Source: Sipunculus nudus (Eukaryota; Annelida; Sipuncula; Golfingiida; Sipunculidae). Taken from it: a stretch of 64,000 nt of DNA. The DNA lies in NCBI GenBank assembly GCA_026874595.1, contig CM049310.1:30505558-30569557 (forward strand), in the 5' to 3' direction. This document shows, piece by piece, positions 1 through 64,000 of this stretch. Every line of letters starts with the position of its first letter. Positions within the stretch are counted from its first letter, which is position 1. Both the position numbers and the translations under genes were made by a program. Below the pieces are notes generated by a model. That model was not told the origin of the DNA. It saw only the letters and a list, made by a program, of their open reading frames with translations, and did not search any database.

Positions 1-1155
1 ACCAGACAGGAACTGGACAGTTGTTACATGTGTATGCATGCATATATATATATACACACGATAATTTACGAATAACATTGTAAATGTTATTTTAAAAAAT
101 TTACAGCTTTTAGCGTATTATCATAGTTGCACCAAGATATATATTTTGATATGAAAGATATCATTTTAAAGAGATCGAATGATTTCCAGGAGGTTATTTC
201 CAAATTTGCAAGAATATACTGCCAGGTGAACTTTTATTACTAAATCAAATAGGTCACAAAAGAAAATAACAATTCCCTTTCTGCTACTCTTACGCTATAA
301 TTTATCTCTGACCTTTGACGGTTTTGTACCATGAAAATATGTATCAGTTTTAATTAAAAAAAGCGCGCAAAAGCTCAATATTCACCTAAACTAGGGCAGC
401 CGAACATCACTGAAGGTTTTCTTTAACAATGCGGAGCTATAAATATATTGGGGCGTGTTTTAAATGTTTTGTCACCTAAAAATGTAAACTACTTAGATAT
501 TATCCGCTTGCTCTAAGACACTTTTTACCCAGCAGATTCCACAATTTTATTATTACAATACAAAAATACGTGTTTTCCTCTCACGGATTCTATCGGAGGT
601 TTTAATCTGAGGATTCCATGCAAGCTCTATACCAGCTTGGCATCTCTAGATTTGTATATGAATCACATAATTGTAATTGCTAACCTTCCCTATTATTATC
701 TTTTTAAAATGATTGTGTAGTGCATAGGCTTAGAAAATGCAGGTCTTGTATCTAATGTTTTAAAGAAATGAAACTTACATATACACACAAATATGTGTGT
801 GTGTGTGTGTTTATTATCATATAGGATATAAAAAACAGAAAAGCTGTATACAAAGCGGTTTTTTTGCATTTGCAATATATCCTGTCATCTTTATTGCCTT
901 CAGTTATACTTCCAGTTCTATAAATAAAATCTTGATGTGCAAAACCCGAATTGCTCATATTACACTTTACGTTGAATAACACAAATAAAGATGTTTGTGA
1001 TATAGATAAGTGTTACAGGAATAGATAATACCCCCCCCCCCCCCAAATACATGCGGTGGGTGGTTAAATGGAATTTTATTTGGCATACACAAGATGTAAA
1101 AGCTGTCATTATATGATTACTGTGGTTTGTAATTAGTTTGTCTTATATATTATGC

Positions 1156-1211
<56 letters not shown>

Positions 1212-1274
1212 GCTCCCACACGGTAGAGCACTATTACCTATAGATGTATTGAATTCATGTTATGTGATCAAGGC

Positions 1275-1307
<33 letters not shown>

Positions 1308-1643
1308 TCAGGGTTTTCAATAAGAAAAAAAATGAAGATTATGGGACACTGAGGCCAAAATTTTAGTGCGTAACATTTCCATATTTCAATATTTGGAGGC
1401 GATCTGTTTCAAATTCTTAAGTTCTTTTTTGTCATTTTCGTACCAATACATGAATCACATAAATATTGCGTTATTATATGATGATTTGATTTGAGTGAAA
1501 TCTGAGTCTCAGTTATCAGCACAGTGTTTATACAATTAACTGGTTTCAGAAGTAGTCGGCAATGGCCGTGACTACTACAAAGGTCAAGTTTGATCTTGCA
1601 AACAGCAAGAATTTTCGCTTACTCCCACGTTAATGAAAGCCTT

Positions 1644-1703
<60 letters not shown>

Positions 1704-2096
1704 ATATATATATACGTCCTTGTTTATATGCGAGGGTGTGTGTGTAAGGAAATTTGACATATAGACCTACAGCGTTTGTATGGTTAATTATATATGATGT
1801 GCATGGATACGTTGATTTTATATAACACGGAACACGGGAAGCTTTCCTTGGGACACGGATATATGACATTTAAAGGAGTATATGACCCGAGTACGATTTT
1901 GATAAATTAATGAATCGTACTTTATTAATCAATATGGAATAACCTTCATATGTTGGTTAATCAAGATTAAGATCTGTTCGCATCACAGTATTAATATATT
2001 TTATATTCGTGTACGGTTTGCTTCCTCCTTCACCATTTGTATACCAGCTGTATTATGTAGACAGAATCAGATATGTTCTCATTAGCTGAGCTGGTG
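1..2096. other. No gene seen
   Basis: AT-rich sequence with (AT)n, (GT)n (793-810) and poly-C (1031-1044) tracts. Open frames are short and low-complexity. Confidence 0.7.
1158..1306. repeat. (AT)n microsatellites
   Basis: Two (TA)n runs, 1159-1207 and 1279-1305. Similar tracts occur at 1647-1714, 44926-44980 and 45730-45790. Confidence 0.95.
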
Positions 2097-2250
2097 TTGT
2101 TATATCGACATCACATTGACGTCAATCTACGACGTCAATGCAACGTCATTAAAATAACGTTGTGTCAACGTTGTATTTTGGTTGTCGACGTCGCGACGTG
2201 ATTTCAACTAAGATTCAACGTCGAAACAATGTCCTGTGCCCGCTGGGATA
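2097..2250. repeat. Short repeat rich in ACGTCAA / CAACGT
   Basis: Alternating ACGTCAATG and CAACGTTGTG motifs end in CTGTGCCCGCTGGG, which looks like the edge of a small interspersed element. Confidence 0.5.
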
Positions 2251-3268
2251 GGACTCCAAAGTATCCTTCAGAATAATGGACAATTTGATACAAAAGCTGA
2301 AGTATCTAAACAGTTAATGCAGAGCTCACCATGATTCTTTGCATGGATATTGATTATTGAGTGTTTCATCAGTTTCTGCAGACTGGTGGTGCCACCTATA
2401 TTTCATTCAATTTTTCGAATTTTTGTCTCTATTTTTGAGACCTTTAAGGATGCTGTCATCTGTTAATGTGGCACAAATTGTAACAACTGGACCTAGAATC
2501 TTCATTCTTGTCATGCAAGGAGGCCCATGAAAAGTGTCTGTGGAAACCTGAAATTAGGTGTCTGTTACCCAGATCCTTCCCAGTTATAGGACTCCGAAGT
2601 ATCCTTCAGAATAATGGACAATTTGATACAAAAGCTGAAGTATCTAAACAGTTAATGCAGAGCTCACCATGATTCTTTGCAGGGATATTGATTATGGAGT
2701 GTTGAATCAGTTTCTGCAGACTGGTGGTGCCAACTATATTTCATTCAATTTTTCGAATTATTTTCTCTATTTTTTAGACCTTTAAGGATGCTGTCATCTG
2801 TTAATGTGGCACAAATTGTAACAACTGGACCTAGAATCTTCATTCTTGTAATGCAAGGAGGCCCATGAAAAGTGCCTGTGGAAACCTGAAATTAGGTCTC
2901 TGTTACCCATATCCTTCCCAACTATAGGACTCCGAAGTATCCTTCAGAATAATGGAAAATTTGATACGAAAGCTGAAGTATCTGAACAATTAATGCAGAG
3001 ATCACCATGATTCCTTGCATGGATATTGACCATTAAGTGTTTTTATTAGTTTCTGCAGACTGGTGGAGCCACCTGTATTTTTTTTAAAGTTTACACATTT
3101 TTTCTCTATTTTTGAGATATACAAATACAGACACAATCTTGGCCTGTTGGTTAATCTGTTTGATGCTTCAGTTGAATGGGTATATAATACCATTCAGATG
3201 ATATAATTTTCTTTTGCGAATCTCTTCCCAGTCAGCTGAGCGTCATGACCCATGGGTCACTTGTTTCA
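2250..3268 (+). mobile_element. Helentron-like repeat, family A (3 internal units, 3' end)
   Basis: Three tandem units of about 335 bp sharing GACTCCGAAGTATCCTTCAG and CTGGTGGTGCCACC, ending with CAGCTGAGCGTCATGACCC and ATGGGTCACTTGTT. Same terminus as the copies at 10795-11472 and 49348-49950. Confidence 0.75.
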
Positions 3269-3337
3269 TTTGTTTTTATGTACATACCAGCAAATTCAGT
3301 TCTTCAGTATTAACTGATGAGACCCAACTGCTAGAAC

Positions 3338-3518
3338 ATGGCTGTCAAAAGGAAACCAAATTTAAATCTGTTTGACCAAAAATGGCAACTGAGTGCTCAG
3401 TCTCAGTCAGGTTCACTCTCTGGCACAGAGCCTCCCATGTTACCCCTGTTTATACCCCAGTATGACATGACAGAGTCTTCCTGGTTACTCTCCTGGATGA
3501 TGACAATGTACTTACTTG
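3338..3518 (+). CDS. Exon 1 (start codon), propeller/solenoid/RCC1 gene
   Basis: ATG in an AACATGG context opens a frame starting MAVKRKPNLNLF. A donor after 3518 (G|GTTGTG) leaves phase 1, which fits exon 2. The final third is doubtful: the neighbouring frame reads VFLVTLLDDDNVLTW, which looks more like a propeller strand, but it has a TGA at 3463. Either a small indel lies near 3463 or the second frame is chance. Confidence 0.5.
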
Positions 3519-6500
3519 GTTGTGTATACTGAACATATATGATGAATGGAAGTTTCTTAATTAAGTGACCACAACATGAAAATGAAAGTTTAACATGGAT
3601 GATACAGGTGCAACTGAGAAATTAAACACTCAGACTTCAGTATTTATAAAGTGACTTGGGATTTGATTACACTTGCTGTCTGTTAATTGTGTTTTACCTG
3701 TGTATAATGTAGTTCACAGGTTTTTGCTGTGTCATTGTCATTAGGAGCTGCACGGGGCGCTGCCTGGTGGAGGATGATGTCAGGAGAACATGTTGGTATT
3801 ATAGGGATGGAGGTAAACATGTTATTCTTTATATGCTATCCACCTTACAATGCATTATAAAGTATATGGACATAAGGTGTGCATGGGTATAGGTTGGGCA
3901 TAGGTATTAGCTTATTATGTATTTGATCATTGTGTTGTAGATTATTAAACTGTTATCCAATTCTTTGTGTAAAGATCACTGAATGTTCTAAATCATAATT
4001 ATATATAGGTGCACATGTTCATTTCCTGAAGCTGTTTAATATTACCTGATACAGTGTGTGGCCGTTATTAGGTTAATGGTTGCTCCCTGTTACTTGATTC
4101 TTTTGTAAGTATACAATTCTCAATCAAATCCTTACCTGTATTTAATTATTACCTTGATATGTAGTGTGTCCATGAAAGGATTCACAGTAGATATTGTGAA
4201 AGATAACGTTAATATGAATGGAGCAACAACTTATCCTAGGCCTGTTTCAAATATTCCTGACATGGCCAGAAAACTGACTGGTCTGTTTCATAAAGAGATG
4301 CTGCTGAAAAGACTGGAGGAGTGTGAGAAACCTTCCCTCAGAACTCTAAAAATGAACATGACACAATACTTATAAATATATAATTGCATAATCCATTGAG
4401 GGTCATGAATATGTAACATATATAGAGGAAATGGACACCCTTCATTTTACACAGATATAAGATGACAGAGGTAACAGCTGGATGAAAAATGCATTTTTAC
4501 CTGTAAAGATCCCCTAATATTCCCACTTGATCAATCAAACATTTTTATTCATTCTATTAGTTTTGAATAACTCCTTTACCTTAGAATATTTCTTATAAAT
4601 GTAGGTGCTCTGTAAAGTTAATATGAAATCATTGCCAAAGTAACAAGAATAATCATTATGCTACAATCCATATAGGAGATGATAGGTGCCAAGCACCTGA
4701 ATGAGACAGGCAGTGACTACTGCTAATATTTATTTAAATTTACTTTTCTGAGCATGGGTACTCCAAAGTTTCAGTTCCAACTGATTATTGTAAGTATGTT
4801 TAATTAACCATATTAATGTGCAGTGTGTAAACTGATGTCAGCTAATGAAAATGGAGCAATTATTTGAAGAAACCAGATCATTAAATTGTGCATAAGTGCC
4901 ACATTTGTTCCTAATTTGTGCAAGTGAGTTCCTCACACATGATCTATCTTAATATTATTCTCTTATGCATAATTCAATATAACACAAAGTGTCTGTGCAT
5001 ACATGTTTAAAGTCCAAGTAACTCCAAGAATTAACCAGTCAGTAACTTAAATTATCTCTAACTGGACACCACCTGCCCTGGCAAATGTCTGGGGAGGCTG
5101 GGGGGGGGGGGGGGGGGGCGCAGAATCAATAGCAGCAGCAGTGTCATCTCCCCAAAACAAGTGCACAATAGGTTTGATGGGCTGATCACATTTTATTTAC
5201 AGTTATAAAGCATCAGGGTATATCTTGGGCTGAGAAAGCCTCAAAGGATTTGTTGCTCCTCTCATATAAACTCCTTGAAACTATAGACTTGTTTACAGGA
5301 CCAGGCCTTGTTGTTTATTGACATACACCCATGAGATCTGTTGTTTACAGCACCAGGCCTTGTTGTTTATTGACCTACACACTGGGGATCTGTTGTGGTT
5401 TACAGGATCAGAACTTGTTGTTTATTGACCTACACACATGGGATCTGTTGTTGTATACAGGACCAGACCTTGTTGTTTATTGACCTACACCCTGGGGATC
5501 TGTTGCGGTTTACATGATCAGACCTTGTTGTTTATTGACCTACACCCTGGGGATCTGTTGTTGTTTACATGATCAGACCTTGTTGTTTATTGACCTACAC
5601 CCTGGGGATCTGTTGTTGTTTACAGGACCAGACCTTGTTGTTTATTGACCTACACACTGGGGATCTGTTGTTGTTTACAGGACCAGACCTTGTTGTTTAT
5701 TGACCTACACCCTGGGGATCTGTTGTTGTTTACAGGACCAGACCTTGTTGTTTATTGACCTTCACACTGGGGATCAGTTGTTGTTTACAGGACCAGACCT
5801 TGTTGTTTATTGACCTACACCCAGGGGATCTGTTGTTGTTTACAGGACCAGACCTTGTTGTTTATTGACCTTCACACTGGGGATCTGTTGTTGTTTACAG
5901 GACCAGACCTTGTTGTTTATTGACCTTCACACTGGGGATCTGTTGTTGTTTACAGGACCAGACCTTGTCATTTATTGACCTACACACTGGGGATCTGTTG
6001 TTGTTTACAGGACCAGACCTTGTTGTTTATTGACCTTCACACTGGGGATTTGGTGTTTGAGCAGACTTTAGCAGGAATCCCTCAGACCATCACCTTGTTT
6101 GTGGAGCCAAGCCCTCTTTGCACTTATGTGGTGGTAGGTAACTATAGGTATTATAACAATCTGTTATATAGATGAAAGAAGAACCAATTCTTCACACCAT
6201 CTGTGGTATTGAAATTGTATTTATAAGTTTTAATATCAGTAGTTCCAAGATGACAGGAATAAAAGTTTGGACTTCAGTATGTTTGTAAATGTGCATATTG
6301 AGGCACTAAAGCACTAAAGCAGTTACTTATGTTAGTCTAGCCTAGCTCTGGTCTCAAAGAATCAGTGTTAACAAAGAAAAATATAGTCACCACTAACTTT
6401 TAACAGTACACAGACCAGGTTGAAGGTTATTCTTGATCTGTATAGTACTGAAAATGTTGCAACAAAGATATTTAATTTGTCAAAATTTATGTTGGCAAAT

Positions 6501-9500
6501 TTATAGTAATGGAAACACATGGTCTTATTGCTGACTTTTCAAGGAAATATTTGATTTAGTTTGGTCATGGCTAATTTTATATTTTATCAATAATCTCTTA
6601 CTGATAAAAATATTTTTGTTTTTTCATGGTAGCCCTGATTACAGATAATCAGTTTTAACCATTCTCAGGACAGTCAGCCTTAAGATTAGCAAATGTCATG
6701 TTGTACCTACAGTCAATAAACCAAGGTGGTGTGCACAACAAGTTCCTTCTGGAGCAGGAGATGGGGGTCACACGCGTTGAGCATTCTGGTCGGGCCGGAA
6801 ACTCCCTGGGCCTCCTACCAGCAGGTCTGTGGAAATCAGTGGGATACACATACTCTGGCGCCACCTGTGAACCAAGTATTTAACTAAAACATCTTACAGT
6901 GGTACTCTGCCTGTCAAAACATGTCAGAAGCATTTGTATGGACTCTCATATGGCAGAAACCAGAATTTTTCTCATATAAAAGTATAAGCACTATTTTCAC
7001 TGTTTAATAGTTTGTTATTCTTATGAGAAAATTTAATTGAATTTATTTACCTGTTGCATAAATAGGTTGTCTGTTAATACGCCATGTTTATATGGTATGT
7101 TTGAGATCATGTTAAATTGAAACACATCCATGGTCAAGAGGAATACTATGCCTGAATTCTTATAATATATTATGGTAATTCACTTTAATAAACTTATAAC
7201 TGCAAGGAGAAGAACAAATCAGGATAGGATGAGGGGTACCCCTATGTTTTGGGTATAAGTTTCTGGGCCAGGCAGAAACCTTAACTAATAGGGTACCTTT
7301 GAACAAGATTATTGTAACTTACGGTAACTCCCGCACTTGCTTATCAGTGCTGTCTAGCATTCAAACTCTGAACGATTTAAAAGTTTAAGATACCTATCTT
7401 TTCGATTAAATGTTAACTTTAATCATATTTCAATGCAACGGAGTGAAGCTTTATGTATTCCTTTTAGGGATCCACTCAAATGTATAATAATAAACAAAGG
7501 AATTAGCCAGTTTTAATGCCTTACTCAAAGTTATGTGTTTCACTAAATGAACACATGATGGCACTGATAAGCAAAAGTGGGAGTTACCGTAAATAACAAT
7601 AACCTTGTTCAAAGGTACCCTATTCTTTTTAGGGCATTTTACAGAAGGGAGAATTGACCCCAATACAGTTTAGGTTGGATTGTTTTTATTGCACAAAATC
7701 TCTGTTACTGAATACAGTGACAGTTGGCTGATGGCTGACTGTTGGTTATTTGAAGGTGATGGCACATTATCACATGATCAGACGGCCTCTCAGATGTCAT
7801 GTCAGTATGCCTGGGGTCGCCACTTGGTAGCAGCACTGTCCTCACATGAGCAGGTCCTCAGGGTAAGCAAATATCAATAATGATATCTGAGCTGCTGACC
7901 ACTATGAGATATTATTCTGATTTAAATTTTCATAATTACTTTGACACAAGACCAATATGATGAAATATTTTTAACTCCTCAAGTGATTATCAAATGATTT
8001 AAAATGTAAAATATCGGCTAAATGGTATGCTTTCCTCACACCCTTTAATTTTTTGTCATTTAATGTAACTGCTTATAAAGACTTTCACATGTCAGGACAG
8101 CAGTGTCAAATTGTGGATATCAGAAATACCTTTACCTGTTGTAGGTCTATGACAGCCTGACGGGTGGGTCAACGTTTTACGAGTATGTCATGCCTCGGGA
8201 TGTTGATAAGCTGCTGATGGTCGACCAGATGATGTTCCTGACAGCAAAAAACAAGATCACTATACACTCGAACCACGCCTCACTCATAACATACACAGAG
8301 ACCACCACCAAACTGGTCAGTGACTTTAATTAACAAGATCACTGTACACTCAAACCAGGCCTCACTCATAACATACACAGAGACCACCACCAAACTGGTC
8401 AGTGACTTTAATTAACAAGGTCACGGTACAATCAAGCCACGCCTCACTCTAACATACACAGAGACCACCACCAAACTGGTCAGTGACTTTAATTAACAAG
8501 ATCACTGTACACTCAAAACCAGGCCTCACTCTAACATACAGAGAGACCACCACTAAACTGGTCAGTGACTTTAATTAACAAGATCACTGTACACTCAAAC
8601 CAGGCCTCACTCATAACATACACAGAGACCACCACCACTATAATTAAAAACTTCACTGTACACACGAGCCACGCCTCACTCGTAACATACACAGAGACCA
8701 CCACCAAACTGGTCAGTAACTTTAATCAACAAGATCTCTGTACACTCAAACCAGGCCTCACTCATAACATACTATAATTAACAAAATCACTATACACTGT
8801 CACTCAAACCATGCCTCACTCGTAACATACACAGAGACCACCACCAAACTGGTCAGTAACTTTAATCAACAAGATCACTGTACACTCAAACCAGGCCTCA
8901 CTCATAACATACTATAATTAACAAAATCACTATACACTGTCACTCAAACCAGGCCTCACTCGTAACATACACAGAGACCACCACCAAACTGGTCAGTGAC
9001 TTTAATTAACAATATCACTGTACACTCAAACCAGGCCTCACTCATAACTTGTACTAAATAACTACCTATCTGGTCAGCAACTTTTAATAAATATGTATAA
9101 CTATTGGAAGATCTTATTTTAATATCTGAACTAATTTGAATATATTTCTTTGCATTCTTTGCTTTTGTAGTCATTATAACACAGTTGCTCTGTTAAACTG
9201 CTTTGCATACGCGACAGGTGTCGCTACTGTTTAAAGCTTGTTCAGTGTAGTAATTTTCTATATTTGGTTCATATGGTTTAGATATACTGACACATTGTGG
9301 CTTATATGTGGAGAACTATGAATGGACAAGATATGGCATTATTATAATAATAGATTCAGTCTGCTATCGTTGTTATTATTGATGTAAGTTTACCGGTACT
9401 CAAAATTCTTGTTATACAATTTATTCTATAATTTATAATTTTGTAATATTGTGATATTATTCTGCAGGTTAGGGTATTCTTTAGGAAGTTGATTATAGTG

Positions 9501-12500
9501 CACTCATTTCAATACTATTTATTTCTTAGTTGGAGATCTTTATTGTGGACCCTTCTTTATGTTTGACTGAAAGTCATCTGAGCTATATATAGCCATCACT
9601 ATATGTCCGTCTGTCCGTCCGTTAACCAGGCACAAATCGTAACGACTGGACCTAGAATCTTCTATCTTGACATGCAGGGAGGCCCAAGGAAAGTCTCTTT
9701 GGAAACCTGAAATTAGGTCTCTTTTATCCATAACCTCTGAGCTATAGGGCTCCGAATTACCCCCCAGAATAATGGAAAATTTGATACAAAAGCTCAAGTA
9801 TCTGAACAACTATTGAATTGGTCACCATGACTGTGCATGATTATTGATCATGGCATGTTGCATCCGTTTCTGCAGTATGGTGGTGCCGTCTGTATTTTTT
9901 TTTAACGAATTTTTTCTCTATTTTTGAGACCTCTTAAGATGCGGCATATGTTAACAGGGCACAAATCGTAACGACTGGACCTAGAATCTTTTCTCTTGAC
10001 CTGCAGAGAGGCCCATAAAAAGTCTCCTTGGAAACCCGAAATTAGGTTTCTGTTACCCATAAACTCTGAGCTATGGGGCTCCGAAATAACCTAACAGAAT
10101 AATGAAAATTTTATACAAAAGCTCAAGTAACTGAACAACTATTGCATAGATCACCATGATTTTTTGCATGGTTATTGATCATGGAATGTTTCATCAGTTT
10201 CTGCAGTCTGGTGGCGCCACCTGTATTATTTATTTTACGATTTTTTTTCTCCATTTTTGAGACTTCTTAAGATGCAGTCATCTGTTAACAGGGCACAAAT
10301 TGTAACAATTGGACTTAGAATCTTCTGTCTTGACACGCAGGGAGGCCCATGAAAAGATATTGATCATGGAATATTTCATCAGTTTCTGCAGCCTGGTGGC
10401 GCCACCTGTATTTTAAAAAAATTTTTTACAAATTTTTTTCTCTATTTTTGAGACCTCTAAAGATGCAGTCATCAGTTAACAGTGCACAAATTGTAAAAAC
10501 TGGACCTAGAATCTTCCATCTTGACATGCTGGGAGGCCCATGAAAAGTCTCCTTGGAAACCTGAAATTAGGTCTCTGTTACCCATAACCTCTGAGGTATG
10601 GGGCTCCAAAGTACCCCCCCCCAGAATAATTAAAAGATTTTTTACAAAAGCTCTAGTATCTGAACAACTTTTTCATTGATCACCATGATTTTTTGTATGC
10701 ATATTCATAAAGGACTATTTAATCAGTTCCTGCACACTGGTGGTGCAACCTGGATTTTTTTGGGTAAAATTTTTATGCATTTTTTCTCTATTTTTCAGCT
10801 CAGCTGACTGTAAGTCATTTGAGCTGTAGTGATCACTCTTTGTCCTCTGTCTGTTTGGCCATCGGGCCATCACCGGATGTCCTTTAACAGGGCACAAATC
10901 GTAATCACTGTATCTGGAATCTTCTTACTTGACATCAAGAGAGGTCCATGAAAAATCTCCTGGAAAACCTAAAATTAGCTCTCTGTTATACCCATATCCT
11001 TCGAGCTATGGGGCTCCGAAGTACCCCCAGAATACTGGAAATTTGATACAAAAGCTCAAGTATCTGAATAACTACTGCATTGATCACCATGATTATGTGC
11101 ATGAACATTGATCATGGATTGTTTTATCACCTCTTACAGACTGGTGGCGCCACCTGTATTTTTTCTATTTTTTATAATTTTTTGGGTTTTTTTTTTAGAC
11201 CTGCAACGAAACTGTCAACTGTTAACATGGCACAATTCCTAACTGCTGGACCTGAATTTTCTAACTTGACATCAAAGGAGGTTCATGAATATATCTCTGT
11301 GGAAACCTGAAATTAGGTCTCTGTTACCCATATTCTCTGAGCTATGGGGCTCAGAAGTGCCCCTCAGAATAATTAAAAATTTTATATTAATTATATTTCA
11401 AGTACATCTTAAAATACACTCTTTGTATTTTCAAGTTCAGCTGAGCATCATGGCCCATGGGCCACTTGTTAAACTTCAAAGCAAAACTGTGACCTGTGAG
11501 AAACAGTTGATGACTTTTGGATGATTTTGGGCTGCTAATGTATTAATACAGAAGGCCAGTAATACATGATCTTATTCAATAGACAACAACAGGAACTTGA
11601 TTCACCATGATTATTTCCTTCCAGAAATGTTAAATATTGTGTTGTCTTCCTTTTTTTGTAGAAAGACTGCATTTTACAGGAGTTCACCCTTCCTGAGTCT
11701 GAGAAAATAATATCAGTAGAACGCTGGGCTACACACACTTCTAACTGGGAAACAAGTACGAGAGCATTTTACGATCACAGCAGACTGGTTGGTATCATGC
11801 CCTCAAGTACAGCACTCGATGGATGTCTTGTTACCACAGAACATGGAGTGTACCACTGTAAGCAGAGGTAAGGATTATAGAGAATAAAACAAGCTTAATA
11901 TAATTTCAGACTTTGTTAAGGATGCACCCATATGGCCTGTGAGTGATGATGTCTATTGGATGGTTGTATGACATTATTATAGTAACACCTGTTTAGGTTT
12001 GCATTCACAGGGACAGGACTAATCCATTTATGATAATGACATAATATTGTGAGTCTCCTAGGTTCCGTGAAATTTCACCATTTTTCCTTATATGGAATGG
12101 GTTTTTTTGGGTTTAAACTGAAGGTGTCAGCCAAGAGGTTTAATACCTAATCCACTTTGCTACATGCTACCCTCTTTATCTGAAAACTAAAATATCTATG
12201 GTATGAATTATTTTTATGGTGTTTTACTATAACAGCATAAAATGCATAAAATAACACAATTTACTGTAATTAGGAATAAAAAAATTAAGTATGAGTGTTA
12301 TCAAAAGTATAATAATTACATATTGAACATTCTGATAATGAAGAAATAAAAACATTTCATTTATTTACCCTAAAACAGCACATTTTTATGAGCTTACTGT
12401 CCAACAGTACAATCATCAGCCTATAGATGGCAGCACCTGCTGACTTCAAAAACCTGTTTGACAATCAGAAAGGGGCCTATTTACCTACCTTTGATAAAGA

Positions 12501-15500
12501 ATTTACACAATTTCTAGCTCACTCTGTGTATATATTGATTATCTAAGGGTAATTCCTGTTAAGATAAGTTCTTATAACACCTCTATGGCGGATGTATGAG
12601 CTTGTTTACAAACAATTTGTTGGTAAACAAAGCAATGTTGACAAGTGGAAAAAACTATTTAACCTAGTGAGGTGGTTGGCTTCATATATACAGAAGTTGA
12701 AAGTTCATTTGTTTTAAAATGCCCTTTGGGAAACTTTGGCTTATCAGATGTCCTAGTTGAATGTGTCTTGATTAATTTAATGGGCCCCTACATACTGTTA
12801 ACAAGTGGATATAAACATAACAAACAGCAAGTGTGTGGCTTGATTGGTGGTTTTTTTTTATCTATTTTTATGAAGGGTTCAGGGGATTATCTTTAGTTGA
12901 CAGACCTCAAATATCCGATTAGGCCCCTTTAACATTACAGCCTATGACAAAACGTGGGACAAGGTTATTAAAGAGAAGATATGTGATATTAAAATGTCAT
13001 GTGATAACTGATGTGTGAGATTTAGTTTTACATAAATGCCTTAGATATTTTTTTCAATAAACTTTTCTATAATTGGTTTTAATGTAATTATTAAACCTAT
13101 CACTGCAGAATCCCGCCGGAGGATCTATTTGTGCAACTTGTACTGAAAGAACCTTCAGGGAACACCGCTGACATGTTTGGAAAAATGGTGGGCCTTAGTA
13201 GTCAGCACTTGTGTGAGGTGGCAGCACTGGCACTGCTTCAAGATGGAGCCCAAGAAGAGATCATAATGGATTACTTTCACAAAGCTAGGGTATGTGTATA
13301 TGATTAATTCTCATAGTAATCTTAGGCAGGTTTTATCTGTTATCAGTGCAGATGGTGGCAAATAAACCTAACAGTGGAGACTGCCCTTGATGTGTAGTCA
13401 TATATCCACATTTATACACTAATGTTTTGAATTGCAGCTACAGACTAGTAATTTTACCTTCTGATAATAAAGGTATTTGTAGGTATTAATGTTTATGTGC
13501 TTACCCAGTCATGTAAGTAAATTGGCTGCAAAAGATAAGTTTATAAATATTGCATGCACCAGAATGTATGTTATTGGATACCCTGCTAATCATCCATCCT
13601 TTCCTGTCGGCTGAGTATCATTTTAACGTTTGGTCACTTTCTATCACATGATCAGTTACAATCTTGAAGAATTGTGTCACAATTTTTTTTATATTTTACA
13701 ATATAATTTTTATGTATATGGAAACATGTTTTATGTTGCCGAGAACTTGATTTTTAATATACATCTAGTTTACAGTTCATAATATTGATTGCAGACTCAC
13801 CTTTTTGAATGAGAAAGTTTACCTTGATATCATGAACATTGTATGACTGATTTCATCATATCTGTATTTATTTACTATTGCTTGAATAGTACTGTGGTTT
13901 TTGTTATAGGCCATGATAGAATTTTGATTCTACCTGGAAAACTTATAATTTAATTAACAAACATGAAATTATTTACAGATATATTTGATGAATGATATTA
14001 TATCTCTGTAATGTGAACTTTTTTAAGACCCCCTTGTGGAAACAAGCCTGCAGCTTGGCCCAGTACAGCTACCAGGAGAAGGCTATCTCCATTCTGGACA
14101 AAATCTGGAAGAAACAAGAGGAAGTTCCAGATGAACAATGGCCAGTCATGGCCAACCTGAAGGTCAAGGTCACTTTAGAACTGAGGGCAAAAGGTCATGG
14201 TCAGACTGACTTTTGCCAAGAATTGTGGTAAGCACACACTAAATATAGGTGGGGAGTAATTATGTTGCCTGTAATCAGCCCACTCATGTATTATGTCAGT
14301 ATCTTTTCTTACCATGCACTATGTACTATCAGCCCACTCATATATTATGTCAGTATCTTTTGCTACCATGCACTGTTTACCATCAGCCCACTCATGTAAT
14401 ATGTCGGTATCTCTTGTTACCATGCACTGTGTACCATCAGCCCACTCATGTATTATGTCAGTATCTTTTGGTACCATGCACTGTGTATCATCAGCCCACT
14501 CATGTATTATGTCAGTATCTTTTGGTACCATGCACTGTTTACCATCAGCCCACTCATGTAATATGTCAATATCTTTTGGTACCATGCACTACGTATCATC
14601 AGCCCACTCATGTATTATGTCAGTATCTTTTGGTACCATGCACTGTGTATCATCAGCCCACTCATGTAATATGTCAGTATCTTTTCTTACCATGCACTAT
14701 GTACTATCAGCCCACTCATGTATTATGTCAGTATCTTTTCTTACCATGCACTATGTACTATCAGCCCACTCATGTATTATGTCAGTATCTTTTGGCACCA
14801 TGCACTGTGTATCATCAGCCCACTCATGTAATATGTCAGCATCTTTTCTTACCATGCACTATGTACTATCAGCCCACTCATGTATTATGTCAGTATCTTT
14901 TGCTACCATGCTCGGTTTACCATTAGCCCACTTATGTATTATGTCAGTATATTTTGATACCATGCACTGTGTACCATCAGCCCACTCACATATTTTATCA
15001 GTATATTTTTCTACCATGCACGGTGTACCATCAGCCCATTCATGTATTATGTCAGTATATTTTGCTACCATGCTCTGTTTACCATTAGCCTACTTATGTA
15101 TTATGTCAGTATATTTTGCTACCATGCACTGTGTACCATTAGCCCACTCACGTATTTTATCAGTATATTTTTCTACCATGCACTGTGTACCATCAGCCCA
15201 CTAACGTATTTTATCAGTATATTTTTCTACCATGCACTGTGTACCATCAGCCCACTCATGTATTATGTCAGTATATTTTGCTACCATGCACTGTTTACCA
15301 TAAGCCCACTTATCTATTATGTCAGTATATTTTGCTACTGTGCACTGTGTACCATCAGCCCACTCATGTATTATGTCAGTATCTTTTCTTACCATGCACT
15401 GTGTACCACTGTATTCAGACAGGGATGGGGGAAGGCTTGTTATTAACACTCTGTAAATTGTTTCCATTATCAAAATGTGTTCACAAGACACGGATGTTTC

Positions 15501-18500
15501 CTTATCCCTACTATAGCAGTTCTTATAGTCACATACTCGTCCTGTTTGTTTAAAGAAAAATAATACTATTTTGGTCCCCCGCTTCCAAAGAATGGGGGAC
15601 ATTGTTTTGGGTTTGTCTGTCTGTCCGTCTGTCCCTTAGTCTGTCCATCCATCAGGTTTTCATTTCCATACAATAACTTTCCTAAATATTATCTGATTTC
15701 ATTCAAATTTGGGTCAGTGATTGCTCTCATGCCTACCTTGGTTGGGATTGGTTTTGGAGTGTCTCTCTGAAAATTTATTATCACCAGCTCCAAAACAAAC
15801 AAAGAATTTCCCTTATGTTCCCAATTCACACGAAAAAGTATGACATGTCGAGACCCTCAGGGGACAATGAAAACTAAAACACAGGCACTCTGACATGTGG
15901 AGACATCTTCAGGGAAAAAAGGGCATTTAACTACTGATAATATTTGTGAAGGAGAAAATAAAGGTTTAGAGTCAACAACTGTATTTAAAATGTTTTGAAT
16001 ATGCAAATATTTTATTATATCAATGTACAATCATTGAGAGTGACCAACTGTATTTAAAGTGTTTTGAATATGCAAATATTTTATTATATCAATGTACAAT
16101 CATTGAGAGTGACCAACTGTATTTAAAGTGTTTTGAATGTGCAATCATTTTATTCTATCCTATAAAATAATTCAATTAAGGCAGTTCCTTTTGTTAAAAA
16201 AAGATTGTTTGGACTATTTTAGTGACTTTCTCCTTGAGAACCGAAGCTACAATGTGCAGGATGCGTTTTCTGATCTGGTGGCATACAAACAGTATGAGAT
16301 GCTGTTCACTGTCACAAAGGTAGGTATGCTACCACAGTTATAAGTACCCTATTTCTTTGATCAGCGCCCAGGTGTTTATTCTTTTCAGACCCTGCTTTGA
16401 CCCAGCTTCTAAACAATGCAGGCATATATTTAAGGCCAGCATATGTTAAAAAAAAAATACATTATCAGGCTCGGCAGACAAAAGCACAAAACAACATACC
16501 ACACAACAAACTCGCCAGTCACTACTTTTGATTGCAATTGAGAACATTGCTGGTAAATGAATTGTGTTTACAAAACATCCTAACATGTCATCTTCTTAAT
16601 CGCGTATCATTAGAACAAGTTACAGGGAATCAGAGAGAGGGATTTTGATGTTGTGTTCAAGAATCTGTCCATGTATTGTCTTTTGAACTTTTAATCAGAA
16701 GAAAATGACATTTAAGTATTTACACAAAGTGCACACTGAAACAAAGTATCTCTTTAGGAAATAGGAATATGAATTATGCTGCTGTTCATAATATATTTTA
16801 TTACCTGAGTGGTGCCATTTGGATATTTGCAAACAGATTATGAACTGAATGAAAAATAGATGCAAAAATATGTTTTTTATTCCATGCCACTGACTTCATC
16901 AGTTACTAAGATCAAATAAAATATCCAGGTAACTCTGATATTAAATATCCAGAATGTGTTTAAATGTACACATGTATCATTCACTCAGAACACATGTTGC
17001 TGTTTCATGAGTGGTTGGTTACCATAATATAAAATGTTAAATCAGTTGTTGGGGATTGGGGCTAAGGTGACCAAGTTTCATATTGATTAAAGTGTCAGAT
17101 TTTTCCATCATTGACTGAATGTACATGTCACGTTTGTGTTTCAGACTTTGGGCCTATATCCTGAGTGTGTAGAAGCTTTGATTGGACATGGAAACACTGA
17201 GAGTGGGGGTAAGTTATTACAATTTATTTTAAGGCTAATCAACATCAGTGTCTAGAGCAATGGAACAACTTGGTCGCAGACACACAAACACACTTTGTGT
17301 ATAATAGTAAAGTATTTATTATAATAAATGGAAGCACTAAACACAATTCCTCTGTTGCATAAAATGGTATCAGGAATAATACTAGGTGTATCCTAATGGG
17401 GTAATTCTCCATATTCTTCAGGAGGAAAGTTGACATTATTTGGGAAATTCCAGAAAGGTCTATAGCAGTACCATTTATCAGAAACTATGCCAGTGGATCT
17501 GGTGGGTGAGCTAAACTTATGGAAAACACAGATGCTTTTAATTATTATCACACAATGCCTCTGTTGTCACACCTCAGAAATGCCATTTTTGTCCTGAATT
17601 GTCAGCAGTGATGTCGAGTGTCTCAGAAGGGAGGTGATCTTCCATATTTTCTCATAAATCCTGAGGAAATTGGTGTTATTTGGCAAATTTCTCTAACTTA
17701 AGGGTCGGTTGCAGGGCCACCTCAGCATAACCATTGGGTCAACCCAGCCCATGGAAAACCTGTCCAGCACAAACCTTGCCAAGAATGGATTGTAATGTAA
17801 GAATGGTTGATATCCTAGATATTTCAAATATTGATTGTTCAGGTAGGAATGGGTAGCATCTGACAGTTTGAGCAATATCCCAACATAAGTGCTCCCAATA
17901 GAATGATTTCCTAAAAAACTTTCAATATATATTTCATGGAAAATATTTAAAGTATATTCAGATTAATGAAACTAAATAAAAAAACAATAAAATATCCTTT
18001 CTCCCTTAATGCAGCAAAAACTTTAATGATTTGTAGATTAAAATTAAAAAAATTGTCAGCTTCTCATGCATCCCTGTCACCATGTAAAATCATAACAAAG
18101 GTAATCCATAATGAGATGCATTGAATCTGATATACCTAAAGATATGAATTTACATCATTTACCTGTTTTAATTCATTGTAATTGATGAAATTCTTTTTCA
18201 GTTCAGATTTCTATTTCTACCAAGTTATTTGATGTAGTTACAATAAGTTATAGTGTCAGAGCTTTTGCTTCTGAGCTGAGCACCATGACCCAAGGGTCAC
18301 ATGTACTAATTATTGAAGAACTAGCCATACTTTTAGGACTGGAGCAGCTACTGGTAAACCTGCTGCCCAACCAGCTGCTGAGCGGCCTGCTCGCAAAGCC
18401 AGACCTCATCCCGATGTTCCTCCAGGAGGCTGCTGCAGGCCTGGAGATGCTGCAGGAGGACCAGCTGCTTCTGCTGTTACAAGTGCTGGACCCATCCAAG

Positions 18501-21500
18501 TACAGCTACTGTGTCATCCAGGCCATATTGATGGACCACACGGAACAGTGAGGTTTAATGTTGTACACAAATCATGGTTTGTGACAAATTTGTGACCAGT
18601 TTTTGACAAATTTGTGACCAGTTGTGACCAGCTTGTGACCAGCTTGTGATAAACTAGTGACCCATTTTGTGACCAAGTTGTGACCAATTGTGACTTATTA
18701 GTGTTGAGCTTGTGACCAGCCTGTTGATAATTTGTGACCAATTTGTGACAACCTTTTGACCAGCTTTTGAACTATTTGTGACCAATTTGTGACCAGCTTA
18801 TGACCAATTTGTGACCATTTTTTGACCAGTTTGTGACCAATTTGTGCCCACCTTGTAACCAGTTTATGAACAGGTTGTGATCAGCTTGTGACCAGTCTGT
18901 GACTAGTTTGTGATCTGCTTGTGACAACTTTGTGACCAGCTTGTGTCCAGTTTGTGACCAGCTTGTGACAATTTGTGACCATCTTGTGACCAGTTTGTGA
19001 CCAATTTGTGACCACCTTGTGACCAGCTTGTGACCAATATATAACTACCTTGTGATCAATTTGTGACCAGCTTGTGACCAACTTGTGACCAGTTAGTGAC
19101 CAGTTTGTGACCACCTTATGACTAATTTGTGACCATCTATACTAATTTGTAACCAATTTTTGACCACCTTGTGACCAGATTGAAACCAATTTGTGACCAC
19201 TTTGTGACCAGTATGTGACCACCTTGTGACCAGCTTGTAACCAGTTTACCACCAGCTTGTAACCAATTTTGGACTAATTTGTTACCAGTTAGTGACAAGC
19301 TTCTGACCAATTTGTTACCAGCTTGTCACGTGCTTGTAACAAATTTGTGACCAGCTTGTGATCAGTTTGTGATCAGCTCATGACTAATTTGTGACCATCT
19401 TGTAACCAGTTTGACCAGCTTGTGACCAATTTGTGACCAATTTATGACCAGCCTGTGACCAATGTATGACCATCTTGTAACCAATATGTGACCAGCTTGT
19501 GACAAGTTTGTGACCAATTTGTGACCAATTTATGACCAGTTTTGACCAGCTTGTGACCAATTTGTGACCAGCTTGTGACCAATTTGTGACCAGCTTGTAA
19601 CCAATTTGTGATCAGCTTGTGACCAATTTGTGACAAGCTTGTGACCATTTTGTGACCACCTTGTAACCATCTTGTGACCAGTTGGTGACCAGCTTGTGAC
19701 CAATTTGTGACCAGGTTGTGATCAGGTTGTAATTAGCTTGTGACCAGTTTGTGACTAGTTTGTGATCAGCTAGTGACAAATTTGTGACCAGCTTGTTACC
19801 AGTTTGCGACCATCTTGTGACCAGTTTTTGACCAGTTTGTGACTAGTTTCTGATCAGCTTGTGACAAATATGTGACCACATTGTGACCAATTTGTTACCA
19901 TCTTGTGACCAGCTTGTAACCAATTTGCAAACAGTTTGTGACAAATTTGTGACCAATTAGTGACTAGCTTATGACCAGTTTTTGACCACCTTGTGACCAG
20001 CTTGTGACCAATTTGTAACCATCTTGTGACCAATTTGTGACCAATTTGTGACCAGCTTGTGACCAATTTGTGATCACCTTGTGACCAGCCTGTGACCACC
20101 TTGTAACCAGCTTGTGACCAGTTTGTGACCAGCTTGTGATCAGTGTTTGACCAATTTGCGACCAGCTTGTGACCAGTATGTGACCAATTTGTGACCAGCT
20201 TGTGACCAGCTTGTGACCAGTATGTGACCAATTTGTGACCAGCTTTTGACCAGTTTGTGACCATCTTTTGGCCAGTATGTGACCAATTTGTTACTAGCTT
20301 GTGACCAGTTTTTGACCAGTTTGTGACCAGTTTATGACAACCTTGTAACCAATTTGTGACCACCTTGTAACCAGCTTGTGACCAGTTTTTTACCTGTTTA
20401 TGACAAGCTTGTGACCAATTTGTTACCTTTTAATTACCAGTTTTTGACAAGCTTGTGACCAATTTGTTCCCACCTTGTGACCAATTTGTGACCAGGTTGT
20501 GATCAATTTGTGAACAATTTGTGACCAATATTATCTATCATTGAAGAGAAGTGAATCTGTTAAAATTTAGTGTCTTGTCAGTTAAAATGATAATGAATAT
20601 ATAAAATGGTAAAATATATAAAAAATACCTTTACTGACAGGGTATGACTATGCTGACACTTGTCCATAAAACATGAGCAGTGTATGTTGAATAAAGAACC
20701 ATGATATGAGGTATTGTTCATCTTCACACCCATAACAATAAGACTTTGTCACATGTCAGGTACAAAAAAGTGAAAAAAATTGTTCATTATTATAATTTTC
20801 CCACTGTCGGTAATTTAATATTGAACAGATTTTTGTTGTGCTGAGTGGATGTGAGTTTTTTTCAAGCTTGCAATATGTATGAACAGTATCCTTTGTACTC
20901 ATGTGCCTGTTTAATGTTTTCCATAAATGATTTAGTGATATATTTTTATTTTAGACTGCAAATGTCTATGACCTCACTCAACTCTGATCAGCTCTGGGTA
21001 AGTTGATAAGTTAAGAAAATATCTGCAAATGATGTGCTGTTAATGAATTTAAAATCTGTTTGCTGATTTAACATCAAAGTCTTTTATCTTGTGAGTAATT
21101 TTAAAATAAGCTTATCCCTTTATGTAAATACCAATTTCACTTGAATGTGATTAATTTATATTTATTCTTGTCAGAACCAATGATAACAGAGTCAGTCTGT
21201 CTGCATTGTCTGATTTACCACTTAATCCTGCTAGGTCTGCATGTTTTGTTTTACATTTGGGAACAGATAAATTATTTTTTTATAAATGGTTTAGTTCAAC
21301 ATCATTAGTGTAAAAAAAGTTATGTATTTTCCATAACAGGGGCAACAAGGATTACTAAGCAAACAGCTGGTGGAAATATTAATATATGGAGTACTTCTTA
21401 GACTGAAACAGCAAGGTCATAGGGCCCCTTGTATCATGCTCAACAAGGAACCGCTGACCCATAAGAAGGTATGGCAATAAACAAGTAAATGTAATCAATC

Positions 21501-24500
21501 AATGGTGTGTTATTTGTTGTGTATACTTTAATGAAATATGTAATTATATAATTCTGATTTCATAGTATCATTTTGTTGTGTGCAATAACTTTTAATAAGT
21601 CCATTTGGAGGTCATAAGGTCATATTTATTTTAGTTCTCATGAAGGTGGTCATATACATCGAATGATTGGCTAGGTCTGGTAAGGTATGCTATATAGTTA
21701 AATGAAAATGCACCACTTATAACAAACTACAGGGCATTATATTTTCATCATCTGGTTTTCCATGTTACTGAGATTTAATTCATGAAAATACCTGATGATC
21801 ATTGTATTTTATATTCACCAAAAAACTTGTTAAATTTTCACTTTGAGCAGGATGATTTAGCTTATGAAGATACGAGAAGAGACCAGTCTGTTTCCTGTGG
21901 GAGGTATCACTCAGCAGCTGTAGTGTCTGGTGTGCTATACACATGGGGTTGTCCAGCTCATGGGAGGTTGGTCTGTTTTACAGCATCCCAGTAAACATTG
22001 AAAATAACATGAAATAGTCTGCAAATATCCATGCAAAAAATATTGTTGTAGTCGCTCCTATTTAAAGCTTGCACAAGTCTTACCTTCACATGCCCCATTT
22101 AGTAAAATAAAGTGTGCAGTGAGCTTCATATGATTGATTTGGCAAAAAAAAATGGAAATTATAAAATTTCATTTTGAAAAGCATGAAATTTGTTTTAAAG
22201 ATTCTGTGATAAAATCCCGACATATTTCCTAAATTGGGAGTACAAAATATAACATTTAGTTTGAAGTTTAAGCTTAAGTTATTATACTTTATCCCACAGA
22301 TTAGGTCACGGTCAGCCTACACTGGAGCCGGTGACTTCTCCGTTGTTGGTGGCTTCATTGTTACATGTGAGAGTCTTGTCAGTTTCATGTGGCACCAACC
22401 ATACCATTGCTCGTACAGAGAATGGGGTGAGTCTCAACCAGCCTGTCTTTACTGGTAGGATCACCAATAAGCATTTAATACAGGTTGCATTTCTGTATTA
22501 TGAGCACCTCTTTATTATTGACACATCTGTATTATGATACTTATTTATTCTGACACCTCTGTATTATTGACACCTCTTTATTATTGACACCACTGTATTA
22601 TGAGCATCTCTTGATTATTGACACATCTGTGCTATTGACACATCTTTATTAATGACATCTCTGTATTATGAGCACCTCTTTATTATTGACACCTCTATTA
22701 TTAACACCTCTTTATTATTAACACCTTTTTATTATTTACACATCTTTATTATGAGCACCTCTGTACTTTGAACACCCTTTTATTAGTTCACTCTGTGAAC
22801 TTATGCCATAGCGCAGCGTCCGCCGTCCACTGTCCACTGTCAACTGTCCACCGTCCACAATCTGTTACCAAATATCTCAACAGCCAAAGCAGCTACCTTC
22901 ATGAAACTTTGCAGAATTACTGATCATGGGATGGACATGCAAAAATAAGCTTTTGGTGGCGCCACCTATGTTGACCTACTTTCTGCGGGAAGAAATGGTC
23001 TTTTCGACTTCTTTCAAGATAAGTCATAAAGTATTAATATTTTGGCCTTCATATCATAGTCAACAGTTCCTTAGAGGAAGGGGAATCATTTGAGTATAAA
23101 TTCAGTCAAGTCATTTTCAAGATGGCGTCTCTACAGAACTTCAAATTGTGTGGGTTGCAAAATTTAGCAACTTGATGTGTTTCCATACAGGATGCATTGT
23201 CTGTTACCAAATATTTTCGGAACTGCTGCAGCCTTCAGTTTCAAATTTCACAGGAATATTGATCATGTGACTGCCAGATGATTTTGACCTCCAGGTGGCG
23301 CCAGCTTTGTTGACCTACTTTCTGCGGGAAAAAAATGGTCTTTTCCACTTCTTCCAAGATAAGTCACAAAGTATTGAAATTTTGGCCTTCATATCATAGC
23401 CAACAGTTCCTTAGAAGAAGGGGAATAATTTGAGTATAAATTCAGTCAAGTCATATTCAAGATGGCGTCTCTACGGAACTTCAAATTCTGTCGATCGCAA
23501 AATATGACAGCTTGATGTGTTTCTATACATGATGTATTGTCTGTTACCAAATATCTTAGAAACTGCTGCAGCCTTCAGTTTCAAATTTCACAGGAATATT
23601 GATCATGTGACTGCCAGATGATTTTGACCTCCAGGTGGCGCCAGCTGTGTTGACCTACTTTCTGCGGGAAAAAATGGTCTTTTCCACTTCTTCCAAGATA
23701 AGTCACAAAGTATTGAAATTTTGGCCTTCATATCATAGCAAACAGTTCCTTGGAGGAAGGGGAATAATTTGAGTATAAATTCAGTCAAGTCATTTTCAAG
23801 ATGGCGTCTCTACAGAACTTCAAATTGTGTGGGTTGCAAAATTTAGCAACTTGATGTGTTTCCATACAGGATGTATTGTCTGTTACCAAATATTTTCGGA
23901 ACTGCTGCAGCCTTCAGTTTCAAATTTCACAGGAATATTGATCATGTGACTGCCAGATGATTTTGACCTCCAGGTGGTGCCACCTGTTTAGCTACTTTCA
24001 GCAGGCTGTAATGGTGTTTTCTGCTTTTATCCAAAATATGTCATTAAGTATTTATTTGTTATAATCCACAAAAACAGAGTCTCCTCTAGGACCCTTGGAC
24101 TGATATTTCCAAAACCTGGCATACTTGTTCCCTCACCTATGTAGTTGAAGGTAACAATGATGGAGAACCTTTCTGTGCAGTACAAACCTGGGTTTCTTTT
24201 ATATAACAACCCTCAATCTCAGGAGTGGTTCAACATATTTAGCTGAAATTTTGCATATTCATAGATCTTGGACTCCTCAGACTTACACTCAAGACTGATG
24301 ATGCCATCTGCAATTGTTTTCCCATGGCATCCCTGGTACATTTGCTGTGGGTGAAAATTGCTCATATCTCAGAAGTGGTTTAATGTATTGATCTGAAATT
24401 TGTCATGTCTATCCATCTAGGAAAGTTTTCTCGTTAACCAGACAGGTGGCGCCACCTACACTACTTTTTGCGGAGTGTCCAACTTTGCATTTGCCATCTG

Positions 24501-27500
24501 ATCGTCTTAGTGTTTGTTCAGTGTATTGGGTTGAAATTGTGCATGTCCATAGATCTTCGTCACCTCAATCTCGTAAACAAGACTGATGGCGCCATCTGCA
24601 ATAATTTTCCTGTGGTGTCCATTCATACATTTGCTTTTGGTGAAAATTGCTCATATCTCAGGAGTATTGGTCTGAAATTTGGCATGTGCAGTCATCTTGG
24701 AAAGTTTTCTCATAAACCATATAGGTGACCCCACCGACCTTGTGCAATAGGACAATGTTTACTTGGAAAGGAATGAATGGTATTTTCACATTCATTTATT
24801 TTTTAATCACTTGCCAAATTGCACAGTAATTCACAGAGTGAACATTAGACCCCTGGGTCTCTTGTTATGAACACTTCTATTATTGAAACATCTGTATTAA
24901 GAACACCTCTGTATTATTGACACCTCTGTATTATTGACACATCTGTATTATGATACTTATTTATTCTGACACCTCTGTTATATTGTCACCTCTGTATTAT
25001 GAGCGCCTCTATATTATTGACACCTCTTTAATATTGACACCTCTGTATTATTAACACCTCTTTATTATGAACACTTTTTTATTATTGGCACATCAATATT
25101 ATGAGCACCTCTGTATTATGAATGCATCTATTATTGATGCTTCTGTAGTATGAACACACCTGTATTATGAGCACCTCTTTATTATTGACACACCTGTATT
25201 ATTGACACATCTGTATTCTGATACTTATTTTTTTACACCTCTGTATAATTGACACCTCTTTATTATTGACAGCTCTGTATTATGAGCACCTCTTTATTAT
25301 TAACACATCTTTTTATTGACACCTCTTCATTATTGAAACCTCTGTATTATGAGCACCTCTTTATTATTGACACCTCTGTATAATGAGCACCTCTTTATTA
25401 TTGACACATCTTTTTATTGATGCCTCTTCATTATTGACACCTCTGTATTATGAGCACCTCTTAATTATGACACCTTTGTATTATTAGCACCTCTTTGATT
25501 GACACCTCTATTATTGACACTTCTTCATTATTGACATCTCTTTATTATTGGCACCTCATTATGAGCGCCTCTGTGTTATGAGCACCACTTAATCAGGGTC
25601 ACCGTTTAATTATGGGCGCAACTTTATTATTATATCTCTCTACTGTATATGGGCAATCTGTGACCTTGGCACCTCTTTATTTCAGGCACCTTTGTATTAT
25701 GGGTATTTTTTATGGCACCTTATTATATGGCACCTATTAATATTGATTTAGTCATTAAGTGTATAGTCATAGTTTTAACATTATGAATCAGCTTCATCCT
25801 TTGTTTACTGTTCAGTAATTTATTTTCAGTTGTATGGATGGGGCAGTTCCAAGTATGGTCAGGTAGGGTGTGGTCTGAGACAAGATGTGCTCCGCCCAGT
25901 GATGATTGACAGCCCTGATGGACTCGAATGGCGGGAGGTCAGTTGTGGCCAATACCACACTCTGGCCCTGATGGACTCGGGAAGGTAAGATCACTCTTCA
26001 TTGTAATCAACTTGTGGTGAACTTTGTCTCCAGGATTATTTCCTGAAAAATTCATCTATTAATCATCTTATGATATAACTTTTAAAATCATTTCTTGCTA
26101 TATGATATTTGAGATGTTATTTGAGAATTTAGATTGACAATATGTGGTTATGACGGTTATAACATTTAGCAATATTTTTAAAGACTTAACCTTTTTGAGT
26201 GTTGGTTCAGTGTCCTGTTTCAGAAGACACTATTGATGACAGAGATGCTTAAATTACAATAATTATATAAACTGTTGAGAGTTTGAATTTGAGAAAGCTG
26301 GCTGGAGAGATGGAGCAAAGTGAGAGTAGGCCAAGATACTCTAGCTACAAGTGTAACAAATGCTTTTATAGTGAACTATGGAGGCAACTAGCAAACGCTA
26401 GCCAACTTCGTAAACCAAATTTTCTTGAATACCTTTATAGAATAAAGTCAGATATGGAGTTATCAGTGGTTGCTTGGCCCTTTAACAGTAATATCTCTGA
26501 TATTTTTAGTGTATACAGTTGGGGATGGGGAGTTTTTGGTCAGCTGGGAAGAGGCAGCCCAGAAGACTCTTTGACCCCAGAACTTGTTTGTTTACCGAGT
26601 GAAGTGGTGATCACCCAGGTGGCAGCAGGGTATGCCCATTCACTGATGTTGTCCTCACAGGTTCGTAAATTGTGGTTGGCTTTGTTTGTGATGGGCATCG
26701 TTTTTATGATATTAAAGACAAGGCAGTTATCACCAAAAACTTTAATTCTTCAATCAGATGCTCAATCAAACAGTTGAACTGTTAAAAATTATTTGCATAT
26801 TTTACTTCCAAACCTAACACAAATAATTTCTAGGGAAAAACATGATTAAAACAGGTAAAGCTAAAAGTAAATATTAAAATAAGCACATGTATAGTGATCA
26901 CAGGTAAAAAGGCACCTCTGCACAAGATCATTCATTACAATGGGACATGTTTCCAGTTTGTTTGCTAATTGACAGACCAAGTGCCCCTGTTTACTCACCA
27001 ATGAACTTTAGTAATCACAGTTATTACTTGTTTCCCATAAGGTTTATACTATGAGTTTTATAATAATCTAATATCATTTATTTTCATGCAGGGTGATGTT
27101 TATGCATCTGGATTGGGTAAATTTGGACAGATTGGAAAAAATTCAAAATTCAAAGTCCTGTTACCACAGCAAATAGATCTTGAGAAACAGAAGATTGTTG
27201 CTGTGGCAACAAGCTTCTTCCATAATGTAAGTACATCAGCTGAGATATCATCTCTCAGAAAAGAAAGTAATTATATCAACAAAATATTAGTGAGAAATAT
27301 TGAGTCACATGAATTCAATTACTAATTCAGTTGAATGTGTAAGGAAATATCAAATTTGGCAAAGTATGCCAATTAATTTGAACTTCAATTTAAAAAGACT
27401 TCAGCATAGATGTTAATAATGAGCAGATTAATTATTAAGCAATAGAAACAAAACTTAAACAACCATTTATGTTTTCCTTTTATTTGGTTATTCAAAGTTT

Positions 27501-30500
27501 CATCAAAATTTTCTTTGAGACATAATGTTCTGAATCAAAAAGATTAGTCAGATTTTTTCAAATGAATGTTGAATAAGATTTATTTAAATGTATGTGTGCT
27601 AAAAATGTTTGTCATTATTCATCCATATGGATTTAAACTTCTATATGCCATATAGTCCTGCCAGGCTATGCCTTGCATTTATATGCCTTGCATTTATCAA
27701 GGAAATTTCTTATTCCTCTCCTTTCAGCTGGCTCTGACTGAGCAGGGAGATGTATTATCCTTTGGGACTCACCCTCGTCTGTTCTCCGGGATGAAGAAGA
27801 CAGATTCTGATCTTACGTTGGAGCAGGTGTATGAACAGTGTGCCCAGCCATTAACTGTAGACTTGACAAATGTGTGTGGCCAGGTCCAGCAGGTCAGTCT
27901 CAATAAAGGCTGGATTGTGTATGTGCCTTGGAATTGTTATATGATATAATAATGGTATAATTACAGTAGTTAGGAGTTATATAATGTATTTGTTACAGGT
28001 TAAGTTACTGCATGGATGATAATAAGTTTCTCTAGATGGGTTTGATTAAGTGTACAGGGAAAGAGGGGTGGGGGTGTCATGTAACTTAACTCTACTCCAA
28101 AGCCATGACAGTTAAAACTGATTGTTACTTTGAGACAGAATTATATAATTATATGGTATAATTGGACATCAGAAATTTACTTCAAATCTTTTGCAGGTGT
28201 TAAATTTATTGTTAATTAGTGTGAAATAAAAAAATAATAGAGTGCCAGAAATCATTGCTTTAGTTTCAATATTTTTTCCATCAACCTAATATGTATTCAA
28301 AATACAGTGAAGGCAATAAAATCTTATCATTTTATGATATAATTGGACATAAGAAATTTACTTCACATCCTTTTGCAGATGTTAAATTTATTGTTAATAA
28401 GTGTGAAATTAAAAATAATAGAGTGCCATGAATAATTCCTTCAGTTTCAATATTTTTTTCCATCAACCTAATATGTATTTAAAATACAGTGAAAGCAATA
28501 AAGTCTTATCCTTCTAACAAATATTCTGAAATGTAATATGATTACTCCCTACCTTAGAATGAATTGGTGGAGGCAATTCACACTCTGGTTGCAACTGTCT
28601 AATTACTGATGTCTGTTGTTTCAACTCAGTGTGAAAATACACCAAGGATTTAGGGGACATAAATCACAACATGAAAAGTCACAGGGATTGAATACATAAC
28701 ATTAACATATATACATATTGAGAATAAATTGAGAAGGATATACTCCTGACAGGAAGTAAGAAACATAGGAGTTTAATGACCTTTTATTTTCACCTCAACA
28801 ACACATTATTTACATTTATATACAAAGTGACAGGTTTACTCATAAAACTATCAACATTAACTTAGCTATAGTAATAGTACAGACTCTAAATTATATCACA
28901 ATATTCAGACTATACAAATTCCATTATGAATGTTGTAACATCCATGTGGTATATCTAGACTGTTTTCAGAGTTTCAGTTTATTCATATAAAGACACTCAG
29001 TATCATTTTTCTGTTCAGCAAAGTCTGTGAACTTCTTGATCCGCCTGTGATCCTTAAATTCACGTTTGTACCTCTTGATGACTCTACAGACTGCTCTCTG
29101 CGTTGCATCTTTTTTGCTGATGTTTTGGAGCCTCTTGAGTCTCTTTGAGCTGCTGTATGGTATAGATTGTCCAGTCTGAGCAGATGGATGTTGAACAGAT
29201 AGAAAAATTTGAATATCAGACACAGCAGATGGATGATTCACAGATAGAACAGAGTCAGGTGCACCAGACTCAGATGTCACATTCATCTTGGGGTACCTGA
29301 GTGGCAGCTGAACAGATGATCCAATCAGTGCAGACATTCTGGGCTGTTCCACAGAGTCTGTGTGGAATTCCAGCCTTCGCACAACTCTCCTGACATCTAG
29401 TGAAACATGAGTCTACAAGAAAGAACAAGTCATTAAGAAATAGAAATTCTCTTGCCTTAACTTTTGATTATACACAAGAATAATTTCAAGTCTCTGTATA
29501 TAGTTGACTGTATCATGCCAAATTATCTGATGATTTCATATAAAAAAGTTAAGATTCGGCATTCTGGGATTCGGCAAACAGGACTCGGTATTCTGGGATT
29601 CGGCAAAATAGGAATCAGCAAACTGGCATGTATCCTAGTTGACATCATCAGAAATAAGTTGGGATTTTAGTACAGATCATATACAATATATATAAACATC
29701 TGCAATCTGTGTTGAAGAAATGAGATATGAATGTAGTTAGTAAACATGTTTTATACATTTACAATAAATGACTATTAATGACAAAAGTAACATGCTGAAT
29801 GCTGGCATGGTTCACTCAATTACAACTGTTGAACCAACTTGGCTATCAACTTATTATATTCCTCATTTAAATACCATATTTGGCATTTACTGTTTACTGT
29901 TATTTTTTTAAAGTTCAGGTACCTAACCATACAAATAAATTATACATAACCTTCAAAGAAATGTAATGATAATGTAGGTACTGTTCTTTATGCAAAATTA
30001 TCACAACATAGTTAAGCTTTAGGGTTACAGGTAAAATCTGGATATTAGATCAAATACAGTGGAACCCCACTATAACGACCAACTTGGGGACTGACCAAAT
30101 TGGTCGCAATTTGGGGGTGGTCGTATTTATGAAACTCTAAATAATCTGAATCGTATATTCGGGACCAAGAAAAGTGGTCATAATTGTGGGGTGGTCGCAA
30201 TTGCGGGGTGGACGCAAGGCGGGGTTTCACTGTATGTGTAGATGTGGAAATAATAATACAAAGCTAACATTAGTTTACACTCCCGAGGCAGCAGAAATCT
30301 TGCTCTTCTAAAGAAGCAACTGATTATCACGCTGCCAGCTTTGACCGACTATGATATATTTAGACACCAGATGGCAGTTCCTTGTCCGCTGAAAATATGT
30401 GCGTATGATGTGACAAGCAGCCATCCAGATGCCAATGAACAAACACTCGACAGGCATCCTGGCTCCGCCCATAGCTGCGCTTCAAGCGCCACTCGATGAG

Positions 30501-33500
30501 TTTCCGGTATAATTTTAATTGCTCCCTCTGCATTCCCGCATCATCAACCGATTCGATTATGACATTTTGACTGTGTTAGCATAGCCATGTATCTGTTTTC
30601 TGCAGAACTGAAACTAGCCAGCGAGGTGTGCAAGCAGCCTTTGTTGTTATGTTTCGTTTAAATTACAGCTTACCGGCCGGGCATCCTATGTGCCCAAGGC
30701 CCTAAGCAAACCACGTCTGGGGCTATTCGCTCTGAGCCTGTGGCCTGTTACCGGGGCAATGAGCTGCCAATCAAAATGAAATGATTGGCTCCGTGTATTC
30801 CTCGCTTGGCAGTGTCTTCCAGCACAAAGTCTAACCTGATTGGACAAGAATACAGTGCTCCCCTCTGGTGTAGCAATTCAGGATATGAGGTCATAACAAA
30901 CAGCGCTTACGATTATAGGTACTAGGCCTATAGTTAAAGCGCTGTGTAAAGAGCGTAACATTAGTTAAGTTCTTATGTTGCAAGATTAAGCATTTATTAA
31001 TATAATAAATAAAATCATACAAATATAACTTACCACATGGTCATCTGTTAGTGGTGAGAGCAGGGGGAAGGGTTTATCCAGAGAGAGTTCAGATAGGTCC
31101 TCCATCAGTAGGCCTGTAGCTGCACTTGATAGTCCAAATTTATAGACTCAACTCTGTGTAGTGGCAGAAATACTTGTTGTCTTCCAGTAGAATTGATAGC
31201 AGATCTTGTTTCAGCTATAGATGTACACTCTTCAGCAGGAATTAATCAACTGGTAAGTATAGGGATAAAGTTCACCTTATATAAGGTGCATGGGCCCTTT
31301 AATGTGTTTAATTCCTTGATGCTTACCATGAGTTGTTCAAACAGGCTCACTGTTTGCATGAGGGGGAAGGGAACAGTGTGTTACACCTTACTTGGCTGTT
31401 ACATCTAACTGGGAAGGTGTGGCAATTAATTGTTTTTGGAAGGAGATCAAACAGTGCTTTGGCCTCAGTGGGCTGCTCAGGCCCAAGCTGTGAGTAGGTG
31501 TGAGTACCCACCCAGTGGGGGACTCACAGGTGTATGAGCTACCTAGAGTTGGCCTGGCCGCATTGGTGGCCTTATGGTGTAGGACGCAGGGAGCATGAAT
31601 ATTCATTAGTGTACCTATGAGTACAACAATGAACCTACAGCCTAGTCCTATGTTTACAATGCTAATTGGTAATGCTTGGAGCAAAGCTAATTATAATTAA
31701 TGGCACACAAAGCTACTAACTTTACCTCATTAATCCTGCATTATCACAACCATTGTTGACATTGCCTTGTACATGACCTAATGGTTTTTAGAACATTTAT
31801 ATCTTTCATCTGTCAAGAAGGGCAGTACCTTTATATATGTATTTCTTGTATAAGATTTATGATACATTTTCTATTTAATCTTATCTTTAATTAGTTATTT
31901 TTATTTATCACACTGCAACTTTTTCTTAGCCCCTAAAAAATTCAAAGAAACTGTTTTGCCCGAGAGTCTTACTTAAATTGTGAGAATTGGTTCTTATATA
32001 CAGCTATACTGGTTTTCCCTTAGATGTGTGTATCAGGAATTAAAATAAATAATGCACATGTAAAATACACTTTTAATATATTTAAGAAAATATCTTCCCT
32101 GTAATGTTGTTTTAAGTGTTGAAGCAGATTTTAAATAAGTGAATTTGTAACCAGTGTCAACAGTTAATTAACTACCGTACTATTGTTGACTCCACATCCA
32201 CTCTATTTCAGCAAAAGTGCTTCAGTAATTCATACTAATGCCTGGATATTATTCATTCAACATTTCTGCTTCTAATACAATAAACACATTTTTCTGCAAT
32301 TTTTCTTGGAAAACATTGTGATCCAAATTTAATTAAAATACTGTGTGTATGAATGTTTGCCATTGCTTGAGAACACACAAAATTTTATTTCTAGCTTAAA
32401 TAATTATGAATTATTTTAAACAATTTGCAGACATTATATTAATTATAGAATGTTTGAATGCTGTTTTAAATTAAAACCATTTTGAAAGAAAATGTTTTAG
32501 ACTGTGTGTAATCATTTTAGTACCATTTGCTAATTTCTTTACCTATTTCTTGGCACACAGCTTCATTTAATTGGATATTGTGCATATGATATTTTGAAAA
32601 TTAGTTATTTCTGTTAAATTAGAAAATACATACTTCAGTCAGTGAATGAGGTATATCTGTAGTACTGCCTTTTTACACTTCAATATCAAAGTGTTATACA
32701 TTTGTTTTCATTTGATTCCATATTTTTGTAAGTGTTAATGAGCAGTCTGTCAGCATCTATAGTAATTACCCTGTCTGTCTGTTCAATTGTTTGTCTGTCT
32801 GTCTTTCCATCCACAAATTTGTTTCAAGATGGTAACTTTAGTTTGGATTGACATATGGATTTCAAACTTTATTAACAGTATTTATGGCCTTCCACTAATG
32901 CAAGAACACTAATGGTTTTAGCGTCATCAGGTCACAGGACCCACTTATATAAAACAATTGTGGGTGCATTAAAAGCCAAACCTTTCTTCCCAAACCTTCC
33001 ATCTTGCGCATATAGCTGACTTGCCAATAAGGAAAGAATCTATTTGAATTTGGGGTCATATGATCAAAGGCCAACACCACAGGGGCCATCTGTCAACAAA
33101 TTAGTTTCCATATGATAACTCCAGTTTGGGTAGACAGGTTGGTTTCAAACTGATCACTGGACCCATATTTTGAAAAAGCTCATAAGCATATCCTTATAGA
33201 AAAATTAAGCTGAGCATCAAGACCTGTGGGTCCCTAGTTTTAAAAGATTGTTATGATTCGATAATGGTGTAAGTTCCAGGATAGTAAGTTTACACATTTT
33301 TGTCACAAGGTCAAGGGTTAAGGTCACAGGACCCACATTTTGAAAAAGCTAAAAAAAAATATCCTTATAGAAAAATTCAACTGAGCATTGAGACCCATGT
33401 GTCCCTAGCTTATATAATGTGTTATTGAATATTGATTTCCATCAACAGCTTAATTTTTGTTAACACTGAATAATAAAGCAGACATAATTTTGGTTCACAG

Positions 33501-36500
33501 GTTTCACTTTTGAATAAATAGGTTTCATATAAGCTTTATCAAGAAATTCAGAAATCAACTCTACCCTGGTAGTTTTAATTTGTAATTTATAATCTTATTT
33601 TCTTCAGATATGTTGCGGAGAAAGGTCCAGCATGCTCAGGACCAAACAAGGTTTAGCATATGCCTGGGGTCAAAACCTTGAGGGGCAGCTGGGCATCGGA
33701 AGCCGGCAGAAAACAGTGAGTTATTCTTATAAACCTCACATACAGATTGTGAAAGTGGGAATTTACATATCCAAAGGGTGAATATTCCTGTTTGAAAAAG
33801 ATCATGAGTTAATGACCACTGGATAAATTTTAAAATTTTCCTGCAACTTTAGTTTGAATTAAATTATTAACGATTCATAATCAAAATTTTTCCCAGAGAA
33901 ATGTTCAAGGAACAACTGGTTACATGTGAATCAGACTTAAATTTAAGCATTTCCAGTCTTTTTTAGGGGACACCACTCCCTCCCTGCCCCCAAAATACAT
34001 GTGAAACATTTTTGTTGGCTAACACTGAAATAGCCCAATTTACTTTCATATTTGCACATCTTTACCACATCATATTTATATGAGCTGTTATATTGGTATT
34101 TCCTGTTTTATAGAAAAAGCCAAAGTTAATATGTAACACTCCCCGGCTTTGTGATGTCACATGTGGAGCAGAACACGCCTTGACCTTTGACCTTCATGGC
34201 AAACTTTGGAGCTGGGGTTGCAACAAATTGGGCCAGGTAAGAACCTGAATGAGGTCGATGTGGTGAGATCTGTCACTTGGCACTTTGTGTTAGAGAGTGG
34301 TTTGTGATTTTTGTAAATAGACATAAGTTAGGTTTTAGTTTATACAGTAAATATTATTTATAAAATATTTTAGTGTATAGTTTGCTATTAGAGCAGGCAC
34401 CCTGCCTTCCAGTAAGGGCTTTAGATCATGACCTTTTCTGTGTCCCGGGATATTGCTTGTGTTCCCTTCACATTTTGCACAGTAATGTTTTAAGTAAAGT
34501 TTCATCAAATGTAATTGTTCATTCTTAAGTGATAAGAGGATGTACCAGTGGTAGTAATTTGTTCATTTTCACTTTGATGATGTGTACCAGTGGTAGTAAA
34601 TTGTACATTTTCACTTTGATGTATCAAATGGATTAAGTACAATATTTAAAATATTTTATCTCCATGGTTTGGGATTCTATAATTTTAGCAGAGGCAAGAC
34701 ACAAGCTGGGTTACAGAGAATATTTGTGAGTGAGATTACTCAAAATAGGTATATTTTACAGGTTGTTGTATAAATGATTATTTTTCATGAAGGTTTCCTT
34801 TTCTTGACTTTTAACCATTTTATGCATAATGCAGACCTGACATCCTTGTAAATATGAAGCCAGCCACAGCATTTGTATAACATGAGACTGCTTTCTTCAT
34901 AACAGGTGGGTGTATTGGACAAGGTGAGGTCGTCAGCTGATCCTGGCAGGAGACATTCCCCTGTATCAGCAAGTGGGGAGCTGGGAGACTGGTGTCCGGA
35001 CCCTGATGATGCTCCCAGCCATGTACCTAGTGAGAAATCCAGCTTCGTCTTTCCACAGATGGTCAACCTCAACAACTGTCCACAGGTTTTACTTGCATAT
35101 ATGATACCACAACCTTTATCATTTAATCCAGTTTAAGGAGGGACACATAGTTATCACATAGTTTATTTGCCATCCATTGATTTGCCAAGATTTATGTTGT
35201 GAATGGGTGTCAGTAGTGTTGACTTTTCTTGTTACAATGTCATTTCAGCATCAGGTCACTGAAGATTTCTCAGGTCTTCAGGGTTACGAATTAGACCAGT
35301 TCCAACCTGAGATCATTTGCCTCCTAATCAAAGTAAGTTGGTTTGAGATGCTTGGGCTCTGTAACTGGTGATCATATCACCACATGTATTACACACTTAC
35401 ATACAATACAATGCTCAACACTGGAGTAATTACTGATAGTCTTGTTGCATATTGGGTACATCATATTTTGAATGTCATAAGCTGCTAGATAAGAAGCCCA
35501 TCAGCCCCATGAATATGTCATTCAGAGTTACCAATGATCACTAGCTGCCTGTAGAGAGAGGTCTCCACTCCAAACACCCAAACATAAACTCACACACACA
35601 TCCGTGTTAGTGTGGTAGTGTTGGTCATTTTGATGATTGGACTGGTGGTGGTGATGTTGGTGAGGTGCATTGTTGTGGTGGTGGTGTTAGTCTGGTGGTG
35701 TTTATTGTGGTGATGTGTGTATATTTGTGGTGATGTGTGTGATAGTGTTGGTATGGTAATTTTGGGGCTGTGGTGTTAATGTACTGGTGTTGGTCTGGTG
35801 TTTATTGTGGTGGTGTGTTTGTGGTGATGTTGGTGTGGCAGTGATGGCGTGTTGTTGATTACAGCTGATTTGCAAGTGACCGGCTGTTTTATACAGTCTC
35901 CAAGGCCAGAGCTGTTCCTGCCAATGCTTTAAGTGTGGTTGGTGTGGTGTTGTTGGTGAGGTGTTCTTAATATGATGTTGTTGGCATGAGCCTGTAGGGG
36001 TGGTGGCATAGGCATGGTAGTAATGGGGTGGTGTTGTTGGGTTGATGTTTTAGGCATGGTAGTTATGATGTGACATTGTTGGTGTGGTGTTGTTTATGAG
36101 GTGTTCTTAGTGTGGTGTTGTTGGTGTGGAGATGTAATGTTGGTGTGGTGGTGTTGACATTTTGTTGTTGGTGTGGTGTTGTTGGTGTGGAGATGTAATG
36201 TTGGTGTGATGTTCTTGGCATGGTGTTGTTGAAGTGGTGTGGTTGGTATGGACATATTGGTGTAGTTGGTGTGGACATATTGGTGTGGTGGTATTGGCAT
36301 GGTGTTGTTGGAGTAGTGTTGTTAATGTTGACATATTGGTGTGGTGGTATTGGCATGGTGTTGTTGGAGTAGTGTGGTTGGTGTTGACATAATGGTGTGG
36401 TGGCATTGGCATGGTGTTGTTGAATAGTGTGGTTGGTGTTGACATATTGGTGTGGTGGTATTGGCATGGTGTGGTTGGAGTGGTGTGGACATATTTTGTG

Positions 36501-39500
36501 TGGTTGGTGTTGACATATTGAAGTGGTGGTATTGGCATGGTGTTTTTGGAGTAGTGTGGTTGGTGTTGACATATTGGTGTGGTGGTATTGGCATGGTGTT
36601 GTTGGAGTGGTGTGGTTGGTGTGGACATATTTGTGTGGTGGTATTGGCATGGTGTTAATGGAGTGATGTGGTTGGTGTGGACATATTGGTGTGGTGGTAT
36701 TGGCATGTTGTTGTTGGTGTGGTGTTGCTGGTGTTGAACATTGTTCTAGTGTTGGTGACCATGGCTGATTTGCCAGTGACCTGTTGCTTACAGAGCCTCC
36801 CGGGCCAGCTCTCCCTGCCTATGCTGCTGGGTCTGTGTGAGAAGTACGAGGCCTGGGATATAGCTGCTGATGTATCGTTTCTTCATCAGCTTTATACGGA
36901 GGTCAGTTACCGTGATTTTCCAGTTCTCTCACACTACTGCTCAAAGATAACTTTATTACTAGGTCAAAGTAGACATTTTTTTGTTGATTGTTTACAAAAA
37001 TATCAGTGTACAAGGTTACCCTGAAAGATCATCTGGCCATGAACCCAAAAGGGGAATCCCCTGTTTGAGGATGGGCTAGCTACCTGCCAAGTGGTAAAAT
37101 GAATAGATGATAACTGAAAGAACATTTGCCATACATAACATGAAAATGCTTCAATACAGAGCCAGGGATAATACATTTTACTTAAGCACCTGTCTGCATA
37201 TGCAAGGCATGAATGCTGCTGGTGTAAAGAAAATGTAACAACACTGGCTGTAGGGTGCTCCTTACTGGGATTGATGCTGACCCTCCCCTAACAGAAAGGG
37301 AACATGACTTTAATAAAATAGCTAAATGTCATAATAAGTTTATGGAGTGGGAACTTGACCTATTATTTAACATTATGTCGATGAAGTGTGAATGTGACCT
37401 TTTATTTAATTAAAGTAGTACAGGGCTGAAAAACTTAAAGGCATGGAACACAGTCTAGAATTCCACTGCTTCTGAAAAAAAATCTGGAGAAGGACTGATA
37501 TTGTAGTACATCATTGTCATCAACATACAAAGTTAAGAAAATCTTAATTGATAGACAAACAGCAAACTCTCACAGAGTTATTTATTGTTACCCTTCTGTT
37601 TGACAAACTTAACAGGAGAATTCACATTCTCTTACTTACAGAGTTGTCACTACATGCTGGAAGCCATGGCGTCTATGGAAACTGGACCTGCAAAAGAAGT
37701 AGCTGAGAAAGTGCTAACATTTATACATATACTCCTGCGGTAAGTATGAATATTCACGAGGCATTATATACCTCATTTATGCCAATAATTCAAGTCCTCT
37801 AATAATATGACCACAAACAAAAATTCTTCCTCAAACAAAATATGAGTAGGCTTATTTTGTATACACTGTCCTAGGTGTTAACTTCTTAATTTAAAAAAAT
37901 TATTTACAGATCAGTGCTCATAAATCCTTCGAACTGATGGTAGATGTTTGATTTTTCTGTCCATAAGGTGACACAAGGGTTGACATTTTTGTAGAGTCCT
38001 GTTTTTATCACACCTTATGTCACTTATAATGAGAAAAGTAATTGTTAATTACCTAATCAGGAAGCAAATTGGTCCAATAAAATTGGTGAATTAACTGTTA
38101 GAAAAGGTTGTATGTGGATTTATGGTTTATGTAACATGCATGGAAACATCCCACTTCTGACACCATGTAACATGCATGGAAACCACAACCCAGATGTGAT
38201 ACCGGAAGTGCTTTATTGGGGCCGAAAAAATGAAAAAATATAGGTGCCGGTCAAGTATGTCTGAGACCAGAGAGAGTCTCATAGAAATTATTGTCCTGTT
38301 AATGTTACCCGAGATATTATGTTTTATTATGGATATGTTACAGAAATGTTACAGTTTAAGTTAACTCAATGATACAAAGCTCCTTCAGGTATGGTGAGTT
38401 ATTTTAATTCTGAAAGAACATTTTTAGCTTAGATGACTTATAGTCATCTGAGCTATAGTTGTGGTCCATTGTCCGTCTGTCTGTCAGTCCGTAGATGTGG
38501 CACATTTTGAAACCGTAAGACCTAGGAATCCAAAATTTGGCATAATGTTAGATGTCCCCAAGATCTCCTACCAAGCCCAAAACTGGGTCTTTGCGACTTC
38601 GTTCCTTTGAGAAATTTGGGAAAAACCTCAATTTTTTATTAAAAACCTATTTTCACACTTCAGGACTGCCTTATATCAAAACCACTCATCTGTTTTTCCT
38701 CATTTTTACCATAAATATTCCTCTATATAGTTCTTATGTACATGCTGGCATATTATTTTTGTATTATATAATTTAAAAAAGTTATGGCCCCAAACATAAT
38801 GCATTTTGTAAAAAATCAGGAAAGATATTTGATCACTTAACACAAAACATGTTAAAGCTATGGACTTTTTTTCCAGTAATATAACTTAAATTAATCAAAA
38901 TTAAATTGTATACCCAAAATTAGATCAAAATCTTTTAAATTTTTTAAAACATTAACAAAAATAAAAAATTGGTACCTTAAATTTTGCCCAACTTTGACCA
39001 TGGCACGTCCATTTTTCCTGTAAGTACTGTGGATTTAATTTTCACAGCATGTGTTCGTTATCATTTTGTCTGTTAACACATAAAATATGAAACCAGTTGA
39101 TCAAAAACTGTAGATTTTATTCTAGTTTTCAAGCACCATGAAACATATTGTTTACATCAAGCTAGTGTCATGCAGTTTGCAAGAGCTCAGCTCCCCAGCT
39201 TCAGCTCTCAGTTCCTAAAATTTGGCATACAATTTAGATGACCGTTTATGATATATTTAGACACCAGATGGCGGTTCGTTGTCCACTGAAATTAACGTGC
39301 ATATGATGTGACAAGCAGCCAATCAGATGCCAATAAACAAACACTTGACAGGCATCCTGGCTCCGCCCATTGCTGCGCTTCAAGCGCCGCTTGATGAGTT
39401 TCCGGTCGAATTTAAATTGCTCCCTCTGCATTCTCGCATCATCGACAGATTCGATTATGACATTATGATTGTGTTAGCGTAGCCATGTATCTGTTGTCTG

Positions 39501-42500
39501 CAGAACTGAAACCAGCCAGTGAGGTGTGCAGCCTTTGTTGTTACGTTTCGTTTGAATTACAGCTCACCGGCCAAGCATCCTATGTGCCCAAGGCCCTAAG
39601 CAAACCATGTCAGGGGCAATTCTCTCTGAGCCTGTGGCCTGTTCAGATGGTTACGCTTGGGGATGAGCTGTCACTCAAAAAGAAATGAATATGATTGGCT
39701 CCATGTACTCCTCGCTTGACTTTGTCTCCCAGCACAAGGTCTCATCTGATTGGACAAAAATACAGTGCTCCCCTCTGGTGTTGCAATTCAGGATACAAGG
39801 TCATAACAAACAGCGCCTTACAATATAGGTAGTAACCCTATAGGTAAAGCGCTGTGTAAAGAGCGTAGCACACATAAGGATTTCAGCTTTTTAGTTTAGA
39901 AAGCTGAAAGAAATTGGCCAAAAATTGTAGCTTTTATTAATGTTTTTATGAGACCATGTCAGACCTTGGCTCTCTCTAGCCCCTCTTGAGTCACCTGTAT
40001 GTTGACCTTGTTGAACTTTCAGCAGATTATGCATGCTTGAGGCGAGGCATAAACTGGGGCAGCCAGGCAGCTTATGGCAAGTCACAGTTGATCCAGGTGT
40101 CCAACCCAACTCATCTAGTAGTTTTAACCAACAACATAACAATAAACAATAAATTAATAAATTTTTATTGGTTTTAAATAACAAATTAAAGAAAAATAGA
40201 AAAGGAATTTGTTAGTTGATAATAACAAGAAATTAACTTGCAGTTACTGATGATATAAGAATCTTGTATCGATGGATAGAATTTCACGTATTCCAAATAA
40301 CACCATGCAGTCACCCATGGTATTTTTCAGTTCAATTTTGATGATAAAAAAGTAAATCATATTATTCATTACTAATCATTAGGGATCATATGAAGGAAAT
40401 TAATGATAGACAAAGATGCAGTTGATAATATTAATCTAGATTCCTACTGTGTCTAGTGTGTACATTGATGTGAAATTAGTCCAAAATGAATATATTACAT
40501 TTATTTTTTTTAATATAAATAAAAACCATAAAACCAGGTACTTATGATCATTATTTAAATGTGTGAATTTTGTATATTCTGGATTCTCAACATCATTGTT
40601 TGGTGAAAACTGAATAAATACCAGACATGGTGCAAATACTTTGCAATTGTATTTAAATACGAATATGAATATGTACTCCATTATAAAATTTCTTTCATAA
40701 GAATGGGAATTCAGGTAAAAATGAAAGTATATGAATACCAGTGCAAATACTTCCAAAATGTATTCATGAATGCATTCATGAATATATTCTTTAATATTAT
40801 TTTAATAATCATTTCAGTTATATTTTATTTTAAAAAATCATATGATTCTCTTATTATTTTTAATAAAAATTATATTTGGGACTATTTGTAATTTTTTAAA
40901 ATAAATAGTTAAACTCTTATATTATATGTTCTGCTTATAAGTTATATGGCCAAGTCAAAATCTGTGTGACAATAGCACTCCATTTGTTAATAAAATATAA
41001 TGAAATTAATCCTCTTCCCTGTCTCCAAAGGTACTATCAAAATCATACATAAGCTAAACAACAACAACTCATAATACAGCTTATTTTTATTACCACATAA
41101 AACCAGCATGTGCCTCATTTCTAAATCATATTTTTTTATCATATATAACAGTTGAGCGCCGTGACCTATAGGTCCCTTGTTTAGTCTTAATTTAAACTCC
41201 TGTAACTACTTGATGTGAGACTGTGATTTAACTTTCTTTTTAGAGCAATACATGGGGCTTGTTATGATGAAAAGGAAGAATTCTCTAGGCTTGAGGATAT
41301 CTTTGATAAGGTAAGACTGGTGCCTGTTATTAAGTAAGTGTCACCACTGGATTGTCTTAACTAGTTATACACTTCCTATTAAACTCCAAAACTTCCTATT
41401 AAAATTAAGGGCTTGTAACCTATAATCTACAACCTAAAACTCAGTTCTGAGTACTTAAGAACATTCTCAAAGTATATGAACAGGTATTTGAATTGGGGCA
41501 TAAAATTACTTTAGTAAAACATAATTCTTTCATTGTGAAATGTTTAAAAAATTATGCGTACCAGTTCTTAAGACTTATTACAAAAAATAGTTTGATTTCA
41601 CTGTAATGTCTGAGGCAATAACTCTCACATACCAGAGACACCTTGATCATGGTCTGTCAGTCTGAGGGTAACAACCAGTGTTTGTGTGAGGATGATAACC
41701 AATGTCTCTGTCAATGTGAGGGTGATTACCAGTGTTTCTTTAAGTGTGAGCATGATAACCAGTATCTTTGTCAGAATGAGGGTGATAACCAGTGTCTTTG
41801 TCAGTGTGAGGCTGATAACCAGTGTCTCTTTACAGGTTTTCACATTCTGGAACAAGAAGCAGCTTGATCACTCACAGCTTGAGAGTTTCCTACAGAAGCT
41901 TGAGGCATTCACTGTGGGCCCTTTATGTTCTGCGTTATTTGGGTAAGCTAAAATTAATTAAATTTGAATTTAATTATTTTTACATACAGTGCATTGTCAT
42001 TTTATTCAACTCATAGATGACTTAAAAATTAGGATACTACATTTTCCTACACTATCCTTATTGTCTTCTTGTATAAGTAACAAAGGTAGAATGAATTCAG
42101 ACTTGACAGTAATACCTTAAAAAGTGCTTTACCTTAATTGTGAGGTAGACAAGAGAAGCACTTCTCACCTGTGGAATTATGGCAATAAAAATATATCTAT
42201 TTTTGTATCAGTTTACAGTGTGGTACATTAACTTGGGATCTTCTCACATAAAGAATTCCTCTTTTTTCCAAACTTAACACAAGATGGCACTGATAGGCAT
42301 CCACAGAATAACATTAAATATTAATTTAAAGCACCATTTATCTTAATAATACTGGTACTAAACTATATTTGGATATGCAGTAATTCAGAAAGATGAACTT
42401 TTGATAACTAAGTATTAATTAATTCTGGTAGCATCAGATTTGAAGAACTTGAATGTTGGTTTTCTTTGTTTGGATAAAATAGCACAATACTCTTTGATCT

Positions 42501-42763
42501 AGTAGACTTGACTCTTCTCACAATTACTGTACTAACTGTTATCTTATATTTCTAGTCATGGTGAGACAGATTGGACTGGTCTCTTCTCCCCTGCTTATCT
42601 CCTGGCAACCATGGAACAGATGTATAAGAAGCTTCAACATGGACAGAGAAAGGAGACATCAGTATTTTCATCATGTTTCATGAACTCTTCACCAGTGTCA
42701 ACCGGAAGCTTTTTATACATGAGAGACTCTGTCTCCACTCAGTCGCTAACTACATCTTTATGA
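3338..42763 (+). CDS. Large multi-exon gene: beta-propeller / helical solenoid / seven-blade RCC1 protein (29 exons)
   Basis: Joining 29 exons gives 3867 nt, about 1288 residues plus stop. Every junction has AG acceptor and GT donor and every phase agrees. Order seen: WD/propeller-like strands (about residues 60-320), an alpha-helical region (about 323-645), seven RCC1 blades (about 650-1010) with repeated SCG-x-H and W/A-S-x-G-x-x-x-x-G-Q-x-G signatures, a Pro/Ser linker (about 1010-1065), then helices. RCC1 propellers in other proteins act as docking or GEF modules; a propeller-solenoid N-terminus is common in membrane-coat and trafficking scaffolds. Which applies here is unknown. I cannot match the whole architecture to a named family, so no symbol is given. 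Uncertain points: the frame of exons 1-2, a probable 1-nt frameshift in exon 29, and the true 3' end. Introns not listed separately show no coding signal. Confidence 0.85.
3745..3812 (+). CDS. Exon 2, propeller region
   Basis: Acceptor TTAG|GAG, donor GAG|GTAAAC. In the phase required by exon 3 it reads AARGAAWWRMMSGEHVGI and joins to DQTLLFIDLHTGD, forming a plausible propeller strand pair. Confidence 0.6.
4154..4375 (+). other. Isolated coding-like stretch in intron 2
   Basis: After a TATGTAG acceptor-like site a frame of about 70 codons reads SVSMKGFTVDIVKDNVNM and later LTGLFHKEMLLKRLEECEKP before a TAA stop. It has protein-like composition but no partner exon was found and its phase does not fit the main gene. 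It could be a transposon or pseudogene fragment, or an alternative terminal exon. Confidence 0.25.
5285..6010 (+). repeat. 55-bp tandem array made of the exon 3 acceptor and exon start
   Basis: Thirteen units precede exon 3. Each unit is 16 nt of intron 3' end (CTGTTGTTGTTTACAG) plus a 39-nt copy of the exon 3 start encoding DQTLLFIDLHTGD. Period 55 is visible at 5471, 5526, 5581 and 5636. Most units keep the TTTACAG|GA acceptor; a few carry TTTACATGATCAG instead. The outermost units (5285-5470) are more diverged. Confidence 0.92.
6011..6133 (+). CDS. Exon 3, propeller strand (DQTLLFIDLHTGD)
   Basis: Acceptor TTTACAG|GAC, donor GTG|GTAGGT, 41 codons, phase 0 to 0. Its first 39 nt plus 16 nt of upstream intron are repeated in tandem 13 times immediately upstream (5285-6010), so many near-identical acceptors precede the true one. 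Confidence 0.8.
6713..6824 (+). CDS. Exon 4, propeller region
   Basis: Acceptor CTACAG|TCA, donor GCAG|GTCTGT, phase 0 to 1. Encodes SINQGGVHNKFLLEQEMG and ends in an LLPAG segment whose last Gly is completed by exon 5. Confidence 0.75.
7289..7635. mobile_element. MITE with about 65-bp terminal inverted repeats
   Basis: AATAGGGTACCTTTGAACAA at the left end is matched in inverse at 7610-7632, and the match continues inward past GGTAACTCCC to CTTATCAGTGC. No transposase. It lies in intron 4. Confidence 0.85.
7756..7862 (+). CDS. Exon 5, propeller region
   Basis: Acceptor TTTGAAG|GT is the only one that keeps the frame from exon 4; donor AGG|GTAAGC. Encodes DGTLSHDQTASQMSC followed by a WGRHLVAAL strand and HEQVLR. 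The frame happens to be open for about 75 nt upstream of the acceptor. Confidence 0.7.
8145..8315 (+). CDS. Exon 6, propeller region
   Basis: Acceptor TTGTAG|GTC, donor CTG|GTCAGT, 57 codons, phase 0. VYDSLTGG near its start resembles a propeller turn. Its last 66 nt plus 16 nt of intron are tandemly repeated downstream to about 9050. Confidence 0.8.
8250..9050 (+). repeat. 82-bp tandem array made of the exon 6 end and donor
   Basis: The first unit is the real exon 6 end. Each unit is 66 nt of exon (from AACAAGATCACT to ACCACCAAACTG) plus 16 nt of intron (GTCAGTGACTTTAATT). About nine units, some truncated. At least six downstream units retain CTG|GTCAGT. Confidence 0.9.
9530..10790 (+). mobile_element. 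Helentron-like repeat, family A (several internal units)
   Basis: Begins near TCATCTGAGCTATA and TGTCCGTCTGTCCGTCCGT and carries about four units with CACAAATCGTAACGACTGGA and GGTGGCGCCACCTGTATT. Confidence 0.75.
10795..11472 (+). mobile_element. Complete Helentron-like repeat, family A
   Basis: 5' end CAGCTCAGCTGACTGTAAG; 3' end TTCAGCTGAGCATCATGGCC then CATGGGCCACTTGTT. GCTCAGCTGA forms a subterminal inverted repeat, and a near-palindromic hairpin precedes CTTGTT. Two internal units lie between. No coding capacity. Confidence 0.75.
11662..11867 (+). CDS. Exon 7, end of the N-terminal propeller
   Basis: Acceptor TTTTTTTGTAG|AAA, donor CAGAG|GTAAGG, phase 0 to 2. Contains KDCILQEFTLPESEKIISVE, and near its end the strand CLVTTEHGVYHC. 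Confidence 0.85.
11868..13108 (+). other. Intron 7, nothing recognised
   Basis: No repeat family, splice-flanked coding signal or RNA gene was recognised. Confidence 0.6.
13109..13289 (+). CDS. Exon 8, start of helical region
   Basis: Acceptor ACTGCAG|AAT, donor AGG|GTATGT, phase 2 to 0. Encodes IPPEDLFVQLVLKEP, then an amphipathic helix (LCEVAALALLQDGAQEEII). This is the switch from strands to helices. Confidence 0.85.
14028..14227 (+). CDS. Exon 9, helical region
   Basis: Acceptor TTTTAAG|ACC, donor TTGTG|GTAAGC, phase 0 to 2. Encodes WKQACSLAQYSYQEKAISIL and further helices. A 54-bp minisatellite begins shortly after the donor. Confidence 0.85.
14270..15415 (+). repeat. 54-bp minisatellite in intron 9
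   Basis: About 21 units containing CAGCCCACTCATGTATTATG and TACCATGCACTG, spaced 54 bp (14421, 14475, 14529). Because 54 is a multiple of 3, several frames on both strands stay open. These are not genes. Confidence 0.95.
15568..15915. repeat. Interspersed repeat fragment with GTCTGTCCGTCTGTC tract
   Basis: Starts with the inverted pair GTCCCCCGC / GGGGGAC and a run of TCTGTCCGTC motifs, like the 5' regions of other repeats in the window. No coding signal. Confidence 0.5.
15968..16150 (+). repeat. 69-bp tandem repeat just upstream of exon 10
   Basis: About 2.7 copies of a unit containing CAACTGTATTTAAAGTGTTT and GTACAATCATTGAGAGTGAC, ending about 30 bp before the exon 10 acceptor. Confidence 0.9.
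16181..16319 (+). CDS. Exon 10, helical region
   Basis: Acceptor CAATTAAG|GCA, donor AAG|GTAGGT, phase 2 to 0. Encodes QFLLLKKDCLDYFSDFLLE and DAFSDLVAYKQYEMLF. A 69-bp tandem repeat ends about 30 bp upstream of the acceptor. Confidence 0.85.
16320..18259 (+). other. Introns 10 and 11, nothing beyond exon 11
   Basis: Apart from exon 11 (17145-17208), only AT-rich intron sequence is seen. Confidence 0.6.
17145..17208 (+). CDS. Exon 11, helical region
   Basis: Acceptor GTTTCAG|ACT, donor GGGG|GTAAGT, phase 0 to 1. Encodes TLGLYPECVEALIGHGNTE. Confidence 0.8.
18260..18306 (+). mobile_element. 3' tail of a family A repeat beside the exon 12 acceptor
   Basis: CTGAGCTGAGCACCATGACC then CAAGGGTCAC, about 30 bp upstream of the AG used by exon 12. 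Confidence 0.6.
18337..18547 (+). CDS. Exon 12, leucine-rich helices
   Basis: Acceptor CTTTTAG|GAC, donor GAACA|GTGAGG, phase 1 to 2. Encodes LEQLLVNLLPNQLLSGLL and further Leu/Gln-rich helices. The tail of an interspersed repeat lies about 30 bp upstream of the acceptor, and an 11-bp satellite follows the donor. Confidence 0.85.
18570..20535 (+). repeat. 11-bp satellite (TTGTGACCAGC / TTGTGACCAAT) in intron 12
   Basis: About 2 kb of 11-bp units alternating as AGCTTGTGACC and AATTTGTGACC, often as 22-bp dimers. It begins within about 30 bp of the exon 12 donor. The long minus-strand frames here are by-products of the period. Confidence 0.95.
20955..20997 (+). CDS. Exon 13 (14-codon micro-exon)
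   Basis: Acceptor TTTTAG|ACT, donor TGG|GTAAGT. It completes the split Gln codon of exon 12 and reads LQMSMTSLNSDQLW. Phase agreement on both sides supports this 43-nt exon. Confidence 0.8.
21340..21468 (+). CDS. Exon 14, last helices before the RCC1 propeller
   Basis: Acceptor ATAACAG|GGG, donor AAG|GTATGG, 43 codons, phase 0. Encodes LLSKQLVEILIYGVLLRLK. Confidence 0.85.
21851..21966 (+). CDS. Exon 15, first RCC1 blade
   Basis: Acceptor GAGCAG|GAT, donor GGGAG|GTTGGT, phase 0 to 2. VSCGRYHSAAVV and LYTWG are classic RCC1 strands. Confidence 0.9.
22300..22426 (+). CDS. Exon 16, RCC1 blades 1-2
   Basis: Acceptor CCCACAG|ATT, donor GGG|GTGAGT. Encodes LGHGQPTLEP and VSCGTNHTIARTENG. Confidence 0.9.
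22490..25740 (+). repeat. TATTATTGACACCTCT minisatellite in intron 16, split by a transposon
   Basis: Irregular units of about 17-20 bp (CACCTCTGTATTATTGA and variants) fill 22490-22788 and 24868-25740. The interruption is the repeat element at 22788-24868, so the array predates that insertion. Confidence 0.9.
22788..24868 (+). mobile_element. Helentron-like repeat, family B
   Basis: Starts GTTCACTCTGTGAACTTATG and ends with AATTCACAGAGTGAAC, then AGACCCCTGGGTCTCTTGTT. It has inverted subterminal repeats, a 3' hairpin and a core of about three units of 355 bp (GACCTACTTTCTGCGGGAA). It is inserted inside the intron 16 minisatellite. Confidence 0.8.
25830..25984 (+). CDS. Exon 17, RCC1 blades 2-3
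   Basis: Acceptor TTTTCAG|TTG, donor GGAAG|GTAAGA. Encodes LYGWGSSKYGQVGCG and VSCGQYHTLALMDSG. Confidence 0.92.
26510..26660 (+). CDS. Exon 18, RCC1 blades 3-4
   Basis: Acceptor TTTTTAG|TGT, donor CAG|GTTCGT. Encodes VYSWGWGVFGQLGRG and VAAGYAHSLMLSSQ. The same frame stays open upstream to 26283; I treat that stretch as intron because exon 17 joins cleanly at 26510. Confidence 0.9.
27092..27226 (+). CDS. Exon 19, RCC1 blades 4-5
   Basis: Acceptor ATGCAG|GGT, donor AAT|GTAAGT, 45 codons. Encodes GDVYASGLGKFGQIGKN and VAVATSFFHN. Confidence 0.9.
27728..27892 (+). CDS. Exon 20, RCC1 blade 5
   Basis: Acceptor CTTTCAG|CTG, donor CAG|GTCAGT, 55 codons. Encodes LALTEQGDVLSFGTHP, then a longer acidic insert before the next blade. 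Confidence 0.9.
28145..28520 (+). repeat. Two-copy tandem duplication in intron 20
   Basis: About 185 bp is repeated twice (copies from about 28150 and 28335), sharing TTTGCAGRTGTTAAATTTAT and AATAATAGAGTGCCA. Confidence 0.85.
28784..28790 (-). terminator. Poly(A) signal of nested gene
   Basis: AATAAA on the minus strand about 180 bp downstream of the stop at 28966. Confidence 0.45.
28966..29412 (-). CDS. Nested gene exon 2
   Basis: 447 nt including the stop. It begins THVSLDVRRVVRRLEF after the acceptor and continues exon 1 in phase. The basic C-terminus ends in NKLKL. Confidence 0.75.
   Translation of the reverse strand, partial: THVSLDVRRVVRRLEFHTDSVEQPRMSALIGSSVQLPLRYPKMNVTSESGAPDSVLSVNHPSAVSDIQIFLSVQHPSAQTGQSIPYSSSKRLKRLQNISKKDATQRAVCRVIKRYKREFKDHRRIKKFTDFAEQKNDTECLYMNKLKL
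28966..31105 (-). CDS. Nested two-exon gene, 172-residue protein of unknown function
   Basis: Exon 1 is 31105-31034 (ATG, 24 codons, MEDLSELSLDKPFPLLSPL), with a consensus GTAAGT donor. Exon 2 is 29412-28966, with acceptor TTCTTGTAG. The join is phase 0 and ends in a stop. The middle is Ser/Pro-rich; the C-terminal third is very basic (SSKRLKRLQNISKKD, VIKRYKREFKDHRRIKKF), suggesting a nuclear or nucleic-acid-associated protein, which is inference only. AATAAA on the minus strand at about 28784 lies 180 bp past the stop, and a TATAAA-like motif lies about 35 bp before the ATG. The gene sits inside intron 20 of the RCC1 gene, on the opposite strand. I do not recognise the family. Confidence 0.72.
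30057..30232. mobile_element. TA-flanked MITE
   Basis: CAGTGGAACCCC at the left and GGGGTTTCACTG at the right, with TA on both sides, as expected of a Tc1/mariner-type target duplication. It lies in intron 1 of the nested gene. Confidence 0.8.
30345..30965. repeat. 620-bp interspersed repeat, copy 1
   Basis: Starts ATATTTAGACACCAGATGGC and ends in a hairpin ACAGCGCTT...AAGCGCTGT followed by GTAAAGAGCG. A second copy lies at 39248-39875. No TIR at its ends. Confidence 0.8.
31034..31105 (-). CDS. Nested gene exon 1
   Basis: 72 nt from ATG (31105) to a GTAAGT donor, phase 0. Acidic and hydrophobic N-terminus, no signal peptide. Confidence 0.7.
31150..32769. other. Rest of intron 20, upstream of the nested gene
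   Basis: No coding signal recognised. It includes the presumed promoter of the nested minus-strand gene. A consensus GTAAGT follows CAACTG at 31249-31254, but no frame or acceptor fits the main gene. Confidence 0.5.
32770..33420 (+). mobile_element. Degenerate Helentron-like repeat in intron 20
   Basis: Starts with GTCTGTCTGT tracts and ends with AAGCTGAGCATCAAGACCTG then TGGGTCCCTAGTTT. A partial second end lies at 33370-33415. Confidence 0.5.
33608..33715 (+). CDS. Exon 21, RCC1 blade 6
   Basis: Acceptor TTCTTCAG|ATA, donor ACA|GTGAGT, 36 codons. Encodes ICCGERSSMLRTKQG and AYAWGQNLEGQLGIG. The preceding 5.7-kb intron hosts a complete minus-strand gene. Confidence 0.9.
34114..34236 (+). 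CDS. Exon 22, RCC1 blades 6-7
   Basis: Acceptor TTTATAG|AAA, donor CAG|GTAAGA, 41 codons. Encodes VTCGAEHALTFDLHG and LWSWGCNKLGQ. Confidence 0.9.
34906..35085 (+). CDS. Exon 23, linker after the RCC1 propeller
   Basis: Acceptor ATAACAG|GTG, donor CAG|GTTTTA, 60 codons. It begins VGVLD, closing the last RCC1 motif. The remainder is rich in Ser, Pro and Asp and looks disordered. Confidence 0.85.
35249..35332 (+). CDS. Exon 24
   Basis: Acceptor ATTTCAG|CAT, donor AAA|GTAAGT, 28 codons, phase 0. Encodes VTEDFSGLQGYELDQFQ. Confidence 0.8.
35590..36770 (+). repeat. GGTGTGGTG minisatellite in intron 24
   Basis: G/T-rich array (TTGGTGTGGTGTTGTTGG, GGTATTGGCATGGTGTTGTT) with longer higher-order units. 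It lies between a decayed copy of the exon 25 acceptor (35.85 kb) and exon 25. His/Thr/Pro-rich frames on the minus strand are artefacts. Confidence 0.92.
36794..36901 (+). CDS. Exon 25, C-terminal helices
   Basis: Acceptor GCTTACAG|AGC, donor GAG|GTCAGT, 36 codons. Encodes SLPGQLSLPMLLGLCEKYEA. A decayed copy of this acceptor and exon start lies at about 35850-35930, on the far side of a GT-rich minisatellite. Confidence 0.85.
37642..37739 (+). CDS. Exon 26, C-terminal helices
   Basis: Acceptor ACTTACAG|AGT, donor CTGCG|GTAAGT, phase 0 to 2. Encodes CHYMLEAMASMETGPAKEV and a hydrophobic helix. Confidence 0.85.
38428..39240 (+). mobile_element. 5' part of a Helentron-like repeat in intron 26
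   Basis: ATAGTCATCTGAGCTATAG and GTCCGTCTGTCTGTCAGTCC match family A starts. A matching tail (GAGCGCCGTGACCTATAGG then TCCCTTGTTT) lies at about 41150-41180. The 620-bp repeat at 39248-39875 lies between them. Confidence 0.5.
39248..39875. repeat. 620-bp interspersed repeat, copy 2
   Basis: Same order and orientation as copy 1, including GATGTGACAAGCAGCC, GCATCCTGGCTCCGCCCAT and the terminal hairpin, where changes in the arms keep the stem. Short open frames differ between copies, so it is unlikely to code. Confidence 0.8.
41244..41310 (+). CDS. Exon 27
   Basis: Acceptor CTTTTTAG|AGC, donor AAG|GTAAGA, phase 2 to 0. Encodes AIHGACYDEKEEFSRLEDIF. Confidence 0.8.
41655..41836 (+). repeat. 30-bp tandem array ending on the exon 28 acceptor
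   Basis: Six units of GATAACCAGTGTCTTTGTCA plus GTGTGAGGGT. The last is cut off at TCTCTTTACAG, the acceptor used by exon 28. Earlier units carry pyrimidine-AG versions of the same site. Confidence 0.9.
41836..41942 (+). CDS. Exon 28
   Basis: Acceptor CTTTACAG|GTT, donor TTTGG|GTAAGC, phase 0 to 2. Encodes VFTFWNKKQLDHSQLESFL and a following helix. A 30-bp tandem repeat ends exactly on this acceptor. Confidence 0.85.
42556..42763 (+). CDS. Exon 29, last exon found; probable frameshift
   Basis: Acceptor TTTCTAG|TCA joins exon 28 in phase to give GHGETDWTGLFSPAYLL. This frame stops at TGA 42761-42763, the first bases of a 48-bp tandem array. From about 42640 the next frame looks more protein-like (ISIFIMFHELFTSVNRKLF, then IHERLCLHSVANYIF) and is open to 43776. 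One missing base in an AAAGG run would connect the two. The true C-terminus, and whether more exons follow, are therefore unresolved. Confidence 0.6.
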
Positions 42764-43885
42764 CCTACCTGACTGTACCTGCTGTCTCTATATGTACTGA
42801 CATCTTTATGACCTACCTGACTGTACCTGCTGTCTCCATTTGTAATGAGGTCTTTATGACCTACCTGACTGTACCTGCTGTCTCTATTTGTAGTGAGGTC
42901 TTTATGACCTACCTGACTGTACCTGCTGTCTCTATTTGTTCTGACGTTTCTATGACCTACCTGACTGTACCTGTTGTCTCTATTTGTAATGAGGTCTTTA
43001 TGACCTACCTGACTGTACCTGTTGTCTCTATTTGTAATGAGGTCTTTATGACTTACCTGACTGTACCTGCTGTCTCTATTTGTAATGAGGTCTTTATGAC
43101 CAACCTGACTGTACCTACTGTCTCTATTTGTAATGAGGTCTTTATGACCTACCTGACTGTACCTGCTGTCTCTATTAGTAATGAGGTCTTCATGACCTAC
43201 CTGACTGTACCTGCTGTCTCTATTTGTAGTCAGATCTTTATGACCTACCTGACTGTACCTGCTGTCTCTATTTGTTCTGACGTTTCTATGACCTACCTGA
43301 CTGTACCTGTTGTCTCTATTTGTAATAAGGTCTTTATGACCTACCTGACTGTACCTGTTGTCTCTATTTGTAATGAGGTCTTTATGACCTACCTGACTGT
43401 ACCTGCTGTCTCTATTTGTTCTGACGTTTCTATGACCTACCTGACTGTACCTGTTGTCTCTATTTGTAATGAGGTCTTTATGACCTACCTGACTGTACCT
43501 GTTGTCTCTATTTGTAATGAGGTCTTTATGACCTACCTGACTGTACCTGTTGTCTCTATTTGTTCTGACGTTTCTATGACCTACCTGACTGTACCTGTTG
43601 TCTCTATTTGTAATGAGGTCTTTATGACCTACCTGACTGTACCTGCTGTCTCTATTTGTTCTGACGTTTCTATGACCTACCTGACTGTACCTGTTGTCTC
43701 TATTTGTAATGAGGTCTTTATGACCTACCTGACTGTACCTGTTGTCTCTATTTGTAATGAGGTCTTTATGACCTAACTGACTGTACCTGTTGTCTCTATT
43801 TGTAATGAGGTCTTTATGAACTACCTGACTGTACCTGCTGTCTCTATTTGTACTAACATCTTTATGACCTACCTTACAACTTGCT
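42755..43885 (+). repeat. 48-bp minisatellite overlapping the last exon found
   Basis: About 23 units of TTTATGACCTACCTGACT plus GTACCTGCTGTCTCTATT and TGTAATGAGGTC. As 48 is 16 codons, one frame is open for 367 codons from 42673, giving FMTYLTVPAVSICNEV repeats. This may be coding, or an intron array that copies the exon end. Confidence 0.9.
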
Positions 43886-44921
43886 GTATCTATTTGTACT
43901 GACTTCTATATGACTATGCTGCACCATCGCAAAATCTTACACAGTTATCAACCCTTACACGTAATGAATGTTTAATAAGTTTACTTTTTATTATATTGTA
44001 CATCTTACTTTTGCCAGTGCTATATTAATTTTACAGCATTTAAGGACCTGATTTAATTTTGCATTTATTGTATCATCAACATTGTCAATAATAGAAATAA
44101 TGAAATAATAATAATGATAACAGGATGCTATGTCTCATAAGATCAGACTATCAACTCCAGTTCTCAAAGGGATTTTAAATTGATTTCTCATCTTGATCTC
44201 CATTTTATTGGACCATACATTTGGGAAAAATTAAGAAAAAAAACAAGATTGATATTAATATCAGTGAATTAAGGGATAATTTGAAATACTAGTATAAAGA
44301 CTTCCTTAACAGTATTTGCTGCTTTTATTCATTGTTAAACGATCGCTGAAGTTAGGTTTCATTGTGACAGTGGGTAACTTGTGTTTTGAGGGAACACCTT
44401 TCTTCCCCTAACATTATAACTTCACATGGATGTGCCAAGTTGGTAACATGACTCATCAGTTGAAAATCAAATGGCAAATTATTCCATTTAATGACAGAGA
44501 GTTTAGGTCAAGTAGTTCATGCACAATAACTTGGCTGGAGTTCAAGAGGTACACACAGAATTGCTTTGTTTTATATTTACTGTTATGTTTTACATAGGAA
44601 GTTATGTTTCACATTAAAGATTATGTTTTACATTGATTGTTATGTTTTACAGTCAATTATGCCTGACCAAACAGCTATATATGGGGGGGGGGATGATCGA
44701 TGTCATCATCCCCGGTGAACTTCAGAGAATAAAATTTATATATTGGAAATGAAATATATCATGATTAGAATTATGCATTTTAGTTTAATTTCTGAGTTTA
44801 ATATGAAATATTTTATATCTAAACCCGATTTAGAATTAACTTATACTTGAAACAAAATACCTTATTTTCTAAAACTGTATATTTAATTGTAATATATTTA
44901 AATGTTTCACACAGACAATAA

Positions 44922-44985
<64 letters not shown>

Positions 44986-45728
44986 GTACAAATATATGCA
45001 GATTGTGTGTGAATTTGAAAAAGTTGCAAGTCATCCCCCCACCCTTGAAGACAAATCGACCCCACTGTATACATTTTGCATTTTGTAATTCATTTGCATG
45101 CCATTAAAATCTGACTACCGGTAGTTTGTTTCAAGACAAATTACTTATGGATTTAATCGATAAAACCTAAGTAATATCTGGTTTGTATGCTTATGTGCAA
45201 TTAAAACAAAAGGCTTTTCCTCGGTTGTGACAAATTATGATTATCATGTGACAGTTGAGACAAGTAATCCCACAATCCCCAACTGAGAAATGTTTGCTTG
45301 GAGTATAAGTGGTTGGATGGTGGGTCAATGGGTGAACCTGAAAAGCAAATTTTCGCTCAATTTTTGGCATACCAAGCGGTGCAAAGTTGGCCAATGGCCA
45401 CTCCGTCAGAACTGACACAGGTAATGGTAAATTCTTTTGCTGCAACCTCCAGGGCATTGCTTGCCAACGCTCGGAAATGCCATGCATTCCAAGGTACAGC
45501 CAATGTTTAGTGGTCTCAGGCTGGACAATATGATGTTTGCCAGTGGTCATGTGGTCAATGGTCAACATGATGTAACCAAATTCTTTCCAAATGGAATTAA
45601 TTTGATTCGAGCGTCACCAAGCCATCCTGTGTTTGAACATTTCTGTTGTATTCTTGTTAAACATAAAGGGTTGCGATTAGTTTATTATTTTGGTGGCCTA
45701 AGACGGTTTAGCCCGATTAAATCTGACA

Positions 45729-45792
<64 letters not shown>

Positions 45793-45931
45793 TATTGAGT
45801 ACGATTAAATGGTTCTTTTCCCAGTACACACTCCTACGTACCCACTTGTTCGTGGTGAAAGCTGAAATTCCTTGCACAAATTATGGAGTTCATCTTAGTC
45901 TCGGTAAAACGGACAACAATCCTTATCAGGC
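43886..45931. other. Gap after the 48-bp array, no exon found
   Basis: AT-rich, with poly-G at about 44683 and two long (AT)n tracts. Frames on both strands at 45191-45808 overlap each other and lack splice-phase partners. Confidence 0.5.
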
Positions 45932-47885
45932 TATTTAGCGAACCTGTGAGCTTATGCGATGGCAGCGGCGTCGTCCGTCCGCCGTACGTTAACCTATGCC
46001 TTCCCCAAAACGGCAGGGGCTAACATCACCAAATTTTATGCAAAGAATCGGTTATCTATGTCACTTTAACGGATTTTGCTTATTTATCTGTTATCTAGAG
46101 TTACCTAGATTTTATTGGGAAAAAGCTAAAAACCATTAAAAATTTTCTTCTCCGAGACTGTTCAGTCAAATTGTCCAGTATTTCACAGAAATGATCCGAG
46201 GAAAAATTTCTCTCAAATTTGTTTGAATGGTTCTGGTTCAGTGTTTTTTGGGCAAGTTGCAGGAAGCTGAACTTAGTCATTTCGACAAAAAAAGCATACT
46301 AAGATTACAATCTCAGAAACGGCTGGAGCTATCATCATCAGATTTTAAGCAAATGTTGTTCACATGAGTCATATTTAAAATTAAGGTATTGGTTGCACCA
46401 CCTGCTTCGACCTTTTTGTATAGGGGTCATCGATCGGTCATCAGTACATTGGATCATAATTTCTCAGGAACAGCAGGAGCTAGCTTCCTGATAATTTTAC
46501 GCAAAAATTAGTCACATATCAAATATTGTGGCATTAAGCTTTTGTGGCGCCATCTGCATTGACTAGCATTTTACGGTTGAAAAGCTTGAAATTATTCTTC
46601 TCCAAAATCATTACGCCAAATTGTTCAATATTTCACAGAAATTATTCCAGAGATGAGCTCTCTCAAGTTTGTTCAAATGGTTTGGGTTCGATGAGGTTTG
46701 GTTGAGTTACAGGAATTTGAACTTAGTCATTTGGCCAAGTAAACAAACTTACATAACAATCTCTGAAAGGTCAGGTGCTAGCATAATCAAATTTTGTGCA
46801 AATGTTGGTCACTTGACTCGTATATGAAATTGAGGTTTTTGTGGTGCCACCTACACAACCTGTTTTTTTTCTGGGCAAATCCTCGTAATTTTAGCTTCTT
46901 TCAGCTAAAAAATGTCTAATGATGAAACTGTCAAGCTCAATGGTTTAATATTTCACAAGAATTATTTTAGGATAGGGTTCTATCAGCTGTAACATTGCAC
47001 AAAAATGATTCTCAGGTGGCCTTTATTGAAGTTTACTAAAATGATTTTTGGCAGAATTATTGGACCTTTAACATAAAAGGACTGTGAGCTAGCGTATTAA
47101 CAAACTGAGCTCTTTTGTATATTAGCAGTGTAGCACAGGCAACATAAATAATTGGTGTCAATATCCAGCTTAAAAAATATATCTTTATTCTGATTTTGCT
47201 TTCAATAGGCATATGTTATTATTAAAAACATTTTCATAAAAAAGATCTTATGAACATGCAGCATGAAGAAAAAAGTGTAGCAAAAGTCTCTCAGTATATG
47301 TAAACAGATTTGGCAACATACCAAATTCTGTCTGTAAATATGAATAGATTGGTAGCCTGCCAACTATTTCAGATTTGGCAACAGGCCAAACTCTGTCTGT
47401 ATCCATAAATAGATTGGTAGCCTGCCAACTATTTCAGATTTGGCAACAGGCCAATGGTCAGTCTAGATCTATTCATAGCTTTGGCACACCGCCAACTGTA
47501 TCATATTTTGCAGCAGGTTAAGAGTTCACTCAGTGCAGTAGCTGGAGCTAGCAATTTGTTTTGCTTGACTTGGGGCAACTGCCAGCCTCAGCTGAGCTTG
47601 GTCATCCCAATGCACCTGACTCAAGTGAAGTTTGAATTATCGGTCTGAAATTTTGGCCTGTGCAAACATCTTTGATAGCTTTCTCATTCACAAGACTGGT
47701 GACGCCACCTACAATCATTTTTGTGTTGTGAAATTGGTGCTTTTACTCGGATTCAAAATGTTTTGTACTTGCACTGTACACATACATGCCACAGAAAAGT
47801 ACTGGTCTAGCGTGGAAACATTATACATGATGTATATCCCATTGCACAGGTTCGCATTAGGCCTGTCGGCCTTGTTATATTACAC
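45932..47885 (+). mobile_element. Helentron-like repeat, family C
   Basis: 5' GCGAACCTGTGAGCTTATGC; 3' GCACAGGTTCGCATTAGGCC then TGTCGGCCTTGTT. Inverted GCGAACCTGTG pair, then a hairpin (AGGCC TGTC GGCCT), then TTGTT. Related sequence recurs at 62870-64000. Confidence 0.75.
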
Positions 47886-47983
47886 ATTATGTGGTCACAT
47901 GCAAATATCATATATGACAGCATTGTCATGATGTTGGTAAATTGCTTTTCATGTATAAACCAGAGCAATATTTCACAGGACAT

Positions 47984-47989
47984 TTTATT
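47984..47989 (-). terminator. Poly(A) signal of chitin-binding gene
   Basis: AATAAA on the minus strand 59 bp downstream of the stop codon. Confidence 0.55.
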
Positions 47990-48047
47990 ATCTATATTTT
48001 CTTCATCCTTTCATGAAGCCACAACAAACGTGCAATCTGTATTTGAC

Positions 48048-48130
48048 TCATGGTGATGCTGTGCCGCAGGGCTCCGGGACGTCCTCCGGCCATTCACAGA
48101 CCTCGCTCACAATGTTAAACACAGTGCCAT
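48048..48130 (-). CDS. Chitin-binding gene exon 4 (domain 2 end, stop)
   Basis: Acceptor TATTGTAG|AT completes the Asp codon. Encodes GTVFNIVSEVCEWPEDVPEP, then CGTASP and TGA at 48050-48048. VCEWPEDV is the typical closing segment of a CBM14 domain. Confidence 0.87.
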
Positions 48131-51100
48131 CTACAATATACCATGTTACAAATAATGAATTTAATGACTACTCTGGTGAAACAGGTGAGAAACTTTTCAT
48201 CTCTTCCAAACCAAAATGTACCTTCTGCACCAAAACAAAGATGCAAACCGGCAGCTCATGAACAGCTGTTTAAATTTTTTTTAAATTGTTTAATTTATTT
48301 TCACAAAAGCCTCGACTGTATAATTATATGATGTGTAAAGAGGCCTCGAAGTGTAATTATATGATGTATTAACAGTCCACGTTTACACAAGAGCCTCGAC
48401 TGTCCGAGCTGTAATTAAATGATGTATCAACTGGCAACGTTCAAAGAGCCTCTACTGTCCGAGGTGTATTTATATGATGTATTAGCAGGCTACGTTTACA
48501 CAAGTGCCTCGACTGTCCGAGCTGTGTTTATATGATTTATCAACAGTCCACGTTTACACAAAAGCCTCGACTGTCCGAGGTGTAATTATATGATGTATTA
48601 ACAGGTTACGTTTACACAAGAGCCTCGACTGTCCGAGGTATAATTATATGATGTTTTAACAGGCTACGTTTACACAAGAGCCTCCACTGTCCGAGCTGTA
48701 ATAATATGATGTATTAGTATGAGAGGATTTTCCACATGGTGTTATTTGATGCTCATTTATCCAGATTATTCAATTATTCGGATATATTGTCTCTTTTAAC
48801 TGATCGTGTAATGGGGGCGGCACTGTATTACAGACTGTTACAATATACCTGGGCAGGCCTGGGAGCCATAATTCTCCCCGTCCAAACAGGTGAAGAAGAC
48901 GGTGCAGTTAAAGTTCATGTCAGGGTACTTGCCGTCCGCCAAGTTCTGACAACTGTGTTCGTCTCCGCATGGGGGCGGGGCAATCTCTGTCCTGCAGTGA
49001 TACATTTACAATAAACAGAGAAAGCAGAGGATCACATTCAAAATACAAAACATAATCGTGTATGCCTTACCCACGCAAAATACCTAATCACCACGTACCA
49101 CGTACCTAATCACCACGTAAATCATCTAAATGTATATACATGTTAATCACGCACACATAATTGTATATATGTGTGTGTAGGTGTGTGTGCGTTTGTAAAT
49201 CTTCTACCGGCGTACGAAAATATCTTATGTGGCGTACTTTTTGCCGCGATGAATGTGTGTTTGTGTATTGGTGCGACACCCTAACAATCTGTGACTGAAT
49301 TGTAATTTTTGCAAATAACGGCCTCTTCGTATCGAACGGAGTTTTAAACTCAGCTGACTTTCAGCCTTGCTGGCTAAAGCGATCACTCTTTGTCCGTGAT
49401 GCCGTCTATCTTTCCGTCTGTCCGTTAATCAGGCACACATCGTAATCGCTGAACCTAGAATCTTCTATCTTGACATCTAGGGAGGTCCATGAAAATTCTC
49501 CAAAGAAACCTTTAATAAGGTTTATGTTACCCATATCCTCCGAGCTCAGATGTTCCTCAAAGAATAATTGAAAATTTAATACAAAAGCTCCAGTATTTGA
49601 ACAACTAATTCATTGGTCACCAAGATTCTTTGCATGCATATTGATCAAGGAGTGTTTCCTTTAGACTGGTGGCGCCACCTGGATTTTTATTTTGAATTTT
49701 TACGCATTTCTTTCTCTATTTTCGAGACCTTCAAAGATGCGGTCGTCCGTTTACAGGGCACAAAGCGTAACCACTAGACCTGGAATCTTCTAACTTGACA
49801 TCCAGGGAGGTTCATGAAAAATCTCTTTGAAAACCTGAAATAAGGTCTCTGTTACTCATTACTGCAAAATGTAGCATTCAGATGATAAAATTCCTTTTGT
49901 CAATGTCTTCCTAGTCAGGTGAGCGTCATGACTTCTGGGTCACTTGTTAAAATGAATGACGGCCACATGATCCTTGTCTGGTAGGTTGGGGCAGAAGCAC
50001 ACGACAATGTTGTGAACCAACTCGCGAACAACGTTTCGTGAAAGCTTAGTTTGATGAATTTCTCGAAGTGAATTTGTTTTCATGGCGGCATTTAGAGAGA
50101 ATTTGTATTTTAGCTATCACTCTTTGTCCGTCGTCCGTCCGGTCGTCCGGTCGTCTGTCTGTTAACAGGGCACAAATCGTAACCGCTAGACCTGGGATCT
50201 TCTAACTTGAAACCCAGAGAGGTCCATAAAAGATCTCCTTGGAAACCTGAATTAAGGTTTCTGTTACCCAAAACCTCTGACATATGGGGCTTCGAAGTAC
50301 CTCTCCGAATATTGGAAAATTTGATACAAAAGCTCAAGTATCTGAACAACTAATTGCATTGATCACCATGATTCTTTGTATGGATATTGATCATAGAGTG
50401 TTCCATAAGTTTCTGCAGACTGGTGGCGCGACCTTTATTTTTTTCTCTCTCTTTTTGAGACCTTTAAAGATGCGGTCGTCCGTTAACAGGGCACTAATCG
50501 TAACCGTTGGTCCTAGAATCTTCTAACTTGACATCCAGGGAGGTCCGTGAAAAAAATCTTGGAAACCTTAGGTCTCTATTTATTTATTTATTTCAATATA
50601 TTTATACAGGGTAGCCTGTTCAGTAATATAGTCTGTTCTTCCACAGGGCCCTGTAACCTTAAAACATGATATAAATACCTGGTAAAGAGATTATAAAATA
50701 TACAGTATGCATATGTAACACAATATATGAATCATCAAAGATACATGTACATAAATATTATATACACGAAAAATAAGTCAGTCATGATATGCTACGATAC
50801 ATTAAACGCTACAATAGGTAAAATTCACTTTATACGTGAACAACGTAGTCGTATATAAAATTTCGTAATACATTCAATGGGTAATGTATGTAAGAAAACG
50901 AGTAAAATGCACAATAATCATAAAAACTAGTATAGACGCGGTTATAAAAGAATCCAAATAATAAAGACGGGTATTGACGATGCATATTAGTAAATAACAT
51001 TGTCTTTAGGTTGTAATACTAAGACTTTAAAAGAAACGCTTTTGTCTTATGTTTAAAAGTATTTAAAGATTTTATAGATCTGATCTCGTATGGCAAGGTA

Positions 51101-54100
51101 TTCCATACCGAAGGGCCTCTGTATAAGAAGCTATTTTTGAAGAATTCATTTTTCGGTTTTGGCAATAACAGAAGGCCATTTTCAGCGGATCTGGTAGAAT
51201 GATCATGCGTATCACTGACCCATTTGAACTGTTTTGGATTATGGATATTCATTTGATTGACATATTAAGGCATCAGGATACATATGAAATATTCACAGCG
51301 TTTAGAGACTGTTAGCCATTGTAGCTGTTGTATCAGAGTGGCACTTGGGATTTCATAATCATAGCAGCTGGTAACAATACGTGCTGCACGATTTTGAATT
51401 TTTTGCAGTTTTCTGTGGCAAATTGAGGATTTCGTTTTGCCCCATACACTTATGGCATAGTCGATATGTGGCTGGATCATGGTATTATAGACTTTTATTA
51501 ATGTATTTATGGATAGTACTTTACTAAGGCGGTGTAACAGTGCTAAGTTTGGTGACAACTTTTTACATAGGGTAGTTTCATGTGAGAACCATGATAAATT
51601 AGAATCAATAGTTACACCTAATAGTTTGGTTTCCGTTGATTCTTGGAAATATACGTCATTAGCAGTGATACAAAGGTCATGGTTATTTACACGATTTTTT
51701 GTACCCAGTAACATGACAGTAGATTTGTTAATATTTATGGTTAACTTGTTAGCATCGAACCAGCTGCAAGCAGCATTTACTGCTTGTTGTAAGGTTTGCT
51801 GCACCACAGATACGGGAGAACCATGACAATAGATGGTGGTATCGTCAGCATAAGCGATTCATTTTGCAGGTCTTAGGCGATGGAAAAGGTCATTGATTTA
51901 TAAAAGAAAGAGAACAGGACCCAAAACAGTACCTTGGGGCACTCCTATATTAACTGTTTGTACCCTGGAAGTTTTGCCATTACAATGTACTATTTGTTGA
52001 CGATCTTTTAAATAAGCCCTAAACCAGGTTCTGGTCTTCATAGTAAAGCCTAGCAGGCCTAGCTTATAGATGAGTATAGGATGATTTATTGTGTCAAAAC
52101 CTTTGGTTAGATCGAGATAGCAAGCAGCGGTGATATCTCCTCTGTCCATATGTGAATAAATGTCACCAATAAAGGTATGAAGGGCACTGGAAGTTGATTT
52201 GTTGGGTAAATATGCATGCTGATCATACGAGATTAGGTCATAATTTATGACGAATTTCTTTATTTGATCTTTAACTATTTTCTCAAGAAGTTTAGCAACA
52301 TGAGGGATTATTGAAATAGGGCGATAATTTGTCATTTCACTGCATTTTCCTTTTCCTTTATAAATAGGTGTAATCTTGGCTTTTTTTCCAATCAGATGGT
52401 AGTTGTCCGGATAAAAGGGATATATTAAACAGGTATGCGAGACTAGGTGCAATCAGATCAGACGCTGCACGAATAAGGCGCGTATCCATATTAATTAAGT
52501 CTAATTAAGAACTATTTTTCAATTTAATAATTTCATTAAAAACTTCAGTTGCGTAGATTTCCCTGAAAGAAAAGCGATCATTTGTAAGAGAAGTAGGCGT
52601 ATCACCTAGATATTCAGATGAATCTGGAAATCGTTTTGCTAAAGATTCGCCTATTTGGCTAAAATACTGATTAAATTTATTTGGTGTAATTTCGTATGTA
52701 GACGGTCGATTGTTCAATTTGTTTGGTAAAATAAATTTCAGTGCTTTCCACATTTGACTTGTATTACCCTTATTCATATCGATAGTTTTGTGAATATAAT
52801 TTCTTTTCGCATACCTTATTTTTGTGCTAATGAAATTTCGTAATGCCCTGTATTTATATAGAAGAGGTTGGGATTTATTTTTATATGCAAGTTAATGCGT
52901 TTTATTTCTATGTCTTATAAGTTTTAAGATATCACTTGTCATCCATGGACGCTTTTTATTTGAGATCTTTATTAGTCTTATAGGTGCATGTTTTTGACAA
53001 ATTCTAAGAAAGTCTTCTTTCCATATATTCCATAATGTATCCAAATCATTAATGCTTAACGTTCTTACAGAGTTGAGTGCTGGTGATAAAAACAAATCTC
53101 GACGAAAGGACAGCATGTCAAACTTCCTGTAATATCTCTTTTTTATAGTATTACCCGGTTGTGGATTGGTTTTGAAAGTGAGAACGGTGAACGGCATATA
53201 GTGATCACTTATTGTTACAGGTACGACTCCAGTGGTCGAGTGGTATTCTGGAACATTAGTGAAAATCAGGTCAATGATACTAGAAGATGTTGGGGTTACC
53301 CTTGTTGGTTCTTGTACTAACTGATGTAATTGGAAGAGGTCATACAATTGCTCAGTTACAACGTTAGATTTTGATGAATTATTCGATATATCAAGGTTGA
53401 AATCACCAGAAATTAATAGTGGAAAATCGTAAGATAATGAAATATTTATACAGGATATCAGGTTGTCAATAAATTTTGAAGAAGCTGAAGGTGAACGATA
53501 AACAGATGAAGTAGTGACGTTTCTATTGTAAAATTTAACCTTGGCAAAAATAGCTTCTATATTTTCTGCAACGTTGTCCAAGAGGACGGAAAATAAAGAG
53601 TTGCAAACATAGAGCGCTACTCCTCCACCATGTTTATTGCGATCATGACGAAAGAGTGCATACCCTGGGATGTTTATACTATTATCACTAATTGAGCTAT
53701 CTAACAATGTCTCATTTAAGGATATAATATGTATTTCAGAGTTTAGGAATAAATCCAAAATTTCATCAAAATTGTTAATTAAGCTTCTTACGTTTAGATG
53801 AACTAATTTGATCCCTTTTATTTTCTTCATATCTTGCCGATATTCTCTGAGCTATGGGGCTTATAAGCACCCCCGAGCATTATTGAAAATTTGATACCAA
53901 AGCAGGGCACAAATCACAAACATTGGACCTAGAATCTTCTACGTACAATCCAGAGAGGTCTATAAAAGTCTCTTTGGAAACGTAACATTTGGTCTCTGTT
54001 ACCTATATTCTCTGAGCTATGGGGCTTATAAGCATCCCCCCCCCCCCCCCAGAATCATTGAAAATTTGACACTGAAGTAGGGCACAAATCATAATCATTG

Positions 54101-57100
54101 GACCCAGAATCTTCTTTCTTGATATCCTGAGAGTTCCTCGAACGTTCTCCCCAGAAACCTGAAATTGGGTCACCGTGACCTATATTCTCGGTGTTTTGGG
54201 GTATGTTTATACCCCCCCAAAAATACACACAAATTGCCATTTTCCTCAGGAAAGGCTGGTTGTCATCAAGTTTTGTGTGCTTATGGGTCTTGATGAACTT
54301 AGGCAAATATGCATGAATGATGATGCAAACTACATAATCTTAATTAGTTACCGGTGCAAGAACATGTTGTCAACATGTCAGTCGGCTGAGCGTCATTACC
54401 CATGGTTCACTTTTTTAGTTCAGCAATGGTCGGCAGTTGCTACCTGTAGCTTTCCAGATAAACAGAGGTCGCACTTTTTCGTCCCACGGAGCTTTACAGT
54501 CTTTTGCCTTTCACAGGAAATTTGTGAATTTATATGCATGGCTCCAGTGTCCAGATGTATTTGGACAGCTTGGTGTGATATTTGCGAAGCTATAGGAAAG
54601 ACTGCATGTGGTTGTCGTATATCATCCAAAAGCGCATGAATGGGAACACATCATGTGGCCTAAAAGTTCTACAGTACCTGAACGGACAGTTAGTTCAAGT
54701 TTTAACTAGCATAAGTACATTTATATTAAGACATGATTAGGTAAGGTATATAAACAAAGCTTCAATTGTACACAGCTGCCTACCAACCATAAACTGCTCG
54801 GTTATGTTATTGTACAGCTACCTACCGACTCCACTGCTCGTTGATGTAATTGTACAGCTACCTACCGACTCCACTGCTCGGTGATGTAATTGTACAGCTA
54901 CCTACCGACTCCACTGCTCGGTGATGTAATTGTACAGCTACCTACCGACTCCACTGCTCGGTGATGTATTTGTACAGCTACCTACCGACTCCAATGCTCG
55001 GTGATGTAATTGTACAGCTACCTACCGTCTCCACTGCTCGGTGATGTAATTGTACAGCTACCTACCGACTACACTGCTCGGTGATGTAATTGTACAGCTA
55101 CCTACCGACTCCACTGCTCGGTGATGTAAATGTACAGCTATCTACCGACTACACTGCTCGGTGATGTAATTGTACAGCTACCTACCGACTACACTGCTCG
55201 GTGATGTAATTGTACAGCTACCTACCGACTCCACTGCTCGATGATGTAATTGTACAGCTACCTACCGACTCCACTGCTCGGTGATGTAATTGTACAGCTA
55301 CCTACCGTCTACACTGCTCGGTGATGTAATTGTACAGCTACCTACCGTCTCCACTGCTCGGTGATGTAATTGTACAGCTATCTACCGACTACACTGCTCG
55401 GTGATGTAATTGTACAGCTACCTACCGACTACACTGCTCGGTGATGTAATTGTACAGCTACCTACCGACTCCACTGCTCGGTGATGTAATTGTACAGCTA
55501 CCTACCGTCTCCACTGCTCGGTGATGTAATTGTACAGCTACCTACCGACTACACTGCTCGGTGATGTAATTGTACAGCTACCTACCGACTACACTGCTCG
55601 GTGATGTAATTGTACACGTATTCAGGGTATTCACAATTGATGACTTGTCCCTCCTCTCTTATACACAAAGTATAACTCCGACATCCCGCGCCGTAAACCC
55701 CGTCCGGTTTACCTGTGCAATCCACCTGAGCCAGTGCTGGGAAAGAAGAAAGAGAAAGTTATTGTAGACAATAAATAGGTAATTACAGCTACAGTAAACG
55801 GTATTTAGGAAATTTCCGCTACTGTACAAGGTATACAGGTAATTACCATTATAGTAATCGGTAAATAGAATATCAGAAAAAGCTGTCAAAAGCTCTCAGC
55901 CTAAAGAACAGTGTTTATGGGTGGTAACAGTAACACATATGTAAATATAATTCCAAAGTTAATTCCAATGTTCTATAATAAGTGCTTGATGTCATGGGCT
56001 GATATGGTAAACTGTACACCTGAGTACACAGCCGAAGTTTTATCTCAGCCAACATGGAATAATAATTTTTTGGAAATTGGTAACAAATCTATATTTTATA
56101 ACAAACTCTCTTCTGAGGCATAAATTTTGTACGAGATCTGATGAACAGTGGTGGATCATTTAAAAAGGATAATGATTTTGGTGTTACCTTAACATCTTTA
56201 CAGACATTCCAACTGCATTCAGAATCAGTACCTTAAATTTTAGCCACGGCACGGTTTTTCCCTGTAAGTACTATAGATTTAATTTTTACAGCATGTATAC
56301 ATAAATAGGTCAAGGTCACCCATCTTCGAATTTGACTGAGATTTTGTTGATATGCATCAGCACTGAAGGAAAGAAGTTCCTGTGTTGAAAACTTTTTGAG
56401 ATATCCTGCTCACAAGGCCAACATTGAACAATGCCTACAGGCCTAATGCGAACCTGTGCAATGGGATATACATCAGGTATAATGCTTCCATGCTGAACCG
56501 TCACTTTTCAAGTACATGTGTGACATGTATATGTATAATGCAAGCACTGAATATTTTTAACCAGAGTGCATGCACCAATGACACAAACATCACTGCTGAA
56601 ATCCTGACATAGGTGCACAGAACACAAAAATGAATGTAAGTGGTGCCACCACTTATGAGAAAACCATTAAAGATGTATAGACATAAACAACTTCCGGCTT
56701 CAAACCACTGTTCATCTATGTATACAGATGCATGGAACAACTAGATACAGGTAATGGAAAGCTACTATTATCCGCCAAATTCAGAGCAGTACAGGTTAAG
56801 TGAGGCATGGAATGAGTGGTACGGGGGAAATAGAATGAGATGGATGTTGCACCACCTGAGGCCAATTATTAATTCAGCCAAACCCCAAAAATTGGATCAT
56901 CGGTACCATTTTGGTAACAAATTTTCACCATGTATGCTTGATAGGTATACATGTGTAGGTAATAAAAATGCCTGATAGCAATATGAAAATGGTAGCTTTC
57001 AGTGATTAAATGGATGTTTTATGTCGGATGACGTATATATATATTTTTTTCATTTCAAGGACATCGACTTCAGAGTGGTTATAAGGCCCATACTACTTAA

Positions 57101-60100
57101 TTTGCAAAACGTATCCAGTCAAATTTGGTCTCAAATGATAGCTAAAACCATACGCTTTAGTATGATATGCCATTCATGACTCCTGGGTATATACTGCTTA
57201 AGTTATACATTCTTATAGTTACACCCACCCCTAGGAAAAACGACAAAGGAGTGGTTATATAAATTTACAGCATAAAACTTTATATGCAAGACTTGTATTC
57301 AGCAAAATAATCTTTTCAATGATGTATCATTTATGATCAGTAGTTGTATGCACCTACAGTTATACTTTCTTATACCCTCACACGGGCAGATCCAGGATTT
57401 AAGAAAGGAGGGGTCCTCGACAGGACTATTGTAAAACCTTTAAAAAAAAGGTCCCAAGGACCGGAAAATAGAGGGAGGGGGGGGGGGGGGGTTCAAGGAC
57501 ACAAATCCTAGTCTGGAAAAGGGGGCTCCGGACCTCCTAGAGCCCCCCCCCCCCCCCGTCCCGTTCCTGCCATACCTTTAAGAAAAATACTCCATATATA
57601 GAATACGTCAACAGATATAACGTTATGTCGGTAACCGAATACAGCAGGAACTGCCGCAGCTGTCATATCAAGGCACATCTAGTTATCGCTCAACCTTGGA
57701 TGTTCAGACGTTGTGTATACAGGTTCTCATTAGTAGATACGAATTGGATCACTGATCAATATAGATTTAGCTGAGCATTATGACCAGTGGGGCACTTAAT
57801 TAAGTTTAACACTTAAAATCAACAGAAGAGGTAACAGATTATAATGTATTTATTAATAAGCAATATCAGTTTATAAGTTCATAATCATATAAAGATGCAA
57901 TTGCTTACTGACAGAAAAACATCAGATCGGATGAGTTCTATTTTGCATGGTTGGAAAGATATTTTGGATTATCACCGGGGCTTTTATTAGTCTATTATAT
58001 CTTATAGTAATTTCAAGCCTGGTTACCTTGCCAAATGAATTCATAAGAAAGTCAGCACTTGCAAGGAATTAAAATCACCAGAAAAAAGACAAATCAGTAA
58101 TTTTCATGTTTATTATCATGTGTGTTTCTAGTTTAAATAAAAGAAAATAATATTAAAAAAAAAACATTTAGAATACGTATCTCCATTTTGTGATCCAACA
58201 GTTACAATAATGTCCTAGTAAGCGAGAGATATTCTCTTAAGGGCAAAACCATAAACTCCATTGATATTATAATTGTTCGGTCAGTACGACAGTCAGTGAT
58301 TGACATGATCTCCCTTAAACCTGGAGAATGACAAGGCCACAAGTAGTTTTGACCGTTTAGTGAAAAATTGCATTTTAAAGATAAAAAAAGGATCTTTATG
58401 GCACTCTATGATGCAAGTACATAGCCCAAAGCGTACAATGTATGTCTTCAAATCCGGTAAAAATAAAAGTTAGTTGACACTGGACTACTAGGGTTTTGTT
58501 TGCGACATAATCCCTGAACCCCTGAGTCAAGGCAGGTTAGAATTAAATTAGCTTTGTTCAAAAACTGATTTTATTAATTTGGGCTTATCACAAGCATTTA
58601 CTAGACTTTGTATTAACATAAAACCGGAACAGGATAAGTCATAGCACTTATTGGCCATATAGCAAACTTGTACGTATTCATGTTAAACTCTGTTTTCGTT
58701 ACAGAAAGTGGTATTTATTTAAAAATCTCTCATCTGTAAGGAATGTTAACAGTATAAACAGAGGCACCTCAGAATGAATAATTGACAGCTCTGCTTCACA
58801 GTTAGTCCTGACACAAAGGCAAACTGCAATATCTATCATTTATTTATGGTGCAACCCAAGCAAAATTAGGTACATTGACTGCTCTTGCCTTAATTTTATA
58901 TATTAAGTTTGTTGGAAATACTTGAATGGAAATATTCAGCGGACAACAAAGCCCTCTCTCAGACGAAGGCGAATTTGGCCAGAAGTGCAGATACAGCGGC
59001 CTATATCGCAAGGGAATCAGGCACCATTATAACAAAAGCTTACAAATAAAAATAAACTGCTCAAAATGACTTGTCGCCCTTTTCTTTTTTTAACCGGAGA
59101 CATGCATAAATATATATGTAAACAACTAGCCGAGTATCCGTGCCTGCATACATGTAATGTGTGACATTTGGCTTGTGACATCTGAGTTTTAGTCTATATA
59201 TCGGCCCCTGATAGCCGTCTAGTGAAATATTTGGGAGAATTAATCAATCAGGGTTTGGTAAGTGCGTGGGTATGCGACACAGAAGTACTCAAAAACATCA
59301 ACCAGGCATTAATTGTTTCTGCGGACAGTTGGTTGCAATGGGACATGTATCGGCTAACTTAATAACGGAATATCACCTTTCTGTGACCAAGCCCAAATCC
59401 ACAAATTGTAGTTGGGTGCCGGACATTTTTTTTCAGCTAAAAGACTTCAGACTTCATTAATCACTTCATAAAAATCCAAGGTGGTCACGGTTGATCTAAT
59501 CAGAATTACACCTTGCATTTTTAAAAGAAATTAGCTAAAATTATACAAATTGCTATGATACAGAGGAAAAATATTCATATCTTTGGAATTTGTAAAGCTA
59601 TATACATGAATAATACACCAGATGAAAGCTATAACTGTCTTCTATTAACTGACATCAAATTTGTTTTAAAATAGGCATTATATAAGGTGTTATAACTAAA
59701 TAATATAAATATAACAGTATTTACCGCAAAATTGCAATTTCGGTGCAAGTACATTTCAAAACAGACTGATATTTTTACAGAAAGCTACCACTTTCATACT
59801 GCTATCAGGCATTTTTATTATCTACACACATACACCTTTAAAAAAAAACGTTGATAGCAATTGTCACCTGTTTGGTACCAATGAACGCTCTGGCTGATGT
59901 ACTAAATACTCCAAATCACTCCAGACGGAATGGTAAGTGGTGCCACCTGTCTGGTTTACGAAAAAAAAATCCAAGATGGATGAACATGCCAAATATCAGA
60001 CCAATACCTTGATCCACTCCTTAGGCCATATGGTTTCAGAGAAAGAGTTTGTAGCCCTCAGTATGAAACAGGCACTGATGACCCCCGTACAAAAAAAGGC

Positions 60101-60832
60101 CGATGCAGGTTCCGCCACCAATACCTCAATTTCAGTCATGGACAACCCCCCACCCCCCCGGTTTCGCCGCCTATGTGTAGCCAAATAACTATTTTTCATA
60201 GATCTGTATTAGTACATGTATAGACAAGAGAGTGAATATTTGTGCCACTAATAAACACATCGGTATCAGCAGCAAACAAGACAGAGAATAAAACGGTTTG
60301 ATTAACTTGATTACACAGTTTGATTAACCGTAGCACTGGCGGCGAAGCTAAATATTCATGAGGGCCCAATAGTAGACCTACATACACACATATATATGTG
60401 TGTGTGTACGCACTTATGGGGTTGATATGGGAGGGGGGAAGTCTTTTTCAGTCCTGTACAGGAGAATATACAAACTATACGTTGAGGAATACTGCTACTC
60501 CTTCTGTTTATCCATCATATTATTGGGAGGGATTAACCCCCCCCCCCCCCCCGGTCCTACTGGATTCGCCGCCTATGTGTACCCAAATTAATACTTTTCT
60601 GAGATCTGTATTTGTACATGTATCGACAACAGAGTGAATATTTGTGCCACCAATAAATACATTGATATCATCAACAAACAAGACAGAGAATAAAATAGAT
60701 GAGACATCAGGTAAGTCATTTGCATATATCAGAAAAAGGAGAGGTTATAGAAAGCTTAAGGTAAAGAAAAAAAAGAGATATGTTAGACTTACCTGGGGTG
60801 GCTAGTAATATAATCAATGCCCACGAGACCAT
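48048..60832 (-). CDS. Secreted two-domain chitin-binding (Peritrophin-A / CBM14) protein, 4 exons, 138 residues
   Basis: Exons 60832-60793, 55736-55586, 48991-48849 and 48130-48048 join in phase (40+151+143+83 nt). Product: signal peptide MVSWALIILLATPALAQ; CBM14 domain 1 (from VDCTGKPDGVYGAGC to YNYITEQC); CBM14 domain 2 (from CQNLADGKYPD through CTVFFTCLDG to CPDGTVFNIVSEVC). The C-x(n)-C-DG-x-Y-x-C-x(n)-C spacing is that of Peritrophin-A domains, which bind chitin outside the cell. Possible settings are shell matrix, gut lining or haemocyte secretion; I cannot choose between them. Intron 2 (6.6 kb) holds a junction-derived minisatellite, a Helentron-like repeat and a LINE. AATAAA lies 59 bp past the stop. 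Confidence 0.88.
48303..48725 (-). repeat. 58-bp minisatellite in intron 3 of the chitin-binding gene
   Basis: About seven units containing CGTTTACACAAGAGCCTCGA, CTGTCCGAGCTGTAATTATA and TGATGTATTAACAG, between exons 3 and 4. Confidence 0.92.
48849..48991 (-). CDS. Chitin-binding gene exon 3 (CBM14 domain 2)
   Basis: Acceptor ACTGCAG|GAC in phase 2, donor CCAG|GTATAT in phase 1. Encodes EIAPPPCGDEHSCQNLADG, KYPDMNFNCTVFFTC and LDGENYGSQAC, with CBM14 cysteine spacing. Confidence 0.88.
49348..49950 (+). mobile_element. Helentron-like repeat, family A, in intron 2 of the chitin-binding gene
   Basis: Starts CTCAGCTGACTTTCAGCC and ends AGGTGAGCGTCATGACTTCT then GGGTCACTTGTT, with two internal units. 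Confidence 0.7.
50110..54418 (+). mobile_element. Family A Helentron-like repeat split by a LINE
   Basis: The left part (50110-50577) and right part (53831-54418) are parts of one element. The break falls in the recurring stretch between AGGTCTCT and ATTCTCTGAGCTATGG. The right end is GTCGGCTGAGCGTCATTACCC then ATGGTTCACTT. Confidence 0.7.
50578..53830 (-). mobile_element. Degraded APE-type non-LTR retrotransposon (LINE)
   Basis: On the minus strand: an endonuclease domain (53830-52892; HLNVRSL, ISLNETLL, GGGVALYV, ISGDFNLD, ISDH), then a reverse transcriptase (52452-51265; NYRPISIIP, GVPQGTVLGP, AYADDTTIY near 51841-51855) and a C-terminal segment (51252-51019; RGPSVWNTLPYEIR). It ends in an (AAAT)n tail at about 50578-50595. 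Stops and frameshifts lie near 51898, just before the YADD site and near 52430-52500, so it is inactive. No ORF1 is seen and the 5' end looks truncated. The clade is CR1/Jockey/RTE-X-like, not resolved. Confidence 0.92.
54780..55612 (-). repeat. 40-bp tandem array made of chitin-binding exon 2 end and donor
   Basis: About 21 units. Read on the minus strand, each is 30 nt of exon (GTACAATTACATCACCGAGC plus AGTGTAGTCG, encoding YNYITEQCSR) and 10 nt of intron (GTAGGTAGCT). The first unit is the functional exon end. Units vary at one base, giving TGT (Cys) or TGG (Trp) where the domain needs its last cysteine. Confidence 0.93.
55586..55736 (-). CDS. Chitin-binding gene exon 2 (CBM14 domain 1)
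   Basis: Acceptor TCTTTCCCAG|CAC, phase 1 start. Encodes VDCTGKPDGVYGAGC, CIREEGQVINCEYPEYV and YNYITEQCSR, then donor CG|GTAGGT, phase 2. The exon's last 30 nt plus 10 nt of intron form the unit of the tandem array that follows (55612 down to 54780). Confidence 0.87.
56423..56470 (-). mobile_element. Terminus of a family C repeat, inverted
   Basis: CAGGCCTAATGCGAACCTGT then GCAATGGG is the reverse complement of the family C 3' end. The rest of the element, probably toward higher coordinates, is not clearly delimited. Confidence 0.5.
56935..57010. repeat. Inverted repeat arm (partner at 59765-59840)
   Basis: AATAAAAATGCCTGATAGCA and ATGGTAGCTTTC here are matched in inverse by AAGCTACCACTTTCATACTG and CTATCAGGCATTTTTATT at 59765-59840, about 2.8 kb away. 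Confidence 0.7.
57011..59764. other. Intron 1 of the chitin-binding gene, no coding signal
   Basis: Includes poly-G and poly-C tracts (57477-57490, 57543-57558) and a family A-like tail at 57770-57800 (TTTAGCTGAGCATTATGACC). Otherwise nothing recognised. Confidence 0.55.
60146..60693 (+). repeat. Direct duplication of about 147 bp
   Basis: 60146-60293 and 60547-60693 share TCGCCGCCTATGTGTA, GAGTGAATATTTGTGCCAC and CAAACAAGACAGAGAATAAA. A C-rich tract precedes each copy. Confidence 0.85.
60793..60832 (-). CDS. Chitin-binding gene exon 1 (signal peptide)
   Basis: ATG at 60832 (context AACATGG), 13 codons MVSWALIILLATP plus one base, then GTAAGT. The split Ala codon continues in exon 2 as ALAQ, giving a normal signal-peptidase site. 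Confidence 0.85.
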
Positions 60833-62569
60833 GTTTTTTTGGATGAAGGCTGTTCAGTTGAGAAACTACTCATTAATCATACGCGAAATGCCGCGTTAAT
60901 GTTCTATATCCCCGCATGTAACGACGTTGCGTAGAAGTCTTGGGAATTTGTCAGGTGTTTTAATCACGTGACTTAGATATCTAGGTTTAATTATATTCAT
61001 TAGAAGAATCAGAAAAGTATCAGCTGAGCCACACGTGCATTAAACATGCTTGTACCATGCCTGCAGCAACTTTAGTAATCTTTATCGAACTTTAAGACCT
61101 CCAATATTAGACAAAAATGTAATTAGTCAAATATTAGTCGGCAAAATGATAATTGATCGGTCAAACACTGTTAACACAAGGCCAACAGATTCAGTGATCC
61201 GTACAAGCAAATACCTCGGCATTTTTGTATAATTTGAAATAAAAAACCGAAATTGTGACAATGTAAACATCTGTACAGGTAAATCTAGATATATGTTTCA
61301 AAGTCCACGTGTGTGTGAGTATTTTAGGACTGAAACGCGCACCGTGCATTAAAAAGTATAAAAGTATGACAGGAAGGGCGGACAATTCTGGAGCAACGAC
61401 CTGGGTGACACTTCTCCCAAATCAGCTTGACCTGTCAAGGCATTTTATAGGGATATACGTAATTAAATCAATTGATCCGTAAATAAATCAACAATTTTAT
61501 TAATTTACTCATTACCTATACCTGAGCCCTTTCATTTTCATAGTTGATTAACACTTACCCTTCCATGGCCTGACATGATAAAAATTTCACAAATTATTGT
61601 AGAGGAAATAAACAGTTCATTTCTGAAATGTAAAACAGGGGGAGTACATAATATAATAAAAAAAAGGGGGGGGGGGTATTAATATAATAAAACAAGGAGA
61701 GTATATTATAATAGGTATTTTTAATTTAGCCAATACCTAGTCAACCCTACTGATGAGAGAATGCTGTTATACCAAACACCGAATCTCTAGATGTACTGCT
61801 TAGATTGTCCTGAAATTTGGCAGGACTGTTGATCATGGATAGTTGTTCAAGCATGATGCGCCACCGATTTTCATTTTTTTAACGCTTTTTACTGATATTT
61901 GAGACGGTAAAATTACATAAATTGTGCAATTTCCCAGCAAAAATATGTATTGTTCTGAAAATTTGTATGCCTTTTGATTATTGATTGTGGGTAGTTTTTT
62001 TCAGTTAAAAAGTACTGGTGTTGAAATCTTTAAACTTATTGTCTTTAAACTTGGTATGGTATGTTTTTGACCATGAAAAGTTTAATGATTTGAACAAGAC
62101 TTGAGTCAGCACTTTATTTCTTTTCTGACCATCAGCTGACATGTCAGGATATTAGTAAAGTAACCTTTATAATTGACCGTCCAGTTGACCAAACATATAT
62201 TCTTAAATCCTGTAAGGTGTAAACATGATCGGGCGAAAGAGTTCCTCAGGAATATAACTGACGGTTACGAAAACTTCATTACAACTCAACCATTTTGATT
62301 ACAAATTAATACATCAGCACCAAGTTGGGAATAATTTAAAAAGTAGATCCATTTGCTTTAAATTGTAAGCATAAGGTCATTGTTTGACACTGAGGGTGCC
62401 ATCTAAAACTTTTATTTCATTTTGTCATGTTTAATTACTGTTTTCAAAATTACAGATGTGACTCATGTCACGGTTTTAGCTCAACAATAATATACACCGT
62501 ACTATCCTTGGACCATCGTGGTTGTAAAAACAAGGAACAGGTTCATAACAATGTAATAAAAGTTGTGAA
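60833..62569. other. Upstream of the chitin-binding gene
   Basis: Presumed promoter side of the minus-strand gene. A CACGTG box lies at about 60965. 61790-62000 resembles a very degenerate Helentron-like unit (GTTGATCATGGATAGTT, GCGCCACC). A family A-like tail follows at about 62590. Confidence 0.4.
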
Positions 62570-62869
62570 TTTCGGCCCTCGTGCCACAGATATTAAGCTT
62601 CATGACCCGTTGGTCACTTTCTTGCGTTACTTCACAGTCTGTTCGAATAATTTACATCTTTCCTATTTATATTATGTTTGGACAAATGACAGTTTTCATC
62701 ATATGGTGAAATTAGAAGAAATCAATTGAACACATAGGACAAATGTGACGGTCAACTTCGTTCACGGTGGATATAAAGCCGTAAAATCCCGCGAAAATAT
62801 CGAAAGTAACTTTTCAGATTGCTGTTCAGTTCAACCAGGAAAAATTAATCTCCTGGAAATGTCCTGTGA

Positions 62870-64000
62870 TTCTATGAACAATAAGCATTAATATTATAGG
62901 GTAAAAGCAAAAAAATCTTCTTCTCAGAAACTGTTCAGTAAGATTGTCCAATATTTCACAGCAATGATCCCAGGAACAATCTCTCTCAAGTTTGATAGAA
63001 TGGTCCCGGTTCAGTGATTTTTGGTGGCAAAGTTTATCAAGCTGAAATTAATGATTTCGCCAAAATGCTTACTAAAATTACAATCTCAGAAATGGCTGGA
63101 GATATTATCATCAAATTTTATGCAAATCCTGGTCACATGAGACATATTTGAAACTGAGGTATTGGCAGCACCATCTGCAACGGCATTTTTTTCTACGGGG
63201 GTCATCAGTCATCAGTACATTAGCGCATAATATCACAGGGACAGCAGGACCAAATTTTATGCAAAAATTAGTCACATAAAAAATGTTGTGGGATAAAGCT
63301 TTTTTGTGGCGCCAACTGCATTGACTTACATTTTACGGTTGAAAAGCTTCAAACTTGTCCAAATTCATTTAGCCAAAATATTTTCACTATTAGTCACTTG
63401 GCCAAGTAGATATATTGACATAATCTCAGAAACGACAGGTGCTAGCATCATCAAAGTTTGTGCAAATGTTGGTCACATATATATATATTGACTCATATTT
63501 GAGATTTTGTGGCGCAACCTATATCGACCTGTTTTTTTTCGGCAAAAGCCTCGTAATTTTAGCTTCTTTCAGCTTAAAAATGTCTTATGATGAAACTCTC
63601 AAGCTCAATGGTTTAATTTTCACAAGAAATAGTCCAAGGTAGGGTTCTCTCAACTGTATAAAAATAGATTGGGTTCATTGATTTTTGGTAGAGTCAGAGA
63701 AAGCTGAACTTCGTCTCGTGGCCATTAGTAAGCCTATTTCAAACTGAGGGCTGCAATAGTCTTTTTCTGCGAAAATTTTTGTTTCAACGTCTGTAACATT
63801 GCACAAAAATGATTCTTAGATGGCCTTTGTTCAAGTTTACTTTAAATGATTTTGTAAGATACTGTAAGATACTTCGGTAAGCAAAGCTAGCAGATTTATT
63901 GTATTAATAAACAGCTCTTTGGGTATATAAGCAGAGGCAAAATAAATAACTGCGGTCAATATCCAGCTTACGTTTAAGATAAAACCATGAATAAAATATA
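62870..64000 (+). mobile_element. Family C-like repeat running off the window
   Basis: Parallels 46100-47170 in order (TCTCAGAAATGGCTGGAG, GTGGCGCCAACTGCATTGAC, AATTTTAGCTTCTTTCAGCT, CAATATCCAGCTTA). It is incomplete at the right edge of the window. Confidence 0.7.

What the first reader, a model, noticed from the sequence alone, without database searches (positions are those of the whole stretch)
5285..55612. Splice junctions appear to seed tandem arrays in this genome
Across two genes, three arrays consist of junction copies that are about 70-80% exon with 10-16 nt of intron. A fourth junction has a decoy beside a minisatellite, a fifth array ends exactly on an acceptor, and a sixth overlaps the last exon. 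Simple slippage has no reason to favour exon boundaries. Tandem duplication of exonic segments carrying splice signals is a proposed route of intron gain; here it seems to continue as array growth, perhaps because extra copies are spliced out and tolerated.
Basis: inference. Interest (0 to 1): 0.85.

Follow-up and report, generated by a model that had tools for sequence, protein, structure and literature searches.

The report
Splice-junction minisatellites of known "mirage" type
In several genes of this large animal genome an exon end and its splice site are repeated in tandem inside the neighbouring intron; the same structure is already known from amphioxus, and in the sample examined it is not clearly more common than randomly placed repeats would predict.

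Summary
Three window arrays are tandem copies of a splice junction: A1 (acceptor, 55 nt), A2 (donor, 82 nt) and A3 (donor, 40 nt), in two genes modelled with consistent phase. Two more lie outside, in a CCT chaperonin gene and a neurotransmitter-transporter gene. This is the published amphioxus "mirage" minisatellite, with an intron-gain model already in print (PMC3087553).

Active seeding by junctions is not shown. Of 140 junctions, 3 are overlapped by arrays against 4.2 expected from random seeding. For 20-150 nt minisatellites it is 3 against 1.0 (P 0.08), or 4 against 1.0 (P 0.02) if A3's gene, modelled because of its array, is added. An excess is possible, unproven. The arrays lengthen existing introns.

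Best explanation: ordinary duplication between short direct repeats straddling a junction, tolerated because the copy giving a normal-sized exon is spliced. A3 is bounded by GTGTACAATT, found only twice in the window. Three tandem paralogues carry no array, about 7 copies and 20 copies beside intact exons. Tolerance fits; splicing itself was not observed.

The parts
5289..6057 (+). A1: array of 14 acceptor-junction copies, 55-nt unit (10 intron + 45 exon)
6011..6133 (+). gene 1 exon 2, modelled exon carrying the last A1 copy
   Evidence: phase-consistent model
8145..8315 (+). gene 1 exon 5, carries the first A2 copy
8250..9084 (+). A2: array of donor-junction copies, 82-nt unit (66 exon + 16 intron) with shortened variants
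35849..35928 (+). decoy copy of the exon 24 acceptor region, 900 nt upstream of the modelled one
   Evidence: blastn 75% identity to 36749-36825
35933..36764 (+). GT-rich minisatellite between the decoy and the modelled acceptor (36793/36794)
41684..41829 (+). 30-nt array whose last unit, by eye, runs into the exon 27 acceptor (AG at 41834-41835); no exon sequence in the unit
42755..43914 (+). 48-nt array starting at the end of the last predicted exon; relation to splicing unresolved
54793..55616 (-). A3: array of donor-junction copies of gene 2, 40-nt unit (about 31 exon + 9 intron)
55586..55736 (-). gene 2 CBM_14 exon, carries the first A3 copy
55608..55617 (-). exon-side direct repeat GTGTACAATT
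   Evidence: one of two occurrences in the window, both strands searched
54764..54773 (-). intron-side direct repeat GTGTACAATT just beyond the last A3 copy
   Evidence: the other occurrence
48849..48991 (-). gene 2 next exon (second CBM_14 domain), phase-consistent with 55586-55736
3745..42760 (+). gene 1 span (28 modelled exons, RCC1/WD40_RLD protein)

Best explanation
These are mirage-type minisatellites. A short tandem duplication arises between direct repeats, one in the exon and one in the intron, so the duplicated segment carries a splice junction. It expands by slippage or unequal exchange like any other minisatellite. Exon definition then picks the copy that gives a normal-sized exon: the last copy for an acceptor array, the first for a donor array. 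The other copies stay in the intron and drift, so the array costs little and survives. The same duplication wholly inside an exon would usually be removed by selection. Junctions need not attract duplications; they are places where an exon-containing duplication can persist. Shown: the anatomy, the kept splice signals, the open exons, the copy-number differences between paralogues, and direct repeats at two of five arrays. Inferred: which copy is spliced, the slippage step, and neutrality.
For: Anatomy and phase-consistent gene models. Direct repeats: GTGTACAATT occurs twice in the 64-kb window, both at the ends of A3; CATGATGAT occurs twice on the gene strand of the 1350-bp transporter piece L052, bounding its array. 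Paralogue trio: L054 has the exon and an intron that resumes collinearly with the window's intron beyond the array (84% over 96 nt) but no array; L055 has about 7 copies; the window has 20. The exons are 141, 141 and 139 of 151 nt identical and open. The window's copy 21 is closer to L055 copies 5-7 (0.82-0.84) than to L055 copies 1-4 (0.75-0.77), which suggests that the array predates that split and was amplified separately. Most decoy splice sites score like the modelled one, and the splice-site columns of A1 and A3 are not more conserved than the rest. Random seeding predicts the pooled junction count: 3 of 140 against 4.2. A1 matched only itself in the genome search and A3 only places nearby on the same chromosome, which suggests local products (that search skips very common words). 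Published amphioxus mirages splice normally (PMC3087553, PMC3902484, passages).
Against: No RNA data, so which copy is spliced is not shown. Clear direct repeats are found at only 2 of 5 arrays; A1 shows 5 nt (TGTTT) by eye, A2 and the CCT array none that I recognised. A trailing direct repeat can also be a left-over partial copy. L054 has only GTGTAC where the array alleles have GTGTACAATT, and could have lost the array. For 20-150 nt minisatellites the junction count exceeds random seeding: 3 against 1.0 (P 0.08), 4 against 1.4 counting arrays within 10 nt (P 0.056), 4 against 1.02 with gene 2 added (P 0.02). In gene 1, 7 of 18 intronic arrays lie within 70 nt of an exon end against about 2 expected, P 0.002; outside it is 1 of 39, but exon annotation there is incomplete.
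Confidence: 0.7

Rival explanations
1. Junctions actively seed arrays, for example through transcription-coupled breaks or R-loops at exon ends, so that arrays begin there more often than elsewhere.
For: For 20-150 nt minisatellites 3 against 1.0 expected, 4 against 1.02 with gene 2 (P 0.02); arrays clustered within 70 nt of exon ends in gene 1, P 0.002; similarity to the exon copy declines with distance in A1 (rho -0.61, P 0.03) and in L055 (monotonic), as if the exon end were a repeated source.
Against: Arrays of all periods pooled: 3 against 4.2 expected; outside sample 1 against 2.5, or 1 against 0.44 for 20-150 nt; near-exon clustering 1 of 39 outside. The window was flagged because of these arrays, so its count is biased upward. 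A2 shows no steady decline with distance (identities).
Confidence: 0.2
2. Intron birth: the arrays mark introns created by tandem duplication of exon segments carrying AGGT.
For: The route is documented elsewhere (PMC3443670 passages) and was proposed for amphioxus mirages (PMC3087553).
Against: Each window array fills only one side of a longer intron and its unit carries one junction type only; none of these three introns is bounded by two copies of one exon segment.
Confidence: 0.04
3. Functional tandem splice sites: the copies are used to regulate or diversify splicing.
For: Most decoy sites keep AG or GT with scores like the modelled site; in the transporter gene the 117-nt copies are open in frame.
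Against: The main units of A1, A2 and A3 (55, 82, 40 nt) are not multiples of three; in A1 and A3 splice-site columns vary about as much as the rest; copy number differs 1, about 7, 20 between paralogues.
Confidence: 0.04
4. Assembly artefact: copy number inflated by misassembly.
For: Minisatellite lengths are often misassembled (general knowledge; no call tested this).
Against: Copies differ from one another by substitutions, and two paralogues carry distinct arrays at the same exon. Reads were not available.
Confidence: 0.02

Closest known systems
Amphioxus 'mirage' minisatellites (Adh3, globins BflGb6 and BflGb9, TnC, PGBD5); PMC3087553 and PMC3902484, passages read
   Same: Tandem copies of 5' or 3' exon boundaries, units of tens to about 160 nt, many copies keeping AG or GT, array beside the authentic exon, different copy numbers (there between haplotypes, here between paralogues), proposed link to intron gain.
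Intron gain by tandem genomic duplication (review PMC3443670, passages read)
   Same: Tandem duplication of a segment carrying splice signals.
   Different: There an exonic segment becomes a new intron; here existing introns are lengthened and no new intron is seen.
Variable internal tandem repeats at human exon-intron boundaries (PMC2812944, passages read)
   Same: Minisatellites at exon-intron boundaries that change gene structure.
   Different: The human cases are segmental-duplication paralogues with RNA evidence of altered splicing; no RNA here.

Membership tests
[quoted passage not shown]
   A1, A2, A3, the CCT array and the transporter array
Mirage minisatellites | Both acceptor and donor boundaries can be involved | tested here: met
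   acceptor: A1, CCT, transporter; donor: A2, A3
Mirage minisatellites | Many but not all copies keep AG/GT signals | tested here: met
   A1: 12 of 14 copies keep AG (lost in copies 5 and 6); A2: 7 donors listed, equal scores, while shortened copies lack the donor; A3: 18 of 20 listed donors strong, 2 weakened
Mirage minisatellites | Regular splicing is not disturbed (RT-PCR) | not testable with these tools
   no RNA; exons open and in phase
Mirage minisatellites | Length instability | tested here: inconclusive
   paralogues with 1, about 7 and 20 copies; no second haplotype or reads
Intron gain by tandem genomic duplication | The intron lies between two copies of one exonic segment that supply donor and acceptor | tested here: not met
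   window arrays cover 722 of 2198, 769 of 3346 and 793 of 6594 nt of their introns, one junction type per unit (coordinates); CCT and transporter introns not assessed
   140 junctions: 3 against 4.2 (all periods), 3 against 1.0 (20-150 nt, P 0.08); with gene 2's two junctions 4 against 1.02 (P 0.02, biased)

The most novel reading that the evidence does not exclude
A conserved exon end acts as a permanent master copy: each new duplication starts from it, fresh copies sit next to the exon and old ones decay outward. Junction arrays would then be renewed conveyor-fashion, giving a several-fold excess of mid-size minisatellites at exon ends in this lineage.
Probability: 0.2. Interest if true: 0.6.

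Novelty: new member of a known kind. Interest (0 to 1): 0.38.

Why it matters
It suggests that mirage-type junction arrays are not confined to amphioxus, supplies a random-seeding null for judging them, and gives a tandem gene trio with 1, about 7 and 20 junction copies in which growth, decay and splicing could be studied directly.

Tried and rejected
Footprint null (placing whole arrays at random): it predicts 6.5 junction overlaps in gene 1 and 12.7 in the sample. I did not use it as the main test because arrays cannot extend over exons. For the same reason the contrast in local duplication, 4 of 140 junction probes against 1849 of 6396 intron probes, is not proof that junctions are avoided.

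Homology for the ends of gene 1: C-terminal 190 aa, no match in solved structures up to E 10; N-terminal 388 aa, one chain at E 0.74. For the possible alternative reading of the last exon, one sub-threshold Pfam match (DUF4500, E 0.11), not taken as real.

Clustering of arrays within 70 nt of exon ends: striking in gene 1, not repeated outside, left open.

Junction calling: adjacent-hit calling gave 18 introns with 20 hit pairs unresolved, so I used a chained exon finder. Its test on gene 1, trained without gene 1 and given 8 of the 28 exons, had 42 of 52 predicted junctions right at penalty 8 and 37 of 42 at penalty 10; penalty 9 was used, with gene 1 added to the training. Of the supporting hits, six came from the session's own chaperonin profile and five of those are weak (E 0.015-0.39). 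Dropped before the count: 5 known hits not recovered, 58 predicted exons without homology support, the transporter piece (fetched because of its array) and gene 2 (modelled because of its array; added separately). Not used: the bacterial and single-exon Cpn60 hits, and two C12 hits outside the fetched stretches.

Family tables read by eye for tandem exon fragments (each scores only the best candidates): one case, the transporter; the myosin repeats look like whole alternative exons. Paper searches for junction minisatellites outside amphioxus (listings only, 12 of 28 shown) showed no mollusc case; the library lacks most subscription papers, and the original Adh mirage paper was not read.

Full report
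What was checked. The window lies in an unnamed 1.43-Gb genome (G000:C5:30505558-30569557). Gene 1 (+ strand) was modelled by eye and checked by script: 28 exons, 27 GT-AG introns, matching phases, 1213 codons without a stop. Its protein matches WD40_RLD and RCC1. Gene 2 (- strand) has two modelled exons with consistent phase and CBM_14 matches. The organism is not known. A myosin gene with four hits over one profile segment, apparently alternative exons, reminds me of molluscs, from recall, and the genome is larger than I recall for amphioxus.

The arrays. A1 repeats an acceptor (10 nt intron plus 45 nt exon), A2 a donor (66 exon plus 16 intron), A3 a donor (about 31 exon plus 9 intron). Among 28 gene 1 exons, 3 (exons 2, 5, 24) have copies of one end in the adjacent intron. 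The decoy acceptor, the array ending at an acceptor and the array at the last exon are also present. The end of the last exon is unclear, so that sixth case should not be counted.

Outside the window. A CCT gene has an acceptor array, 60-nt period by TRF with about 30-nt sub-units by eye. A transporter gene has a 117-nt acceptor array of 3.3 copies, seen first as a Pfam segment (positions 325-358) matched twice more in tandem next to the exon hit at 325-367.

Is it more than chance? In gene 1, 21 arrays of period 10 or more start within the gene, and arrays fill 10,182 of 40,170 bp of its span. Throwing one unit per array at random expects 1.5 junction overlaps; 2 are seen. An independent sample of 10 gene regions (9 chaperonin, 1 kinesin), 148 kb, 53 homology-supported exons and 86 junctions, gives 1 overlap against 2.5. 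Pooled: 3 of 140 against 4.2. Limited to periods of 20-150 nt, which drops the long repeats of period about 180-340 that look like transposon debris, it is 3 against 1.0 (P 0.08), or 4 against 1.4 counting arrays within 10 nt (P 0.056). Gene 1 alone gives 2 against 0.56 (P 0.11), or 3 against 0.81 (P 0.049) within 10 nt. The sample alone gives 1 against 0.44 and 1 against 0.61. A3 is not in these counts, because gene 2 was modelled only on account of its array; adding its two junctions gives 4 against 1.02 for 20-150 nt (P 0.02) and 4 against 4.3 for all periods. Outside, 1 of the 39 non-overlapping arrays does, with incomplete exon annotation.

Origin. A1 matched one place in the genome search. 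A3 matched three places, itself included, all on the same chromosome. L054 holds the same exon without an array, its intron resuming collinearly with the window's intron beyond the array (84% over 96 nt). L055 holds the exon with about 7 copies. The exons are 141, 141 and 139 of 151 nt identical in the three pairings and open. The window's copies 1-20 are on average 96% alike; its copy 21 (0.82 to its own first copy) is closer to L055 copies 5-7 than to L055 copies 1-4, and the flank after both arrays begins TGTACAATTGAAGCTTTGTTT. This suggests that the array began before that gene duplication and grew separately afterwards. Identity to the exon copy falls with distance in L055 (0.93 to 0.68) and in A1 (rho -0.61, P 0.03); in A3 the trend is weaker (rho -0.41, P 0.07); A2 shows no steady decline (identities). 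Short direct repeats mark the ends of A3 (GTGTACAATT, only these two in the window, both strands) and of the transporter array (CATGATGAT, only these two on the gene strand of L052). That is what slippage or unequal exchange between direct repeats would leave, although a partial last copy could look the same. A1 shows 5 nt by eye; A2 and the CCT array show none that I recognised.

How it works. Most inner copies keep splice signals that score like the modelled site, and in A1 and A3 these columns are not more conserved than the others, so nothing suggests that the decoys are used. The main units of A1, A2 and A3 are 1 mod 3, so an included copy would shift frame; in the transporter gene the unit is in frame and open, so there the argument rests on protein disruption. 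Exon definition, which favours the copy giving a short exon, is the most economical reason why the terminal copy should be used. This step is inferred from established knowledge.

Compared with what is known. The amphioxus globin paper describes the same structures, names earlier cases and gives a figure for intron gain from them (PMC3087553, passages read); a second paper adds PGBD5 and cites TnC (PMC3902484, passages). Tandem genomic duplication as an intron-gain route is reviewed in PMC3443670 (passages), and boundary repeats in human segmental duplications in PMC2812944 (passages). What is added here is a different genome, a random-seeding null, and the paralogue trio.

Noticed in passing
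G000 contigs C61, C62, C66, C72, C73, C75, C89 (two), C99: Nine intact bacterial-type Cpn60 genes with the same score, with SNF-transporter hits about 257 kb away on C61, C62 and C89: looks like one bacterium (symbiont or contaminant) assembled several times.
   Followed up: no
window, 34 matches from 2383 to 63318: The palindrome GGTGGCGCCACCTG (up to 2 mismatches, both strands counted) has 34 matches against 0.09 expected, many inside long repeated segments of period about 180-340; probably a mobile element family.
   Followed up: partly
window 51265-53851, - strand: Three long ORFs that look like endonuclease and reverse transcriptase of a LINE inside the gene 2 intron (label recalled, not tested).
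   Followed up: no
window 28966-31130, - strand: A possible two-exon gene nested in intron 19 of gene 1 (148-aa ORF plus an upstream exon with a GTAAGT donor, read by eye).
   Followed up: no
window 42556-43914, + strand: The last gene 1 exon may change frame near 42.66 kb; the 48-nt array that follows is a multiple of three and lies in ORFs of over 380 codons on both strands.
   Followed up: partly
window 14274-15408, 15968-16159, 18577-20527, 22492-22785, 27667-27697, 35933-36764, 41684-41829: Seven of 18 intronic arrays lie within 70 nt of an exon end (P 0.002), not repeated in the outside sample.
   Followed up: partly
G000:C2:44849337-44852248, - strand: Myosin heavy chain gene with four hits over the same profile segment (about 109-153), apparently mutually exclusive exons.
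   Followed up: no
L054: The paralogue without an array has an extra 11 nt between the usual exon end and the GTAGGT donor; which donor it uses is unclear.
   Followed up: no
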